Assembly: GCF_002162035.1 (NCBI RefSeq)
Contig: NZ_CP021138.1
Coordinates: 1,116,001-1,180,000 of the forward strand
Direction of reading: 5' to 3'
DNA length: 64,000 nucleotides
DNA from: Sulfuriferula sp. AH1
GTDB taxonomy: Bacteria > Pseudomonadota > Gammaproteobacteria > Burkholderiales > Sulfuriferulaceae
The notes under the pieces were generated by a model. The model searched no databases, was not told where the DNA came from, and saw nothing but the letters and a program-made list of their open reading frames with translations. Below, piece by piece: positions 1 to 64,000 of this stretch (its first letter is position 1; each line of letters starts with the position of its first letter). The position numbers were made by a program, and so were the translations under genes.

Positions 1-1695
1 CGCAGTTTCGGCATCTTCTATGTTTTCTGCAATAGTAATTATGTTTTGTTTGCGTGATATTTCAATAATGGCCTGAATGATATCAAGAATCTTGGTATTG
101 CCGTGCATGTTGTTTACCATCCAGCCTTCGATTTTCAGGAAGCTGATAGGGAGCTTGGCAAGATAAAGGAAAGACGAGTAACCACTTCCAAAATCATCTA
201 GCGCCAGGCGGAATCCCATGTCTATCAGCGGCTGGATTTGCCGGGTTAACTGATCGAAATCGTTAATGAACTGGCGTTCGGTAATTTCGAATACCAGTGG
301 CTTGATGCCATTAATCGGCATATCGCACATGGTGCAATGCTGTTTTACCCCATTGAGCAGGCTTCGAACCATTTCCGGGCGAGACAGGAATTGCGGTGAA
401 AGATTAATGAAATGGGCGAATTCGGGATTTGCATTGCTGTTTTGATTCATGACGCAATGCTTCATGGTCTGGTGTGCGATCGTATCGTCGATGAGGTGTA
501 TTAGTTGCAGGCCTTCAGCAGCTGCAATGAAATCGGCTGCCGGAGTAGGGGCGCCATGATTGTTAGTCAGGCGAGCCAAGGCCTCCTCAGCTACGGGAAG
601 GCCGGTTTGCAAATCAACGATGGGTTGAAATGCGGGGATTATACGGTTGTTTTTTAGTGCGTTTTGTATTTCACCTCCGTGCCACAATGTAGCGCGTTGC
701 CCGCTTTGGTGAAGTACCACCCGATTCCTTCCCGCGTTCTTGGCTTCATATAACGCGCTGTCTGCATCCGCAAGCAGCCGGGCCAAGTCGATTTTTTCAG
801 CGCGCACGCTCGCCATGCCTACGCTCATGGTGAGTTCTAGCGTGCCATTGCCGCGGACAAATGGTGTCTGCTGATAAATCAACCGCAATCTGTCTATGGC
901 ATGGTGGGCCTGATCGCTGTCTGCATGATGCAGGAAAATCAGAAACTCCTCCCCACCCCATCGGGCAATCCAGTCGCCGTCGCGCATTTGCTGTTGCAGG
1001 GTGCGGGCAGCCCATTTGAGGACGTTGTCTCCCGTTTTGTGACCATAGTGATCGTTGATGAGCTTGAATCGATCGAGGTCGCAAATGCTAAGTGTCATTA
1101 CGTCATGCTCGCGTTCGGCTCGCGCTATTTCTTCGTTCAGACGTATTTCAGCCGCGCGCCGGTTAGGCAAGCCGGTCAATGCATCGGTAAGGGCGAGATC
1201 CTGCAAGGCTTGTTGCTGATGGATCTGTAATAATATTTGACTGAATCCGGCTGCAAGCAGGTCAACAAAACCGCAAACAAGAGGCGGGAAAAGCTGCTGG
1301 GTATTGCTGGTAAAACATAATAGGCCAAAACGGGATTTGTCCAGCCATAGCGGTGCGGCAATATACGAGACGGTGGACTGACCGGTTTCCAGAGTGATGA
1401 TGCCGGTAAGCCATGGGGTATTGGGCGAGTCGGTAATCTGGCCGTTTAATATCCTGATCCAGTCTTCACTTGGTTCGGCGGTTGCTGAGGGATGTCGCTC
1501 AAATTTATGATGGATGCCGATTTTCTCTAATTCGTCTATTGCGATAATCCATGCGCTGTCAGCCTGTAAATAGTTCGCGGCAAGTGCCAGCATGGCATCA
1601 ATTTTCTGGCGCTCATCCAGATCCCTGTTTGTTGCCAGTCGCCATTGCGCCTGCAGCAGCCCTTCGATGGCTACTGACTCATTGCTCGTGTTCAT
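1..1695 (-). CDS. GAF-like/GGDEF/EAL cyclic-di-GMP signalling protein (C-terminus cut by window edge)
   Basis: Read by translating the minus strand from ATG at 1695 in one open frame to base 1 (565 codons), so the C-terminus lies outside the window. The first ~170 residues have no membrane segment and resemble a GAF-type sensor. A GGDEF domain follows with GGEEF at residues 247-251, the active diguanylate cyclase form. An EAL domain follows, with EALARL in place of the usual EALxRW and a well kept DDFGSGYSS loop. It would make and/or degrade c-di-GMP in the cytoplasm; which activity dominates cannot be read from sequence. It is divergent from pgi and shares the short gap at 1696-1823. Confidence 0.9.
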   Translation of the reverse strand, partial: MNTSNESVAIEGLLQAQWRLATNRDLDERQKIDAMLALAANYLQADSAWIIAIDELEKIGIHHKFERHPSATAEPSEDWIRILNGQITDSPNTPWLTGIITLETGQSTVSYIAAPLWLDKSRFGLLCFTSNTQQLFPPLVCGFVDLLAAGFSQILLQIHQQQALQDLALTDALTGLPNRRAAEIRLNEEIARAEREHDVMTLSICDLDRFKLINDHYGHKTGDNVLKWAARTLQQQMRDGDWIARWGGEEFLIFLHHADSDQAHHAIDRLRLIYQQTPFVRGNGTLELTMSVGMASVRAEKIDLARLLADADSALYEAKNAGRNRVVLHQSGQRATLWHGGEIQNALKNNRIIPAFQPIVDLQTGLPVAEEALARLTNNHGAPTPAADFIAAAEGLQLIHLIDDTIAHQTMKHCVMNQNSNANPEFAHFINLSPQFLSRPEMVRSLLNGVKQHCTMCDMPINGIKPLVFEITERQFINDFDQLTRQIQPLIDMGFRLALDDFGSGYSSFLYLAKLPISFLKIEGWMVNNMHGNTKILDIIQAIIEISRKQNIITIAENIEDAETA

Positions 1696-1696
1696 T

Positions 1697-1724
1697 TTGT
1701 GGATAATCTGTTTTTAAATATGAT
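1697..1724 (+). promoter_or_regulatory. candidate sigma-70 promoter for pgi
   Basis: TTGTGG (1697-1702), a 16-bp spacer and TATGAT (1719-1724), about 100 bp upstream of the pgi ATG. The -10 element matches 5 of 6 consensus bases and the -35 element is weak. Inference from consensus only. Confidence 0.35.
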
Positions 1725-1823
1725 GAGAACATTCGGGGGCACTTATAATGATAGTCTGACTCTCAGTGTAACCAATTTAGCCGGAATTGCCAGTTTCCAA
1801 GTTCTATCGATGAAGGAGAACAA

Positions 1824-3470
1824 ATGACAGATTGCACGCAGTACCCTGCCTGGAAGAAGCTTAAAGAACACAAGAAAGACATGGCGCGGATACAAATGCG
1901 TTTTTTATTTGCTGAAGATCCGAAGCGATTCAAGCGCTTTTCTTTGGAGGCTGCAGGCATTTTACTTGATTTTTCCAAAAATCGGGTAACCAATACAACG
2001 ATGAAGTTATTGACGCATCTGGCGCGAGATTCCGATTTGCCTGGCGCAATTTCTGCCATGTTCGGCGGGGAGCGTATCAATCGTACCGAGGGGCGTTCGG
2101 TGTTGCATACTGCTTTGCGTAATCGTGCTGCCACACCTGTGTATGTGGATGGTACCGATGTCATGCCGCAAGTGAATGAGGTGTTGTCCCGTATGCGGAG
2201 TTTTACTGCAGCCGTGCGTAGCGGTAAATGGCGCGGCCACAGTGGCAAGCGTATCACGGATATCGTCAATATCGGAATTGGCGGCTCCGATCTGGGTCCG
2301 GTAATGTTGACGCAGGCCTTGACGCCGTACTGGCAATCGGGTTTGTGCGCGCATTTCGTGTCGAACGTCGATCCTAGCCAGATCATGGAAACCCTGGCCG
2401 CAGTTAATCCTGAAACCACTTTGTTTATCGTGGCATCCAAATCCTTTACTACGCCGGAAACGTTGCTGAATGCGCAGGTTGCCAGGCGCTGGCTGGTGGA
2501 ACAGTTGGGCGATGAGTCTGCCGTTGCCAAACATTTTGTGGCGATTTCCACCAATACCCGAAAAGTTCGGGCTTTCGGCATCGATCCGGTGAATATGTTC
2601 GAATTCTGGGATTGGGTGGGTGGCCGATATTCCATCTGGTCGGCAGTGGGTTTGCCGGTTGCGCTGATGATAGGGATGGATCATTTTGAAGCGTTGCTGG
2701 ACGGCGGGTTTGCAATGGATGAGCATTTCCGCAGTGCGCCGCTGGAAAAAAACATGCCGGTAATCATGGCGCTTTTGGGGGTATGGCACAATGATTTCTG
2801 GAATGCGGATAGCCATGCGATTTTCCCTTACGATCAATATCTGGCGCGTTTCCCCGCTTATCTGCAGCAACTGGATATGGAAAGCAATGGCAAGAGTGTG
2901 ACGCTGGATGGCAAGTCAGTGCATTGCCAGACAGGGCCTATCATCTGGGGTGAGCCGGGATGCAACGGACAGCATGCCTTTTTTCAGCTGGTGCATCAGG
3001 GGACAAGATTGGTGCCGGCTGATTTTCTGGTGGCGGCGGAGTCACATCATCCGGTAGAACACCAGCACGAAGTGCTGCTGGCGAATTGCTTTGCCCAGAC
3101 CAAGGCGTTGATGCGCGGAAAAACGCGTGACGAAGCGCGCGTGGAGCTGATACGTTCGGGCGTCACGGGCGCCCGTCTGGATGCGTTGTTGCCGCATAAA
3201 GTGTTCCCTGGCAATCGCCCTTCCAATACTTTATTGTATCGCAAGCTCGATCCTTACACCTTGGGTGCACTGATCGCGCTATATGAGCATAAAGTATTTG
3301 TGCAAGGCGTGCTGTGGAACATCAATTCGTTTGACCAGTGGGGGGTGGAGCTGGGTAAGCAGCTGGCCGGTGCAATCGAGAGCGGATTGATCTCGGAAGA
3401 TAGGGTGACCGAGCATGATAGCTCGACTAACGGCTTGATGAACGCATGCAAGCGTTTACGTCGGGCATGA
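1824..3470 (+). CDS. pgi: glucose-6-phosphate isomerase
   Basis: 548 residues, the usual length for bacterial Pgi, interconverting glucose-6-phosphate and fructose-6-phosphate in the cytoplasm. Both family signatures are visible: [13 protein letters not shown] near residue 260 and [11 protein letters not shown] near residue 510, the latter holding the catalytic Lys. The phosphate-binding GIGGSDLGP, the ESNGKS segment with the catalytic Glu and the HQGTRL segment with the catalytic His are intact. The start is supported by a GGAG box about 6 nt upstream. It probably links with glgB/glgE at the other end of the window through hexose-phosphate and glycogen metabolism. Confidence 0.98.
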
Positions 3471-3478
3471 TTATAATC

Positions 3479-3508
3479 TCGGCTGTACTGACCTATCCGT
3501 ACAGCCGA
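3479..3508. terminator. hairpin between convergent pgi and FKBP genes
   Basis: Perfect 10-bp arms TCGGCTGTAC (3479-3488) and GTACAGCCGA (3499-3508) around a 10-nt loop, lying between two convergent genes. There is no clear T-run, so it may be a shared hairpin terminator or an RNA-stabilising element. Confidence 0.55.
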
Positions 3509-3526
3509 ACTGATTAAAGCCGCAGG

Positions 3527-3979
3527 TTACTTGACGCCCAGTAATTCGACTTCGAAGACCAGCGTGGCGTTAGGCGGGATGACGCCGCCCGCACCGCGTG
3601 CGCCGTAACCAAGCTGTGGTGGAATGGTCAGCTTGCGCGTACCGCCTACCTTCATGCCGGCAACGCCTTCATCCCAGCCGCGAATTACTTCGCCTGCGCC
3701 GAGATGAAAGCTGAACGGCTGGTGGCGATCCTTGCTGGAATCAAATTTTGTGCCATTGGTAAGCCAGCCGGTGTAATGGACTGTCACGGTTTGGCCTGCA
3801 GTGGCAGTTGCGCCTGTGCCTACGGTTGTATCTTCGTAAATTAATCCTGATTCGGTTGTCATTTTTTTGGAGACCTTGGTGGTTGGTGGAATGGGAGTCG
3901 AGGTATCGGCAGTAGCTAAACCTGATATGGACAGACAAAGCAATGCGGCTACTACAGGTTGCAATACGGATATTTTCAA
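3527..3979 (-). CDS. exported FKBP-type peptidyl-prolyl cis-trans isomerase
   Basis: Single FKBP domain over roughly the last 110 residues, with the typical [19 protein letters not shown] and the [15 protein letters not shown] active-site segments. It should assist proline isomerisation during protein folding in the periplasm. I choose a TTG start at 3979: AGGAA lies 9 nt upstream, and the product then opens with a good signal peptide ([19 protein letters not shown], cleavage near LATA-D). An in-frame ATG at 4063 would add 28 residues that spoil the signal peptide. The mature protein has a short Thr/Pro linker before the domain. It follows selO by about 100 nt on the same strand and may be cotranscribed. 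Confidence 0.93.
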
Positions 3980-4085
3980 TGTGGGAAGTTCCTGTAAATT
4001 AAAACGATAAAAATACCATCCTACCGGTGTTTTGTGCAAACGTGTTAATGCCATTTGCTTCATGCAGCTGCGGGCCGGGCGAATT

Positions 4086-5546
4086 TCACGATGAGCAGCT
4101 TACGCTGATATGCTGTGCCCAGTCAGGCGGTGCTGCGGCATAGGCTTCCATGCCCGGATGTTCGTCATAAGGCTGTTGCAATATGTGCATCAGATTGTTG
4201 ATTTCGCTCATATCGTTATGATCGCGTGCCGCCACGATGGCATTTTCTGCAAGGTAGTTACGTAGTATGTATTTTGGATTGACGCGGCGCATGGCGATTG
4301 CGCGAGCATGATCGTCGTTTTGCGCTGTATTAAGCTGGGTGCGATAAATCGCCGCCCAGCTATCAAATGCCGCACGGTCTGCGAACAAATCGCGCAACCG
4401 CGCATTGAGTGCATCGGCCGCGCTGTTGAAATCGCACAGTCGGCGCATGAATATGGTGTAATCCACACGATTTTCTTGCAGGATGTCGAGTAATTGCATG
4501 ATGAGCGGTACCCGGGTCTTGTCGGCGGTCAGCCCTAATTTTGCACACATGAGATCAATATAGGCGCTGGTAAAAACTGCCGGATAGACATCCAGGGCGG
4601 CTTTGGCATCCTCCACGCTCATCAGAGGGGTAAGCGCCTGTGCCAGACGGGTCAGATTCCATGCCGCTACATCCGGCTGCTGATCGAATGCATAACGCCC
4701 GCCTTGATCCGAATGGTTGCAAATGAATCCGGGGTCGTAATGGTCGAGGAAGCCGAATGGACCATAATCCAGGGTTAATCCCAGTATAGACATGTTGTCG
4801 GTATTCATTACTCCGTGCGCGAAGCCGACAGCTTGCCATTGCGCTATCAGTTTGGCTGTGGCGACGACGACGGCCTGTAAAAAACGTGGGTACTTGTCCT
4901 TGCAGGCATTCAGTTCCGGGTAATGGTGTCGGATAACGTAATCGGCGAGCGTCCGTATCGCATCGGGTTGCCCGCGATAGAAAAATACCTCAAATGAGCC
5001 GAAACGGATAAAGCTTGGACTCATGCGCATGATTACTGCCGCTGTTTCGACGGTCTCGCGATATACTGGTAACGAGCTGCCGACCAATGAGAGTGCGCGT
5101 GTTGTAGGAATGCCCAAACCATGCATGGCTTCAGATCCCAGATACTCACGGATGCTGGAGCGCAATACTGCGCGCCCATCGCTATTGCGTGAATAGGGCG
5201 TCGGTCCCGCGCCTTTTAATTGGAGTTCCCAATAACCGTGTTCGCCTTCGATGCCGCCTAGCAAAATGGCGCGCCCATCCCCCAGTTGCGATACAAAATG
5301 ACCGAATTGGTGACCGGCATAGAGTGCTGCTACAGGCTCGGCACTGGCTGGAATGGCATTGCCGCATAGCCAGTCGGCAATATTGCATTCGGTTTGATCG
5401 GTGGCAAGATTGATAAGGGCGGCGGCAGAGTGATTAAGGTGCAGTAAATTGGCATTCGGTAAAGGTGTTGGTGTGATTTTGCTGTAATAGAACGATGTTA
5501 GATTGGCGAAATGATTGCAGAAATTGAGCGAGTCGAGAGTAGGCAT
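4086..5546 (-). CDS. selO: SelO/YdiU family protein adenylyltransferase
   Basis: 486 residues, a pseudokinase-fold enzyme that in characterised homologues transfers AMP from ATP to Ser/Thr/Tyr of other proteins and protects against oxidative stress. Visible family marks are the N-terminal YAGHQFG-QLGDGRA segment, [13 protein letters not shown] and [20 protein letters not shown] (ATP-binding lobe), and [13 protein letters not shown] plus DYGPFGFLD (the metal-binding N and D). The protein ends in Cys-Ser-Ser; this Cys is where eukaryotic SelO carries selenocysteine, and bacterial SelO proteins are known to keep it. No clear ribosome-binding site precedes the ATG. Confidence 0.95.
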
Positions 5547-5691
5547 AGGTAATTAAGTGTTTGCTGAATTTAAATAGCTGCGGGTTTAAGGGCTGGTATA
5601 AAATCGTATAAAAATTTGTAAGACAACAACCGACGTTGAAATGTTCGGTGTTGACGTTTCTCAGATAAATTATAAAAAGCGGTTCAGGGAT

Positions 5692-6965
5692 ATGATTGAT
5701 AAAAAAATATTTAAGGTAGGGGCATTCGTCTTGTCTTCAGTAGGTTCACCGGCACAGGCGGGAGAGTGGTCAGCCGAAATCGATTTCGAGATGCGGCATT
5801 TTTTGAACAAGTCCCAGACCGTGCAAGAGCTGGCAAATGCCACAACCGCATTTCAGCAAGAGCAAATTGCATCTACCGGTTTGGCAAGCCAGGATCAGCC
5901 GTCCATTGTAATCCAGCCAAGCTATTTTAATGAGTGGGATGGAAAACAAAATTCATTTTCGTTCAAGCCGTTTTATCGTTGGGATGACAGAGACGATTAT
6001 CGTACGCATTTTGATATCAGGGAAATGGTATGGCGCTCCGCTCATGGTGGAACCGAGCATCCGTGGGATACCCGGGTGGGAATAGACAAGGTGTTCTGGG
6101 GAGTGGCCGAATCGCATCATCTCGTCGATATCGTCAATCAGACTGATGATGTCGAAGATCCCAAAATGGAGCAAAAATTAGGGCAACCCATGGTGCGAAC
6201 TACGCTTAGTCGTGACTGGGGTACGCTTGATATGTTTGTACTGCCATTTTTCAGGGAGCGTACTTTTGCAGGCCCGGAGGGACGGCTGCGCTCGCCTACC
6301 TCCCTGGTTCGTTCGCCGGTACATTTCGAATCCGGTCAAGGCGAGAATCATGTTGATTATGCACTGCGCTGGTCAAAAGGGCTGGGTCGGCTGGATATAG
6401 GGCTTACCTATTTTAGGGGAACAAATCGCGACCCGCGTATTTCACAGCTCGATTCATTGATTACCCCGAGAATCCACTGGGGCTTCAAGTCAATTATGAT
6501 TTGATCAGTCAGGTCGGATTGGATGTGAATTATCTGTTGGGCGACTGGATACTGAAACTGGAGGCGATTGATCGTCATTCGAATTTCGAGCGATTTTATG
6601 CCTTTGTAACGGGGGTTGAATACACTTTTAACGGTATTTACAACACCCAGATGGATCTGGGTACTTTCCTTGAGTATAACTTTGACAGTAGGGGGCAAGG
6701 TTCAGCGGGGGTGTTGCAGGACGATTTGTTCACGGGCTTGCGCCTGGCAATGAATGACGAGCAGTCCACTGAAATCAAATTGGGAATCATGACGGATTTG
6801 AATGACGCTTCCCGTACCACCCGCGTCGAGCTTAACCGGCGATTGGATGATAAGTGGAGTATCCGGTTTCTGGGGCAGGGCTATCACCGGATGGACAGTG
6901 GTAATCCGATCTATCTCTTTAAAGAGGATAGTTTCATTCAATCGTCGCTGGTCAGATACTTCTAA
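5692..6965 (+). pseudogene. outer-membrane beta-barrel protein, frameshifted copy
   Basis: Two overlapping frames together match the intact neighbour at 7030 along its length. The first gives a signal peptide (KIFKVGAFVLSSVGSPAQA, then GEW) and runs to a stop at 6504. The second continues from about 6470 and ends in aromatic RYF, the usual C-terminus of an outer-membrane barrel. Restoring one C in the CCCC run at 6464-6467 rejoins them as ...LITPENPLGLQ..., aligning with ...VITANPAGLY... of the paralogue. Frame use moves from 5692 to that of 6501, exactly one missing base. ATG 5692 gives a clean signal peptide; ATG 5641 in the same frame adds 17 residues. It may be a pseudogene, a phase-variable state or a base-calling error. 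Function unknown beyond a probable outer-membrane channel. Confidence 0.8.
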
Positions 6966-7029
6966 TAATAGTTGGTATGTTTATTGCTTTTTGTTTGCGG
7001 GGAAACTTGCTAACTAGGGATAAATAATA

Positions 7030-8397
7030 ATGTCGATTCGTTTTGAGAAAAAACTTGGATTCAAAATAGGGGTGTTGGTTTGTGCATTAATGAATGCCGC
7101 CGCCGTTCGGGCGGGAGAATGGACTACCGAGGTTGATCTGGATTACCGTTATTTCCGTAAGCCGGCTGCACAAGTGCCAAGCGGAACAAGCACTCAGGAA
7201 ACTGCAGCCAGCTTTTATCAGTTTCTGGTCAGTATGGGCGTGCCTGTCAGCAATTTTGTCAGCGTGCCTCAAGCCGTACTGGCGGTGTCTGCAGCGCAAG
7301 CGGGCAGCTCCGGTACGCAGGGTAATAACGAGCCATCGGTAGTGATACAGCCGGCTTACTTTAACGAGTGGGCGAATAAAACCAACTCCTTTTCCTTCAA
7401 GCCGTTCTTTCGTTACGACAACATGGATGATTCGCGTACCCATGCCGATATACGGGAGATGGTATGGACTTCCAGACATGGTACTGATGCCAAACCATGG
7501 GATCTGCGCATAGGTATTGATAAAGTATTTTGGGGCGCGGCTGAATCGCAGCATCTGGTTGACGTCATCAACCAGACTGACGACGTTGAAAACATCAACC
7601 GTGAAAGCAAGCTCGGCCAGCCTATGGTGCGCGCGACTGTGAGTCGTGGCTGGGGAACGCTGGATGCCTTTATTCTGCCATGGTTCCGCGAACGTACTTT
7701 TGCCGGGCCGGATGGACGTTTGCGCCCGTTGGTCTCGTTGGATACCTTGCCTGTAGCATATCAATCCAATGATAAGGCCAGTCATGTCGATTATGCGTTG
7801 CGCTGGTCGAAATCCTTTAATGGTATCGATTTCGGTATTTCCCAGTTTGTGGGAACCAATCGTGATCCGCGAGTCGCCACTTCTCCGGTATATGTAATCA
7901 CTGCAAACCCGGCTGGCTTATATCTCAGTTATGACCAAATGAGTCAGACGAGCGTTGATATGACTGCGGTAAGGGGTAACTGGATTTACAAACTGGAAGC
8001 TTTGCATCGCGATACGAATTATGACCATTACTGGGCGGGCGTAACTGGTGTGGAATACGCATTTAATGGCGTGTTTCATACCCGGTACGATGTAAATACA
8101 TTCCTTGAATACAACTACGACAGTCGCGGTCAAGGCCAGGCCGTTTATCAAAGCGATGTGTTTGTCGGTGCTCTTCTGAATATGAACGATGACAAATCCA
8201 CTCAGCTTAAATTGGGAGTCCTGGTTGATACCAACGACAGTACGCGTAGTACCCGGCTGCAACTCAGCCGTCGCCTGAATGATAACTGGTCAACCAGATT
8301 TGAAGGCCAGTGGTTCAATTCGGTGGATTCGGGTAACCCTTTGAATGCCTACAGAGAGGATAGTTATCTCCAGGCTTCGCTGATGCGGTATTTCTAA
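7030..8397 (+). CDS. outer-membrane beta-barrel protein, porin-like (paralogue of 5692-6965)
   Basis: 455 residues: a signal peptide (KIGVLVCALMNAAAVRA, then GEW), many alternating amphipathic strands rich in Tyr/Phe/Asp, and a C-terminal RYF typical of outer-membrane barrels. The strongest blocks shared with the upstream paralogue are NEW, NSFSFKPF, DKVFWG-AES-HLVD, NQTDDVE, LGQPMVR, FRERTFAGP-GRLR and the NRDPR segment. I do not recognise a substrate. The position just before an MMPL/RND exporter and a LolA-like protein suggests the outer-membrane part of an export or uptake path. AGGG precedes the ATG by about 9 nt. A strong terminator follows at 8534, so it is probably transcribed apart from the RND gene. 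Confidence 0.85.
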   Translation: MSIRFEKKLGFKIGVLVCALMNAAAVRAGEWTTEVDLDYRYFRKPAAQVPSGTSTQETAASFYQFLVSMGVPVSNFVSVPQAVLAVSAAQAGSSGTQGNNEPSVVIQPAYFNEWANKTNSFSFKPFFRYDNMDDSRTHADIREMVWTSRHGTDAKPWDLRIGIDKVFWGAAESQHLVDVINQTDDVENINRESKLGQPMVRATVSRGWGTLDAFILPWFRERTFAGPDGRLRPLVSLDTLPVAYQSNDKASHVDYALRWSKSFNGIDFGISQFVGTNRDPRVATSPVYVITANPAGLYLSYDQMSQTSVDMTAVRGNWIYKLEALHRDTNYDHYWAGVTGVEYAFNGVFHTRYDVNTFLEYNYDSRGQGQAVYQSDVFVGALLNMNDDKSTQLKLGVLVDTNDSTRSTRLQLSRRLNDNWSTRFEGQWFNSVDSGNPLNAYREDSYLQASLMRYF

Positions 8398-8533
8398 TAC
8401 GTTGCCATGACTGTCGGATTCCTGACATTGTTGTGCGGAATTCGACGATTGCAGGTGAGGTTTGCCTGTTGCGGTTGAGTCTCCGAATTGAATTTGACGT
8501 GTCGCGTCACCAGGAATTGCAGGACGATCCATT

Positions 8534-8568
8534 GCCGCATATTTTTAAATTGAATATGCGGCTTTTTT
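8534..8568 (+). terminator. rho-independent terminator
   Basis: Perfect 10-bp arms GCCGCATATT (8534-8543) and AATATGCGGC (8553-8562) followed by six T (8563-8568). It ends the outer-membrane protein transcription unit, 32 bp before the RND transporter start. Confidence 0.9.
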
Positions 8569-8599
8569 ATGCGAATTCGCGTATGTGTCTGGGTAGGCT

Positions 8600-10915
8600 A
8601 TGAAAAATAATTTTGCAATGCGCTTTGGCTACGGCGTGATCAAATATCGTTGGATGGTCGTTTTGTTAACGATCATTATCGCCGTAATTGCCGGCTTGGG
8701 CATGAAAAAACTAACCATGAGCGGGGATTACAAGGTCTTTTTCAAGGCTGATAATCCGCAACTGGTGGCATTCGAGGCATTACAAAAAACTTATACAAAA
8801 AGTGACAACATCATGTTTGTGCTCGCGCCCAAAAATGGTGACGTCTTTACCCGGAAAAATCTGGCTGCAGTCATCTGGTTAACGGATAAGGCATGGAAAA
8901 TGCCGTATTCGTCGCGTGTCGATTCCGTCACCAACTATCAGAACAGTACCGCAGACGGCGATACGCTGAATGTCCGGGATCTGGTATCGAAACCGGAAAC
9001 GCTGACAGAGGCAAATTTAAAAAGTATTCGGGAAATCGCGGTGCATGACCCGTTGCTGGAAAAACGGATTATTTCCCCAAGTGGCCATGTCACTGGCGTG
9101 AATGTGACTTTCCAGTTGCCCGACAGGACCAAGGCCAAGGCGATTCAAGTGAGCGTTGCCAAGGCGCGTGAACTGAAGCGTGAATTTGAAGCCCGTTATC
9201 CGGATATGGAAGTGTATCTGACGGGTGTGGTGATGATGAACGCGGCATTTCTGGAAGCAACACGCGATGATATGCGCACGCTGGTTCCCATCATGATGGC
9301 GGTAGTGGTTGTGATGCTGCTAATCACTTTGCGCAGCGTAGCGGGTACGGCCCTGATCATGCTCAGTATCGTATTGTCAATTGCAGTCACTATGGGATTG
9401 GGTGGATGGTACGGCATAATCATGTCGGCGCCGCTGGCAACTGCACCATTGGCGATCATGATCATGGCCATTGCGGATGGCGTGCACGTTCTGTCGCATT
9501 ACGGCCATTCGGTGCGTCATGGGATGCCGCGCGAAGAAGCCATGGCTGAGAGTATCGGCTCCAATTTGGGAGCGATGTTCCTGACCAATATCCTGTCCGC
9601 AATTGGTTATGCCAGCATGGTCTTCAGCGAAGTGCCGCCATTCCAGACGCTGGGTGTGGTAGTGGCTGTCGGCATCGTCGTGGGCTTTCTGATTTCAGTG
9701 GTGCTGATTCCGGCAGCCATGATTATTTTGCCGGGGCGTGTCAGTCAGGTGCATTCGCGCGAAGACGAGAAGATCACCTTGATGGAGCGTTATACCGAAT
9801 TTTTCCTGGCGCATCGTAACAAGATGCTGGCTGGGAGTCTTCTGGTCACCCTTGTATTGGGTACCTTCATAACTCGTAACGAATTTAACGATTCGTTCCA
9901 TAAATATTTCGCAGAAAGCACCGAGTTCCGGCAGGCAACCGATTTCACGCTAAAAAACCTCACGGGCGTGTACCTGATTGACTATTCCCTGTCTTCCGGA
10001 CATCCAGAATATGTAAATGATCCCGCGTTCCTGCAAAAAGTGAATGAATTTGCCCAATGGTATCGCCAACAGCCTGAAGTGCTGCACGTCAATACCTTCA
10101 CTGACATTATGAAGCGGCTCAACAAGAATATGCATGGAGACGATCCTGCTTATTACAATTTGCCGGATGAGCGGGCACTGGCCGCGCAGTATCTGCTGTT
10201 ATATGAAATGTCCCTGCCTTATGGGCTGGACTTGAATGATCAGATCAATCTGGACAAATCTTCCACGCGTTTCACCGTGACATTGAAAGCAGTGAGTTCC
10301 AACGAAATGATCGCTGTGGAAGAGCGCGCCAATCAATGGTTAAAGGCTAACGGTCTGGAAATTATCCAAACGACGGGAGGCTCGGGGGCAGGCATGATGT
10401 TTGCTCATATCGGTAAGGAAAATGGCAAGAGCATGATGATCGGAAATATCTGGCAGATCGTGCTGATTTCCGCGCTTATTGTGTTTGCAGTACGTTCATT
10501 CAAGTTGGGCGTCATCAGTCTGATTCCTAACTTGATGCCTGCGGTCATGGCTTATGGGGTGTGGGGTATCGCTGTAGGGGAAATCAATATGGCTGTGTCC
10601 ATGGTAGGTGGTATTTCACTTGGCATCGTCGTTGACGATACGGTTCATTTTTTGAGCAAGTATTTACAGGGACGCCGCGAGCTGGGGTTCGACGCTGAAA
10701 AAAGCATACGTTATGCATTCGATCTGGCCGGTGTCCCCATGTGGATCTCGACTTTTATTCTGGTAGCGGGATTCCTGGTGCTGGCCACATCGCCGTTTAG
10801 CATGAATGCGGATATGGGGATTCTGACTGCGATTACGATCACGTTTGCGGCTTTCGCAGAAGCGTTCATGCTGCCGGGTTTGTTGTTGCTGGTAGACCGT
10901 AGTGAAAAAATTTAA
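8600..10915 (+). CDS. MMPL/RND-family transporter
   Basis: 771 residues with the two-fold RND layout: TM1 (~17-36), a large periplasmic loop, a membrane block around residues 230-375 containing ADGVHVLSHY, TM7 near 405, a second loop, and a second membrane block from ~615 containing VVDDTVHFLSKY. These DxxxH segments sit where MMPL and HAE-3 type exporters carry their proton-relay residues. It likely moves a hydrophobic or lipid-linked cargo out of the inner membrane, partnered by the LolA-like protein encoded next. Substrate unknown. Its stop lies 22 bp before the start I chose for the partner, so the two should be co-translated or coupled. Confidence 0.92.
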   Translation: MKNNFAMRFGYGVIKYRWMVVLLTIIIAVIAGLGMKKLTMSGDYKVFFKADNPQLVAFEALQKTYTKSDNIMFVLAPKNGDVFTRKNLAAVIWLTDKAWKMPYSSRVDSVTNYQNSTADGDTLNVRDLVSKPETLTEANLKSIREIAVHDPLLEKRIISPSGHVTGVNVTFQLPDRTKAKAIQVSVAKARELKREFEARYPDMEVYLTGVVMMNAAFLEATRDDMRTLVPIMMAVVVVMLLITLRSVAGTALIMLSIVLSIAVTMGLGGWYGIIMSAPLATAPLAIMIMAIADGVHVLSHYGHSVRHGMPREEAMAESIGSNLGAMFLTNILSAIGYASMVFSEVPPFQTLGVVVAVGIVVGFLISVVLIPAAMIILPGRVSQVHSREDEKITLMERYTEFFLAHRNKMLAGSLLVTLVLGTFITRNEFNDSFHKYFAESTEFRQATDFTLKNLTGVYLIDYSLSSGHPEYVNDPAFLQKVNEFAQWYRQQPEVLHVNTFTDIMKRLNKNMHGDDPAYYNLPDERALAAQYLLLYEMSLPYGLDLNDQINLDKSSTRFTVTLKAVSSNEMIAVEERANQWLKANGLEIIQTTGGSGAGMMFAHIGKENGKSMMIGNIWQIVLISALIVFAVRSFKLGVISLIPNLMPAVMAYGVWGIAVGEINMAVSMVGGISLGIVVDDTVHFLSKYLQGRRELGFDAEKSIRYAFDLAGVPMWISTFILVAGFLVLATSPFSMNADMGILTAITITFAAFAEAFMLPGLLLLVDRSEKI

Positions 10916-10937
10916 TCAATTTAATAAAGGGATGATT

Positions 10938-11720
10938 ATGTATAAGTTATTGGCAATATTGGCATTAATTGTACCTGTGAGTGCCGTTGCACAAACGACG
11001 CAGGAAAAAGGCCTGGCGATCGCGAAGCAGCAGGACGCAAAAAATAGCGGATTTAAAGACTACACCAACGATATCGTCATGACCTTGAAAAATGCGCAAG
11101 GCCAGGAGTCGGTGGACTACCTGCATTCGATGACCCTGGAAGTTACAGCTGCCGGGGAGGGCGACAAGAGCAAACTTGTGTTTGATAAGCCTGCCGATGT
11201 GAAGGGGACGGCCATGCTAACTTATAGCCACGGTCTGCAACCGGATGATCAGTGGCTGTTCCTGCCTGCGGTGAAACGTGTTAAGCGTTTGAATTCTAAT
11301 AACAAGTCAGGCCCGTTCATGGGCAGTGAATTCGCTTATGAAGATTTGAGTTCACCTGTCGTGGAGAAATTTTCTTACAACTGGCTGCGTGATGAGGCAT
11401 GCGGTGAATGGCAATGTTATGTTGTTGAACGCACTCCTCGCTATGAGTATTCGGGATACGTTCGTCAGGTTACCTGGATAGATACCAAGGAATTGCGTAC
11501 GGTCAAGATTGATTACTATGACCGTAAGAATGAGTTGCTGAAAACCCTGACTCAAAGTGGATTCAAGCTTTATAAAGGGAAATTCTGGCGTGCCGAGACC
11601 GGCAAGATGGTCAATCATATCACCGGAAAAAGCACCGTTATGGTTTCCAGTAATTTCCAGTTCGGCACCGGGTTGACAGCAGCCGGATTCGAGCCCAATT
11701 CATTGCAGGATACACATTGA
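10938..11720 (+). CDS. LolA-like outer-membrane lipoprotein-sorting family protein
   Basis: 260 residues from ATG 10938, which has AAAGG 7 nt upstream; upstream in-frame starts at 10902 and 10932 are worse placed. A signal peptide (LLAILALIVPVSAVA, then QTT) is followed by a beta-rich domain resembling the LolA-like family that commonly sits beside MMPL exporters. Recognisable segments are LTYSHGLQPDDQWLFLPA-KRVKRL, SGPFMGSEFAYEDL and the EWQCYVVER-RYEYSGY region. It would act in the periplasm, probably accepting cargo from the RND protein. Two Cys in the D-E-A-C-G-E-W-Q-C segment may form a disulfide. Confidence 0.88.
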   Translation: MYKLLAILALIVPVSAVAQTTQEKGLAIAKQQDAKNSGFKDYTNDIVMTLKNAQGQESVDYLHSMTLEVTAAGEGDKSKLVFDKPADVKGTAMLTYSHGLQPDDQWLFLPAVKRVKRLNSNNKSGPFMGSEFAYEDLSSPVVEKFSYNWLRDEACGEWQCYVVERTPRYEYSGYVRQVTWIDTKELRTVKIDYYDRKNELLKTLTQSGFKLYKGKFWRAETGKMVNHITGKSTVMVSSNFQFGTGLTAAGFEPNSLQDTH

Positions 11721-11736
11721 ACAACGTTCGGGGTGA

Positions 11737-13569
11737 ATGAAAATGTTAAAACTGGCTAACGGATTCGTGCTGGCTGTTACAGTACTGTGTACATTGGTGC
11801 TAATTCAGCCATCGAGTGCGACTGAGCCTGATTTGGCTAAAAGCTCCGTTACCAAAACGATTACATTCATTCACCTTAATGATCTGCATGCGCATCTGAC
11901 CACGCATCCCGATCTGGTGCGCTATGGGGACAAAGACAAACTGGAACAGCGCGGCGGCATAGCCAGACTGGCTACTTTAATCAAGCGCTTACGCAAACAG
12001 TATCCGGATAGCGTTTTGATGAATGTGGGCGATGCGTTCCATGGCGGAGTAGAGGCGCTGTTTACCAACGGAAACGCCATCATTGATCCGGTAAATGCTT
12101 TAGGGGTCGATGTGGGTGTAGTCGGAAATTGGGATTATGCGTATGGTCCGATCGTGACACGCTCGCGCTACGGCTCATTGAAATCCCGAGGCTGGTTCAC
12201 CGACGGCAAGATAAAACGGCCGAATTATCCGAATTTGGCCGCTAATTTGAAAATCTCCCTGCCGTTCTTTCGTCGTGGAGATTATCTGATGCCACCGACG
12301 ATGACCAAGGCGATAAATGGAGTGCAAGTCGGTTTTATCGGTATTACTTCCGATATTGTGCCGCGCATGCACCCCATGCTTGCCTTCGGTCTGAATTTTC
12401 TTGATTACAACACTCAGCAATATACCGATTTAATCGAAAAGCATGCAACCGAATTGCGCCAGAACGGTGCGCAAATCGTGGTGGTAATGAGTGAGCTGGG
12501 CGTACAGAAGGATTACTCACTGGCTAATCACATTGCACCGAATTTAGTCGATGTCTTTTTCTCGGCGCATACGCATGAAGTTGTGCGTAAACCGCTTACC
12601 TCGAGCAGCGGTGCCCTGGTCGTGGAGTCCGGAGGTGGTGGAGGATATTTGGGACAAATGAATATTACCGTCCATGGTGGGCACGTGATTCGTCGGGATT
12701 GGCATTTGTTCGATGTGGATACGAAAATCCCCGAAGACGCTGCAATGAAAACATTGGTAGCTGCTGCGCGCGCACCATTTTTGGGTAATCAGGTAAATGT
12801 GAAATTGCCGAGTATGGCAGTCGATATGCGTCTGACTCAATCCATTGATACTGTCGTAGGTTATACCGGTCTCCCTCTGGACAGGCGTAATGCATTGGAA
12901 AGTACATTTAACGACGTCATGGCAGACGTCATGCGCAAAATCGGCAAGACACAAATAGCCATTACTCCCGGATTCCGGTTCGACAGTCCGATTGTCGCGG
13001 CAGGGACTTTGCTTGAAGACAATACCATCGCCAACGGCGCGATTACGCTTGAAGACGTCTACCGCTATTTCCCGGTACCTTATCTGATTGCTATGGGTTC
13101 GATACGTGGCGACAAACTGCGTCAGGCGATAGAACAGAATCTGACGAGTGTTTTCTCGACAGACATGTCTGCCCAAGGTGGCGGTTGGGCAGATGGCTGG
13201 TCGGGCTTGAAAATCAAACTGGATCTGGCTCATGCAAACGGTAACCGCATCGTCGATCTGCAGCTGAAAGATGAAGGACGCGCGCTGATACCCGATGAAA
13301 TGGTTACGGTTACAGGTTGTTCGCGGCCATTTGATACCAAGGCTGATACGACCTTATGCAGTTATGACGGTTTTGAGTCAGTCGATGTGCTAACAAATCC
13401 TGCTACAAGAAAAGAATGGACGGCGATAGATTTATTTGTTTATGGATTGCAGAACGGTCTGATCGATAAGCAGGTGCGACATGATATAGAAGATGTACAT
13501 CACACCAAAATGTGGCCGCAGAATGAATTCGTGCAGCCGCTTAGGGGTGTTGGAGAAGGTGGCGAATAG
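11737..13569 (+). CDS. SoxB-like periplasmic metallohydrolase (5'-nucleotidase superfamily), copy 1
   Basis: 610 residues with an N-terminal signal peptide. The metallophosphatase half runs to about residue 340 and the 5'-nucleotidase C-terminal half to the end, with SoxB-like motifs such as ITPGFRF. Metal-site motifs: NDLHAH (D49, H51), GDAFHG (D99), GNWDY (N131, with W where nucleotidases have H), SELG (E253 where the family has SHxG) and SAHTHE (H278, H280). SoxB is the Mn thiosulfohydrolase of the Sox pathway. This is a divergent relative, so thiosulfohydrolase activity is inference and another phospho- or sulfo-ester is possible. It starts 16 nt after the LolA-like gene and precedes the tsdBA-like genes by 129 nt. 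Confidence 0.85.
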   Translation: MKMLKLANGFVLAVTVLCTLVLIQPSSATEPDLAKSSVTKTITFIHLNDLHAHLTTHPDLVRYGDKDKLEQRGGIARLATLIKRLRKQYPDSVLMNVGDAFHGGVEALFTNGNAIIDPVNALGVDVGVVGNWDYAYGPIVTRSRYGSLKSRGWFTDGKIKRPNYPNLAANLKISLPFFRRGDYLMPPTMTKAINGVQVGFIGITSDIVPRMHPMLAFGLNFLDYNTQQYTDLIEKHATELRQNGAQIVVVMSELGVQKDYSLANHIAPNLVDVFFSAHTHEVVRKPLTSSSGALVVESGGGGGYLGQMNITVHGGHVIRRDWHLFDVDTKIPEDAAMKTLVAAARAPFLGNQVNVKLPSMAVDMRLTQSIDTVVGYTGLPLDRRNALESTFNDVMADVMRKIGKTQIAITPGFRFDSPIVAAGTLLEDNTIANGAITLEDVYRYFPVPYLIAMGSIRGDKLRQAIEQNLTSVFSTDMSAQGGGWADGWSGLKIKLDLAHANGNRIVDLQLKDEGRALIPDEMVTVTGCSRPFDTKADTTLCSYDGFESVDVLTNPATRKEWTAIDLFVYGLQNGLIDKQVRHDIEDVHHTKMWPQNEFVQPLRGVGEGGE

Positions 13570-13698
13570 TTTTCAAGCATGAGCGCCATGCAACCGGATA
13601 GCTTGTTCCGCTACGTAAAGCGGCAGATTTGTGTGAGTGATATGTAAGCAGATGCTGATTTAAATGTAATTAAGTTCAATTTATGTGTGGTTATTTTT

Positions 13699-14496
13699 AT
13701 GAAAAATCAGAAAAAAGATACGGCCAAACGAATAGTACGGATGTTAGGCCTGGCGATTTTGAGTGCGGGAATATTAACGTTATCGGGTTGCGGCAAGAAA
13801 TCCGAAGCAGCTCGGGAAGTGGCCATCGCTGAAGGTAAAGCGCTGGTTGAAAAGGGACGTGGTGCAGTACCGGCCTGCGTGGCATGCCATGGTGCCAATG
13901 GCGAAGGTGTCGAGGCCGCAGGCTATCCGCGCCTGGCAGGTCTTAATTCCGGTTATATCGAAAAACAGCTAAAAGATCTGGGACGCAAGTTGCCTCCTGC
14001 CGGCGTGGTGATCGAATCGGTTGCGAAAGACTATAGTAAAACCCCCCGTATCTATTCTGACTTGACGGTGTTCAGTCCCGGCTTGCGCCATGATGAGGTG
14101 ATGAGTTCCATTGCCAAGAAGTTGAGTGCGTCAGATATTCATAATGTTGCTGCGTATTACAGTAGCCTGCCGTTCCAGGCTAAACCGGTGGCTGCTGATT
14201 ATGAAGTTCTGGAACGTGGTCAGGATTTGGCATTGCGCGGCAAGCCGGAATATGGCTTGCCGGCCTGTGTTTCATGCCATGCGCCTGATGGGGAAGGCTT
14301 CGGTGCCGATTTTCCTCCTTTGGCTGGTCAACCGGCTGCCTATATTGTGAATCAGATTAATAAATGGCAAAGCGGCGATCGTGACAACGATAATCTCGGC
14401 TTGATGCGCGCTGTCGCTGACCAATTGACCGATGCGGATAAATTGAATGTGGCAGCCTATTATGCAAATCGCTCGTTGACGGTTAAAGGGAAATAA
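13699..14496 (+). CDS. tsdB: dihaem c-type cytochrome lipoprotein, TsdB-like (cytochrome c4 family)
   Basis: 265 residues from ATG 13699 (an in-frame GTG lies at 13687; neither has a clear Shine-Dalgarno). A lipobox LSGC places the lipidated Cys at residue 31. Two class I cytochrome domains follow, with CVACH (60-64) and CVSCH (190-194) haem c sites and downstream Met candidates for the sixth ligands, an arrangement typical of cytochrome c4. TsdB, the known electron acceptor of the thiosulfate dehydrogenase TsdA, belongs to this family and is commonly encoded next to tsdA. The tsdA-like gene starts 4 nt after this stop. The TsdB role is inferred from family and context. Confidence 0.85.
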   Translation: MKNQKKDTAKRIVRMLGLAILSAGILTLSGCGKKSEAAREVAIAEGKALVEKGRGAVPACVACHGANGEGVEAAGYPRLAGLNSGYIEKQLKDLGRKLPPAGVVIESVAKDYSKTPRIYSDLTVFSPGLRHDEVMSSIAKKLSASDIHNVAAYYSSLPFQAKPVAADYEVLERGQDLALRGKPEYGLPACVSCHAPDGEGFGADFPPLAGQPAAYIVNQINKWQSGDRDNDNLGLMRAVADQLTDADKLNVAAYYANRSLTVKGK

Positions 14497-14500
14497 CCCA

Positions 14501-15418
14501 ATGACGCGATTGATTTATTCGTTGATAGCGCTTTCCGGATTAATTGCTCAGACCGGTTCGGCCACCGAATTGCAACAGGGTGAAGTCAGGCCTGCAGCAT
14601 ACGATGCCCGCGCCAACATTCCCACGGGATTGACCCGGGAAAAAGCCATTCGCCAAATTCCCGCGATTAATCCGGGCGAATATTTTGTTCCGCCTGAGGT
14701 TGGCGATATCCCCACAAGCAAATACGGTGATATGGTGAAACTGGGGCGGAATATCTTCATCGACACCCAGCATTATGCCAAGCGTTACGTGGGAAATGGC
14801 CTGAATTGCAGCAATTGCCATTTGCAGGAAGGGCGCAAGCCATTTGCCGGGCCGCTGTGGGCGGCTTATCCGATGTATCCCGAATTCCGTAATAAAACAC
14901 GGGATGTAGTGACGTACGAAAAACGGGTTCAGGACTGTTTCAGATTCAGCATGAATGGGATTGCACCAACGTTGGATTCACCTGAAATCAAGGCGATAAC
15001 CGCTTACTCGCATTGGCTTTCGAAAGGCGCGCCAATTAACAAGGAATTGCCTGGCCGCGGATTTGCACGGTTAAGCAAGCCCAGGGATCCGACCCCGGTA
15101 AATGGCGAAAAATTGTACAAGGAAAATTGCGCAAGCTGTCATGGCATTGATGGCAAAGGGCAAAAGTTTGCCAATCGAGGTGGATACATGTTCCCGCCTT
15201 TGTGGGGAGGGGATTCTTTCAATCACGGTGCCGGAATGAGTTCGGTCAAGGATTGCGCGCAGTTTACCAAGGCCAATATGCCTTTGGGCAAAGGCTGGAC
15301 TCTTACCGATATGGAAGCCTGGGATGTCTGTACCTACATCTGGCTGCAGGACCGACCGTGGGATCCGCGTTTTGGCTGGTTCTTTAATATATTTACACCG
15401 CCTACCGGCGGTAATTGA
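14501..15418 (+). CDS. tsdA: TsdA-type dihaem thiosulfate dehydrogenase / tetrathionate reductase, copy 1
   Basis: 305 residues with a signal peptide (LIYSLIALSGLIAQTGSA). Haem 1 motif CSNCH (103-107); haem 2 motif CASCH (210-214). C146, in QDCFRFSMNG, lies 39 residues after the haem 1 His and corresponds to the unusual axial Cys of TsdA enzymes. Other TsdA hallmarks are PLWAAYPMYPEFR, YSHWLSKGAP, FPPLWG-DSFNHGAGM and KANMPLG. The haem 2 distal pair is Asn259-Met260; to my knowledge Campylobacter TsdA, which favours tetrathionate reduction, also has Asn-Met, while Allochromatium TsdA has Lys-Met. It should couple two thiosulfates to tetrathionate (or the reverse) in the periplasm, passing electrons to the TsdB-like cytochrome. 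Confidence 0.92.
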   Translation: MTRLIYSLIALSGLIAQTGSATELQQGEVRPAAYDARANIPTGLTREKAIRQIPAINPGEYFVPPEVGDIPTSKYGDMVKLGRNIFIDTQHYAKRYVGNGLNCSNCHLQEGRKPFAGPLWAAYPMYPEFRNKTRDVVTYEKRVQDCFRFSMNGIAPTLDSPEIKAITAYSHWLSKGAPINKELPGRGFARLSKPRDPTPVNGEKLYKENCASCHGIDGKGQKFANRGGYMFPPLWGGDSFNHGAGMSSVKDCAQFTKANMPLGKGWTLTDMEAWDVCTYIWLQDRPWDPRFGWFFNIFTPPTGGN

Positions 15419-15433
15419 ATGAGGGGTGTGGAT

Positions 15434-16378
15434 ATGAGTTTATCTCGCATGCACAAATATCTTCTCGCTGCGGGTGCGATATTCGGTATTGCTTTCGGTA
15501 GCTGGGTGATTGCTGATTCGGATACCGAAGACGGGGATGATTTGCCGACTTTGGACAGTATTGAAGTTCGCGCCAGTATGCAGCAGCCGAAACTGACGTT
15601 GCCGAATGAATTGACGGTGGTGCCTGTAGTAAAGCCTGGGGAATATTTCGTACCGCCGCGACTGGAAGATTTGACTGAGAGCAAATATGCCGATGAAGTT
15701 CGGCTCGGCCGTAACATTTTTGTGCATACCCAGCAATACGCCAAACGTTATGTAGGCAATGGATTGAATTGCAGCAGCTGTCACTTGCAGGAAGGGCGTA
15801 AACCGCATGCGGCACCATTGTGGGCAGCCTATCCAATGTACCCGATGTATCGGGATAAAAGCCGGCAGGTGGTGTCTTTCCAGGAGCGCTTGCAGGATTG
15901 TTTCCGTTTCAGCCTGAATGGGATTGCGCCCACGCTCGATTCTCGCGAAATTGAAGCGCTGACGGTATATGCGCAGTGGTTGTCTACCGGAATTCCCATG
16001 GGGACGATCATGTCCGGGCGAGGGTTTGCCCGCATCGATAAATCGGAAGATCCATCGCCGTTCAACGGTGCGATTGTTTACAAGAATTATTGCGCCAGTT
16101 GTCATGGCGATGATTTGATGGGCAAGAAATTTACCAACCGGGACGGTTACATGTTCCCGCCTTTGGCAGGCCCGGATAGTTATAACAAGGGTGCGGGCAT
16201 GCACAAGGTTAAAACCTGTGCGAGTTTTGTGAAGGCGAATATGCCGTTAGGCAAACCCTTTACCCTGAATGATGATGAGGCGCTTGAGGTATGTGTGCAT
16301 ATGTTTATCCAGGATAGGCCCTGGGATCCGCGTAAAGGAATGTTCATGAGTATATTTATGCCTGTGACGGAGGGTTGA
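15434..16378 (+). CDS. tsdA: TsdA-type dihaem thiosulfate dehydrogenase, copy 2
   Basis: 314 residues from ATG 15434, which has GAGGGG 6-8 nt upstream; an ATG at 15419 is in frame but lies on the Shine-Dalgarno itself. A signal peptide is followed by a TsdA core clearly paralogous to copy 1: CSSCH (haem 1), QDCFRFSLNG (axial Cys), CASCH (haem 2) and KANMPLG (Asn-Met ligand pair). The N-terminus has an acidic stretch (DSDTEDGDD) absent from copy 1. Tandem copies suggest duplication with division of labour, such as different direction, potential or partner; this cannot be settled from sequence. It lies in the same operon as copy 1 and sulP. Confidence 0.9.
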   Translation: MSLSRMHKYLLAAGAIFGIAFGSWVIADSDTEDGDDLPTLDSIEVRASMQQPKLTLPNELTVVPVVKPGEYFVPPRLEDLTESKYADEVRLGRNIFVHTQQYAKRYVGNGLNCSSCHLQEGRKPHAAPLWAAYPMYPMYRDKSRQVVSFQERLQDCFRFSLNGIAPTLDSREIEALTVYAQWLSTGIPMGTIMSGRGFARIDKSEDPSPFNGAIVYKNYCASCHGDDLMGKKFTNRDGYMFPPLAGPDSYNKGAGMHKVKTCASFVKANMPLGKPFTLNDDEALEVCVHMFIQDRPWDPRKGMFMSIFMPVTEG

Positions 16379-16380
16379 AA

Positions 16381-18120
16381 ATGATAAATCGGATCCGTCA
16401 TTCGGCGAAAATTCGTAATGCGTTATTCCCGTTTATGCTGTGGATACCACTGCTGGACAAGGCAACTGTACGAAATGACATTGTGGCAGGCATTACCGCG
16501 GGGGTGTTGATTCTGCCGCAGGCAATCGCATTGGCAACACTGGCAGGATTGCCGCCTGAATACGGTTTATACACTGCCATTTTCCCGGTCATGATTACCG
16601 CGCTATATGGCTCGTCCTGGCATTCCCTGTCGGGTCCGAATACCGCACTGGCTGTATTAACTGCGATGACGATCGCACCATTTGCCAATATCGGCACCCC
16701 TGATTACGTGCAATATGCCATTACTCTGACGTTTATGGCCGGTGTATTGCAACTGGCTTTCGGTTTTTTACGTCTGGGTGTGGTATTCAACTATTTCTCA
16801 CATACGGTGATGGTCGCCATCGTTACGGCGGTCGGCATCATTATTGTCATACAGCAAGTAGGGAATTTCATGGGCGTGATCATGAACCTCAACGAATCGC
16901 TGGATGAAGTGGTTTACCAGATTATTCTGGCGATTCCGCGGGCTAACATATATGCAGTGATGGTCGGTATTATCACTGTGGCATCCGGGCTGATTATTAA
17001 GCGCATGCGTCCAAAATGGCCGCATTACATCATGGCTGTGGCGATAGGCATGCTGGCTGCCTGGGTGATAGGGATGTGGGTTGGCAGTGCAACAGCGCAT
17101 ATCGATATGCTGGGTTATATGAGTTTTTCTGCCATGCCTTTTTCCCATCCTGACTTCTCGCCGGAAGATTTTGGCCCGTTCTCGAACTTTGCATTTCCTG
17201 CCGCTATCGGTATGGCCGTGCTGGGTTTGATGCAATCGTCTGTGATAGCGCGTTCCATGGCGGCAAAGTCAGGTCAGCAAGGTCTGGACATTAATCAGGA
17301 AGTCGTGGGGCAGGGGCTATCCAATGTGGTCGGCAGCTTCCTGTCGTGTTTCCCCAGTTGCGGATCGTTCAATCGTAGCGCGGCCAACCTTGAGGCTGGC
17401 GCGCGCACTCCACTGGTGGGGTTGATATCCGCATTAGCGTTGGCGCTGCTGGTATTTATCGCGGCCCCGGTGATCGCCTATCTGCCCGTACCGGTAATGG
17501 CCGGTGTGCTGTTTCTGGTGGGGGCGGCGCTGATTAAAATAAAAGACATACGCCATTTATTGGCCATCAAGGACGGCGGTCGTATCGTATTCCTGCTGGT
17601 ATTGGCGGTGACTCTGGGAAGCGGCCTGGATGACGGCGTGTATCTAGGCATATTTCTGTCAATCGCAGGGTATTTACGCAGTGTTTCCAAGCCCTCACTG
17701 GAATTGCTGTTTGAACAGGAGAAATCCTATTATTTATCCGACGGAATGGTTGCAGATGATACAACGGCGATTGCCATCTCCGGCAGCCTGTTCTTCGGTT
17801 CCGGTCACAATATCGAGCGTGCATTTATCAATGTGTCGAAAGACGACCATCGCAAAGCAAATCTGATTGTCATTGCCGAATATGCAACAGGTATCGACGT
17901 ACCCTCCGCGGAACTGATTGCACAGGAAGCGCGTCGCCGACAGGCCAATGGCTACCGGCTGACGCTATGGGTACGCCCTTCTGCACTGGTTGATCCGCAG
18001 GTAACCAAGATATTGGAGAAGGCCTTGGGCAGCGAGAATATCTTTTGCAGCGGACGTGCCAAGAAGAGTATGGCAGTCACAGGCCTTATTGCGCCGATTG
18101 CCCGTAATAAATTGGTTTAA
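16381..18120 (+). CDS. SulP-family anion (sulfate) transporter with STAS domain
   Basis: 579 residues from ATG 16381, with GGAGGG 6 nt upstream. The N-terminal ~420 residues are a multi-pass membrane domain with the SulP signature region AGITAGVLILPQAIALATLAGLPPE split over TM1-2 and the SLSGPNTALAVLTA segment. The C-terminal ~120 residues form a cytoplasmic STAS domain (AIAISGSLFFGSGHNIE). SulP proteins move sulfate, bicarbonate or other anions. Within a thiosulfate/tetrathionate cluster, sulfate or another sulfur oxyanion is the likely cargo, but bicarbonate cannot be excluded. It starts 2 nt after the second tsdA. Confidence 0.92.
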   Translation: MINRIRHSAKIRNALFPFMLWIPLLDKATVRNDIVAGITAGVLILPQAIALATLAGLPPEYGLYTAIFPVMITALYGSSWHSLSGPNTALAVLTAMTIAPFANIGTPDYVQYAITLTFMAGVLQLAFGFLRLGVVFNYFSHTVMVAIVTAVGIIIVIQQVGNFMGVIMNLNESLDEVVYQIILAIPRANIYAVMVGIITVASGLIIKRMRPKWPHYIMAVAIGMLAAWVIGMWVGSATAHIDMLGYMSFSAMPFSHPDFSPEDFGPFSNFAFPAAIGMAVLGLMQSSVIARSMAAKSGQQGLDINQEVVGQGLSNVVGSFLSCFPSCGSFNRSAANLEAGARTPLVGLISALALALLVFIAAPVIAYLPVPVMAGVLFLVGAALIKIKDIRHLLAIKDGGRIVFLLVLAVTLGSGLDDGVYLGIFLSIAGYLRSVSKPSLELLFEQEKSYYLSDGMVADDTTAIAISGSLFFGSGHNIERAFINVSKDDHRKANLIVIAEYATGIDVPSAELIAQEARRRQANGYRLTLWVRPSALVDPQVTKILEKALGSENIFCSGRAKKSMAVTGLIAPIARNKLV

Positions 18121-18144
18121 TTATTTTGATGCAAGGATAGAAAC

Positions 18145-18567
18145 GTGAAAATTAAATTCTGGTTAATGGCGGTGGTTTTATCGTTGGCAAGTTTGAGCGC
18201 AGTTGCGGCTGAACAGGTGAAACATCGATTATTGATACAAGTGAGTGAAGATAGCATCGAGCGTTTGATGGCCGCATTAAATGCTGCCAAATTTGTACAG
18301 GCTCAATATGGGGCACCCAATGTTGAAATCGAGATTGTCGTGTTCGGTCCGGGTGTGCAAACCCTGAAATATTATGCCCCGAAACCTGTTCCAGATCGCG
18401 TTAAGCAGGAAAAGTACAATGGTATCCGCATACTGGTATGTGATTATTCGATGCGCGCCGCCAAATTGCGCCCATCCGACATGCTGCGCGAGGTCAGCTA
18501 TGTGCCTTCCGGCGTAGTCGAGATCATGGAAAAGGAACAGCTGGGCTGGTCTTATATTCGTCCCTGA
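18145..18567 (+). CDS. exported DsrE/F-like protein
   Basis: 140 residues. An N-terminal signal peptide (KFWLMAVVLSLASLSAVAA) is followed by a DsrE-like alpha/beta domain: HRLLIQVSED, the AALNAAKFVQAQYG helix, EIEIVVFGPGV, and VCDYSMRAAKLRPSDML with the single Cys at residue 99. DsrE-type proteins carry persulfide sulfur on such a Cys. The signal peptide implies a periplasmic version, which could accept sulfur from thiosulfate or tetrathionate turnover by its neighbours. The function is inferred from fold and context. It starts 24 nt after sulP. Confidence 0.85.
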   Translation: MKIKFWLMAVVLSLASLSAVAAEQVKHRLLIQVSEDSIERLMAALNAAKFVQAQYGAPNVEIEIVVFGPGVQTLKYYAPKPVPDRVKQEKYNGIRILVCDYSMRAAKLRPSDMLREVSYVPSGVVEIMEKEQLGWSYIRP

Positions 18568-18649
18568 GCACATTTCTTGCTTTTGATTAGGTTTGTATAA
18601 GGATGTTATGGACACACTTGGTCAGATAAGGTGTGTCGGGAAAAAAATA

Positions 18650-20404
18650 ATGTTAAAAACGATACGCGCTATTACATTGACGGTTTGTTTATCCGCAATT
18701 TGCCAGTCCGGAACTTCGATTGCCGCGGGTAGCGGTGATGTGACTTTTATCCATATGGGGGATTTGCATGGCCATTTGATCCCGCGCCCGAACATGCGTG
18801 AAGGTGACCCCGATCAGGGGCTGATGATGGGAGGCTTGGCTTACGTTTATGATGAAATCAAGAAAATCCGCAAAGCACATCCTGATGCATTACTGGTGAA
18901 CGGCGGTGATACCGTACAGGGTTCAGCCGAGGCGCTTTATACCCGTGGCGGCGCGATGGTGGACATTCTCAATATGTTCAAGATCGATGCCTTTAATCCC
19001 GGGAACTGGGATTATCTGTATGGTACGGAGCGTTTCCGCGAATTGTTTGCCGGGGACAAGCCGTTGGCAAACTGGCATGCGTTATCGGCCAATTTATATT
19101 ATTCAACATTGTATGAGTTTCCTGAAACCATTTACGCCAAACAGGCAGGTCAAAGGGTGCTGAAGCCCTATCTGATTCGCGATGTAAATGGCGTAAGAGT
19201 AGGGATCGTCGGGCTGACGGCTGATCGTGGCCCACAAGCAGTAAGTACACGGGTGATGGAGGGTTTTACCATGACCCCAGGCGAATTTGAAGTTGCAGCC
19301 GCTGTGCCGTTATTGCGGAAAAAGCATAAGGTGGATTTGATTGTGCTGATTTCGGAACGAGGCCTGGGAGCAAACCTGGAGATCGCCGAGACCATTCCTG
19401 GTATAGATATCATTTTGTCTTCCGACATGCATGAAGAATCGCGTAAGGAGCTTATCGCAAAGAGCGGCACGATCCTGGTGGAAGAAGGGCAGGATGGTAC
19501 GATTGTCGGAGAACTGACTGCCCATGTGCGCAATGGCAAGATGGTCGGACATCAATGGACATCGCACCGGATCACTACCAAGAACAATCAGCCTGATCCT
19601 GTGATCGCTGCCAAGATTGAAGAAATCCGGCGTCCCTTTACCAAGGCAGGGTTTGTTCCGCATGTGAACCCCATCAATGCGGCCATATTGCGTACGCCGA
19701 TCGATACCGTGATCGGTTTTACCAAGGTGCCGTTACACCGTGCTAATTTTGCCGGGTCGAAGGGCATGAATGCCGTCATTGAAGGTTCATCGCATGATTT
19801 CCTTGCGGATGCATTCCGGGCGGCTTGCGATTCCGATTTGGGCATGATCCGCGGTTTCCGCTATGGTACGCATATCGCACCCGGCCCGATTAAACTGGAG
19901 GATATTTTCCATTACATCCCGATCGGTCCGCAAATCGGGTGCGGCAAAATCTCTGGCGATGACATTCACTGGATGCTGGAACGCGGTGCGGATTCCTCCC
20001 TGTCACCTTATGTGAGTTGGTGGGGCGGTGGATGGCAAGTTGCATTTTCCGGGCTGACCTACGATCTGGATCCTTATAAAGAGTACGGTAACCGGGTTTC
20101 AGATATCCGTGTGGATGGCGATCCAATCGACATGGAAAAGCTCTACACCGTCGGCGGCTACTGGTATGTGGATAATCCAGATATGATTAATCGCCATAAA
20201 GCCTGGGAAATCAATGTGCTAAAGGATAAGGATGGCGGAATCCTGGATGGTACCGATATCGTTGCCTATTATTTGCAGATGTTACCCGACCACACCGTGA
20301 ATCCCGAGCCGAATCGGGTGCATCTGTTACGGCCATTACCCAAGTCGCTTAATGTCAGTAAAGAAATACAGCCATTAAAAGGAGTCTACTTTCCTGACTA
20401 TTAA
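18650..20404 (+). CDS. SoxB-like periplasmic metallohydrolase, copy 2
   Basis: 584 residues from ATG 18650, giving a compact signal peptide (LKTIRAITLTVCLSAICQS). ATG 18608, with AAGGA 4 nt upstream, is an alternative that adds 14 residues. Metal-site motifs: GDLHGH (D38, H40), GGDTVQGSAEALYTRG (D87; very close to SoxB), GNWDYLYG (N119, W120), ISERGL (E236 in place of the SHxG His) and SSDMHEE (D259, H261 where the family has GHTH). The C-terminal half carries RGFRYGTHIAPG and SWWGGGWQ. It is a divergent SoxB relative, more SoxB-like than copy 1 in the GGDT segment but with more ligand changes. Confidence 0.85.
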   Translation: MLKTIRAITLTVCLSAICQSGTSIAAGSGDVTFIHMGDLHGHLIPRPNMREGDPDQGLMMGGLAYVYDEIKKIRKAHPDALLVNGGDTVQGSAEALYTRGGAMVDILNMFKIDAFNPGNWDYLYGTERFRELFAGDKPLANWHALSANLYYSTLYEFPETIYAKQAGQRVLKPYLIRDVNGVRVGIVGLTADRGPQAVSTRVMEGFTMTPGEFEVAAAVPLLRKKHKVDLIVLISERGLGANLEIAETIPGIDIILSSDMHEESRKELIAKSGTILVEEGQDGTIVGELTAHVRNGKMVGHQWTSHRITTKNNQPDPVIAAKIEEIRRPFTKAGFVPHVNPINAAILRTPIDTVIGFTKVPLHRANFAGSKGMNAVIEGSSHDFLADAFRAACDSDLGMIRGFRYGTHIAPGPIKLEDIFHYIPIGPQIGCGKISGDDIHWMLERGADSSLSPYVSWWGGGWQVAFSGLTYDLDPYKEYGNRVSDIRVDGDPIDMEKLYTVGGYWYVDNPDMINRHKAWEINVLKDKDGGILDGTDIVAYYLQMLPDHTVNPEPNRVHLLRPLPKSLNVSKEIQPLKGVYFPDY

Positions 20405-20469
20405 GGTCATCGCACAGCTTAAGAATTGGCCGCTGTGTTCGAAATACAAGAATGAAACAGGAGGGTAGT

Positions 20470-20970
20470 ATGCAGCAGGACATTATCGTTTGGCCAGGCT
20501 GGCTGGCCGGGGCTGGCATAGGATTGCTGATGGTGGCGTTTTACTGGATTACCGGTAAGCAGATGGGCGTATCGAGAGGATACTGCAATTTGTGGTCTTA
20601 TGTATCCAAATTGCCTTTCTTCCAGCAAAAGGAATATACCGATAACCTGTGGCGGCTCTGGTTCATCGGCGGAATAATTCTGGGGGGATTCGTAGCCACT
20701 GTCATTGCGCATCCAGGGGAATGGCATTTCCATTTTGATATGGGGCAAGCCTACGACATGCTATTGCCGCATAACCTATGGTTGAAAATGCTGGTTCTCT
20801 TTGTCGGTGGCGCCATTATGGGTTTGGGCGCCCGCTTGGCTGGCGGATGTACCAGTGGTCACGTTATTGCAGGGATTCCGATGCTGAATTTATCCAGTCT
20901 GCTGGCAGGCATGCTGTTTTTTGCGGGCGGCCTGCTTGCAGTCCAGTTGACCGCGCGAATGGTGTCGTGA
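20470..20970 (+). CDS. YeeE/YedE-family sulfur-compound transporter, N-terminal half protein
   Basis: 166 residues from ATG 20470, which has GGAGGG 5 nt upstream; the in-frame ATG at 20452 lies before that ribosome-binding site. About four membrane helices are visible. Conserved Cys are C39 (RGYCNL) and C127 in GGCTSGH, the motif of YeeE/YedE permeases such as the thiosulfate importer TsuA, where such Cys relay thiosulfate. Here the two halves of the usual single protein are separate genes. It would sit in the inner membrane and bring thiosulfate-type sulfur into the cell. It overlaps the next gene by 1 nt. Confidence 0.87.
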   Translation: MQQDIIVWPGWLAGAGIGLLMVAFYWITGKQMGVSRGYCNLWSYVSKLPFFQQKEYTDNLWRLWFIGGIILGGFVATVIAHPGEWHFHFDMGQAYDMLLPHNLWLKMLVLFVGGAIMGLGARLAGGCTSGHVIAGIPMLNLSSLLAGMLFFAGGLLAVQLTARMVS

Positions 20971-21395
20971 TGAATAATATGATTTTTTTAATACTGGGAA
21001 CGATATTTGGATTGTTGCTCAGCCTAGCCGGGGCGACCACTTTCGATTTTTATGCCCAGCTTTTCTTGCTGCAAAATCCGCAATTGGCCAGGGTGATTGT
21101 TACCGCAGTAGGTGTAGGCACTTTGGGAATCTGGCTGATGAAGCGAGTGCAGGCTAAAGCTGTCATGACAGGCGAACCTATCGCCTTTGAGAAGAAAGGG
21201 CAGCAACGAGGCTGGATCTTGGGAGCGTTGATGTTCGGTGCCGGCTGGGGCATTACCGGTACTTGCCCAGGGTCTGCTCCTGCGATGCTGGGAGAAGGCA
21301 AGTTTATTATCATTCCAGTGCTACTGGGCGTAATTGCAGGAACTTATCTGTACGGCTGGCTTGAAAGCCGACGTGACGGAAACTGCGGGCCATGA
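20970..21395 (+). CDS. YeeE/YedE-family sulfur-compound transporter, C-terminal half protein
   Basis: 141 residues from the ATG at 20970, which shares one base with the TGA of the preceding gene (TGATG); the open frame extends further upstream, but only as a shadow of that gene. Four membrane helices and the second YeeE/YedE Cys motif GITGTCPGSAP (C99) are visible. With the upstream protein it completes the pseudo-symmetric transporter. Last gene of the plus-strand sulfur cluster; the convergent siaD ends 38 nt later. Confidence 0.87.
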   Translation: MNNMIFLILGTIFGLLLSLAGATTFDFYAQLFLLQNPQLARVIVTAVGVGTLGIWLMKRVQAKAVMTGEPIAFEKKGQQRGWILGALMFGAGWGITGTCPGSAPAMLGEGKFIIIPVLLGVIAGTYLYGWLESRRDGNCGP

Positions 21396-21432
21396 TTTTT
21401 TATTAACTGCCGTTCCGCTGTGAGACTGTAAC

Positions 21433-22152
21433 TCATCGGGCCGGCATCGCCTCGACTCTGTTCCTGCCAGCTTTTTTTGCCGCATACAATAACTGATCGA
21501 CGCGTATATACACATCTTCAAACAACTCATGTTGCCTGCATAAGGTTAGTCCCATGCTTACTGTGACGCTTACCTGAATGCCGTCAGCGTCGAGAATTGA
21601 ATCCCCGATGAGTCTTCTCAGCTTATCTGCAGTTTCTATGCTTTGTTCCAGAGTCGTGTCATTTAGTATCAATACGAACTCTTCGCCGCCAAAACGACCG
21701 ATATAATCCTTGTGTTTGGTATTTTGCTCCACCAGATTGGCGATCAGCTTCAGGACTTGGTCGCCGACGATATGTCCGTAGCTGTCATTTACTTTCTTGA
21801 AATAATCGATATCAAACAATATCAGTATGAAATCGTGAAGCGATAACTGCTCCTGAATGATCCTGGTGATCTCTCCTTTGTTATATAGGCCGGTAAGTGC
21901 ATCATGTTGGGATTGGAATTCGAAATCTTTTGAAAGCTGTTTCAATTTCTGATTAAGCAGATGCAGTTCTCGTGCCTTGCGGTCGCTCAATTTGATTAGT
22001 TGTTGAGTTTCCCGCAATAGCTTCTCGTATTGGGAAAGCAGCTTTGTCAATAATTCCCTGGCGTTCCCTATGTCCAGGTCGGCATCCTTCAATGCAGTGG
22101 AAATATCCTGAACGATGGCGGTTTCTGCGGAGAATAAATCGAACTTGGGCAT
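21433..22152 (-). CDS. siaD: diguanylate cyclase of the Sia system
   Basis: 239 residues, soluble. An N-terminal ~75-residue predicted coiled coil (many Gln/Lys/Leu heptads) is followed by a GGDEF domain with GRFGGEEF (GGEEF 155-159) and DALTGLYNKGE. No RxxD-type inhibitory site is evident just upstream of GGEEF. Together with the SiaC, SiaB and SiaA genes upstream it matches the Pseudomonas aeruginosa SiaABCD pathway, where dephosphorylated SiaC binds and activates SiaD to make c-di-GMP and promote aggregation. It starts 12 nt after siaC. Confidence 0.92.
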   Translation of the reverse strand: MPKFDLFSAETAIVQDISTALKDADLDIGNARELLTKLLSQYEKLLRETQQLIKLSDRKARELHLLNQKLKQLSKDFEFQSQHDALTGLYNKGEITRIIQEQLSLHDFILILFDIDYFKKVNDSYGHIVGDQVLKLIANLVEQNTKHKDYIGRFGGEEFVLILNDTTLEQSIETADKLRRLIGDSILDADGIQVSVTVSMGLTLCRQHELFEDVYIRVDQLLYAAKKAGRNRVEAMPAR

Positions 22153-22164
22153 GAGGGTAAGTAA

Positions 22165-22566
22165 TTAGGCTTCTTTTGCTATATCAAGAATAATGGGCCT
22201 GAAGTCCAGCCACTGGAAATCCTCCTGCACATCGAGTCCGAACTCGAGAATGGTGTCGTCTTCTTCATCATGGTACCAGTTAAGCACGATGCGATTGGCA
22301 TCGGTACTGGCCGACTCATTTAATAACTCGAAAACGTTATATAACATTTTGGTGCTGGCGCTATTAAAGTAAGTTAGCTGAAAGTTGAATATAACATCGC
22401 AATTGGCGATTGATTTCAGATAAGTTTCCAATGCTATGAGCACGGGGCGGAAAAAATCGCTCGCATTCTCAGGGTAAGCTTCTCCAGTAATGTTCAGTAT
22501 GTGCCCGGAAAAATTGAAGTCGATTTCCGGAGATTCTGAAGTGCGTGCAATATAAATATTATTCAT
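22165..22566 (-). CDS. siaC: SiaC-family regulator (DUF1987), partner-switch phosphoprotein
   Basis: 133 residues from ATG 22566 (AAGGGA 6 nt upstream; an upstream in-frame ATG at 22632 would overlap siaB). The fold resembles anti-anti-sigma STAS-like proteins. The Ser/Thr-rich QLTYFNSASTKML segment at 63-75 is where SiaC is phosphorylated by SiaB in P. aeruginosa. Unphosphorylated SiaC would activate SiaD. Gene order is siaA-siaB-siaC-siaD with short gaps. Confidence 0.9.
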   Translation of the reverse strand: MNNIYIARTSESPEIDFNFSGHILNITGEAYPENASDFFRPVLIALETYLKSIANCDVIFNFQLTYFNSASTKMLYNVFELLNESASTDANRIVLNWYHDEEDDTILEFGLDVQEDFQWLDFRPIILDIAKEA

Positions 22567-22576
22567 GACAATTCCC

Positions 22577-23128
22577 TTAAATGATGGCTTTAAGATAAAA
22601 ACAAGACAATTTATTCTCATGGCCAGGTGCATCGATCAAGGCATATTCGATCGGTTCGGTCGAGTCTCTGGCCAATGTCAAGAATCCTAATCCAGCACCT
22701 TTGCTGACTGCATCGTCGTTTTGATCGTTTTTTAATTGTGCACGGTAAGCCTGTTTGATCTCGTCCAGACTCATTCTTTTGAGGGGTTCGAGCTTTTCGC
22801 GTATGCGTCCTACGTGCTGCTTTTGAACAAGATTGCCACACATGATGAAATATTTTTCATCACGTTTTCCTACCGCAATTGATCCGACCTTGTCGCCGTT
22901 TGAGTCAGGGTCATCTGGCGAATAATGAATCGCGTTCTGTACCATCTCGATAAAGCTGGAAAACAGTTTGCGGGACGTGCTGCCTTTGGCATCCTGGCTT
23001 TCCAGGCGTTGTTTTAATGCATCGCCCATAGCACCAATTACATTCTGCGACAGGCTGCCGCTGTAATAGAAAAGAATGCCGTTGCGGTCCGCATTCTCGC
23101 GAAAGGCACTGAATACATCAATATGCAT
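22577..23128 (-). CDS. siaB: SiaB-family protein kinase (DUF6272)
   Basis: 183 residues, GHKL-like fold. The SFIEMVQNAIHYSPDD segment corresponds to the N-box for ATP/Mg binding and GAGLGFLTLARDS to the glycine-rich lid. In the characterised Sia pathway SiaB phosphorylates SiaC and thereby switches off c-di-GMP production. It lies between siaA and siaC with gaps of 20 and 10 nt. Confidence 0.9.
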   Translation of the reverse strand: MHIDVFSAFRENADRNGILFYYSGSLSQNVIGAMGDALKQRLESQDAKGSTSRKLFSSFIEMVQNAIHYSPDDPDSNGDKVGSIAVGKRDEKYFIMCGNLVQKQHVGRIREKLEPLKRMSLDEIKQAYRAQLKNDQNDDAVSKGAGLGFLTLARDSTEPIEYALIDAPGHENKLSCFYLKAII

Positions 23129-23148
23129 ATTATTTTCCTGGTATGTTC

Positions 23149-24429
23149 TTAAATTCTAAAGCCCATGAGGCTTAGGTCATCACGCCGACGCTGCTTTCCT
23201 TGATATTCGTAATAGGCATGCATGATGATGGATTCTTGTTCAGGCATGGGTTTACGATAATGTCGGCTGAGGAGCGCCGAAAAACGCTTCTTGCCGAAAG
23301 CAATATTTTTAGGGCCGCCTATCTGGTCGATGATGCCGTCCGTAGTAAGGTATATGCACATGCCATTTGACAGCGCGATTTCCTGGTTGACCCAAGCAAA
23401 ATCCATAGGCGTATCAACGTACCCAACGCCTTTACGATCAGGATTCAACATGTTGACTTCACCGGACTCGTTTTCAATATAAAACAATGGTATTTTGGCG
23501 CCAGCATAAATCAGTTTGTTTTCTCGCGTATTTACCCAGCAAAATGCGGTGTCCATCCCGTCATCCGACTGCTCCTCATTTCCGGTTGCAAATTTAGTCG
23601 TGTTAATCGGAATAATATTGGATTTCGCTGTTTGTCCGAGGGCGCATTTTATTTTCCGGTTCATCACGGCCAAGGCACCCGCCGGATCGTGCCGATTGTT
23701 TTCCAACAGGATATGATCCAGAAAAGACGCCATGATAAGCGTCATGAACGCGCCGGGGACACCATGCCCGGTGCAATCTATAAGGGCAAAGAAAAATCCA
23801 TCATCGAATTTTTTGCAGAAGTAGTAATCTCCCCCCACCTTGTCGCGGGGCTCCCAGTGCATGAAATAGTCCTGCAATACCGCATTCATGTCTTCGCGGG
23901 ATGAGCGCAAGAAAGATTTTTGAATGATGCTGGCATAATTGATGCTCTCCATTACCAGCCGGTTTTTTTCTGCCTGCAGATAAGCCACTACTTTGACCAG
24001 TTCTTCGCCGGTACCGAGTCCGAGATAGCCGCCATTTTCATCCGTGATAATGAAACCATCGTTCAGCGTTTTGCCGCCGGAATGCACTACTTTGAAGCTG
24101 AGCGCCTGAATGCTCATATTCTGGTTAACAATGAGTGGATCCTTATCCATAAAGGCAATACAGCTTTTACGGGCGAACAGCTCGCGGCGGAACGGTTTTG
24201 CCATGCCATCCATAAAAATACTGCGGTTAATCAAGCCGATCGGTTTGCCATTTTCCACGACGGGCACGGCAATCAGGCTGGAATTCTCGCTTAACAGTTT
24301 CAGGACATCATCATTGGTTTGCGATGGGGAAACGGAGGGAATGGTTCGCAAAAGACTGCGGGCAATGTATTCGGCTTCAATTTCACTCAAGCCGGCTCCG
24401 GATTGATTTAATAATGAGTTATTAAACAT
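23149..24429 (-). CDS. siaA: SiaA-like PP2C/SpoIIE phosphatase with N-terminal CBS pair
   Basis: About 426 residues from ATG 24429; the frame also opens at TTG 24447, and neither has a good ribosome-binding site. The C-terminal ~250 residues are a SpoIIE/PP2C phosphatase with the metal-binding motifs DKVGGDYYF and DCTGHGVPGAF and a late RRDDLSLMGF. It should dephosphorylate SiaC. P. aeruginosa SiaA is a membrane sensor with a HAMP domain. Here residues ~20-155 form two CBS-like repeats (SLIAVPVVENGKPIGLINR and DGFIITDENGGYLGLGTG) and no membrane helix is visible, suggesting control by a cytoplasmic ligand such as an adenine nucleotide. Confidence 0.88.
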   Translation of the reverse strand: MFNNSLLNQSGAGLSEIEAEYIARSLLRTIPSVSPSQTNDDVLKLLSENSSLIAVPVVENGKPIGLINRSIFMDGMAKPFRRELFARKSCIAFMDKDPLIVNQNMSIQALSFKVVHSGGKTLNDGFIITDENGGYLGLGTGEELVKVVAYLQAEKNRLVMESINYASIIQKSFLRSSREDMNAVLQDYFMHWEPRDKVGGDYYFCKKFDDGFFFALIDCTGHGVPGAFMTLIMASFLDHILLENNRHDPAGALAVMNRKIKCALGQTAKSNIIPINTTKFATGNEEQSDDGMDTAFCWVNTRENKLIYAGAKIPLFYIENESGEVNMLNPDRKGVGYVDTPMDFAWVNQEIALSNGMCIYLTTDGIIDQIGGPKNIAFGKKRFSALLSRHYRKPMPEQESIIMHAYYEYQGKQRRRDDLSLMGFRI

Positions 24430-24572
24430 TTTTGCAGGCGAAATCAATGGAAATTAGCGCAATATTAAAGTGCTACTATTACAGCATAATGAACTGCGTA
24501 TTTAGAATTTGTTGCTCTTGTGATGCAGTTTGTTTTACATGCTGCATGAATGGTATGTGTTCTTGAGGTGTA

Positions 24573-24599
24573 CGTATCCATCAGAAGCGGATGGATACG
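24573..24599. terminator. hairpin downstream of the 81-residue gene
   Basis: Perfect 10-bp arms CGTATCCATC (24573-24582) and GATGGATACG (24590-24599) with a 7-nt loop, 5 bp past the stop of the minus-strand gene at 24604. No T-run, so terminator function is uncertain; it may instead separate that gene from siaA. Confidence 0.5.
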
Positions 24600-24603
24600 G
24601 TGA

Positions 24604-24849
24604 TTAGGGCATCGCAGGTAATTGGAATATTTCCCTCAAGCGCTCCTTGGTTTTGGTGTATCTGTCCAGGCGCCAGGCTTTTAATATGTTCAGGCTCAGT
24701 TCGAATTCCTCATAGTCAAGTTCATATAACGCGGCGAGGTCGAAATCCTTCTTTAAACAGAGTGCCGTGATCAGGTGTTTAAACACCGGATTGACGGATT
24801 CGGCGTGACTCTGTTGCAGATGCTTTTCCAGTTGCTTCAACGCATTCAT
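24604..24849 (-). CDS. small hypothetical protein upstream of siaA
   Basis: 81 residues, all-helical in appearance and rich in Leu/Lys/Glu, with no signal peptide or membrane segment. A strong ribosome-binding site (GGAGGA, 5 nt before ATG) supports it as real. I do not recognise a family. It is upstream of and co-directional with siaABCD, but a hairpin and about 175 nt separate them, so a shared function is only a possibility. Confidence 0.65.
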   Translation of the reverse strand: MNALKQLEKHLQQSHAESVNPVFKHLITALCLKKDFDLAALYELDYEEFELSLNILKAWRLDRYTKTKERLREIFQLPAMP

Positions 24850-25146
24850 TTTGTCCTCCAGTGGAATGAAAAATTAATAGGTCCATTATCTTGCTAATTT
24901 GAAAAACTGATTTGGCTGTTAATTTGAAACCCAATGCCCCCAGCTTTTTTAGCATACCTTAAACAGATTTCAAATTGGTGCTTTCTATTCTGATATGTGG
25001 ATTTTTAACAATCAAGCTTCTGTATTCCTGTATCGGTAAGGTAGGGAATTAATTGATTTGTCAGGTTTTTCCAAAGACGGACTGTCACGTAAATGCAATG
25101 CAAATCCAATAGTATCTAAATCATCACTTGCTTGATCCCTGTAAAA

Positions 25147-27489
25147 ATGGAGTTGCTGGATCATAAGATTATGCTTGCTTCCTTCAAATATCCGAGTGTC
25201 GAAGGTCATTTCGCGAAACTGCTAAAGAAGCTGTTAATCGGTTTTATTGCGATAGGGTTTCTCATGCTGGTGGTTTTCGGGTTTAAAAGCTGGCAGGATG
25301 AAAACAGGGAAATGCAAGCCAATCTGGCGATTCAGGCCGGGTTCGCAGCCAAAAGCAGTCAGGCGGTATTTGATAACATCGGTAGCAGCATGGAATTGTT
25401 AGGCGAGCTGCTCAAGGATATGGATGTTGTCCATCATCCTGAAATTACCCGTATCGCGTTGAATGATTTTAAGGAAAATCATCCGGAGATCGTGGCGATA
25501 GAATTGATCAGCCCGGATGGCAAGGTGTTTTTGAGTACACTGGGTCAATCGGGAGGAAAAATGCTCGATTTCGCTACGATTCCGGATTATTTGCTGGCAT
25601 TCAGGTTCGATCTCAATAATACTTATTCCTATAATATTGGCCCCAATCAGTTTGGTATGGGGCTGGATCAGTGGCATTTCCCATTCCGCCATACAGTTGA
25701 GGACAAGGATGGGAATCCCTTATTCGTGATTCAAGGTGATGTTTTGATCGAAAGCGCCGGATTGTTATGGTCAGATCTGCCATTGCCTGATGGCAGCCGG
25801 GTAGGACTGATCCGCAATAACGACGGTTATATTCAATTACGCTGGCCGGTTCAGCTGGCTGAGGCAGCTGCCTATAACACGCAGTCAGGCCCGTTAATCC
25901 GGGCCATTCGCGCTACTCCAGGCAAAATAACCGGCACTTACCAGGGTATATCCGCTATTGACGGGGTCGACCGGCTGGGCGCTTATGTGCATCTGCCCAA
26001 TGCCAACATGTCCGCGTTTGTTTCCGTACCGAGACGCTTGGTGCTGGCACGGTGGTGGGAACATAACTATCCGGTTCTGCTCAGCTTTATCGGCTATTTG
26101 ATAGTGCTGGTTGTCATTGCCTACCGATTGATGCTCAGAGAGCAGCAGCATACGGGCGAATTGCTTGCACAGTCGCGCAAGGATCCGTTAACCGGATTGC
26201 CTAATCGTATCGCGGCGGATGAGGCCCTGGAAAGCGAGATATCCCGGGCGCGGCGTAGCAAAAGCCATTCAGCGCTGTTATATCTGGATATTGATAAATT
26301 CAAGGATGTGAATGACAAGCTTGGCCATGCCTGCGGAGATCATTTGCTGGAACAGGTTGCATCGCGTATTGCCGCCGTTTTGCGTAATGAGGATATGCTG
26401 GCTCGCCTCGGGGGCGATGAGTTCCTGATATTGCTGCCTAATAGCAATGCGGAAAAAGCCAGTACGCTGGCGCAACGTATAGTCAATATATTCGGCGCGC
26501 CATTTACTGGGGATAATCAGGAGATAATGGTATCGACGAGCATTGGCATCTGCATGTTCCCGGATAATGGTCTGGATAATCGTGCTTTGCTGCAGAATGC
26601 GGATGCCGCCATGTATGAAGCCAAACGCCAGGGTGGTAATTGTTTTGCCTTCTATCAGGAGGAGCTCGGCGAACATATCCGCCAGCGACTGCAATTGCAG
26701 CGGGATTTTCAGCGTGCGCTCGCATGTCATGAATTTGAATTGTATTACCAGCCCTTGGTCGACATGGCTGATGGCAAGATCGTGGGGGCAGAAGCGCTGG
26801 TGCGGTGGAACGACCCGGTGCTAGGGGTACGTAGTCCTGCTGAATTCATCCCGTTTGCCGAAGACAGCGGCTGGATACTCCCGCTTGGTGAGTGGGTGCT
26901 GAAAACCGCATGTCAGCAGAGTAAGTGTTGGGCGGCAAAAGGCTACGATATTTACATGGCAGTCAATTTGTCTACTCGCCAGTTTCAGGATCAGGAGCTG
27001 TTGCAGAAAATCAGCCTGGCGTTATCCGAAGCCGGTCTGTGCCCCTCCAAACTTGAACTGGAAATCACCGAAAGCGCTTCGATGCTGGATCCGGAAGCGA
27101 GCATTCAGGTGATGAACAAATTGAAAGCGCTCGGTATGCGAATCGCTATCGATGATTTCGGAACCGGATATTCTTCCCTGAGTTATTTAAAACGTATCCC
27201 TGCTGATATTATCAAAATCGACCGCTCATTTGTAAGCGGTATTCAGAACGATCCGGATGATGCGGCTATAGTCCGGACCATCATGGCACTGGCGGCCTCC
27301 ATGGACAAACAGTGCCTTGCCGAGGGCATCGAGACCACCGAGCACTTCGAGATGCTGCGTAATCTTGGATGTCACTTTGGCCAGGGATACTGGTTGAGCA
27401 GGCCGGTGGTAGCACAGGCATTCGAACAGTTGTTGGCAGGGCCGCAGGGTTATCTCCGTCAATTTTCCAATGTGGCGCTGGTAGCCTGA
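25147..27489 (+). CDS. membrane sensor GGDEF-EAL c-di-GMP protein
   Basis: 780 residues from ATG 25147; starts at 25132 (TTG) and 25171 (ATG) are also possible and none has a clear Shine-Dalgarno. A TM helix (LLIGFIAIGFLMLVVFGF) is followed by a ~230-residue periplasmic region that looks like a Cache-type sensor, and a second TM (LLSFIGYLIVLVVIAYRL). A GGDEF domain (KDPLTGLPNR, RLGGDEF) and an EAL domain (GAEALVRW, ELEITES, DDFGTGYSSL, AEGIE) follow; both catalytic signatures are intact. It would sense an external signal and adjust c-di-GMP. It stands alone between siaA and the nitrogen operon. Confidence 0.93.
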   Translation: MELLDHKIMLASFKYPSVEGHFAKLLKKLLIGFIAIGFLMLVVFGFKSWQDENREMQANLAIQAGFAAKSSQAVFDNIGSSMELLGELLKDMDVVHHPEITRIALNDFKENHPEIVAIELISPDGKVFLSTLGQSGGKMLDFATIPDYLLAFRFDLNNTYSYNIGPNQFGMGLDQWHFPFRHTVEDKDGNPLFVIQGDVLIESAGLLWSDLPLPDGSRVGLIRNNDGYIQLRWPVQLAEAAAYNTQSGPLIRAIRATPGKITGTYQGISAIDGVDRLGAYVHLPNANMSAFVSVPRRLVLARWWEHNYPVLLSFIGYLIVLVVIAYRLMLREQQHTGELLAQSRKDPLTGLPNRIAADEALESEISRARRSKSHSALLYLDIDKFKDVNDKLGHACGDHLLEQVASRIAAVLRNEDMLARLGGDEFLILLPNSNAEKASTLAQRIVNIFGAPFTGDNQEIMVSTSIGICMFPDNGLDNRALLQNADAAMYEAKRQGGNCFAFYQEELGEHIRQRLQLQRDFQRALACHEFELYYQPLVDMADGKIVGAEALVRWNDPVLGVRSPAEFIPFAEDSGWILPLGEWVLKTACQQSKCWAAKGYDIYMAVNLSTRQFQDQELLQKISLALSEAGLCPSKLELEITESASMLDPEASIQVMNKLKALGMRIAIDDFGTGYSSLSYLKRIPADIIKIDRSFVSGIQNDPDDAAIVRTIMALAASMDKQCLAEGIETTEHFEMLRNLGCHFGQGYWLSRPVVAQAFEQLLAGPQGYLRQFSNVALVA

Positions 27490-27679
27490 GATCCGCTAGT
27501 CGGCTTTTCCAATCGCGGATTGGCCGTATTCAGTTGTAAATCATCGCTCACGTTCGCATAAGCGGATAACGCCCTTATTCAAATTGATTTCTTGTTCATG
27601 GCCGCACCACATTAAAGCACGCGCGCTTCTGCAGTGCGTAATCAGGCCTGAGATTCAAAGTATATATTAAATATAAACA

Positions 27680-27748
27680 TAGTGTTACGTATTGGCACGT
27701 ATGTTGCATTTAGAATCATCGTATTACCTTTTATTAATTTAGTGTTAC
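27680..27748 (+). promoter_or_regulatory. direct repeat TAGTGTTAC flanking the sigma-54 promoter
   Basis: Two exact copies of TAGTGTTAC at 27680-27688 and 27740-27748, 60 bp apart, one just before the -24 element and one about 20 bp after the likely transcription start. The arrangement suggests an operator for a repressor or activator, possibly the NikR-like protein encoded at 32494. Inference only. Confidence 0.4.
27693..27709 (+). promoter_or_regulatory. sigma-54 (RpoN) promoter of the ABC transporter operon
   Basis: TGGCACG-TATG-TTGCAT matches the -24/-12 consensus at every key position, with GG (27694-27695) and GC (27706-27707) separated by exactly 10 nt. The predicted start is near 27720, about 50 nt before the ATG at 27770. 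RpoN dependence fits nitrogen control of the downstream transporter and glutamine synthetase. I could not identify a convincing NtrC enhancer pair upstream. Confidence 0.8.
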
Positions 27749-27769
27749 TGAATGTAATCGGAGAAAACG

Positions 27770-28765
27770 ATGATCGCAAAAAAGATGAGCAGCAAATTGA
27801 AGCGTCTGATCGCAGCCTCGGTTATTCCGCTGGCAATGATGTGTGTGCAGGGCAGCCATGCGGCGCCATTAAAAATCGGTTATAGCGATTGGCCGGGCTG
27901 GGTAGCCTGGCAGGTGGCGATTGACAAGGGCTGGTTCAGGGAAGCAGGTGTCGCGGTCGATTTCGAGTGGTTCGATTACTCGGCTTCGATGGATGCCTTT
28001 GCTGCCGGCAAGATTGATGCAGTTACCGTGACCAATGGCGATGCACTGGTCACCGGTGCGGGCGGAGCCAAAAGTGTGATGATCATGCTGACGGACTACT
28101 CCAACGGCAACGACATGATTATCGGTAAACCCGGCATCAAGAGCCTGAAGGATCTGAAAGGCAGGAAGGTTGCAGTGGAGACCGGGCTGGTCGAGCACCT
28201 GTTACTGCTCGACGGCCTGAAAAAAGCCGGGATGAAAGAATCCGATGTCAAGCTGGTCAATGCGAAAACCAATGAAATGCCGCAAGTGCTGGCTTCGGGC
28301 GACGTCGCTGCGGTCGGCGCATGGCAACCGATTGCAGGGCAAGCCATGAAAGGCCTGCCGGGTTCGCGTCCGCTGTACACCTCTGCGAATGAACCAGGCC
28401 TGATTTATGACGTGCTGGCCGTCAATCCGGCCAACCTTGCCGCGCATCGTGCCGAGTGGCAAAAAGTGGTGAAGGTATGGGATCGCGTGGTGAGCTATAT
28501 CAACGATCCTAAAACCCAGCCGGATGCAGTGAAGATCATGGCGGCGCGTGTCGGCGTGACGCCGCAGGCTTATCTGCCTTTACTGAAAGGTACCAAGCTG
28601 CTGAGCGTGGCAGAAGGCAAGAAGGTTTATGTGAAGGCGGAAGGCTTCAAATCCCTGTACGGCTCTTCCAAAATCGCCGATGACTTTAACGTCAGCAACG
28701 CTGTTTACAAGGATCATCAGAACATCGATAGCTACATCGATCCATCGTTTGAGAGCGGCAAATAA
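27770..28765 (+). CDS. ABC transporter substrate-binding protein (NMT1/taurine/nitrate type)
   Basis: 331 residues. A signal peptide ([22 protein letters not shown], cleavage before APLKIG) is followed by an NMT1/SsuA-type two-lobe binding domain: [22 protein letters not shown], then the [25 protein letters not shown] and [14 protein letters not shown] segments. Family members bind nitrate, taurine, alkanesulfonates, thiamine precursors or small N-compounds. The sigma-54 promoter and linked glutamine synthetase suggest a nitrogenous compound, and the linked creatininase remnant hints at an amide or amine. CGGAG lies 6 nt before the ATG. Confidence 0.9.
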
Positions 28766-28792
28766 TTTTAGTTAAGGAAGGCGGGAGTAGGC

Positions 28793-29758
28793 ATGGGCAA
28801 GGCACGATGGTTTTCAGTCAGGGCCGGATTATCACCGCGCAGACGGTTGATACTGGGTGTGTTCTCATTCCTGCTGCCGCTCCTGATATGGTCCGTAGTG
28901 AGTTATGTGCCGTTTGTCTGGCATCCCAAGGTATTGATCACCAATCCGGGGGATGTGGATTATCTGCAGGTGGATATGTATGTAGATAAGGCTGTGTTTG
29001 AAGATGAACTGAAGAACATGCACGCGGAAGGCAAGGCTGCTCCGCAGGGTATTCCGGTCAACCCGGTTTACCTGCCGGCACCGCATCAGGTGGCCAAGGC
29101 ATTTTATACCGCTTTTACCACGCCACCCGAGCAGCAGGATACACCGTGGTTGCATGAAAGCTTGTGGCACAGCGTCAAGATTATTTTCTGGGGATTTCTG
29201 ATTTCGTCGTTAATCGGCGTGCCGCTGGGTATCGTTTGCGGCGCATACGGGCCGGTATCGCGACTGGTCGAGCCATTTATCGAGTTCTTTCGCTATCTGC
29301 CTGCGCCTGCTTTCGGCGCACTGGCGGTAGCCATACTGGGGATTTATGACGGGCCGAAGATTGCCATCATCGTGATCGGCACGCTGTTTCAGCAGGTACT
29401 GATTATCGCGAATACCACGCGCAAGCTGGATTACACCTTGCTGGAGGCGGCGATGACGCTGGGGACGACACCGTTCAAGCTGATTGCCAGGGTAGTGATT
29501 CCCGGTGTATTGCCTGACTTGTACCGGGATCAGCGCATCCTGCTGGGTTGGGCATGGACGTATCTGATCGTGGCCGAACTGATCGGTACCAGTTCCGGCA
29601 TCACCTGGTTCATTACCCAACAGGCGCGCTATCAGCATTTCGACAACGTGTACGCCGCTATCATCATGATAGGCATCCTCGGTCTGGGGATGGATTTAGT
29701 GCTGGCAAGGCTGGGGCACAGGCTGTTCCCGTGGGATCAGTCGCAGCACAAAAACTGA
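28793..29758 (+). CDS. ABC transporter permease (BPD type 1)
   Basis: 321 residues. An N-terminal TM ([21 protein letters not shown]) is followed by an unusually long periplasmic loop (~residues 40-120), then about five TM helices. A cytoplasmic EAA-like loop reads [24 protein letters not shown] around residues 223-246, the contact site for the ATPase. It is the membrane channel partner of the flanking binding protein and ATPase. It ends in TGATGATG, giving overlap or close coupling with the next gene. Confidence 0.9.
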
Positions 29759-29787
29759 TGATGACGGACGGATTGGAAGGAATCAAT

Positions 29788-30696
29788 GTGAGCACCGAAC
29801 AACAAATACCCCGTTATATGCAGCAGTCCGCAGCGGTGCGGGAGCGCTTTGCCAAGATCAAACAGCGGGAGGTCATCCTCGAAGTGAAGCAGCTGGGTAA
29901 GATCTATCAATCGGCTCAGGGCGAAGTGACCGCGCTGCGCGGTGTGAATTTCACCATTCATCGGCGTGAGCTGGTGTGTGTGATCGGGCCTTCCGGCTGC
30001 GGTAAATCCACGCTGATCCGCATGCTGGCCGGACTGGAGCCGCATACCTCGGGTGAGGTGCTGCTGGATGGCAAGCCGGTTGATGGGCCGGGCAGCGATC
30101 GCGGCATGGTATTTCAGGGTTACACCCTGTTCCCGTGGCTGACGGTGAAAAAGAACGTCATGTTCGGTCCGGAAATAAACAACCACGGCAAGCTCGAAGC
30201 CGAGCGCAATGCACTGATGTGGCTTGATCTGGTAGGGCTGAGCAAGTTTGCCGATGCTTATCCGCACCAGTTGTCCGGCGGCATGAAACAACGCGTGGCG
30301 ATTGCCCGGGCACTGGTCAACCAGCCGCGGATTCTGTTGATGGATGAGCCGTTCGGCGCACTGGATGCGCAGACGCGCACCAAAATGCAGACGCATCTGC
30401 TGGATATCTGGAAGAACATCGATATTACTATCCTGTTCATTACCCATGATCTGGATGAAGCGATTTTCCTTGCCGACCGCATTCTGGTACTGAAAGCGCA
30501 TCCCGGTGAAGTGCAGGAATTTATCGAAGTGCCGGTGCCGCGGCCCCGTCATTCGGGGCAATCGGTGTCGGAAGAATTCCTGGCCACCAAGGCCAGGCTG
30601 GAAGAACTGATCCATCCTCCAGTGCTGGCGAGCGATGAGGACGAGGTTAAGCCGCACATGATCCGTTTTACCAACGTCGTCGACAATGTTGAATAA
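29788..30696 (+). CDS. ABC transporter ATP-binding protein (nitrate/taurine type)
   Basis: 302 residues from GTG 29788, which has GGAAGGA 6 nt upstream; ATG 29758 or 29761 in the same frame would add 9-10 residues and overlap the permease stop. Walker [11 protein letters not shown]-loop [10 protein letters not shown], signature [15 protein letters not shown], Walker [13 protein letters not shown] and H-loop FITHDLDEA are all intact, so it should be an active ATPase. A ~40-residue C-terminal tail follows the domain. It powers the transporter above. Confidence 0.92.
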
Positions 30697-30706
30697 GGAT
30701 ACGTCA

Positions 30707-31055
30707 ATGTTCTGGTCACAATTAACCTGGGCGGAACTGCCGGAAAATCTCAAGGCGGTAAACGGCGCCGCCATACTGCCGGTCGGTGCGATCTAGCAGC
30801 ACGGGCCGCACATGGGCTGCGGTCAGGCTGGCCGAGGCGGATGCCCCGGATCGTACCGCAGGCCGCGTGTTTGCCCATCCGGTCAATCGCACCAGCCTGA
30901 CCGGAGTCACCGGTTTCCCGAGTCAGGCCAGTGCGAGCAAGGGACGCGAATGGTTCGAGTGGATGGTAGAGGGTCTGAGCGAACTGATTTTGCGTGGCGT
31001 GGCTGAAGAACCGCTGCTGGATCAGTCCTATTTCGGATCATGCAAGTACGGGTAA
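30707..31055 (+). pseudogene. degraded creatininase-family amidohydrolase
   Basis: From ATG 30707 the frame gives a creatininase-like start (FWSQLTWAELPENL ... AAILPVGAI) in which the invariant Glu of the metal-site motif ...VGAIEQHGPH is replaced by an amber TAG at 30794-30796, followed by QHGPHM. The middle of the protein is absent. A different frame (+1) then gives a creatininase-like C-terminal segment (RTSLTGVTGFPSQASASKGREWFEWM...) up to a stop at 31055. Intact family members are ~240-260 residues, so roughly 450 nt are deleted. Creatininases open cyclic amides; the intact gene would have linked transporter substrate breakdown to glutamine synthesis. Confidence 0.8.
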
Positions 31056-31121
31056 GCAGCAAAAAATGGTCAGGTGATGAATGTTTCGTTTAATTAATTC
31101 AGGTTGCACAAGGAAAACAGT

Positions 31122-32483
31122 ATGAAATCCAAAGCAGAAGTCGCACGCATTCAACAGGAGCTGAAAGACAAAGGCGTCAAGTATTGCATCGGCGCTTATG
31201 TCGATATCCATGGCATGCAGAAAGCCAAGGTCGTGCCGCTCGATCACTTGCCGCAAATGGCCGCCGGTTCCGAGCGTTATACCGGTTATGCGCTGGACGG
31301 TCTGGGACAGGAGCCGAATGACGACGAACTGACTTCCGTTCCCGATCTCGACCACATCATCCAGTTGCCGTGGGAGCCCAAGATCGCGTGGATGCCGGCC
31401 GACAACCATTTTCAGGGCAAGCCTTATGCACTGAATACCCGTGTGGCGCTGAAAAATCAGTTGGCCAAGGCTGCGGAAATGGGTTATGGCATGAACCTGG
31501 GCATCGAATGCGAAATCTATCTGCTGAAAGAAGAGACGGATGGCAGCCTGTCGGTGCCGAATCCGGAAGATAACCTGGCCAAGCCGTGTTACGACGTACG
31601 CGGCTTTGTCGCCAGTTTCGCCTGGCTGGACAAAGTGGCGAGCTGCATCAATAATCTGGGCTGGGATCTGTATTCGTTCGACCATGAAGACGGTCACAGC
31701 CAATTCGAATTCGATTTCAATTATGCTGATGCGCTGACGACCTGCGACCGCCTGACTTTTTTCCGTTTCATGGCGAAACATTATGCCAGGGAAGAAGGCC
31801 TGATCGCCACCATGATGCCCAAGCCGTTTGCGGACAAGACCGGAACCGGCGCGCATTTCAACATGTCGCTATACGACCTGGAAACCGGTAAAAACCTGTT
31901 TGCCTGCGATCCTGAGGACGACCCGCGCGGCATCGGCCTGACTCCGCTGGGCTACCATTTCATCGCCGGTATCCTCAAACATGGTCGAGCATTGTGTGCG
32001 GTGTTCGCGCCGACAGTGAACAGTTACAAGCGTCTGGTGCGCCGCGGTGCGATGAACTACTTCTCGTGGGCGCCGGTGTTCAATTCCTACGGCTCGAATA
32101 ATCGTACCAATTCGGTACGCGTGCCGGCAGGCGGCGGTCGCTGTGAATCGCGTAATGCCGACGGTTCGGTGAATCCGTATCTGGCGGCAACGCTGGTATT
32201 GGCGGCCGGTCTGGAGGGCGTACGTGAGGCGATGAACCCGGGTGAACCGAACGAAGATAACCTGTACGCCATCTCCGATGCTGAACGTAGTGCTCGCGGC
32301 ATCGAGTTCCTGCCGCAGACACTGCAGGAAGCGGTAACTGCATTTGCCGAAGATCCGCTGGTGGAGCAGGTACTGGGGAAGGCGTTGCGCGATGAATTCA
32401 TCAAGTACAAGACCGCCGAGTGGGAAGCCTATCATCTCAGCGTGAGCCAATGGGAAATCAAGCGTTACAGTCAGATGTTCTAG
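31122..32483 (+). CDS. glnT: type III glutamine synthetase (GlnT family)
   Basis: 453 residues from ATG 31122 (AAGGA 7 nt upstream; TTG 31104 is in frame but unlikely). The sequence matches the short GlnT/type III-annotated branch of glutamine synthetases, with GIECEIYLL for the metal-binding Glu residues, [20 protein letters not shown] and the [10 protein letters not shown] ... [15 protein letters not shown] block. It would ligate ammonia to glutamate using ATP. Some members make gamma-glutamyl-amides such as gamma-glutamylmethylamide instead, and context with an amine-type transporter leaves that open. Probably in the same sigma-54 operon as the ABC transporter. Confidence 0.9.
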
Positions 32484-32493
32484 GAGCCAGCTT

Positions 32494-32949
32494 GTGCGTA
32501 AATCCGCGAATAAACCGAATCATCTGGTGAGCCGCATCAGTGTTTCCCTGCCGCAGGAGTTGCTGGTCGAGCTGGATAATATGGTCGAATGTCGCGGGTT
32601 CGATAGTCGTTCGCAAGCCATCAGCGACATGATAAACCAGCAACTGGTCGAGCATAAACGCCAGCTGGGAGACGAGGTGATGGCCGGCACGATTACCGTG
32701 TTTTATGACCGTTCGGTACCGGGGCTGCAGAAGAAATTGTCGGATTTGCAGTTCAAGCATATTGATGAGGTGATCAGTTCGCTGCATGTGCATCTTGCCG
32801 AGAACAAGATGATGGAAGTGATCCTGGTGCAGGGGCCTGCGCGGCGGATGCAGTCCATAGCCAATGAAATCATTGCATTGCGTGGAGTGATTACCGGCAG
32901 GCTGCAATTGATGGCCGCGGTGATTCCGCCGCTGTACCCGTTGTCATGA
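32494..32949 (+). CDS. NikR-like ribbon-helix-helix regulator
   Basis: 151 residues from GTG 32494, with AGGAG 7 nt upstream. N-terminal RHH DNA-binding domain ([34 protein letters not shown]); C-terminal ACT-like NikR domain ([26 protein letters not shown]). Of the known Ni(II) ligands, H98 and H100 match the HVH pair, but the ligand Cys (E. coli C95) is Met here (M106 in NKMMEV). Nickel sensing as in NikR is therefore doubtful. It follows glnT by 10 nt and is the best candidate to regulate this nitrogen operon. Confidence 0.87.
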   Translation: [151 protein letters not shown]

Positions 32950-32958
32950 TAGATTGTT

Positions 32959-34260
32959 TCATGATGCATGCACGACAGCCAGCTCGCCCCAGCGCGTCGT
33001 ATAGTTGGGTGACCGGTTGCCGAGTTTGACCGACCATGCTTGCCGTGCTGCTATGCCGGCGATGCCTGTGCCCAGCATGTTTTTGCCGTATTTGCGGTTC
33101 ACCGCATCCAGCGTCTGCATTAGCGTCGTGCGCCGGGTGGTAGCGGCGACATCGGTAAACAGATTCATGGCTGCCTGATGTTTGGGCGCCAGTTCCATCA
33201 GTGTGACGCCGGCCTTGGCATAGGCATAACCTGGATGGAACAGGCGTTTCAGGCCGATGATGGCAGCTGCGTTGAGTTGCAGGGTGTCGTCGGTGGCATC
33301 GGTCAGCGGCACGATAAAGCTCGGGCTGTATTGCGGTTCCCCGGACTGATGCGGGTTGGTGCGGATGTACACCTGTATGGCACCTGCTACCGAATGCTGT
33401 TGCCGCAGTTTCTCCGCGGCGCGCGAGACGTAGAGTGTGACCGCCGCCTCCAGTTCTTCCATCCTGTGAATCGTCCGGCCGAATGAGCGGCTCGAGATGA
33501 TCTGCTGCCGGGGCGAGGCTATCTCATCCAGCGCAAGGCAGGAGATGCCGCGCAATTCCTGCACCGTGCGTTCCAGCATCACCGAGAAGCGCTGGCGGAT
33601 GCGGGCGGGGTCGGCATCGCGCAGATCCTTGACGCTGTGTATGCCGATCGTATTCAGCGCCTGCGTGAGCTGGCGTCCTACCCCCCAGACTTCGGCGACG
33701 CTGATGCCGGTGAGCAGGTCGTCCCGCGCAGCAGGCTCGAGTACCGTCAGATCACAGACGTTGTGCCAGTGTGCCTGTTTTTTGGCGATATGATTGGCGA
33801 GCTTGGCCAGCGTTTTGGTGGAGGCGATGCCCACACACACCGGCAGTCCCAGCCATTGCAGTACGCGTTGCCGCATTTCCTGGGCGTACCGGGTGAGGTC
33901 GGGATGCAGCCCGCTGAAATCGAGAAAGCATTCGTCGATGGAATAGATTTCCTGATGCGGGCTGAATTGCGCCAGCAGCGACATGATGCGATTGCTCATG
34001 TCGGCATAGAGCGGGAAGTTGCTCGACAGTGCGACGATGTCATGCTGTCGGGCCAGATGTTTAAATTTGAACCACGGCGCGCCCATTGCTACACCCAGCG
34101 CCTTCACTTCGGCAGAGCGGGCGACGACGCAGCCGTCGTTGTTGGACAGTACCACCACCGGCTTGCCTTCCAGATCGGGGCGAAACAGGCGCTCGCAGGA
34201 AACGAAACAGTTGTTCACGTCGACTAGCGCGATGCGTCCAGAGGGTATCATGGCCGTCAT
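32959..34260 (-). CDS. umuC: DNA polymerase V catalytic subunit UmuC
   Basis: 433 residues, a Y-family translesion polymerase. Catalytic acidic residues are in [16 protein letters not shown] (first Asp) and [12 protein letters not shown] (Asp-Glu pair); the fingers motif [15 protein letters not shown] and the little-finger and C-terminal regions are complete. With cleaved UmuD it copies past DNA lesions during SOS. It overlaps umuD by 4 nt (ATGA), so the two are translationally coupled. Confidence 0.96.
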
Positions 34261-34850
34261 ACCTTGTGCAGGACACGGGTTACGACACCCCAGATCGTCA
34301 GCTCTTCTTCAGCGCTGATGACGATGTCCTGGAACTCCGGATTCTCCGGCACCAGCCGAATGGTAGTATCGGTCTTATGCAGGCGTTTCACTGTCAGTTC
34401 ATTGTTCACCACGGCTACCACGATATTGCCGTGGCTGGGGTGCAAAGCCCGATCGACGATGATTTCATCGCCGTCGTGGATGCCGGCATTGACTATCGAC
34501 CAGCCGGATACGCGCAGGATAAAAGTGGCTTCGCGATGGATGATGAGGTGTTCATTGAGATCGACGCTATCCATAACATGATCGTCAGCCGGGCTGGGGA
34601 AACCGGCGGGCACGGTGTGGGACATCATGGGGATACTTCGGCGCTGAATTTCCATGCGCACCGCCTGAATCGCGGTGATGGCACAGACTTTCCGTTGCGA
34701 GGCGCCTTGTTGCTGACGAAGCTTGCCCAGGTAATCCAGAATGATGGGAATCTGGCTTTCCGGAATCCGTATCTGTTTGGTCGGCTCGCCGTATATGGTC
34801 TTGCGTCCTGCACCGGAACGCTTGCCGCCATGGGTGGTTTCATTGCTCAT
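34257..34850 (-). CDS. umuD: UmuD-like S24 autoprotease subunit with N-terminal extension
   Basis: 197 residues, longer than E. coli UmuD (139). The S24 core is textbook: predicted cleavage between A82 and G83 (VPA-GFPSP), catalytic S118 (VSGWSIV) and K155 (LTVKRL). Spacings of 36 and 37 residues equal those of E. coli (24/60/97). The ~55-residue extension contains [14 protein letters not shown] and [11 protein letters not shown], a basic segment that looks able to bind nucleic acid or protein; its role is unknown. After RecA-stimulated self-cleavage it would activate UmuC. Confidence 0.93.
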
Positions 34851-34856
34851 GGGATT

Positions 34857-34885
34857 TATCTTGAAATTGTTGCAAAATCAAGATA
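34857..34885. promoter_or_regulatory. perfect inverted repeat in the umuD leader (candidate operator)
   Basis: Arms TATCTTGA (34857-34864) and TCAAGATA (34878-34885) with a 13-nt A/T-rich spacer, ending 7 bp upstream of the umuD ATG. I see no CTGT-N8-ACAG LexA box here, so this may be the SOS-type operator of this lineage, an autoregulatory site, or a leader hairpin hiding the ribosome-binding site. Confidence 0.45.
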
Positions 34886-34989
34886 AGGATAGCATAGCCG
34901 CTGTCTCAGTGGCATATAAATAAAATGTTCATGCCGATCAAGCAGGATGGTGCAGGGAATAACCGGGGCTGTTATTCCCTGTTTGATTG

Positions 34990-35454
34990 CTATACGGAGG
35001 AGAGGCTGGTGCGAGTTTGCGTTTCGTGTATCTTTTCGCTGGCGATCAATTTGACTAATTCGCCCATCTCTTCTGTCAATAGTTCCAGCAGATCGTCCAG
35101 GGTGACGATGCCGACCAGGCCGTTGCGGCTATCTACCACAGGCATACGGCGTATCCCTCTGGAACGCATGTAACGCATGGTTTCGAAGATGCCTTCGTCT
35201 TCGCCGACTGTGGCGAGTTCCAGCCCCATGATATCGCCTGCGGTGAGCACGGAAGCATCGAGGCCCATGGCGACGATTTCCAGCACGATATCGCGATCGG
35301 TGACGATGCCCACAGGCACGCGCCTGCCATCGATTTCATCGACCACAACCAGATCGCCTGCATGATATTGACGCATTAAGCAGGCGGTTTCCAGTACGGT
35401 AGTTTCGCGCTGAGCGACCGCCACTTCCCTGTTGCAAATTTCACCTATCGCCAT
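34990..35454 (-). CDS. CBS-domain pair protein
   Basis: 154 residues from ATG 35454 (AAGGAAA about 8 nt upstream; the frame extends to 35574 but that part is not protein-like). Two CBS motifs fill the protein: REVAVAQRETTVLETACLM...VPVGIVTDRDIV and LELATVGEDEGIFETMRYM...GLVGIVTLDDLLELL. Stand-alone CBS pairs bind adenine nucleotides and act as energy or redox sensors or modulators of partner proteins; the partner is unknown. A Thr/Ser tail ends the protein. Confidence 0.9.
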   Translation of the reverse strand: MAIGEICNREVAVAQRETTVLETACLMRQYHAGDLVVVDEIDGRRVPVGIVTDRDIVLEIVAMGLDASVLTAGDIMGLELATVGEDEGIFETMRYMRSRGIRRMPVVDSRNGLVGIVTLDDLLELLTEEMGELVKLIASEKIHETQTRTSLSSV

Positions 35455-35810
35455 GATGTCGTTTCCTTCTTCAATCGATTTAAGGCAAATGGCCTGTACT
35501 GAACTTCTGATCTTTACGGCCAGCTCCTGCCGGCAAGGACGGATGACGGCATGTTGGCGGCATCCATGAAGCATGAGGAATATTTGATTATAGTAGGCAA
35601 TGGCTTAATTGCCGGATATCGGGTGATTTACTCATATAAGCAGTTGAATTTATGTGTTTGATGGTCTTTAATGGAACTGCAGGCATGAATGGGAATGCAG
35701 AAGCCGCCTTGGGATGATCGTCTTCCGGGAGTGAGCAAGGGAAATCACGCCGGTATGCCGGCCCGATTGCATCTGCTCGTGAAGGTGCAAATTTAATAGA
35801 GGGGTTAATC
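35455..35810. other. intergenic region between the CBS gene and hpf
   Basis: 356 bp between divergent genes. No convincing gene or RNA was seen; a 74-codon minus-strand frame here lacks a ribosome-binding site and family features. It should hold the promoters of both neighbours; GAGGGG at its right end is the hpf ribosome-binding site. Confidence 0.5.
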
Positions 35811-36356
35811 ATGAAAATTCCGCTTCAAATTACGCTCCGTGATATCCCGAGTTCTGAAGCGGTGGAGGCCACCATCCGTGAAAAAGCGGAGAAACTCAAC
35901 CGTGCGCATCCGCACATCATGTCGTGCCGCGTTACGGTAGAAATGCCGGGTAAACATAAACATCAGGGCAAAGAGTTCAATATCCGCATCGATATCACCG
36001 TTCCCGGCAGCGAGATCGTGGTGAATCGTATTCACGACCAGGATATCTATGTGGCCTTGCGCGACTCTTTCGATGCGGCCAAACGCCAGCTGGAGGACTA
36101 TAACCGCAAGCAGAGCGGTCAGGTCAAAGTGCATGAGCCGGAATTTCAGGGGCGCATTGCGCGTTTGTTTGATGAGGATGGGTGTGGCTTCATTCAGACT
36201 GCAGATGGCCAGGAGTTATATTTTAGCCGCGAGAACCTGGTGAATATCGACTTTAGTCAGCTTAAACCTGGACTTGAGGTGCGCTTTATTGAGGAGCTGG
36301 CTGCAGAAGGCATGCAGGCCAAGCGGATAAGCGTAAGCAAGAATGCAATCGGTTAA
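35811..36356 (+). CDS. HPF/RaiA ribosome-associated factor fused to a cold-shock-like domain
   Basis: 181 residues. Residues 1-105 are an HPF/RaiA-type domain (LQITLRDIPSSEAVEATIREKAEKL, ALRDSFDAAKRQLEDY), which in family members binds the 30S decoding centre and hibernates or protects ribosomes. Residues ~110-175 form a cold-shock-like OB fold (GRIARLFDEDGCGFIQTADGQELYFSRENL, LKPGLEVRF) in place of the dimerising tail of long HPF. GAGGGG precedes the ATG. Placed among stress genes, it is probably a stress or stationary-phase factor. Confidence 0.9.
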   Translation: MKIPLQITLRDIPSSEAVEATIREKAEKLNRAHPHIMSCRVTVEMPGKHKHQGKEFNIRIDITVPGSEIVVNRIHDQDIYVALRDSFDAAKRQLEDYNRKQSGQVKVHEPEFQGRIARLFDEDGCGFIQTADGQELYFSRENLVNIDFSQLKPGLEVRFIEELAAEGMQAKRISVSKNAIG

Positions 36357-36454
36357 TCGATGTAATGAAAAAATGATAACTCGGTACAGCCATGTTGTAC
36401 CGCATACCGCTCATTAATTTATTTTAGGTTTTATAAACGACAGGAGTAATCGCG

Positions 36455-37108
36455 ATGCCTACAGCCAAGTCAGCCCCGGTAGTTAAATCAAAACCCGAGG
36501 TTAAATCAAAACCGGCAGCCAAACCCCCGGCTGCAGTTAAGTCCAAAACCGAAATTAAATCCTCATCCGCAGCTAAATCCAAACCTGCGGCTGCGGCGAA
36601 ATCCGCCGTTAAACCAAAATCCCAGTCTGCAAGCAAGCCTCGTGCCACGAAGAATGTCGTTACGCCTGAAGAGCGTTATCAGATGATTGCCAAGGCGGCT
36701 TACTTCCGGGCGGAGAAACGTGGTTTCGTTTCTGGCGATACTGCGCAGGACTGGCTGGAGGCGGAGGCGGAAATTGACCGTGTGCTGCAAACGCCAAAGC
36801 GCACAGCCAAGGCATCGCCAACCGCATTAAAGCAGGCCTTTCAGCAAGAACTGGAAACGCAGATCCATGAATGGGATCTCAGAATCGCCGATCTGAAAGT
36901 CAAGGCGCAAGGCGCCAGAGCAGACCTCAGAGCCGATTATGAGAAGCAGTTTGAGATATTGACGAAAAAGCGTGATGCAGTTCAGGCCAAAATGCAGGAA
37001 TTGGGTGCCCGGGTCGGAGATGTATGGGAAGATTTGAAAGGCGGTACGGAAAAAGCGTGGGATGAGATGCAAAGGACGCTGGATCAGATTGCCGGCCGTT
37101 TCAAATAA
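36455..37108 (+). CDS. DUF2934 protein with Lys/Ala/Pro-rich N-terminus and coiled-coil C-terminus
   Basis: 217 residues. Residues 1-68 are low-complexity, basic, with repeated K-S-K-P/A-A-K units like histone H1-type tails. Residues ~70-110 form a DUF2934 domain (EERYQMIAKAAYFRAEKRGF, WLEAEAEIDR). The rest is a charged coiled coil (LETQIHEWDLRIADLKVKA...). AGGAG lies 8 nt before the ATG. The tail suggests nucleic-acid or polyanion binding; the function is unknown. Confidence 0.85.
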   Translation: MPTAKSAPVVKSKPEVKSKPAAKPPAAVKSKTEIKSSSAAKSKPAAAAKSAVKPKSQSASKPRATKNVVTPEERYQMIAKAAYFRAEKRGFVSGDTAQDWLEAEAEIDRVLQTPKRTAKASPTALKQAFQQELETQIHEWDLRIADLKVKAQGARADLRADYEKQFEILTKKRDAVQAKMQELGARVGDVWEDLKGGTEKAWDEMQRTLDQIAGRFK

Positions 37109-37256
37109 TGTAGCGCCTTTTCAATCGGGTGTTTTCGGCCGACGCGAGTCTTCGCTTGCTGTTGGGTATCTCCGGCAAGGCGACCTGCATGCAGGCGGCT
37201 ATCTCTATTTATTTACTGCAATAAATTCAGAAGTCGAGTCAGAGGAGAGTTTAAGT

Positions 37257-38492
37257 ATGTTGCGTACACAAATGTTAAACCTGGTGGAACGGAAATTACG
37301 TTATCGGGTTTTGCCGGTCAGCATCAATTTCTGGGGTGAGCGTGAGTTGCACCTGGGCAATCCGTTTAAAGTCAAACTTTCTGTGCGCTCGCCACAGGTT
37401 CTCGGTTCTCTGGCTAATCCTACTCTGGGTAAGCTCGCCCAAAATTATGTCGAACAGCAAATCGATCTGGAAGGCGATATACGCGACATTATTCGACTTG
37501 GTGAAGTGCTATGCGATGCCGGCTCCTGTATCGATCGAAAGAACCGGATGAATTTGAGCTGGCTGTTGCATCCGCGGCAGAGTAACAGCAAAAATATCAG
37601 TTATCACTATGACGTGTCCGATGATTTTTATGCGTTGTGGCTGGATAAGCGATTGGTGTATTCCTGCGGGTATTTCAAACATGCCGATGACAGTCTCGAC
37701 CTGGCTCAGGAGCAAAAGCTCGACCATATTTGCCGCAAGCTTGATTTAAGACCGGGCGAACGGTTTCTGGATATCGGTTGCGGTTGGGGCGGTTTGTTCT
37801 TCTGGGCGGCAGAAAATTACGGGGTGCAGGCAACGGGCATTACCCTCAGCGAGAATCAGTATGAGCATGTGCGTGCGGAGATAATCAAGCGGGGACTTCA
37901 GGGCCGCTGTGATGTGCGATTAATGGATTATCGCGACATGCCGGAGACGGAACAGTATGACAAGATTGCATCTGTGGGTATGTTTGAACATGTAGGCAGG
38001 AAAAATCTGCCGCATTATTTTGGCAAGATATTTCGCTTGTTGACGCCCGGCGGGCTGGTGCTGAATCATGGCATCACTGCGGCTAATCTCGGTACTGATG
38101 GCTTGGGTAGCGGTATCAGCGAGTTCGTTGAGCAATATGTTTTTCCAGGCGGTGAGCTGGTGCATGTCTCCAATGTGATCGAGGCCATGTCGCAGCAGAA
38201 TCTGGAATGCGTGGATACCGAAAGTCTGCGTCCGCATTATGCCAAAACGCTTTGGCATTGGGTCGATCGGCTGGAAGCGCGGCGAGATGAAGCGAAGCAA
38301 TTAATAGGCGAGAAAAAATACCGCATATGGCAGATATACATGGGTGGATCGGCTCATGCGTTCGAGCGCGGATGGATGTCGCTGTTCCAGATCCTCGCAG
38401 GCAAACCGCTGGCTGACGGCAGTTTGCCTTACCCTTTTACGCGCGAACATTTTTATGGCCCTGCCTTGAAACCGTTGCAGGGGTTTCATTGA
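37257..38492 (+). CDS. cfa: cyclopropane-fatty-acyl-phospholipid synthase family SAM methyltransferase
   Basis: 411 residues from ATG 37257 (GAGGAGAG upstream); the frame is open to 37062, but that overlaps the previous gene. The N-terminal lipid-binding region precedes a SAM domain with FLDIGCGWGGLFFWAAE (motif I), TLSENQY, MDYRDMPE and VGMFEHVGRKN, all hallmarks of Cfa. It would add a methylene bridge to unsaturated acyl chains of membrane phospholipids, a stationary-phase and acid-stress adaptation. A paralogous CFA-like enzyme with another substrate cannot be excluded. Confidence 0.92.
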   Translation: MLRTQMLNLVERKLRYRVLPVSINFWGERELHLGNPFKVKLSVRSPQVLGSLANPTLGKLAQNYVEQQIDLEGDIRDIIRLGEVLCDAGSCIDRKNRMNLSWLLHPRQSNSKNISYHYDVSDDFYALWLDKRLVYSCGYFKHADDSLDLAQEQKLDHICRKLDLRPGERFLDIGCGWGGLFFWAAENYGVQATGITLSENQYEHVRAEIIKRGLQGRCDVRLMDYRDMPETEQYDKIASVGMFEHVGRKNLPHYFGKIFRLLTPGGLVLNHGITAANLGTDGLGSGISEFVEQYVFPGGELVHVSNVIEAMSQQNLECVDTESLRPHYAKTLWHWVDRLEARRDEAKQLIGEKKYRIWQIYMGGSAHAFERGWMSLFQILAGKPLADGSLPYPFTREHFYGPALKPLQGFH

Positions 38493-38581
38493 GTGGATGG
38501 TGTGCTTGGCTGTCGCGGTAGCGCTTTGCGCTTCCCGATACAGGCAACTCGCATCCAGATGACCAGATCAGGAGATGCATC

Positions 38582-39085
38582 ATGCTGAATACTTTGAAAC
38601 AGGCGAGCAGAAACATTAGCCGTGAAATTGGCCGGGCATGGGAGAACCTGTCGGATGGGTGGCGTGAATTGCTCAGCCGCAGCAACGAATCGCTCACGCA
38701 TTTTTCCCGTAATAAGGCTGAAGAAGAGGCGGCGCACAGCATGCTCGCCAGTTTCCCACGCTGGAGTTTGCTGGCGGGGGAGGTTGAGGAAACCGATAAG
38801 GAACTGGTTGTTCGGGTAGAGCTTCCTGGCATGCAGAAAGAAGATTGCCACATCACGATCGAAGGCAACACGCTCTATCTGAGCGGGGAAAAACGTTTTG
38901 AGCGGGAGACGAATGAAAGCACTTACCATGTCATGGAACGGGCTTACGGTTCATTTCAACGTACGATTGCGCTGCCGCGCAATGTAGATACTGACAGGGC
39001 GGTCGCCAGTTACCGGAATGGCGTGCTCATGGTGCGTTTGCCAAAAGGCGGTGCCGAATCGAGCAAGACGATTGCGGTTTCCTGA
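38582..39085 (+). CDS. Hsp20/alpha-crystallin small heat-shock protein
   Basis: 167 residues. The ~60-residue N-terminal arm is followed by the alpha-crystallin domain (ELVVRVELPGMQKEDCHITIEGNTLYLSGEKR and SFQRTIALPRNVDTDRAVASYRNGVLMVRLPK, in parts), with the A-x-x-x-N-G-V-L signature intact. The terminal SKTIAVS provides the I-x-V tail that docks oligomers. It should hold unfolding proteins in the cytoplasm. Shine-Dalgarno AGGAG 7 nt upstream. Confidence 0.94.
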   Translation: MLNTLKQASRNISREIGRAWENLSDGWRELLSRSNESLTHFSRNKAEEEAAHSMLASFPRWSLLAGEVEETDKELVVRVELPGMQKEDCHITIEGNTLYLSGEKRFERETNESTYHVMERAYGSFQRTIALPRNVDTDRAVASYRNGVLMVRLPKGGAESSKTIAVS

Positions 39086-39103
39086 GAGCCGTGCAAATCG
39101 CGG

Positions 39104-39679
39104 TTGAAATGCGAGAGGCCGGTAATCCTGCTGCTGGTTTTTATTTGGGGAGTTGAGGCAACTGCGGCGGATTTTTCTTCTGATGAAAGAACGGGTACTG
39201 CTATGTCCATGGCGATTACTTCCGCAGCCTTTTCTTCCAATGGTCTGATCCCTGCTCGCTATACGTGCGATGACCTGGGTATTTCTCCCCCGCTTGCCTG
39301 GACGGCGCTGCCCAGCGGAACCAGGAGTCTGGTGCTGATCATGGATGACCCTGATGCGCCGGACCCCGCAGCACCTAAAGGAACCTGGGTGCATTGGGTG
39401 CTATACAATATTCCGCCCGGCGTCAGCAGGCTGACTGAAGGCGTGGCGGTAAAAGAGCTGCCGCCAGGCACGTTGCAGGGGATGAACGATTGGCAGCGTA
39501 CCGGTTATGGCGGCCCCTGTCCGCCTATCGGCACTCATCGTTACTTTCATAAGTTGTATGCGCTGGATAGGGTGCTGCCGGACATGCATGAACCTGCCAA
39601 AGCGATTCTGGAAAAGGCCATGCAAGGTCATGTTCTCGGTCATGCAGAATTGATCGGCCGGTATCAGCGGCGGCACTGA
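39104..39679 (+). CDS. YbhB/YbcL (PEBP-like) family protein, probably exported
   Basis: 191 residues from TTG 39104, or 158 from ATG 39203. The longer form begins with a plausible signal peptide (KCERPVILLLVFIWGVEATAA), so I report it, but it lacks a ribosome-binding site. The domain is phosphatidylethanolamine-binding-protein-like, with MDDPDAPDPAAPKGTWVHWV, the YNIPPGV turn, YGGPCPPIGTHRY and the conserved ligand-pocket residues of the D-P-D-A-P and G-x-H-R-Y motifs. Biochemical role unknown in bacteria. Confidence 0.85.
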   Translation: MKCERPVILLLVFIWGVEATAADFSSDERTGTAMSMAITSAAFSSNGLIPARYTCDDLGISPPLAWTALPSGTRSLVLIMDDPDAPDPAAPKGTWVHWVLYNIPPGVSRLTEGVAVKELPPGTLQGMNDWQRTGYGGPCPPIGTHRYFHKLYALDRVLPDMHEPAKAILEKAMQGHVLGHAELIGRYQRRH

Positions 39680-39918
39680 TCGCTTGCCGACAGACCGATT
39701 TTGTTTCATTGCCGGAATGGAACTCTGCTCGGCGCCAGCCCGATTGCAATGTCGAGATCCTTTCAATCCATTTTTCAAGCCGGTATGCATAAACGATATG
39801 CGGTTAATAATTTGATATTTATATTATCAATACCTTTTTGTCTGCAAAATAAGTGCATTTACAATGCATCCTATAAGACAATAGTCAAATCCGTATTGCT
39901 TGCTTAGGGGAGAGTTCG

Positions 39919-42900
39919 ATGCGTGCCGGAGATTCTGCATCCAGAACGAGTTTTGCGTTTGCCCGGTTTTTACCGTGGATAATTTTGGGCATTGGTCTTG
40001 TCATTACTTATGCAATTCAGTACGAGGCGCGTACCGAGGCTAAAAATGCACTGCAAAAAGTGTTTGATTTTCGCGTCAAGGAGATTTTCGGCAATATTGA
40101 AAACCGTTTGAATGACTATGAACAGCTGCTGCGAGGTACGGCAGGATTATTCGCTGCCTCGCAATCGATTGAACGTGATGAGTTCGCCAAATACGTCGCT
40201 GCTCTCAAACTGGAACAAAGCTTTCCCGGGGTGCAAGGGGTAGGCTACTCCCAATTAATCATGTCTCATGATAAAGCCGTGCATATCGAGGCGATCCGCA
40301 AGCAAGGCTTTCCGGACTATGCTATCCGGCCTGCTGGTGAGCGCAGCGTCTATACCAGTATCATTTACCTCGAGCCTTTCAACTGGCGCAATCAGCGCGC
40401 CTTCGGTTATGACATGTTTTCCGAGCCGGTACGCCGGGCTGCGATGGAACGCGCGCGCGACGAAAACAATATCAGCATCTCCGGAAAAGTGAGGCTGGTG
40501 CAGGAAACCGATATGGACACGCAGGCCGGGTTTCTGATGTATATGCCGGTCTATCGGCACGGTGCACCCTATGAAACGCTGTCACAACGTCGCGCCAACC
40601 TGGCAGGATGGGTGTACTCGCCATTCCGCATGAATGAGTTGATGAAGGGCGTATTGGGCAAACATTTCGGTGAGATCAATGCGGCATTGGATCTCGAAAT
40701 CTACGACGGTGAAGTGCTTTCGCCACAAAGCCGGATGTACGACTCGAACAAGCAATTGAGTTTTACTTCTTCAATAATACCGCGTGCGTTTCAATCGGTT
40801 CAGCACATTGATGTTGCCGGACATCGCTGGACGGTGACGGTGAGTTCACTGCCGAGTTTCGAATCCAGACTGAAGAGTTACAAGGTGGTATTCATTATGT
40901 GGGCGGGTATCGGCGCCAGTTTGTTGCTGGCCTTGATTACCTGGCTGTTGGCGAATGGTCGTTCGCGTGCTCTGATCCTTGCGGAACAAATGACGCGAGA
41001 GTTGAAGGAAAGTGAAACCCGGTTCAGGGCGATGGCTGATTCCGCACCTGTGTTTATCTGGTTATCGGATAGCGATAAACATTGTAGCTGGTGCAATAAA
41101 GGCTGGCTCGATTTCACCGGGCGGAGTCTGGAAGAGGAGATTGGCAAAGGCTGGCTGGCTAGTCTGCATCCCGATGATGCGGCTAGGTGCATTCGGATTT
41201 ACACCACGGCATTCGATCAGCGTCAGCCATTTCAGCTTGAATGCCGGCTTAAACGGCATGACGGTGAATTCCGTTGGACGTTGGGGTCCGCCGTACCTCG
41301 CTATGACGATCAGAGTCGGTTTATGGGCTATATCGGCTCTTTTATCGATATCACCGAGCGCAAACTGGCGGAAGATACGCTGCAAAAATCCTATCTGGAA
41401 ATCGAGGATCTGTATAACAACGCCCCCTGCGGTTACCACTCGCTGGATGCGGACGGTCTGATTGTGCGCATGAATAATACGGAGTTGGCGTGGCTTGGTT
41501 ATACGCGGGATGCAGTGGTCGGCAAGATGAATTTCCAGAATCTGCTTACCCCTGACAGCCTGCGGACTTTTCAGCAAAATTATCCCGATTTCAAGGCGCA
41601 CGACGAGGTCAAGAATCTGGACTACGAATTTATCCGCAAAGACGGAACACTGATTCCGGTTCTGCTGAGCGCGACCGCTGTCAGAGACAGTAATGGCGTT
41701 TTTGTTATGTCACGTTCGATTGTGTTCGATGTAACTGAACGCAAAGAGGCTGAAAAAATCCAGAATCGGCTTAACCGCGCGTTGCGACTGTTGAGTGACT
41801 GCAACATGGCATTGGTACATGCCGAGGAAGAGCATAAGTTGCTGGCGGATATCTGTCAGCTTATCGTGCAAACCGGAGGCTATATGATGGTATGGGTAGG
41901 ATATGCCGAACAGGATGAAGCAAAGACCGTGCGCCCGGTAGCGCAATTCGGTTACGAACATGGTTATCTGGAGCAGATGAACGTCACCTGGGCTGACGCA
42001 GAACGGGGACGCGGCCCTACCGGAACCGCGATAAGAACAGGGGCTACCGAAGTCAATCAGGATTACTTGTCCAATCCCAGAATGCTGCCTTGGCGGGATG
42101 CAGCCATTCAGCGCGGCTATCACTCCAGCATTGCGCTGCCGATGCCGGGCAAAAAACACATATTGGGTGCGCTCGCCATCTATTCACAGGATACGGATGC
42201 GTTCAGTCCGGAAGAAGTGAAATTGCTGGAAGAGCTTGCCAGCGACCTGGCTTTTGGTATCGAAACCTTGCGTATGCGCGCTGAAGGCGAAGCGGCGGAA
42301 GAAAAGCTGGTGTTTCTGGCGCAGCATGATTCGCTTACCCACTTGCCCAATTACCTGTTGTTGCGTGATCGCTTCGATCAGGCCGTAGTGCTTGCACAAC
42401 GTGATGGCAACAAAGTGGCGATGCTCTTCCTCGACCTGGATAACTTCAAGCATATCAATGATAGCCTGGGTCACAATTTTGGCGACCAGGTGCTGCTCCA
42501 GGTAGTAGAGCGCTTGAAAAGCTGTATTCGCGATACCGATACGATCAGCCGTCAGGGCGGTGACGAATTCGTTATCTTGCTCAGCGATGTGCATGATGTG
42601 AATGCGGCAGGAGACGTTGCGCAAAAAATTATCGAGGCTTTTACCGATGCGTTTGTGATCGAGGGTTACACCATCAGCACTTCATTCAGTGTGGGTATCA
42701 GCCTGTTTCCCGATGATGGCATCGAATTCGAGACGTTATTCAAGCGCGCGGATACTGCGTTGTATCAGGCCAAGGACAGCGGACGTAATGCTTATCGATT
42801 TTATGCGCAAAAAATGAATACGGATGCCATAGAGCAGATGCAAATGCAGGGCCAATTGCGTAATGCTTTGAAACAGCAGGAGTTCATCCTCTATTACCAG

Positions 42901-43599
42901 CCTCAGGTCGATATCGCCAGCGGGCGTATTGTCGGGGCAGAAGCCCTGGTACGCTGGCAACATCCGGAAATGGGCTTGGTTTCCCCTGCCAAGTTCATTC
43001 CGCTGGCTGAGCGTAGCGGCCTGATCATTCCATTGGGTGAATGGATCCTCTATGAGGCTTGTCGGCAAGCTCGGCTCTGGCGAGAAAAAGGCCTGCCCGA
43101 TTTGGTGATCGCCGTTAATCTTTCCGCAATACAGTTCAAGCGCGGTAATATTCTGGATACTGTGTCCGATGCGCTGGCGCGGTCAGGATTGCCGGCGAAT
43201 TGTCTGGAGCTGGAGTTGACGGAATCCATCCTGCTGCAGGACATCGACATGACCATGAAAACGCTGCAAACCCTGAAAAGAATGGGGGTAAAGCTATCGA
43301 TTGACGATTTCGGGACAGGCTATTCCAGTTTGTCTTATTTGAAGCAGTTGGCGGTAAACAAGATCAAGATCGATCAGTCTTTTGTACGTGATTTAGTGGA
43401 CGACCAGGGAGACGATGCGATTGTTAAAGCGATTATCCAGCTGGGCCATACTTTGCAGCTTACAGTCATCGCCGAGGGGGTAGAAACTGAAATCCAGCTG
43501 GCTTTCCTCAGAAATTATGGCTGCGATGAAATTCAGGGATATCTGTTCAGTCGCCCTGTTTCTGCGGACAAATTTGTTGCTTTATTTCCAGCAGCATAA
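39919..43599 (+). CDS. CHASE-PAS-PAS-GAF-GGDEF-EAL membrane c-di-GMP protein
   Basis: 1226 residues. TM1 (FLPWIILGIGLVITYAIQY) is followed by a periplasmic CHASE domain (~residues 60-290), TM2 (VVFIMWAGIGASLLLALITWLL), a PAS/PAC pair (~365-620), a GAF domain (~640-790), GGDEF (HDSLTHLPNYLLL, SRQGGDEF) and EAL (GAEALVRW, ELELTES, DDFGTGYSSL, AEGVE). Both catalytic motifs are intact. CHASE domains sense small extracellular ligands. GGGGAG lies 7 nt before the ATG. It is followed by cheZ/cheA after 250 bp. Confidence 0.93.
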   Translation: MRAGDSASRTSFAFARFLPWIILGIGLVITYAIQYEARTEAKNALQKVFDFRVKEIFGNIENRLNDYEQLLRGTAGLFAASQSIERDEFAKYVAALKLEQSFPGVQGVGYSQLIMSHDKAVHIEAIRKQGFPDYAIRPAGERSVYTSIIYLEPFNWRNQRAFGYDMFSEPVRRAAMERARDENNISISGKVRLVQETDMDTQAGFLMYMPVYRHGAPYETLSQRRANLAGWVYSPFRMNELMKGVLGKHFGEINAALDLEIYDGEVLSPQSRMYDSNKQLSFTSSIIPRAFQSVQHIDVAGHRWTVTVSSLPSFESRLKSYKVVFIMWAGIGASLLLALITWLLANGRSRALILAEQMTRELKESETRFRAMADSAPVFIWLSDSDKHCSWCNKGWLDFTGRSLEEEIGKGWLASLHPDDAARCIRIYTTAFDQRQPFQLECRLKRHDGEFRWTLGSAVPRYDDQSRFMGYIGSFIDITERKLAEDTLQKSYLEIEDLYNNAPCGYHSLDADGLIVRMNNTELAWLGYTRDAVVGKMNFQNLLTPDSLRTFQQNYPDFKAHDEVKNLDYEFIRKDGTLIPVLLSATAVRDSNGVFVMSRSIVFDVTERKEAEKIQNRLNRALRLLSDCNMALVHAEEEHKLLADICQLIVQTGGYMMVWVGYAEQDEAKTVRPVAQFGYEHGYLEQMNVTWADAERGRGPTGTAIRTGATEVNQDYLSNPRMLPWRDAAIQRGYHSSIALPMPGKKHILGALAIYSQDTDAFSPEEVKLLEELASDLAFGIETLRMRAEGEAAEEKLVFLAQHDSLTHLPNYLLLRDRFDQAVVLAQRDGNKVAMLFLDLDNFKHINDSLGHNFGDQVLLQVVERLKSCIRDTDTISRQGGDEFVILLSDVHDVNAAGDVAQKIIEAFTDAFVIEGYTISTSFSVGISLFPDDGIEFETLFKRADTALYQAKDSGRNAYRFYAQKMNTDAIEQMQMQGQLRNALKQQEFILYYQPQVDIASGRIVGAEALVRWQHPEMGLVSPAKFIPLAERSGLIIPLGEWILYEACRQARLWREKGLPDLVIAVNLSAIQFKRGNILDTVSDALARSGLPANCLELELTESILLQDIDMTMKTLQTLKRMGVKLSIDDFGTGYSSLSYLKQLAVNKIKIDQSFVRDLVDDQGDDAIVKAIIQLGHTLQLTVIAEGVETEIQLAFLRNYGCDEIQGYLFSRPVSADKFVALFPAA

Positions 43600-43851
43600 G
43601 GGCGCATGTATCTATTGCATGATAATTTAATTCAAATACGGTAAATTTACGGTAACCTGTAAACTGGCCGCTTGATAAGCATGCAGCAAAAACAGCAGGC
43701 AGGAAAAACGCCGAAATTACAGGTATTTTATGTTAAAAAGCCAGACAGAGAAGTTGCTGTATCAGTGATAATTGCGGTATCTGGTTATGTCGTAAATCCC
43801 TTTATTACCACCAGTTAGGGTGAAAAGCTCAAAAAATATGGAGAAGCACGG

Positions 43852-44607
43852 ATGATGGGCAACACCAATGATGATCTTGAAGCATTATTTGATGAAATTT
43901 CTTCGCAGCGCACTGAGGTTACTGCTCAGACAATCACTTTCGCCGAGTTGTCGCCGTACGGCGAGGCTTCCCCTGATGTGATTCAGGAAAATCAGGCCGA
44001 CATCCCGATGTTTGACCGGCTGGGCGCCATTGTCAGACAATTGCATGATTCTCTTAACGAATTAGGCTATGACCGCACATTGGCTGAAGTCGCGGAAGAA
44101 ATTACTGATTCGAAAAGCCGTCTTGAGTATGTAGCGACCCTGACGGAACAAGCCGCAAACAAAGTGCTGAATGCGATTGATGAAGGCATGCCAGTGCAGG
44201 ACGAGTTATTGAAAAGCGCCAAAGAAATTGATACTGGCTGGACATTGCTATTCGCAGGGAAATTGAGCATTGAGGAATTCAAGGTGCTGGCAGGCGATTC
44301 CAGGCAGTTCGCCACCAGGGTTGCCAGTGCGACTGAAGCAGAAAAAGCGCGTTTGATGGATATCATGATGGCGCAGGATTTTCAGGATATAACCGGGCAG
44401 ATCATCAAAAAAGTCATTACGATCTCGCAAAAACTGGAGATCGAACTGGCTCAGCTGTTGCGCGATAACGCCCCGGCAGAATTCAAGGAAAAAGAGAAGG
44501 GAAAGGAAAAAGACAAGCCCGTTGATTTAATGGCAGGCCCGGCTGTACCTGCATCAGCAATGCAGCAAGATGATGTGGATGACTTATTGGCAGACTTGGG
44601 ATTCTAA
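43852..44607 (+). CDS. cheZ: chemotaxis phosphatase CheZ
   Basis: 251 residues, mostly long helices. The catalytic segment MMAQDFQDITGQIIKKV carries D179 and Q183, equivalent to E. coli D143 and Q147, which reach into the CheY~P active site. The extreme C-terminus DDVDDLLADLGF is the CheY-docking peptide, joined by a Lys/Glu-rich linker. It should dephosphorylate CheY~P. It shares one base with the next gene (TAATG), implying coupling. No cheY, cheW, cheR, cheB or receptor gene lies in the window. Confidence 0.93.
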   Translation: MMGNTNDDLEALFDEISSQRTEVTAQTITFAELSPYGEASPDVIQENQADIPMFDRLGAIVRQLHDSLNELGYDRTLAEVAEEITDSKSRLEYVATLTEQAANKVLNAIDEGMPVQDELLKSAKEIDTGWTLLFAGKLSIEEFKVLAGDSRQFATRVASATEAEKARLMDIMMAQDFQDITGQIIKKVITISQKLEIELAQLLRDNAPAEFKEKEKGKEKDKPVDLMAGPAVPASAMQQDDVDDLLADLGF

Positions 44608-46382
44608 TGGATGATATGCTAAAAGACTTTGTCGTCGAGGCCCTGGATCTCGCGACAAACGTAGAAGCGCTCCTGCTTAGTCTGGAGCGAAACCCGGAAG
44701 ACATGGATACCTTGAATGCGGTATTCAGATCATTTCATACCATTAAAGGCGGCGCCGGTTTTATGGGCTTGCCGGCGATGGTATCAGCCTGTCATCTGAC
44801 CGAAAATCTGTTCGATGCGCTCAGAACGTGCCAGATTCCCGTCACGCCGTTGGCAATCGAATCCGCGCTGCAGGCGAGCGGCTTTGTCGAGGATCAGCTT
44901 ACCAAGCTGGCTAACGGTACGGCGCCCGATAATTTGCCAGCGATGCCGGAAATCCTGGAAAAGATACTGACTGACGCGATTGAAGGCAATGCCGCAGTGA
45001 ATCCCGCTCATGCCGCAGATACGAATAATAGGTCCGAAGGCGGGGTCGATTGGGCGGCGCTGTATCGGGCCATCGTTCCCGGCGGCGACGAGATTGCCGT
45101 ACCTGTTGCACAGGCGGTCCCGGCAGCGGCAAACTCCTGGGACGGGGCAGAACGCCGCGGCGAAAATAGCAAGGAAACTAAAATAACGGCTCCCGTCAAA
45201 GAGGACAGCATTCGTGTGGATGCGATCAAGCTTGATGCGTTGCTCGAAGTGGCGGGCGAGTCGATGCAGGCAGCCAATCAGGCCAGTGTGCTGCTGGAAA
45301 AACTCTTGCAATATAAATTCGAAGATGCGGCCTCGGGGCTGATGGAAAAGCTTGCGGAAACGCTGGGACGGGCTTCGCGTTATTCCGCTGAATTGCAACG
45401 GGCGACCCTTGCAACCCGCATGCAGCCGGTTGGCCGATTATTTCAGAAATTTCCGCGACTGGTACGCGAGCTTGCCAAGGAATTGGGCAAGGAAGTGGAT
45501 TTGAATATCGAAGGAGCCGAAACCGAAGTGGACAGAGTGGTCGTCGATAGCCTGTACGATCCACTGGTACACATGCTGCGTAATTCGCTGGATCATGGTA
45601 TCGAATTGCCGGCCGAGCGTACTGCTGCCGGCAAGCCGGCGAAATCGGTAATTTCCCTGAAAGCCTGGCAGGAAGCCAATAGCGTCATCATCGAGCTGGC
45701 GGATGACGGTAAAGGCATGAATCCGCAAGTGCTGCGCGAAAAAGCGATCGCCAAAGGACTTATTCATGAATCTGCTGCCCAGACTGATGAAGCGGCATTT
45801 CAACTGGTTTTTCTGCCTGGTTTTTCCACCAAGGAAGTCGCGTCGAGCGTGTCCGGTCGTGGGGTAGGCATGGACGTCGTGAAGACCGCCGTCGAAAAAC
45901 ATCGCGGCACGATCTATATCGATTCGGCTTTGGGCCGGGGTACGCGCTTCTCCATTCGCCTGCCAATCGAACTTTCCATTGTGCCGACCATGCTGGTCAG
46001 TACCGCAGATGCCGTGCTGGGCATGCCCATGGGAATAGTGGAACGGGTGGTGGAATTGCCGGAAAGCTTCATGGCCGTTGCCGGAGCCCCGGTATTCTAC
46101 GATCAGGGGCGCCCATTGCCCGTGTTTTCTCTGGCTGGTGTGCTGGGCTATGTGCCGGGAGAAGAACGTGTCGGTGTCGTTATCGCAGCGCCACAGCCTT
46201 ATATCCTTGCGGTAGGAGCTGTAGACGGTACGGCAGATCTGGTGATCAAACCACTGACAGCGCTTGCCGTAACCGGCATTACCGGAACCGCGCATTCTGC
46301 GGAAGGAAAACTGGTGCTGATAGTCGGTCTGACTTTCCTGCTGGAAGGCTGCGCGGGCGGAGTAGGGATGGCTGGCGCCTGA
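44607..46382 (+). CDS. cheA: CheA-type chemotaxis histidine kinase without P2 domain
   Basis: 591 residues. P1/Hpt domain with phospho-acceptor H44 (FHTIKGGAGFMG), a linker in place of the P2 CheY-binding domain, a P3 dimerisation helix pair, a P4 ATPase (N-box MLRNSLDHGIELPAER, ADDGKGMN, PGFSTKEVASSVSGRGVGMDVV) and a P5 CheW-like domain at the end. It should autophosphorylate and pass phosphate to a CheY-like protein encoded elsewhere. It is smaller than E. coli CheA (654). Confidence 0.92.
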   Translation: MDDMLKDFVVEALDLATNVEALLLSLERNPEDMDTLNAVFRSFHTIKGGAGFMGLPAMVSACHLTENLFDALRTCQIPVTPLAIESALQASGFVEDQLTKLANGTAPDNLPAMPEILEKILTDAIEGNAAVNPAHAADTNNRSEGGVDWAALYRAIVPGGDEIAVPVAQAVPAAANSWDGAERRGENSKETKITAPVKEDSIRVDAIKLDALLEVAGESMQAANQASVLLEKLLQYKFEDAASGLMEKLAETLGRASRYSAELQRATLATRMQPVGRLFQKFPRLVRELAKELGKEVDLNIEGAETEVDRVVVDSLYDPLVHMLRNSLDHGIELPAERTAAGKPAKSVISLKAWQEANSVIIELADDGKGMNPQVLREKAIAKGLIHESAAQTDEAAFQLVFLPGFSTKEVASSVSGRGVGMDVVKTAVEKHRGTIYIDSALGRGTRFSIRLPIELSIVPTMLVSTADAVLGMPMGIVERVVELPESFMAVAGAPVFYDQGRPLPVFSLAGVLGYVPGEERVGVVIAAPQPYILAVGAVDGTADLVIKPLTALAVTGITGTAHSAEGKLVLIVGLTFLLEGCAGGVGMAGA

Positions 46383-46396
46383 AAGGGTAAGGCGGT

Positions 46397-46435
46397 ACCT
46401 TCCATGCTGCCGAGATATTGGTTTGCATGGAAGGT
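46397..46435. terminator. bidirectional hairpin between cheA and BON gene
   Basis: Perfect 10-bp arms ACCTTCCATG (46397-46406) and CATGGAAGGT (46426-46435) with a 19-nt loop between two convergent genes, followed on the plus strand by CTTAAG rather than a clean T-run. Confidence 0.6.
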
Positions 46436-46446
46436 CTTAAGCCATG

Positions 46447-46758
46447 TTACTTGAGTTGCATCTGATCTTTAACGGCGACGACGCCTTCCACACTGCGGGC
46501 GACCTCCACCGCCTTCTTCATGTCAGCGCGTGAATTAACGAAACCGCTTAATTGCACTGTACCTTTGTAGGTTTCAACGTTAATCTCGGTCGACTTCAAA
46601 GTAGGTTCATTGAAAATGGCTGTTTTGACTTTGGTGGTGATGACGGTGTCATCCATATATTGGCCAGTTCCCTCATGTTTTGGCGTCGATGCGCAGCCCA
46701 CTACGGAAACCAGTAAAAGTGCAGAAAAAATGGCTGCGAAACGATTTGGTAAGGTCAT
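46447..46758 (-). CDS. BON-domain lipoprotein
   Basis: 103 residues. Lipobox SVVGC places the lipidated Cys near residue 22. One BON domain follows (TTKVKTAIFNEPTLKSTEINVETYKGTVQLSGFV, in part), of the OsmY/transport-associated family that binds membranes under osmotic stress. The residue after the lipid Cys is Ala, predicting outer-membrane sorting. GGAGAA precedes the ATG by 6 nt. A second, larger BON protein lies at 49528. Confidence 0.9.
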   Translation of the reverse strand: MTLPNRFAAIFSALLLVSVVGCASTPKHEGTGQYMDDTVITTKVKTAIFNEPTLKSTEINVETYKGTVQLSGFVNSRADMKKAVEVARSVEGVVAVKDQMQLK

Positions 46759-46793
46759 GATTGTTCTCCTTCGTTCTGAATGATAAATCTACG

Positions 46794-46829
46794 ATGCCTC
46801 TTGATTAGCGTGATTTGATCGAGAGGCAT
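46794..46829 (-). terminator. hairpin downstream of yqjK-like gene
   Basis: Arms ATGCCTCTTGAT (46794-46805) and ATCGAGAGGCAT (46818-46829) pair over 12 bp with one non-Watson-Crick position, 13 bp past the stop of the gene at 46842. It probably ends the yqjDEK-like operon. No strong T-run. Confidence 0.55.
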
Positions 46830-46841
46830 TTCATACAACTG

Positions 46842-47150
46842 TTACATTCTTAAAAACTGGCGGTAATGCGTTCGGTTCTTGAGCAGTTTGCGCCCGAGTT
46901 GCCACCCAAGCAGACCTATCTTTAGCCATTTGCCTCTGTGCTGAGGGCGTAGCACTGCGATAATGAGTGAAATTCCCCCGAGCAGGGCAGGATGGCGTCT
47001 GATGTAATGAAACGCTGCTATGCCGCGATCCATGCGCGCCAAGGGGGCACGCCAAGATTGGGCATTTTGCGCAAACCGGGCACGTTGGTTGGCTGTCGCG
47101 GCCACCAGATACTGACGCCGTGCAACTAATTGCGTTAGTTTCTTGCTCAT
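46842..47150 (-). CDS. yqjK: YqjK-like protein
   Basis: 102 residues, basic, with one weak hydrophobic segment (PALLGGISLIIAVLRP) and a C-terminal cluster of Arg/Lys. It resembles YqjK-like proteins, which travel with yqjD and yqjE. The ATG overlaps the stop of the yqjE-like gene by 4 nt. Role unknown; the cluster is linked to stationary-phase membrane or ribosome association in E. coli. Confidence 0.82.
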   Translation of the reverse strand: MSKKLTQLVARRQYLVAATANQRARFAQNAQSWRAPLARMDRGIAAFHYIRRHPALLGGISLIIAVLRPQHRGKWLKIGLLGWQLGRKLLKNRTHYRQFLRM

Positions 47151-47539
47151 GGCCGTTGCCTCAGTTGTTGAACGTCTTTGGCTAATTCTGCCAAGCTTGC
47201 CGCAAATAGCCGTGGCTTGGCCTTGCGCCGTTGCAGCATAAAGCCGATTATTGCCGCCCCCGCAAGCAGGAAGATTCCGGTAAGGCCGCTCAGTATCAAC
47301 AGTTGATAGCTATCCTGGAACGCGACTGCAATCAAAACCGCTAGCAAGACGATTCCCAAACCAAAACAGAACAGCGCAATCAGCAGCAGTACGAGTATCG
47401 CTATCAACCGATCGCGATCTTCCTCCACATCCGTCGATAACAGATCGAGCCGGGTATGGGTAATGGCAATCAGACTTGCAGCCAGCACCTTGAAAGACTC
47501 GAATAGCCCTTTGCTGTCAGCATGCATACCTTCATTCAT
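47147..47539 (-). CDS. yqjE: YqjE-like membrane protein (phage holin family III-like)
   Basis: 130 residues from ATG 47539; ATG 47527 is also possible. An N-terminal amphipathic stretch is followed by two TM helices (LIAILVLLLIALFCFGLGIVLL and LLILSGLTGIFLLAGAAIIGFM, in part) and a basic cytoplasmic tail, the usual YqjE layout. Middle gene of the yqjD-yqjE-yqjK-like operon. Confidence 0.85.
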   Translation of the reverse strand: MNEGMHADSKGLFESFKVLAASLIAITHTRLDLLSTDVEEDRDRLIAILVLLLIALFCFGLGIVLLAVLIAVAFQDSYQLLILSGLTGIFLLAGAAIIGFMLQRRKAKPRLFAASLAELAKDVQQLRQRP

Positions 47540-47549
47540 GCACTTGGAC

Positions 47550-47885
47550 CTAGCGGCGCCCCATGATAAAACCGATAAGCAGCCCCATGCCAACGGAAAT
47601 TCCTATTGCTTGCCAGGGATTCTCATGAACGTAGACATCGGTCGCTTGTGCTGCCGCTTTGGTGCGGGCGAGCAATGCGGCTTCGGTATCTTTTATCTGG
47701 GATTTAGCCAGGGCGATAGATTGTTCGGCTTTGGCACGCACTGATGCGAGCGCATCGCCACCTTGATTTGCTGTCGCCTTGATGAGCGCTTCGGCATCGG
47801 CCATTACCGTTTTGAAATCGGCGATCAACTGCTCTTTGGTAACCTCTGAAAAATCGGTTTCAGTGAGTGTATTGCGATTGGCCAT
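47550..47885 (-). CDS. yqjD: YqjD/ElaB family (DUF883) membrane-anchored protein
   Basis: 111 residues from ATG 47885 (GGAGGA 7 nt upstream; the open frame extends to 48119, but that is not protein-like). A long helical cytoplasmic region rich in Ala/Lys/Glu is followed by VHENPWQAIGISVGMGLLIGFIMGRR, the family's C-terminal anchor. In E. coli YqjD ties ribosomes to the inner membrane in stationary phase. First gene of the operon. Confidence 0.92.
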   Translation of the reverse strand: MANRNTLTETDFSEVTKEQLIADFKTVMADAEALIKATANQGGDALASVRAKAEQSIALAKSQIKDTEAALLARTKAAAQATDVYVHENPWQAIGISVGMGLLIGFIMGRR

Positions 47886-48142
47886 GAGTAGTTCCTCCAA
47901 ATAGTGATAAAAAAACAGGTTGTTTGGTTGCATGTCAAAGTTATGAAGAACGTCATCTATGCATGGATACCAAATTAGCAACTGTTGATTCATTATCGGC
48001 GTGAGCCTGGAGATAGTCCGTACGATAGCGAACACAGGAAGAATCTGATACGGCCATAAGTAAGCATGGGGTCTGGAGGACGGATAGCCGCATGCAATGC
48101 GCGGGGATATCCCGTGCATTGTGCCCCCTTGTTTCTGCGGTT

Positions 48143-49105
48143 TTATTGTTCCTGCTGGTGTTGCTGGTTCTGGCGTTGCAACTGTTCCTGCTGGTGTTGC
48201 TGGTTCTGGCGTTGCAATTGTTCCTGCTGGTGTTGCTGGTTCTGGCGTTGCAACTGTTCCTGCTGGTGTTGCTGGTTCTGGCGTTGCAATTGTTCCTGCT
48301 GGTGTTGCTGGTTCTGGCGTTGCGACTGTTCCTGCTGGCGTTGCTGGTTCTGGCGTTGCGACTGTTCCTGCTGGCGTTGCTGGTTCTGGCGTTGCGACTG
48401 TTCCTGCTGGCGTTGCTGGTTCTGGCGTTGCAATTGTTCCTGCTGGTGTTGCTGATCCTGCCGCCGCGATAGTTCCCGCTGCATTTGTTGATCGTGGCGC
48501 TGTTCATACTGGCGTTGTTGTTCAGGTGTCGCATGTAATGGGGAATGTTGTTGAATTACATCTTCGCGAGGCTGATAACGGTAATGCCGGGATTGAATTG
48601 AACGTTGTTCCTCTCTCTCGCGGGGGTAACGGTTTCCTGAATATTCGCGTTGATATACCGGTAGCGGTGCGGGAGGTGGGATGGCGCGGCGATCCCAATG
48701 ATCCCAGCCTCTGTGATGCTCTTCCCAATCAGGTCCCCAGTATCTGCCCCAGAGCGGCGGGGCATCGGGATGCCAACCGTAGAAATAGGGTGGAGGGCGG
48801 CGGTAATAGCGAACTGGAATGCGCAGCACAAATAATGGCATATATTCCGGCGCTACCCAATCCCATGGACCATTATACCAATAGCTGGCATACCAGTTGT
48901 CGTCTTGGTATACCCAGTACATGCCGTCATAAAAAAAGTAATTGGAACTTGCGTAAGGGTCATAATAGACAGGGTAGCCCGGCACAAGAACCAGTCGGGG
49001 ATAGGCAGGCATGTTGATACCGATACTGATACTGACTTCGGCGTGGACGGGCACGGGAAGTAGCGGGCTAAACAAGATGGATAACGCAATCAGGCGGTAG
49101 CGCAT
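48143..49105 (-). CDS. YXWGXW-type envelope protein with Gln/Arg-rich tandem repeat tail
   Basis: 320 residues. A signal peptide (ALSILFSPLLPVPVHA, then EVSISIG) is followed by a Tyr/Trp/Pro-rich region (YYDPY, YFFYDGMYWVYQDDNW, YNGPWDWV, PPPYFYGWHPDAPPLWG) typical of YXWGXW-repeat proteins. From about residue 200 the sequence is Gln/Arg-rich, and the last ~108 residues are nine copies of a 12-residue unit (RQNQQ-R/H-QQEQ-S/L-Q). It ends inside the repeat array. GGAGGA precedes the ATG. Probably a secreted or cell-surface protein; the repeat number may vary between strains. Confidence 0.85.
   Translation of the reverse strand: MRYRLIALSILFSPLLPVPVHAEVSISIGINMPAYPRLVLVPGYPVYYDPYASSNYFFYDGMYWVYQDDNWYASYWYNGPWDWVAPEYMPLFVLRIPVRYYRRPPPYFYGWHPDAPPLWGRYWGPDWEEHHRGWDHWDRRAIPPPAPLPVYQREYSGNRYPREREEQRSIQSRHYRYQPREDVIQQHSPLHATPEQQRQYEQRHDQQMQRELSRRQDQQHQQEQLQRQNQQRQQEQSQRQNQQRQQEQSQRQNQQRQQEQSQRQNQQHQQEQLQRQNQQHQQEQLQRQNQQHQQEQLQRQNQQHQQEQLQRQNQQHQQEQ
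48146..48469. repeat. 36-bp tandem repeat, nine units, in the coding region
   Basis: Nine contiguous 36-bp units with no spacers. Eight are nearly identical, differing mainly at three positions: the first base of the unit (c/t), ggtg versus ggcg, and the terminal caa versus cga. The ninth, gene-proximal unit is more diverged. The unit keeps the reading frame (12 codons) and leaves long open frames in other frames, which are artefacts. Confidence 0.95.
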
Positions 49106-49527
49106 TTTTCGGTCCTCCTTTTAATCAACGATCGCTATTTACAGTCGTTTAGGCTCATTATTTATTACCCGCGCCAGGAACTGCATTGTGTGTGAACGAA
49201 AATCGTTCCATGACTGTGGCGGTCTTTGACCTCTGGCGTCGAGCTTGAAGGAAAATATTGCCGCAGTTGTGATGTTCGGAAGAGGCATGGGACGAAAAGC
49301 CAGGGATGGCAAGAATGACAGACCCTTGATCTCAAACGTCTTGCAATTCTTATTCGGCGCTGGTGTTATTTAGGTATAGACCATGGACCCGGCTCTGTCA
49401 AAAATACATTATTGGCAAGGGATATTGCCTGTATTTCCCTTGATCTGCGGCGGTGTACGAGCACCCTGCCCGCGAGGATAAAATGGAAAGAGGCAGGTCG
49501 TGCCACACCGCGCAGATTCAGTCCGGT
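49106..49527. other. intergenic region upstream of the YXWGXW gene
   Basis: 422 bp between two minus-strand genes. No gene, RNA or insertion sequence recognised. A weak CCTGCC/GGCAGG hairpin lies near the stop of the BON gene and might act as its terminator. It should hold the promoter of the 48143-49105 gene. Confidence 0.5.
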
Positions 49528-50136
49528 TTATTTGCCATCGACTTTGAGCTGGGAGGCATCCACGCTTTTGACGCCATACACTTTGCCGGCGAGATCCTTG
49601 ACGTGATCGATGGCATCTTGGTTTGCCAATGTGCCTTTCAGCATCACCACGCCGTGTATGGTCTCCACGCTTACATCCATGCCTTTGCTGAGGCTGTCGG
49701 CAAGCAATTCGGATTTCACCTTGGTGGTGATCCAGCTATCGGATACGATGCGTTTGGTCCTGACCCCGCTCTTGTTGTTACCCGGTGTTTGCAGGGCATT
49801 GTCGACGCTCTTGACCCCTTCAACTACTTTGGTTCTGGCCTCGGCCAGGGATTTTGCCTTTTCATCGCTGGCCGAGCCGGTGAGCGTCACTACGCCATTG
49901 GTGGTAGTGACGCTGATTTTTGAGTTCTTGAGACTGGATTCGCTTATTAATCGGGCTTTCACTTTGGCGGTAATCGCTGTGTCGCTGATCGCGGCACCCA
50001 CGCTATCGCTATGCGCCTGCGGTGCAGACGCATCATCGGAAGCGGCATAGGCTGAACCCGTGAAACCGACAGACAAACCGCTGGCAATCAAGAGGGTACC
50101 TAACGAAACTTTATGGAATGAGGTCATTTTCTTCAT
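49528..50136 (-). CDS. OsmY-like periplasmic protein with two BON domains
   Basis: 202 residues. A signal peptide (SLGTLLIASGLSVGFTGSAYA) is followed by BON 1 (~50-115; DTAITAKVKARLISESSLKN, VTLTGSASDEKAKSLAE) and BON 2 (~130-200; DSWITTKVKSELLADSLSKG, VVMLKGTLANQDAIDHV). This is the OsmY layout: a periplasmic, osmotically induced protein with membrane or chaperone roles. GGAG precedes the ATG by about 7 nt. It is divergent from the NRAMP gene across a 200-bp gap that contains a long inverted repeat. Confidence 0.93.
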   Translation of the reverse strand: MKKMTSFHKVSLGTLLIASGLSVGFTGSAYAASDDASAPQAHSDSVGAAISDTAITAKVKARLISESSLKNSKISVTTTNGVVTLTGSASDEKAKSLAEARTKVVEGVKSVDNALQTPGNNKSGVRTKRIVSDSWITTKVKSELLADSLSKGMDVSVETIHGVVMLKGTLANQDAIDHVKDLAGKVYGVKSVDASQLKVDGK

Positions 50137-50180
50137 GTCACTTCTCCTTGTGGTCGTTTACACGATTGTTTTACGAAAAA

Positions 50181-50253
50181 GTTCGCAAATTCAGTTTGCT
50201 CGGAAATATCGGTCTTCGTCTGTTCGGTATAGCACATTGCCAAATTTGCGAAC
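50181..50253. repeat. 11-bp inverted repeat between BON and NRAMP genes
   Basis: Exact arms GTTCGCAAATT (50181-50191) and AATTTGCGAAC (50243-50253), 51 bp apart, within a divergent promoter region. Possibly paired operators for one regulator acting on both genes. Confidence 0.55.
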
Positions 50254-50335
50254 CTGTCATGCTTCCTTAAACAGGAAAAGCATGTCACGCTCATCGATAT
50301 AAGCTAATGTAACGACAATCAATCAGGAGAGCATC

Positions 50336-51613
50336 GTGCCCAACGTGAAAACCGTTTCGCAGGACTCGGAGCAGTCATGGCTGAAAAAGCTCGGCCCCGG
50401 GCTCATCACCGGCGCAGCGGATGACGACCCCAGCGGTATTGCGACCTATTCGCAAGCAGGCGCGCAGTTCGGTTTCAATATGCTGTGGACGGTGCTATTC
50501 ACCTATCCCCTGATGGTCGGCATACAGGTAGTGAGCGCCAGAATAGGGCGGGTCAGCGGGCATGGCCTCGCCACTAATATTCGTAACCATTATCCGGCCT
50601 GGCTTTTGTATTGCGTGGTCGGATTGTTATTGATCGCCAACACGATCAATATTGCAGCGGATGTTTCCGCGATGGGCGAAGCTTTGAAATTGATCATGGG
50701 TGGCCCGGCGCAATTGTATGCGGTGGCGTTTGGCGTCATCTCGTTGTTGTTGCAGATGTTCATTCCTTATCGACGTTATGTTCGCCTTCTCAAATGGCTT
50801 ACCTTGTCCTTGCTGGTGTATGTGGCCACGGTGTTTGTCGTGGATATTGCATGGTCGCGGGTGCTGGGCAGCATAGTCAGACCGGATTTGTCATGGAAGC
50901 AGGAGTACATTACCACTGTCGTGGCCGTATTCGGCACCACCATCAGCCCTTATCTATTCTTCTGGCAGGCATCTCAGGAAGTCGAAGATCAATTGATGGA
51001 TACCCGGGCGCGCCCCTTGATAAGGGCGCCGAGTCAGGCCAAAGTCAATCTTAAACGCATCAAGATAGACACTTACATCGGCATGGGTTTCTCCAATCTG
51101 GTTGCTTTCTTCATTATCCTGACTACGGCGGTGACGCTTAATCAGCACGGGATAACCGATATTCAGACATCGGCGCAGGCCGCAACGGCGCTGCGACCGA
51201 TCGCCGGTGATTTTGCATTCATGCTGTTCAGCGCTGGCATCATCGGCACCGGAATGCTGGCGATCCCGGTTCTGGCAGGATCTTCCGCCTACGCGATGGC
51301 GGGGGCGTTCAGATGGAAAGCCAGCCTCGAGCGCAAGCCGATGAGGGCGAAGCAATTTTACGGCATCATTGCCGTTTCCACCCTGATCGGCATCGCGTTG
51401 GGTTTTACCACGCTCGACCCGATCAAGGCCTTGTATTGGAGCGCGGTCATAAACGGCGTGATTTCCGTCCCGATCATGGTGGTGATGATGCTGATGGCGA
51501 CGCGTTCAGAGATCATGGGCCAGTTCGTTATTTCCGCCAGACTGAAACTGCTGGGGTGGCTGGCGACGCTGATGATGGCGCTGGCGGTTGGGGCCATGCT
51601 GTTCACTTTTTGA
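50336..51613 (+). CDS. NRAMP-family metal ion transporter
   Basis: 425 residues from GTG 50336 (CAGGAG 6 nt upstream). About 11 TM helices in the LeuT-like fold. The first helix reads AADDDPSGIATYSQ, with DPSG where typical NRAMP proteins have DPGN. The sixth-helix region reads TTISPYLFFWQASQE, without the canonical M-P-H metal motif. It is therefore a divergent NRAMP-related transporter whose ion (Mn, Fe, Mg or other) cannot be assigned from sequence. Confidence 0.88.
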   Translation: MPNVKTVSQDSEQSWLKKLGPGLITGAADDDPSGIATYSQAGAQFGFNMLWTVLFTYPLMVGIQVVSARIGRVSGHGLATNIRNHYPAWLLYCVVGLLLIANTINIAADVSAMGEALKLIMGGPAQLYAVAFGVISLLLQMFIPYRRYVRLLKWLTLSLLVYVATVFVVDIAWSRVLGSIVRPDLSWKQEYITTVVAVFGTTISPYLFFWQASQEVEDQLMDTRARPLIRAPSQAKVNLKRIKIDTYIGMGFSNLVAFFIILTTAVTLNQHGITDIQTSAQAATALRPIAGDFAFMLFSAGIIGTGMLAIPVLAGSSAYAMAGAFRWKASLERKPMRAKQFYGIIAVSTLIGIALGFTTLDPIKALYWSAVINGVISVPIMVVMMLMATRSEIMGQFVISARLKLLGWLATLMMALAVGAMLFTF

Positions 51614-51623
51614 GGTGCAGACG

Positions 51624-53009
51624 ATGCTGGCTAACACTGTCAAAATTGCGTTCACGGCGGGCTGGTTGCTGATGGTGGCGAGTTGCGCGACGCTGCCCGA
51701 TACGCAGTTCCTGACCAAGCGTTATGCTGTTCAGGCGGCGCATTTCGAGAATGCGATGGGCCCGCTTTCAAATCATCAGAGTGCGGCCATCCTGGCGAAA
51801 CTCAAGCATACTTCCGGCGATCTGGATATCCTCGACAAGCAGATCACGCTTGAACAGCAAATTGTCGGCAGGCCGCTGATAACCGGAAACCAGGTCACAT
51901 TGCTGCAGGACGGTCCCGCCACATATCAGGCGATGTTCGCTGCCATTCGCAATGCCAAAGACAATATCAATATGGAATCCTACATCATCGAAGATGGCGA
52001 GGTGGGGCAGCAATTCGCCAATCTGCTGCTTGAACGGCAGGCGCATGGCGTGCAGGTAAACGTTATCTACGACAGTGTCGGCGCATTCGGTACGGACAAG
52101 GCATTCTTTGATCGCCTGATTAAAGCCGGTGTTCAGGTGCTCGAATTTAATCCGGTCAACCCGTTGTTGGCAAGAAAATCCTGGGCGCTCAACCATCGCG
52201 ATCATCGCAAACTGCTGATAGTGGATGGGCGCAGGGCATTTCTTGGCGGTATCAACATCAGCAGCGTTTATTCGACGGGTTCCTTTTTCAGAAGAAGCCG
52301 CGGCAAAACGGACCCAAAAACCGGGTGGCGTGATACCGATATTGAAATCGACGGCCCTGCGGTCGGTGAATTTCAGAAACTGTTTATGGAAACCTGGAAT
52401 AAGCAGCATGGCAAGCCGCTGGCGCCAAATGATTATTTCCCCATCGTCACTCCGCAAGGTAAGGAAATCGTACGCGCAATCGGCAGTTCGCCGGACGATC
52501 CGTACAACCAGATGTACCTGACGCTGATATCGGCGATCGATAATGCAGAAAAACAGGTTTATATTACCAACGCCTATTTTGTGCCCGATCCGCAGCTCGT
52601 CCAGGCCTTGCTCAACGCCTCTGCTCGCGGTGTCGATGTCAGGCTGCTTCTGCCCAGCCATTCCGATTCGGCGATCGTATTTTATGCCGGCCGCTCGCAT
52701 TACCAGGAATTGCTGGAGGGCGGCGTAAAAATCTATGAACGGCGCGGCTCGCTGCTGCATGCCAAAACCGTTCTGGTCGATGGCGTCTGGTCCTGCGTCG
52801 GGTCCAGTAACCTTGATTGGCGCAGTGCACTGGACAACGATGAAATCAATGCGGTGATACTGGGACGTGAATTCGGCAAGCAGATGCAGGCGGCTTTTGC
52901 CCATGATCTCGCGGCCTCCGATGAAATCAAGCTCGAAAGCTGGAAGCACAGATCGCCGCTGCTGCGGATAAAGGAGTGGGGGTCGCGGTTATGGGGGCGC
53001 CTGCTATAA
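51624..53009 (+). CDS. phospholipase D-type cardiolipin synthase, predicted lipoprotein
   Basis: 461 residues from ATG 51624, 11 nt after the NRAMP stop, with GAGGT upstream. N-terminal lipobox-like LLMVASC with Cys near residue 18. Two PLD domains carry complete HKD motifs: HRKLLIVDG (~residue 200) and LHAKTVLVDG (~375), each followed by an S/G-x-N segment (GGINIS, GSSNLDWRS). It would join two phosphatidylglycerol molecules into cardiolipin or act on related phospholipids. A lipoprotein start is unusual for Cls and suggests an envelope-exposed enzyme. Confidence 0.9.
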   Translation: MLANTVKIAFTAGWLLMVASCATLPDTQFLTKRYAVQAAHFENAMGPLSNHQSAAILAKLKHTSGDLDILDKQITLEQQIVGRPLITGNQVTLLQDGPATYQAMFAAIRNAKDNINMESYIIEDGEVGQQFANLLLERQAHGVQVNVIYDSVGAFGTDKAFFDRLIKAGVQVLEFNPVNPLLARKSWALNHRDHRKLLIVDGRRAFLGGINISSVYSTGSFFRRSRGKTDPKTGWRDTDIEIDGPAVGEFQKLFMETWNKQHGKPLAPNDYFPIVTPQGKEIVRAIGSSPDDPYNQMYLTLISAIDNAEKQVYITNAYFVPDPQLVQALLNASARGVDVRLLLPSHSDSAIVFYAGRSHYQELLEGGVKIYERRGSLLHAKTVLVDGVWSCVGSSNLDWRSALDNDEINAVILGREFGKQMQAAFAHDLAASDEIKLESWKHRSPLLRIKEWGSRLWGRLL

Positions 53010-53038
53010 CTCGTGCAGAATCAATCGCCGGCATGCGT

Positions 53039-55131
53039 TCAGTGGTTGAGCATCCCCGAATTCTCTGCCAGCAGTTTTGCGAACTGTTCGGCGACGAGCG
53101 GACGGCTGAAAAGATAGCCTTGCCCTTCATCGCAACGTCGTTCCTTGAGAAAGGTCAGTTGCGCATGGTTTTCTACACCCTCTGCCACAACCTTTTGCTT
53201 AAGGCTGGTGCCCATGGCGATGACGGCGCTGACGATGATGCCATTGCCGTTGGGGGAGCCGATATCGTGCACGAATGACTGGTCGATTTTGAGGACATCG
53301 ATCGGAAACTGATTCAGGTAACTTAAACTGGAATAACCGGTGCCGAAATCATCGACTGCCAGTTGCACATCCATCTCCTTGAGTTGTTCGAGTATCGACG
53401 TGCTCGATTCGGCATCGCGCATCAATACGCTTTCGGTGATTTCCAGTTGCAGGCAGCGCGGGTTGAGCCCAGTCTCATGCAGAATGCTGCGTACGCCCCG
53501 ACGAAATCCTTGTGGCGAAATTCCAGCGCCGAAATATTGACGGCGACCGACCCGGGTATCAGTTTTTCGGCTTCCCAGCGTTTGGCCTGCAAGCACGCTT
53601 CACGCAATACCCAGCGTCCGATCGGCACGATCAGGCCGAAGTCTTCCGCGATCTTGATGAAGCGGTCTGGCAGCACCAGGCCCCATTGCGGGTGCTGCCA
53701 GCGCAGTAACGCTTCCGAGCCGATAATCATGCCGGTATCCAGATTAATCTTGGGCTGATAATGCAGCAGGAATTCCTGCCGTTCCAGCGCATGACGCAAA
53801 TTGGTTTCAATCATTTGCCGCTCGACCGCACGGACATTCATGTCATGTTTGAAAAACTGATAGTTGTTGCGGCCTTTTTCCTTGGCCTGGTACATCGCCG
53901 TATCCGCATTCTTGATCAAGGTTTCGGCATCCTCCCCATCCGTGGGATAAATGCTGATGCCAATGCTGGTAGTGACATGCAGTTCATGCTGGAAAATGGA
54001 ATGCGACACCGCGAGCGCGGCGAGTATCTTGTCGGCGACCAGCGCCGCATCCTGGGCAAATCTGTCCTCCGTGATCAGGATCACGAATTCATCCCCGCCC
54101 TGGCGGCTTACCGTATCGGAACCGCGAACACTCGCACACAGCTGCTTTGCGACGGATTGCAGTAGTTTGTCGCCGGTCGCATGGCCGAGTGAATCATTGA
54201 TATGCTTGAAGTTGTCCAGATCCAGAAACAGTACCGCCAAACGCGTGCCATGTCTTTTTGCCAGGGAGATCGCCTGGGCGATGCGATCGTTCAGCAGCAC
54301 ACGATTCGGCAGATTGGTGAGGAAATCGTGTTGCGCCAAATGCGCCATTTTCAGGGTCATGGCTTTGGTAGCCGTGATGTCATGGAATACGATCACTGCA
54401 CCGACGATGCGTCCGTTCATATCATGGATCGGGGCAGTCGTATCTTCGATTGCCGCTTCGCTGCCATCGCGCCGGATCAGAATCGTACCGGCAGCCAATT
54501 TCATCGGTTTGTTTTGCTGCAAGACCCGTTCGATCGGGTTGGGTTCATGCTCCCGCGTCGTGCCGTTGATGATATGCATCACCTCGCTGACGGGATGCCC
54601 GTATGCTTCCCTTTTCAGCCATCCGGTCATGCTTTCGGCCGCAACGTTCAGATAATCGACATTACCCGACATGTCGGTACAGATAACCGCATCGCTGATG
54701 GAGTTGAGTGTGGTTTCCGCACGCGTCTTTTCTATATGGAACGATTTTTCCACGGCCTTGCGCCGGATAATGTTGTACAGAGTTTGCGGCATCAGTTGGC
54801 TGCCGAAATCACTTCTCTGCACATCGCCCTGAGAGCCGCGTTTTATCGCTGCAGCCGACAGTATTTCGTTTTCCATGATATTGAGCGTCATGATGGGCGT
54901 CAGCGGAGCGGCTTCGAGTAACCGGTCGAGCGTTGCAACGCCTGCGCTGTCTGGTAGTGACAGCTTGGTCAGAATCATATCGCTGCCGCCGCTACGCAGC
55001 TGTTTCAGGGCGTCGTCAAGGCGTGTCACCCATACGCTCGTGAAGCGCTGGCTCTTTGCCTTGCCCAGTGCATCCTGCAACGCCCGGGCATCAGTGGCGT
55101 CGTCCGTGATGATCAGGATTCGGTTCGTCAT
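53039..55131 (-). pseudogene. REC-like/PAS/GGDEF/EAL c-di-GMP protein, frameshifted in the EAL domain
   Basis: From ATG 55131 the frame gives a receiver-like domain (~1-130; the phospho-Asp position reads LTKLSLPD, with Lys where Asp is expected), a PAS domain (~140-265), GGDEF (HDFLTNLPNRVLL, SRQGGDEF) and the start of EAL (GSEALLRW), then leaves frame after EFRHKDFV and stops at 53422. The rest of EAL (LQLEITES, DDFGTGYSSL, AEGVE) continues in another frame to 53039. One extra C in the CCCC run at 53496-53499 would restore a single ~697-residue protein. A lesion would inactivate the phosphodiesterase half; an assembly error is equally possible. Confidence 0.85.
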
Positions 55132-55176
55132 GTCATATCCAGTCCCTGGCGCTTCGTTTGCCGGTTAATCATATGG

Positions 55177-56034
55177 TTAGCGTGGCGGTATTTTGCCGTC
55201 GTCTCCTGACAGTACGATCTCCACCCTGCGGTTGAACTGGCGACCGGCTGCCGTGTCGTTGCGCGCGGCCGGATAAGCTTCACCATAACCGCGCGTGGTT
55301 ATGCGGTCGCGGCTGATACCCAATTCCGTCAACGCCGTGCCTACCGACAAGGCACGGCGCTCGGACAGCATCTGGTTATGTTCCGGAGTGCCGGTATTGT
55401 CGGTATAGCCTTCTATCAGCACGACGCGCTGCGGATTCTGTTTCAGGATGTCCGCCAGTTTCTGCACATTGCTCAAGCCGCTCTGTTTCAGTCTTGCATC
55501 GTCGGTATTGAACAATACGTCGCCGAATGTCACCACGATGCCGCGTTCGGTCTTTTGTGCGGAAAGGTCGCTCAGCTCGGATTCCAGTTGTTGAGCATGC
55601 GCTTCCGCTTCCTGCTGTTTGCGCTGGGCATCTGCCGCTTCATTCTGGGCCGCTGCCGTCTGGTTTTGTGCTATTGACGCATCCATCCTGGCCTTGTTCG
55701 CCTCCTGTGTGCGCTGATCAAGCCGCATCTGGTCGCGTTCTTTGGCGGCATTGGCTACAGACTGTTCGGCGACTTTCTGCTTGGCGACATAGGCCAGCTC
55801 ATTCACTTTTTTGTCACTGTCATGATGCATCCAGGCGTTATTCGCGGTATCGAGTGCGTCGCTGGCCTCTTTCAGCTGGACGGGCGCGAGATTGACCACA
55901 TCAGGATTGGCTTGGGCAGCCTGGAAATCCTGGCGGGTTTCTTCGAGCTGCGGATTGGCCGGAGGCATAGTACTGCAGCCTGCGAATAATGCTGCTGCGG
56001 CCAGCATTACCGGTAGATTGCGAAAGTTTTTCAT
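55177..56034 (-). CDS. OmpA-family lipoprotein with DUF4398 and coiled coil
   Basis: 285 residues. Lipobox LFAGC (Cys near residue 20), a DUF4398 segment (~30-85; VNLAPVQLKEASDALDTANNAW), an Ala/Gln-rich coiled coil (~85-160) and a C-terminal OmpA peptidoglycan-binding domain (~165-275; LIEGYTDNTGTPEHNQMLSERRA and GRQFNRRVEIVL, in parts). It should be anchored in the outer membrane and grip peptidoglycan. GGAG precedes the ATG. It lies 42 nt downstream of a smaller DUF4398 lipoprotein gene. Confidence 0.93.
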   Translation of the reverse strand: MKNFRNLPVMLAAAALFAGCSTMPPANPQLEETRQDFQAAQANPDVVNLAPVQLKEASDALDTANNAWMHHDSDKKVNELAYVAKQKVAEQSVANAAKERDQMRLDQRTQEANKARMDASIAQNQTAAAQNEAADAQRKQQEAEAHAQQLESELSDLSAQKTERGIVVTFGDVLFNTDDARLKQSGLSNVQKLADILKQNPQRVVLIEGYTDNTGTPEHNQMLSERRALSVGTALTELGISRDRITTRGYGEAYPAARNDTAAGRQFNRRVEIVLSGDDGKIPPR

Positions 56035-56076
56035 AATGAACTCCTTTCCTGAAAGATGAGAGAAGGCTGCGATTGA

Positions 56077-56466
56077 TTATTTATTCCGGTTGTTCCGGTC
56101 GAGTTCTTCACGCATCACGCGGATATCATCCTGCAATGCATCCGCTGCCTGCTGCGCCTTGGCGGAATTTGCCTTGCTGCGGGCCAGTTCGGCGTCGGCC
56201 TGGGCCTCGATGGATAGCTGTTTGGCTAACTTATAGTCCTTGGCAGCCATCGCCTGATTGGCGCGGTCAAGTTTTTCACGAGCGGATTTCATTTCCTCCG
56301 GAGCATATTCGGCGGCACCAGCAGTTGCGGCGTCGGATACCGTCGCTTTGGTGACAGCGACTTCTGCAGTAGGCGGTGGGGCGCTTTTGCAGCCGGTTAG
56401 CAGGATGGCTAAAAAAACAGCCAGATAAATACCGGGATGTGATGGGCGAGGTGAAATGATCTTCAT
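56077..56466 (-). CDS. small DUF4398 lipoprotein
   Basis: 129 residues from ATG 56466 (GGAG 7 nt upstream; ATG 56478 adds 4 residues). Lipobox AILLTGC, then a DUF4398 helical region (AAEYAPEEMKSAREKLDRANQA, KLAKQLSIEAQADAELAR, in parts) and a charged C-terminus. It resembles the N-terminal half of the adjacent OmpA-family protein, so the two may form a coiled-coil pair at the outer membrane. Confidence 0.9.
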   Translation of the reverse strand: MKIISPRPSHPGIYLAVFLAILLTGCKSAPPPTAEVAVTKATVSDAATAGAAEYAPEEMKSAREKLDRANQAMAAKDYKLAKQLSIEAQADAELARSKANSAKAQQAADALQDDIRVMREELDRNNRNK

Positions 56467-56663
56467 GATTTTCTCCATTCTTCAATGTCGAAAGTGCGAT
56501 TGATTATGTCGTAGGTGACAGTTTTCAGCTGCCTATGAATCATTTTATAGACGTTATGCCATCCCCTCTCAGTACGCTGTCGCACACATAATTGTTTTGC
56601 CGTGCTACGGATTTCCGATATCCGGGGTGGCGAGAGAGCAGTGGGCGCGCTGCTGGATGAATA

Positions 56664-56679
56664 TGTACGCAGGCGTACA
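56664..56679. promoter_or_regulatory. palindrome TGTACG-N4-CGTACA (copy 1)
   Basis: TGTACGCAGGCGTACA followed by GAC, about 85 bp upstream of the 56765 gene. A near-identical site occurs at 59024-59039. Perfect half-sites suggest an operator for a dimeric regulator. Confidence 0.55.
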
Positions 56680-56764
56680 GACCCGGACTTGCCCTGCCTG
56701 TAATTTGGTTTCCATCAGTGCATTGTTTGCCTGATAAAACCTATAAATTTCTTGAGGAGTTCAC

Positions 56765-57376
56765 ATGAACAGGTTCAACATCACTTCAATCGCGCTGGCG
56801 CTGGGTTTGGCGTTCAGCATTAACGCCACGGCCCAAACCATGTCGAAAGATGAGTACAAGGCTGCCGATCATCGTATCGATACCGAATACAAAGCGGATA
56901 ACTCGCGCTGTTCTTCCCTCGCAGGAAATGCCAAAGACATTTGCAAGGCAGAAGCCAAGGGCAAGGAAAAAGTCGCAGAAGCTGAGCTGAAAGCGCATTA
57001 CAAGCCTTCTGCGAAAGCCGACTACAATGTCAGTATTGCCAAAGCTGAAGCGGATTATGCCGTTGCAGATGAAAAATGTGACGATAAGGGAGGCAATGAC
57101 AAGGATGTCTGCGTGAAACAGGCGAAAGCTGCTCTGGCCACTGCCAAAGCCGATGCTAAAGCCCAGCTGAAGACCTCGTCAGCGAATGCCACGGCCCAGG
57201 AAAAATCATCGGAAGCCCAAATGAAGGCAAGTGAGAAGGGGGCTGCGGCGTCCGAGGATGCAGCAGAGACCAAACGTGATGCCGAGTACAAAGTGGAAAA
57301 GGAAAAGTGCGATAAGTTTTCAGGCGACGCAAAGGATACATGCCTTACCCGTGCCAAGACGCAATTTGGCAAATAA
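56765..57376 (+). CDS. exported Lys/Ala-rich protein with three Cys-pair repeats
   Basis: 203 residues. A signal peptide (ITSIALALGLAFSINATA) is followed by a charged helical protein containing three repeats of the pattern C-x(9-10)-C inside an A/N-x-K-D-x-C-like motif: CSSLAGNAKDIC, CDDKGGNDKDVC and CDKFSGDAKDTC. Each pair probably forms a disulfide in the periplasm. I recognise no biochemical function; similar proteins accompany stress genes in Betaproteobacteria. GAGGAG precedes the ATG by 6 nt. Confidence 0.85.
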   Translation: MNRFNITSIALALGLAFSINATAQTMSKDEYKAADHRIDTEYKADNSRCSSLAGNAKDICKAEAKGKEKVAEAELKAHYKPSAKADYNVSIAKAEADYAVADEKCDDKGGNDKDVCVKQAKAALATAKADAKAQLKTSSANATAQEKSSEAQMKASEKGAAASEDAAETKRDAEYKVEKEKCDKFSGDAKDTCLTRAKTQFGK

Positions 57377-57425
57377 AGGTAATATCCCGATCTTGTGGCT
57401 GTGATGAAAAATCAGGAGGAATGAT

Positions 57426-57584
57426 ATGTCATTAGGCACAGTACTGCTGGTCATCGTCATCTTGATGCTGATCGGAGTGATTCCTGCCTGGCCGCATAGC
57501 CGCAATTGGGGTTATATGCCAAGCGGCGGTCTGGGACTGTTATTGATAATTCTGGTCATTCTGATGGTGATGGGGCAGATATAA
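57426..57584 (+). CDS. DUF3309 small membrane protein
   Basis: 52 residues: two hydrophobic helices (LGTVLLVIVILMLIGVIPAW and LGLLLIILVILMVMGQI, in part) around a PHSRNWGYMPSG loop, the characteristic DUF3309 layout. AGGAGG lies 6 nt before the ATG. Function unknown; members are common in stress loci. It lies 49 nt after the previous gene and may be cotranscribed. Confidence 0.88.
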   Translation: MSLGTVLLVIVILMLIGVIPAWPHSRNWGYMPSGGLGLLLIILVILMVMGQI

Positions 57585-57594
57585 CCTCGTGTTA

Positions 57595-58302
57595 TCAGCT
57601 CATGATGCGGTCAAACGCGTCCTTGTCGGTCTGGTAACACGAACAGGCAACTCTCTGCAGCCCCTGACGGTCGATGATGGTAATATCCCCGCGGCTATAG
57701 TTGATGAGTTTTTGTTTTTGCAGTGCGCCGGCAGCTTTGGAGATGCCGACGCGCCTTACACCAAGCATATAAGCCAGAAACGCCTGGGTGACATGAAATC
57801 CGGCTGAATACGTCCGGTCGTCGGTCATTAATAGCCAACGAGCGAGACGCGCTTCAGTCATATGAAAGCGGTTGCAGACGGCAGTCTGGGCGAGCTGGTT
57901 CATCAATGTGTAAACGTAGCGTTTCAGCACCCGTTGCAGCAAAGGATTCTGTTCGTACCTGAGCATGAACTCCGACGTCCCGATTTTCCACGCACTGCCG
58001 CTCCCTTGTACAAGAGCGCATAAGGATGAGACCTCCAGGCCCAGGATCAGGGGTACGCCGAACATGCCTTCGTTTCCCGCCAGTCCCACTCCCAGTTTGT
58101 CATGGGCATCGATATGGGATACCAGCGAAATAGTACAGCTAATAGGAAAATAAATATCGCGGATACGCTCTCCGGGTTTGCAGAGCATGCTTCCGGCGCT
58201 CAGATCAATTTGTTCGCAAGCTGCGAGCAGGGACTGGCACTCTTTTCGCGGCAGCAATGCCAGCAGTCTGTTGCCAGTATGTACATGATTATTAGTTGCC
58301 AC
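57595..58302 (-). CDS. Crp/Fnr-family transcriptional regulator
   Basis: 235 residues from GTG 58302 (AGGAG about 8 nt upstream). An N-terminal cyclic-nucleotide-binding-like domain (AGSMLCKPGERIRDIYFPISC, GLAGNEGMFGVPLILG, in parts) lacks the cAMP-contacting R-S motif of Crp and the Cys cluster of Fnr. The C-terminal winged helix (RLARWLLMTDDR, QAFLAYMLGVRRVGISKAAGAL) has a recognition helix unlike Crp or Fnr. It lies between two stress-gene clusters that share a palindrome and is a candidate regulator of them. Confidence 0.92.
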   Translation of the reverse strand: MATNNHVHTGNRLLALLPRKECQSLLAACEQIDLSAGSMLCKPGERIRDIYFPISCTISLVSHIDAHDKLGVGLAGNEGMFGVPLILGLEVSSLCALVQGSGSAWKIGTSEFMLRYEQNPLLQRVLKRYVYTLMNQLAQTAVCNRFHMTEARLARWLLMTDDRTYSAGFHVTQAFLAYMLGVRRVGISKAAGALQKQKLINYSRGDITIIDRQGLQRVACSCYQTDKDAFDRIMS

Positions 58303-58474
58303 TGAAGCTCTCCTATCGTACGCGATAAAACAACGGGAGGCATGATGAAGGGTCAGGGTACCAATCCAATAGCGAATGCCGAAGAAATTCTTCGTGGACC
58401 GACAAGTGCCACATGCGATGTTGATGCAACGGCACCCGGATTAACCGGGCACCGTCGATAGTGCTCATGACGGA

Positions 58475-58849
58475 TTACTCGATCGGGGATGGAGGAACAG
58501 TTGTGCCGCTGCCAGGTCCTGCCGGGGTGCCGGGATTGGTCCGGTTAGGCGTTTCGCTTCGAATGCTGTCGTCGTCCTGCGACCCCGAACTTCCCGGGTT
58601 ACTTTGATTATCCATTCCGCCGTGCATACTGTCATCGGTTTGCGGAACGGTGCCGCCGGGAGCACTCTGGGTGCCAGTACCGTTCCGAGTATTTCCATCG
58701 TCCGGCATAGTCATATTGCCGCTGGAACCATGTCCGCCCATATCGCCTTGCGGGGCGGGATAACCGGTTTCGGCAGATGCGGCAGGCTTGTTGCAGGCAC
58801 TTAGTCCCAATGCTACGACGGCAGATGCAAGTAATACGGAATATTTCAT
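58475..58849 (-). CDS. Gly/Ser/Asn-rich lipoprotein
   Basis: 124 residues from ATG 58849 (GGAGG 5 nt upstream). Lipobox ALGLSAC (Cys 19), then a low-complexity Gly/Ser/Asn/Asp/Pro-rich tail with D-D-S motifs repeated (TDDSMHGGMDNQ, QDDDSIRSETPN). Probably an outer-membrane lipoprotein with a disordered region. No family recognised. Confidence 0.75.
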   Translation of the reverse strand: MKYSVLLASAVVALGLSACNKPAASAETGYPAPQGDMGGHGSSGNMTMPDDGNTRNGTGTQSAPGGTVPQTDDSMHGGMDNQSNPGSSGSQDDDSIRSETPNRTNPGTPAGPGSGTTVPPSPIE

Positions 58850-59023
58850 GATGCCTCCTATCGATTCAAAAGTTGAACAGGCCACAGAGATACGGCACTT
58901 CCATGCTTTTTATCAAGCATAGAATCAGCATAAGGGAAAGCGATGGCATATTCTGTACGCTAACCCGCATTGGTTAGTGACAAAGACCATGGATGCTGAT
59001 CGAAAGTAAGGAAACAGGCCCTG

Positions 59024-59039
59024 TGTACGCTGACGTACA
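59024..59039. promoter_or_regulatory. palindrome TGTACG-N4-CGTACA (copy 2)
   Basis: TGTACGCTGACGTACA followed by GAC, about 150 bp upstream of the 59190 gene; it differs from copy 1 at two central bases only. A degenerate half-site, TGTACGCTAA, lies near 58954. Confidence 0.55.
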
Positions 59040-59189
59040 GACGCTTCTTCCCATGAGACATATTCTGCAATCGAGTCATGTGATTGCAGATAGGAGGCAG
59101 TTGGGTTATCTGCAGGAATGCGTATCTTAATTATTGCGACGAGCGAAGTGGTAATACGACTTCGCCTTACCAAAAAAAGGAGAAATATC

Positions 59190-59339
59190 ATGCTTTATAC
59201 CATCGCCGTTGTGCTCATTATCCTGTGGCTTCTGGGTCTGGTTACTTCCTATACCATGGGCGGTTTCATTCACATCCTGCTGGTGATCGCCGTCGTTATT
59301 ATCCTGTTGCGCATCATCAGCGGGCGCTCGCCGCTTTAA
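59190..59339 (+). CDS. lmo0937-family small membrane protein
   Basis: 49 residues: LYTIAVVLIILWLLGLV, then SYTMGG, then FIHILLVIAVVIILLRIISG, the family's two-helix signature. AAGGAG lies 8 nt before the ATG. Function unknown; a typical stress-induced membrane peptide. A strong terminator follows. Confidence 0.9.
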   Translation: MLYTIAVVLIILWLLGLVTSYTMGGFIHILLVIAVVIILLRIISGRSPL

Positions 59340-59348
59340 TCTGTCGCA

Positions 59349-59386
59349 CAAGCCAGCCACCCGGGAGGCTGGCTTGCTTTCTTTCT
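59349..59386 (+). terminator. rho-independent terminator after the lmo0937 gene
   Basis: Perfect 10-bp arms CAAGCCAGCC (59349-59358) and GGCTGGCTTG (59367-59376), followed by CTTTCTTTCTT. Confidence 0.85.
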
Positions 59387-59467
59387 TGATATGTTCGCGG
59401 CATGAAAAGTGAAGGCGGCCGTGACGAGAGCGGGCCGTTTCATTGTGCATGTCAGCAAGGTAAGCAC

Positions 59468-60457
59468 TTATTCGCCTACGCTGCCTATGATCGGCAGCAC
59501 GATACCCGTTATAAAGCTGGAACATACTGGCGACGCCAGAAACACATAGGCGGGCGATATTTCTTCCAGCTGAGTCGGCCGATTCATGTCGGTCGACTGT
59601 CCGAATCGAGTAATCTTTTCCGGGCTTTGATCTGCCGGATTGAGCGGCGTCCATACAGGCCCTGGAGCCACGGCATTGACGCGAATACCCTGAGGCAGCA
59701 GATTGGACGCCAGCGACATCGTAAATGCGTGGATCGCCCCCTTCGTGGCCGAGTAATCCAGCAGATTCTTATTGCCCTTGAGGCCGGTGACCGAGCCGGT
59801 GTTAATGATTGCCGCGCCGCGCTGCAAATGGGGCAATACGGCTTTGGCCATATGGAAATATCCGTAGATATTGGTTTTCATGGTCATGTCGAAGCGTACC
59901 TCACTCAGCTCGAGCAGGGAAGCCGCATGTTCCTGAAAGGCGGCATTGTTTACCAGGATGTCGATATGGCCGAAATGGGCCTTTACCTGCCCGACTGCAT
60001 CGCGGCAAAATCCGGCATCCCGCACATCGCCGCTTATGAGCAAACATTTACGTCCTTCTTCCTCGACATGCTGTCTGGTTTCATTGGCATCGTCATGTTC
60101 GTTGAGATAAATGACGGCCACGTCCGCTCCTTCTCGCGCATAGAGCACAGCGACGGCACGTCCGATGCCGGAATCGCCACCGGTGATAATGGCGACCGAA
60201 CCTTCCAGCTTGCCGCTGCCGCGATAATCGGGTGCCATGAATTCGGGTTTGAGCGACATGTCCTTCTCCTGCCCCGGTTTTCGCAGATGCTGCGCTGGCA
60301 TCGGCACGCCGGGATATTCATGCGATCCGGTCTGTACCGCCTGCTGCTTTTTCTGTTCTGACCCGGAAGCGACTGCATCCTGCTGGTCCTGCATCTTTTG
60401 AAGATTCTGCTGTTGCCTGACTACAGCATCGGTCATCTTGTTATCCGAAATTGACAT
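59468..60457 (-). CDS. SDR-family oxidoreductase (YhdG/YghA-like)
   Basis: 329 residues. A ~50-residue Gln-rich N-terminal extension is followed by a classical short-chain dehydrogenase fold: NAD(P)-binding TGGDSGIGRA, the NNAA motif (LVNNAAFQEH), catalytic Ser/Tyr/Lys (NTGSV, then YSATKGA) and late PGPVWTPL. This resembles the E. coli YghA-type subgroup. Substrate unknown; members often accompany general-stress genes. GGAG precedes the ATG. Confidence 0.93.
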   Translation of the reverse strand: MSISDNKMTDAVVRQQQNLQKMQDQQDAVASGSEQKKQQAVQTGSHEYPGVPMPAQHLRKPGQEKDMSLKPEFMAPDYRGSGKLEGSVAIITGGDSGIGRAVAVLYAREGADVAVIYLNEHDDANETRQHVEEEGRKCLLISGDVRDAGFCRDAVGQVKAHFGHIDILVNNAAFQEHAASLLELSEVRFDMTMKTNIYGYFHMAKAVLPHLQRGAAIINTGSVTGLKGNKNLLDYSATKGAIHAFTMSLASNLLPQGIRVNAVAPGPVWTPLNPADQSPEKITRFGQSTDMNRPTQLEEISPAYVFLASPVCSSFITGIVLPIIGSVGE

Positions 60458-60818
60458 GGCGTTCTCCTTTATCGAGTGTCTGCATACGATTGCACGAATG
60501 TGTGCCGGAATTGCGCGAACTGCTGCATTTAAAACCGGAATAGCGGCAGAAAAGATTAGTTTGCGCGAGGCAGCAAGTCAGTGCTGGAGCGTACATTGGA
60601 TGTTTCGGATGAAAGATGGCAGCGTTCATCATGCGCGTGCATCTCGCGCCGATTCTTTGAAAACGACAATGATTTCATGGGTATGTACGTGCGTTACCGC
60701 ACGGTATCGAAAAAACGACAGGTGTATTGTGAAGACTCTTCTTCGAGATTCATGAAGAGGAAAGGTGTTTGGTTCTATCGGGCCAAGCAAAGTCGATTTA
60801 ACCGCAAGGAGATAAATC
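60458..60818. other. intergenic region between SDR and KGG genes
   Basis: 361 bp between divergent genes. Short frames on both strands lack family features, and no RNA or repeat was recognised. It must contain both promoters. AAGGAG at the right end is the ribosome-binding site of the next gene. Confidence 0.45.
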
Positions 60819-61091
60819 ATGACTCAAAAGCACGATACAAGTAAATCCCATAAAGCAGCGGAGAACAAATCGTCGTCCTCCTCCCTGCATGGAACATCGC
60901 ATCAGAACAGCAGCCACTTGTCCGGTAGCGGAAGCAGTGGACAAAGCCACAGCGGCAAGTCTTCGCATTCTTCCAAACAGCATGCCGGTTCTTCCAGTCA
61001 GAGCAGCGAGCATATGGCTGAGATAGGCCGCAAAGGCGGTGAACACAGCCATGGCGGTCACGGCAGTCATGGCAGCAAGAGCAAAAGCTGA
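60819..61091 (+). CDS. KGG-motif Ser/His/Gly-rich stress protein
   Basis: 90 residues, extremely hydrophilic (Ser, His, Gly, Lys). The EHMAEIGRKGGEHSHGG segment carries one KGG motif as in GsiB/YciG-type stress proteins. Almost surely disordered; hydrophilin-like protection is the family expectation. AAGGAG lies 7 nt before the ATG. Confidence 0.8.
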   Translation: MTQKHDTSKSHKAAENKSSSSSLHGTSHQNSSHLSGSGSSGQSHSGKSSHSSKQHAGSSSQSSEHMAEIGRKGGEHSHGGHGSHGSKSKS

Positions 61092-61323
61092 CAGTCATTC
61101 ATGACGATAGCGCCATAATTTCTGAGCGGCATGGACCGCATGTCGCTTTGGAATGGCGTCAAACATCCCGTCAACTCGCCTGCACAACGCAACGATCACT
61201 TGTCCGAGAGAAAGTTACTGGCGTCAGCAGACGGGTTTGGCGAGAAGAATCGTGTCGATTTTGGTTGTAGGGAGGGAATACGTTTCTATTATTAACAATA
61301 AATACAGATGCAAAGGGTAGTAA

Positions 61324-63263
61324 ATGTCGATGTTAACGAATCTTCCTCAGAATGCAGTTTCCCCCTCCAGTGTACTTACCGAGCACGATGTTTATTTGTT
61401 CAAACAAGGGAAACATTTTCGCATGTACGAAAAACTGGGCCCCCACAGGCAAGTGATGGATGGTAAGGACGTCACTCATTTTGCTGTTTGGGCCCCAATG
61501 CAGCTGCCGTTTCCGTGATCGGTGAATTCAATCGCTGGGATGCCAAGTCGAATGCGCTGCATCTTCGCCACGATGGCTCAGGCATCTGGGAAGGCTGGAT
61601 CGCTGACGTAGCGACAGGCGCCAGCTATAAATACCGTATTGTTTCCCGTGACGGAAAGGCAGCCGACAAAGGCGATCCGTTCGCGCCTTACTGGGAAGCG
61701 CCGCCCTTGACCGCTTCCCGGGTATGGGATCTGGATTACGCCTGGAATGATGCTGCATGGATGGCGCAACGCCGGGAGAAGAACCGGCTGGATGCACCTT
61801 GTTCCATCTATGAAGTGCATCTGGGTTCCTGGCGACGGGTACCGGAAGAGGGCAACCGTTCCCTTACTTACCGTGAGATGGCAGAGTGGCTGCCGCGTTA
61901 CCTGATCAGCATGAACTTTACCCATGTCGAGTTCATGCCGCTCACCGAGCATCCTTTTTACGGTTCATGGGGCTATCAGACCACCGGGTACTTTGCGCCG
62001 ACGGCCCGTTACGGCACACCGCAGGATTTCATGTTCCTGGTGGATGCGCTGCATCGGGACGGCATCGGCGTCATCCTCGACTGGGTGCCGTCGCATTTCC
62101 CTGACGATGCTCACGGCCTCGCTCAATTTGACGGCACTTATCTGTTCGAGCACGCCGATCCGCGCCAGGGCTATCACCCGGACTGGCACAGTGCGATTTT
62201 CAATTACGGACGGCATGAAATCCGCGCATTTTTAGCCAGCAGTGCGTTGTTCTGGCTGGATAAATATCACATCGACGGACTGCGCGTGGATGCTGTCGCG
62301 TCGATGCTGTATCTGGATTACGGGCGCAGGCACGGCGAGTGGATTCCCAATCAGTATGGCGGCAGGGAGAATCTGGATGCCGTCGCCTTTCTGCGCGATC
62401 TCAACGAGGCAATCTACCGCGATTATCCCGATGTGCAGACCTTTGCCGAGGAATCGACTTCCTGGCCCATGGTGTCCCGCCCTACGTATACCGGCGGGCT
62501 TGGATTCGGTCTGAAATGGAACATGGGCTGGATGCATGACACGCTCAAGTATTTTTCGCAAGACCCGGTTTACCGGAAATATCACCATGCCCAGCTTATT
62601 TTCAGTATCTGGTATGCCTTTTCGGAGAACTTCGTGCTGCCGTTTTCGCATGACGAAGTCGTGCATGGCAAAGGTTCGCTGATCGGGAAAATGCCGGGCG
62701 ACGAATGGCAGCAGTTCGCCAACCTGCGCTTGCTGTATGGCTACATGTGGGGACATCCGGGCAAGAAGCTGCTGTTCATGGGCTGCGAATTCGGTCAGAA
62801 GCGCGAATGGCAGCACGAAGAGAGCCTGGAATGGGCGGTACTGCAATACCCGCGACATGCCGGATTGCGGCGCTGGGTGGAAGATCTCAACCATTTCTAT
62901 CGTAGCGAACCGGCACTTTATCAGAATGATTTCAATGCGGAAGGATTCGAGTGGATGGACTGCAACGACGCGGAAAAAAGCGTCGTGAGCTTTGTGCGGC
63001 ATGGCAGTGCTGCAGGCGAGACACTGCTGGTGGTATGCAATTTTACGCCGGTCGTACGCGAGAATTATCTGGTCGGCGTACCGGTTGGCGGTTATTGGCA
63101 TGAAGTGCTCAACAGCGATGCCGAGCTGTATGGCGGCAGTGGGATAGGCAATTTCGGTGGCAGGGAAGCGGCGCCGGTCGCTGCCGGGAACATGTACCAT
63201 TCGCTGATATTGCGCCTGCCGCCGCTGGGTGTCCTATACTTCAAGCAGGGGGGCGATGCATGA
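61324..63263 (+). pseudogene. glgB: 1,4-alpha-glucan branching enzyme GlgB, frameshifted near the N-terminus
   Basis: From ATG 61324 the frame gives the enzyme start (EHDVYLFKQGKHFRMYEKLGPH ... HFAVWAP, in parts), then breaks at the CCCC run 61493-61496. The rest follows in the next frame ([16 protein letters not shown] ...) to 63263. One added C restores ...VWAPNAAAV... and a 646-residue protein. The GH13 core is complete: [18 protein letters not shown] (nucleophile Asp), FAEEST (acid Glu) and [11 protein letters not shown]. It lacks the extra N1 domain of E. coli GlgB. It adds alpha-1,6 branches to glycogen. It overlaps glgE by 4 nt. Lesion or base-call error, not decided. Confidence 0.9.
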
Positions 63264-64000
63264 CGATTATTCCCGAGCTTGATGGCAGACAGCGAGTTGT
63301 GATCGAAAACGTACGGCCGGAGATCGATGCCGGGCGTTTCCCTGTCAAACGCGTCATCGGTCAGTCTGTCGAAGTGGAAGCGGATGCATTCACCGACGGG
63401 CACGATGCGTTGAGATGCGTGCTGCGTTACCGGCATGAATCCGAAAGCAGGTGGCGCGAGATGTCGATGGTGTCGCTCGGCAACGATCGCTGGCGTGCCG
63501 CTTTTCCTGTCGCCGAATTGGGCCGGTATCTTTATACGGTGACCGCATGGGTCGACCATTTCCTGTCCTGGCAGCATGAAATAGTACGCCGCAATGACGC
63601 GCAGGATATTGCAGTGGCGTTGCAAATGGGATCAAGGCTGATCGGCGAGGCGGCGCAACGCGCGACCGGCGACGACCGGCTGCAATTGCAGCAATATGCA
63701 AAGGAAATGGGCGTTGCCGATGCAGATGCCGGCAAGCATCTGGCCATTTCGCAAATGCTGACCAGCCTGATGGTGCGTTATTCGGACCGCAGTCTGGCTA
63801 CCCATTACCCGCTGGAGCTGACCGTTCGCGCCGAGCGGGTAAAAGCGCTTTACAGCACCTGGTATGAGTTGTTTCCGCGTTCATGTGTCGATGACGGCAT
63901 GGATCACGGCACGTTTGCGGAATGTGAAAAAAGGCTGCCTTCCATAGCGAAGATGGGATTCGATGTGGTGTATCTGCCGCCGATTCATCCCATCGGCGTG
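63260..64000 (+). CDS. glgE: maltose-1-phosphate maltosyltransferase GlgE (5' part; runs off window)
   Basis: First 247 codons, starting at the ATG that overlaps the glgB stop (ATGA). The N-terminal beta-sandwich region ([36 protein letters not shown], in parts) and the start of the GH13_3 catalytic domain ([36 protein letters not shown]) match GlgE. GlgE extends alpha-1,4-glucan using maltose-1-phosphate made from trehalose. Adjacency to glgB fits the GlgE glycogen pathway. Confidence 0.93.

Follow-up and report, generated by a model that had tools for sequence, protein, structure and literature searches.

A compact gene cluster of proposed thiosulfate–tetrathionate function with TsdBA-type cytochromes, two SoxB-like proteins and an exported DsrE in Sulfuriferula sp. 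AH1

Gene content and layout of the block

Sulfuriferula sp. AH1 is a bacterium from mine tailings. The open reading frame (ORF) listing of the 64-kb window, by which we mean the whole stretch of DNA analyzed, confirmed the named genes at positions 5692–21395, all on the plus strand. The block opens with two barrel-like genes, one broken and one intact, which are followed by an RND pump, a LolA-like protein, SoxB-like 1 and TsdB, and then by TsdA1, TsdA2, SulP, an exported DsrE, SoxB-like 2 and a split YeeE/YedE, as listed here.

5692–6965, plus: broken copy of the neighboring exported, probably barrel-type protein; overlapping ORFs 5641–6504 and 6501–6965, frameshift near 6500
7030–8397, plus: intact exported protein, probably an outer-membrane barrel; one ORF, ending in Phe
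8534–8562, plus: terminator-like hairpin followed by a T run, in a 202-base gap
8600–10915, plus: RND/MMPL inner-membrane pump, nearest HAE3 (PF03176, 2.5e-35; TIGR00921 HAE3, 140 bits, cut-off 352)
10902–11720, plus, start more likely near 10938: LolA-like periplasmic protein, DUF1329-related (PF17131, 1.5e-56; PF07044, 2.4e-11)
11737–13569, plus: SoxB-like 1 (TIGR04486, 174 bits, cut-off 550)
13687–14496, plus: TsdB, two-haem cytochrome c (PF00034, two CxxCH)
14501–15418, plus: TsdA1, predicted two-haem thiosulfate dehydrogenase (PF21342 SoxA/TsdA domain, two CxxCH)
15419–16378, plus: TsdA2 (PF21342, two CxxCH)
16375–18120, plus: SulP-family anion transporter (PF00916, 5.4e-79; TIGR00815, 294 bits, cut-off 380)
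18145–18567, plus: exported DsrE, its only cysteine being Cys99 (PF02635, hydrophobic N-terminal leader)
18593–20404, plus, start more likely near 18650: SoxB-like 2 (TIGR04486, 210 bits, cut-off 550)
20452–20970, plus: YeeE/YedE half a (PF04143 positions 176–309, the C-terminal half of the Pfam profile)
20970–21395, plus: YeeE/YedE half b (PF04143 positions 10–107, the N-terminal part; PF20398, DUF6691, 4e-13)

The first-pass annotation had described a compact block on one strand. The strand and the short gaps from TsdB onward (−4 to 47 bases) were borne out, but the 202-base gap with its hairpin lies upstream, and because of that hairpin the block may form two transcripts, split at 8534–8562; the scan was by consensus only and found 20 hairpins against 17.4 expected in shuffled sequence. 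The annotation's list of parts was correct but left the RND pump and the LolA-like protein unnamed; the first gene is moreover frameshifted. The corresponding first copies in genomes G016 and G017 are unbroken and align over their full length to the protein of the next gene; the first fragment of the broken copy had no match in a Pfam search. Its intact neighbor probably forms an outer-membrane barrel, judging from the terminal Phe. That protein matched no family at E values up to 0.001 (in Pfam there was a single row, at E 0.09 and so at chance level, and in NCBIfam and PHROGs none), and the DUF1302 label that we had presumed for it found no match in the family searches.

Domains and motifs bore out the proposed pair of TsdA proteins with TsdB. 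TsdA1 and TsdA2 share 61% identity over 281 columns, all five of the solved sequences matched by them are TsdA-type proteins, and TsdA1, when aligned to solved TsdA, retains the particular cysteine that we take to be the haem-1 ligand. With the SoxA/TsdA haem domain, the two CxxCH motifs and this cysteine, the pair belongs by domain and motifs to the TsdA thiosulfate dehydrogenase family. The exported DsrE, the SulP and the two-gene YeeE/YedE were likewise recovered as described. The DsrE cysteine is kept in all 14 aligned DsrE sequences. The YeeE/YedE halves overlap by one base (TGATG at 20968–20972, with the ATG at 20970), match opposite parts of PF04143 as in a PmpAB-type split, and each carry a Cys motif; with the TsuA model, the cut-off of which is 400 bits, they gave 49 and 19.

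Conservation of the cluster and Sox genes elsewhere

A gene-order search in related genomes had been named beforehand as a check, and the order was found well beyond AH1. AH1 and four congeners share the arrangement tsdB-tsdA-tsdA-sulP-dsrE-soxB2. It recurs in G105 and G062, which are metagenome-assembled genomes (MAGs) of another family (64–80% identity over the six genes), and the MAGs L059 and L060 have it with a third tsdA added (40–59% identity). Nine AH1 proteins that flank the cluster were looked for next to the four clusters from other genera, and none was present there; the flank of L049 is shorter than 1 kb. Among the nine clusters an RND gene lies in the locus in eight (missing in G016), and both the barrel-like protein, with relatives in L022–L025, L049, L050, L059 and L060, and the LolA-like protein occur in all nine (for G062, the latter in the longer stretch L057), although the arrangement of these three varies. 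The YeeE halves are present in six clusters and missing from L049, L050 and L060. SoxB-like 1 is the weakest member, since it lies in the cluster only in AH1 and its four congeners and in none of the four clusters from other genera; around the three relatives examined outside the genus, the stretches seen contained no gene of the cluster (that of L034 begins 0.9 kb upstream). The core is found again in further bacterial families, and so the cluster is a real unit.

A looser form occurs in Bacteroidota. A Runella plasmid carries tsdA-dsrE-SoxB-like-porin-yeeE-DUF6691, and Hymenobacter has the same parts; these plasmid loci were chosen for holding both tsdA and a SoxB-like gene, and among 13 plasmid tsdA loci not so chosen none had a SoxB-like gene nearby. 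Bradyrhizobium betae has SoxB-like-tsdB-tsdA twice. The coupling of the parts, at first only an inference, is thus supported by the order kept in different genomic surroundings and by the looser Bacteroidota set. Around the SoxB2 clade, 12 of 16 loci have a gene for an exported DsrE within about 0.8 kb upstream of the SoxB2 gene, and nine have tsdA; in the stretches seen, four of which end early upstream, seven loci had no tsdA and four no dsrE. L052 has dsrE and no tsdA within 15.8 kb, and L058 and L051 have dsrE without tsdA in stretches ending 2–2.5 kb upstream. In 300 genomes of the order, the closest DsrE relatives all adjoin SulP and SoxB2 (7/7). Among more distant relatives, none of the 23 loci listed had a gene for SoxB or TsdA within roughly 1.5 kb; outside those 23, the distant relatives in G144 and G182 adjoin a SoxB2-clade gene.

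The absence of core Sox genes, as originally noted, holds for the window but not for the genome. The single soxZ match of AH1 lies outside the window, where soxX-Y-Z-A-B are adjacent at L007 7499–11510 (the names soxX, soxY and soxA are our reading of the ORFs and agree with the published soxXYZAB), a second true SoxB is found at C1:2107625, and soxCD is lacking. Together with the reported tth and sdo, this soxXYZAB without soxCD could alone explain the sulfur formed by AH1. The cluster itself holds no soxYZ. Of the ten genomes carrying either the SoxB2 cluster or just the DsrE-SoxB2 part of it, nine have soxZ, and nine have a SoxB above the cut-off (AH1 and eight of the nine others, G681 being the exception). 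In view of these genes, the cluster is here an extra branch, and the route proposed as distinct from classical Sox is so with regard to its SoxB-like proteins, but not in the sense that AH1 lacks soxXYZAB. The same co-occurrence would fit a cluster accessory to classical Sox, with SoxB-like 1 and 2 acting on SoxYZ conjugates in parallel to SoxB. We find this unlikely, as AH1 already has two true SoxB proteins, the metal ligands of the SoxB-like proteins differ from those of SoxB, the neighboring gene is dsrE rather than soxYZ, and no soxY or soxZ was annotated in the Bacteroidota locus stretches seen.

SoxB-like proteins and their active sites

The first-pass view of two divergent SoxB relatives agreed with the family searches, in which SoxB (TIGR04486) was the best NCBIfam match of both proteins, far under the equivalog cut-off; on the same model, the true SoxB proteins of AH1 reach 905 and 784 bits. 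Identity with the SoxB equivalog was rejected for both, on these scores and on a ligand pattern other than that of SoxB. With the UshA residue roles (catalytic pair, ligands) as reference, we read the site of the SoxB-like 1 clade (6/6 rows) as D,H,D,N,W,D,A,E,H,H and that of the SoxB-like 2 clade (13/13 rows) as D,H,D,N,W,D/E,x,E,D,H. Both have the Asn of GNWD where AH1 SoxB has the His of GHWE, and Glu at the UshA His217 position where SoxB has His; SoxB-like 2 and its clade also have Asp at the His252 position. Metal-ligand positions thereby differ from SoxB at two sites in SoxB-like 1 and at three in SoxB-like 2. The UshA catalytic pair His117–Asp120 is absent from both proteins, with Trp, and Ala or Leu, in its place, and true SoxB likewise lacks these two residues.

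Could the two proteins instead be ordinary periplasmic nucleotidases or phosphoesterases, placed by chance in a sulfur cluster? The predicted fold of SoxB-like 2 resembles UshA-type 5′-nucleotidases, with Z scores of 33.1 to 3ive and 2z1a and of 32.9 to SoxB 2wdf, a tie by which the fold does not separate the two families and which counts against the explanation that we favor below. The SoxB-like 1 model (pLDDT 34) was unusable. Best matches among solved sequences were SoxB for SoxB-like 2 and a venom 5′-nucleotidase for SoxB-like 1, relatives of which also occur without sulfur neighbors, and the GNW motif is found in Bacillota proteins annotated as 5′-nucleotidases, including one that reaches 325 bits with the SoxB model, above both proteins studied here. 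We nonetheless consider this alternative rather improbable, considering the missing catalytic pair, the Glu and Asp replacements and the frequent upstream DsrE gene.

Proposed function and comparison with known systems

The explanation that we favor, by a modest lead over even chances, is a periplasmic branch from thiosulfate through tetrathionate to sulfate and sulfur, by analogy with the TsdA-SoxB pathway of Erythrobacter flavus 21-3. TsdA1 and TsdA2, with TsdB as shuttle, would join two thiosulfates to tetrathionate and pass the electrons to the respiratory chain, and SoxB-like 2, perhaps with SoxB-like 1, would release sulfate from the terminal sulfonate of tetrathionate or of a derived thiosulfonate. 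The leftover sulfane sulfur might be taken by the exported DsrE, leave as zero-valent sulfur via the RND pump together with the LolA-like and barrel-like proteins, or be imported by the split YeeE/YedE pair and oxidized intracellularly; SulP would transport the anion product. Besides the fold tie, points against this explanation are the soxXYZAB, tth and sdo of AH1, its failure to grow on tetrathionate, the nucleotidase match of SoxB-like 1, the 13 unselected plasmid tsdA loci, the SoxB2-clade loci and clusters in which parts are missing, and the E. flavus deletions described below that left sulfur formation intact or not fully abolished. TsdA can be bifunctional (PMC7608252) and its sequence leaves the direction unset, so that the pair might mainly reduce tetrathionate, in a cluster for tetrathionate respiration or detoxification of sulfur species. 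This is quite doubtful, however, with AH1 being described as a thiosulfate oxidizer (PMC12285272), and with a hydrolase, SulP and YeeE/YedE presumably better suited to oxidation.

More tentatively, the genes could encode a carrier cycle free of SoxYZ, with DsrE in place of SoxY, TsdA of SoxA and SoxB-like 2 of SoxB. The exported DsrE cysteine would react with tetrathionate from TsdBA to give DsrE-Cys-S-S-SO3 and thiosulfate, SoxB-like 2 would split off sulfate, and the DsrE persulfide left would give up its sulfur to the outside or pass it inward via YeeE/YedE. We count as support for such a cycle that dsrE lies upstream in more SoxB2-clade loci than contain tsdA, that L052, L058 and L051 have dsrE without tsdA, that the DsrE cysteine is invariant in the alignment, and that the closest DsrE relatives all adjoin SoxB2. 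If it operates, SoxB-type chemistry can run on a non-SoxYZ carrier. The compact set can be expressed and assayed, with bearing on tetrathionate processing in neutrophilic sulfur bacteria and on the source of AH1-type elemental sulfur, and it cautions that not every SoxB-domain match counts as Sox.

On thiosulfate, AH1 forms sulfate, acid and elemental sulfur, with no growth on tetrathionate in the medium used; the report lists sox, tth, sdo, hdr and soe, with tsdA not appearing in its main text (PMC12285272). Others have reported tsdA in some Sulfuriferula MAGs (PMC11294248), and AH1 was searched for TsdA by Watanabe et al. (2019).

As in the solved TsdA and TsdBA structures (4v2k, 4wq7, 5lo9), AH1 has two-haem TsdA with Cys and Met motifs and an adjoining TsdB, but its tsdA genes stand in tandem (two or three in these clusters) and are tied to dsrE and a SoxB-like gene. 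Compared with classical Sox, TsdA shares a Pfam domain with SoxA and the SoxB-like proteins are related to SoxB, whereas SoxYZ is absent from the cluster and the SoxB-like scores and metal ligands set them apart. In Metallosphaera cuprina a DsrE-family cysteine protein, DsrE3A, also acts in a tetrathionate setting, and the reaction of its cysteine with tetrathionate to Cys-S-S-SO3 and thiosulfate has been shown; DsrE3A is however cytoplasmic, has two cysteines and passes thiosulfate to TusA, whereas the AH1 protein is exported, has one cysteine and lies beside a SoxB-like gene (PMC4175335). The RND and LolA-like genes resemble AmeABCD of Castellaniella defragrans, a related set of HAE3-type RND, LolA/DUF1329 and outer-membrane proteins conferring tolerance to apolar monoterpenes (PMC6394551), although the HAE3 score is below cut-off, no AmeC-like gene was noticed and the barrel-like protein matches no family, DUF1302 included. 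The YeeE/YedE pair is built like PmpA/PmpB, in which two short proteins correspond to opposite parts of the full-length family, with a Cys motif each; for Hyphomicrobium, PmpAB was considered to have no connection with sulfur oxidation (PMC11582611), and the AH1 halves are far below the TsuA cut-off.

The closest parallel is E. flavus 21-3 (PMC7608252, PMC9426585), the authors of which had already reported that tsdA and soxB occur together in genomes of Bacteroidetes and of Alpha-, Beta- and Gammaproteobacteria. Its cluster also holds sdoA, absent from the AH1 cluster, and the main text describes no dsrE and no gene order with dsrE, sulP and RND (PMC7608252). E. flavus lacks most Sox genes while AH1 has soxXYZAB, and our SoxB-like proteins are matched to its SoxB-family proteins (e.g. 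D0Y83_01365) by description rather than by sequence. As described for E. flavus, tsdB, tsdA and several SoxB-family genes form one thiosulfate-induced cluster; deletion of tsdA or soxB nearly abolishes sulfur globules, some little sulfur being seen on plates even without soxB, deletion of two SoxB-like genes beside soxB left sulfur formation unaffected, and the tsdA mutant still forms sulfur from tetrathionate (PMC7608252, PMC9426585). Both bacteria thus join TsdA with a SoxB-family gene in one cluster, and both produce elemental sulfur.

The gene cluster in AH1 and its conservation

Sulfuriferula sp. AH1 is an autotroph from mine tailings that oxidises thiosulfate, as described in PMC5552976 and PMC12285272. 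Its genome holds 2,916,145 bases, with 2,877,007 in the main contig (C1), of which the window is C1:1116001-1180000. Every gene between 5692 and 21395 of the window lies on the + strand, in the following order.

5641-6965, +, exported barrel-like protein, frameshifted copy
+, exported barrel-like protein, intact copy
+, RND/MMPL pump, nearest HAE3
+, LolA-like protein
11737-13569, +, SoxB-like 1
+, TsdB
+, TsdA1
+, TsdA2
+, SulP
+, exported DsrE
18593-20404, +, SoxB-like 2
+, YeeE/YedE transporter as two halves

From TsdB onward the intergenic gaps were −4 to 47 bases, and a consensus scan placed a hairpin with a T run in the 202-base gap ahead of the RND gene, suggesting that the block may be read as two transcripts. 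A promoter scan gave 16 sites, below the shuffle mean of 24.1, and a scan for tandem repeats detected a single short array, which lay in none of the genes named here. The first barrel-like gene aligned in one piece in the congeners G016 and G017, its frameshift in AH1 being either true decay or a read error. The DUF1302 label that we had assumed for this gene was dropped, since family searches including Pfam and NCBIfam gave no support for it. Directly after the cluster, at 21433-24447 on the − strand, follow genes for GGDEF, STAS-like, ATPase-like and PP2C-like proteins (assigned by inspection), a block that among eight loci compared was present in G016 and G017 only.

Among 18 genomes of the genus, eight, including that of AH1, had a match to SoxB-like 1 at E up to 1e-40. 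Five of these matched at E = 0 (AH1 and the congeners G002, G006, G016 and G017), the matches in G001 and G003 were nearer SoxB-like 2, and that in G015 was left out of examination. Across the order, 8 of 300 genomes matched SoxB-like 1 at E up to 1e-80 and 12 of 300 matched SoxB-like 2 at E up to 1e-100. In phylum-wide draws (398 genomes, strict limits) AH1 was the sole match for either protein, and thus no relative of E. flavus was reached. A contig scan with SoxB-like 1 as sole query gave no relative; one with an alignment of the SoxB2 clade (relatives of SoxB-like 2) gave nine named loci.

The first-pass annotation had proposed seeking the same gene order in related genomes, and there it was indeed kept. 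All four congeners carried the whole set in the AH1 order, save that G016 had no RND gene and that G002 and G006 had one barrel copy each. The AH1 flanks were present on both sides in G016 and G017 and on one side in G002 and G006, so that conservation within the genus could reflect common descent of the region. More telling are the clusters outside it. Two MAGs of another family, G105 and G062, held tsdB-tsdA-tsdA-sulP-dsrE-soxB2 at 64–80% identity, with the RND and LolA genes divergent and the barrel gene downstream, and a Hydrogenophilales MAG (locus L059) and an unplaced MAG (L060) held the core order with a third tsdA, as tsdB-tsdA-tsdA-tsdA-sulP-dsrE-soxB2-RND-LolA-barrel, at 34–59%. Of nine proteins flanking the cluster in AH1, none turned up next to these four clusters, of which L049 had little flank. 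SoxB-like 1 was absent from all four, and the YeeE halves were present in L059 only. The cluster is a real, conserved gene set on a TsdA-SoxB theme; in the open-licence literature, surveyed in part, no description of the order tsdB-tsdA-tsdA-sulP-dsrE-soxB2 was found. In the other family, a second exported DsrE (31–35% identity to the cluster DsrE) adjoined the barrel gene at the far cluster end (L050 8808-9380 and L049 559-1017).

SoxB-like proteins and other tsdA neighbourhoods

In a midpoint-rooted tree of 33 rows, SoxB-like 1 (6 rows) and SoxB2 (13 rows) formed two separate clades, with support of 100/100 each and apart from both true SoxB proteins of AH1; the joining of the two clades was weak (83/74), and long branches led to UshA, to Natronorubrum and to one of the Pontibacter rows. 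The ligand or catalytic roles of individual UshA and TsdA residues we take to be as commonly assigned. Compared with UshA, the leading Asp, His, Asp and Asn were conserved in both clades, whose proteins carried Trp in place of His117 and Glu in place of His217 and lacked Asp120; the SoxB2 clade additionally had Asp for His252. True SoxB had the same Trp, but His at the Asn position, and kept the later two His. The Trp at the His117 position is not diagnostic, because it was also found in Bacillota and archaeal relatives; GNW as a marker of tsdA-linked proteins was dropped, as those relatives have it too. A structure model of SoxB-like 2 (pLDDT 75.5) matched SoxB and nucleotidases equally, so that the fold comparison gave no separation of the two, and structure prediction for SoxB-like 1 (three sequences) gave no usable model. 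The nearest solved sequence was a SoxB for SoxB-like 2 and a 5'-nucleotidase for SoxB-like 1.

A plasmid search gave 48 records with a TsdA relative and 13 with a SoxB-like 2 relative; among the TsdA matches listed (40 of the 48 records), six were also among the 13. Five of these six, chosen for having both parts, were inspected. Runella had tsdA-dsrE-SoxB-like-porin-yeeE-DUF6691, Hymenobacter had yeeE, DUF6691, tsdA, porin, dsrE and a SoxB-like gene, Pontibacter had tsdA and three nucleotidase-family genes with dsrE about 8 kb off, Bradyrhizobium betae had two copies of SoxB-like-tsdB-tsdA, and Bosea had a SoxB-like gene about 10 kb from tsdA. Proteins linked to tsdA had the SoxB active-site pattern in Bradyrhizobium and Hymenobacter, and the Runella protein and the Pontibacter protein adjoining tsdA had a third pattern, all four sources scoring 278–326 bits to the NCBIfam SoxB model (TIGR04486), below its cut-off of 550. 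Several branches of the superfamily have therefore ended up beside tsdA. On the Pontibacter plasmid (L064 1711-8640), the three nucleotidase-family genes near tsdA differed in active-site pattern, one having the full UshA pair, another the SoxB pattern and another the Runella kind.

Among 13 further tsdA loci, selected without regard to SoxB, SoxB-like genes were absent from the stretch in every case, both YeeE halves were present in five and a DsrE in one (tblastn). Set against the inspected plasmids, this indicates that the link between tsdA and SoxB-like genes recurs and is no rule. The tsdA-soxB route is itself already in print: the authors of PMC7608252 list Proteobacteria and Bacteroidetes genomes with both genes, and in PMC12345210, of 21 MAGs whose only sox gene was soxB, 8 are reported to carry tsdA as well. 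In plasmids of Paraburkholderia, Methylobacterium and Acetobacter (L071, L073 and L074), cytochrome oxidase genes followed tsdB-tsdA directly or past one small ORF.

Exported DsrE and core Sox genes

The DsrE of AH1 has a single cysteine, Cys99, a residue shared by all 14 sequences aligned, which came from Proteobacteria and Bacteroidota (an alignment without the DsrE of L051, L052, L059 and L060). We compared 16 SoxB2-clade loci (AH1, L022-L025, L049, L050, L058, L059, L060, L051, L052, L053, L026, L027 and L061, with L046-L048 left out). An exported DsrE lay upstream of the SoxB2-clade gene, within about 0.8 kb, in 12 of them, and tsdA was present in nine; the stretches of L051, L058 and L061 break off 0.8 to 2.5 kb upstream, so that a gene may have escaped notice in these three. 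At L052 8771-12006 an exported DsrE lay about 0.7 kb upstream of the SoxB2-clade gene, with no tsdA among the ORFs of 15.8 kb. A DsrE search of 300 genomes gave matches in 45; among the matches listed (30 loci), the seven closest adjoined SulP and SoxB2, and the other 23 had neither a SoxB nor a TsdA gene in the surrounding 1.5 kb or so. The latter count is only part of the picture, since the distant-type DsrE of G144 and G182, also matched in this search, adjoined SoxB2-clade genes.

The absence of core Sox genes, noted in the first-pass annotation, holds for the window and not for the genome. SoxZ had one genome match, within a soxX-Y-Z-A-B set outside the window (X, Y and A named from ORF inspection), and AH1 has two true SoxB (905 and 784 bits), the second apart from that set, so that the absence belongs to the window alone. 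This second soxB (G000:C1:2107625-2109232; L028 15593-17290) adjoins cytochrome oxidase-like and multihaem cytochrome genes (ORF inspection). In ten genomes with the cluster or a DsrE-SoxB2 piece (AH1, the four congeners, G105, G062 and those of L058, L059 and L060), soxZ was found in nine, the exception being the L060 MAG of unstated completeness, and SoxB above the cut-off also in nine, the exception being the L058 genome. For the genomes sampled, the module comes in addition to Sox.

A possible role in sulfur metabolism

In E. flavus 21-3, according to PMC7608252 and PMC9426585, deletion of tsdA left thiosulfate unused, the tsdA mutant still made sulfur from tetrathionate, and deletion of soxB gave rising tetrathionate, medium without detected sulfur and yet a little sulfur on plates. 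Two further SoxB-like genes of that strain were dispensable (PMC7608252), which calls for caution in giving the AH1 SoxB-like proteins the role of its SoxB. The products of AH1 on thiosulfate are sulfate, acid and elemental sulfur (PMC12285272), which fit a TsdA-SoxB-type branch but also fit its incomplete Sox system and the reported tth.

A new carrier role for DsrE is possible by analogy. The cysteines of M. cuprina DsrE3A take thiosulfonate from tetrathionate, with none of five other compounds reacting (PMC4175335), and SoxB cleaves a similar group carried by SoxY, according to a drawing in PMC7608252. The exported DsrE cysteine would take thiosulfonate in the M. cuprina manner, and SoxB-like 2 would then remove sulfate, acting as SoxB does on SoxY. 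That the RND-LolA-barrel set would export apolar sulfur is a reasonable guess, nothing more, drawn from its resemblance to AmeABCD, the monoterpene exporter of Castellaniella defragrans described in PMC6394551.
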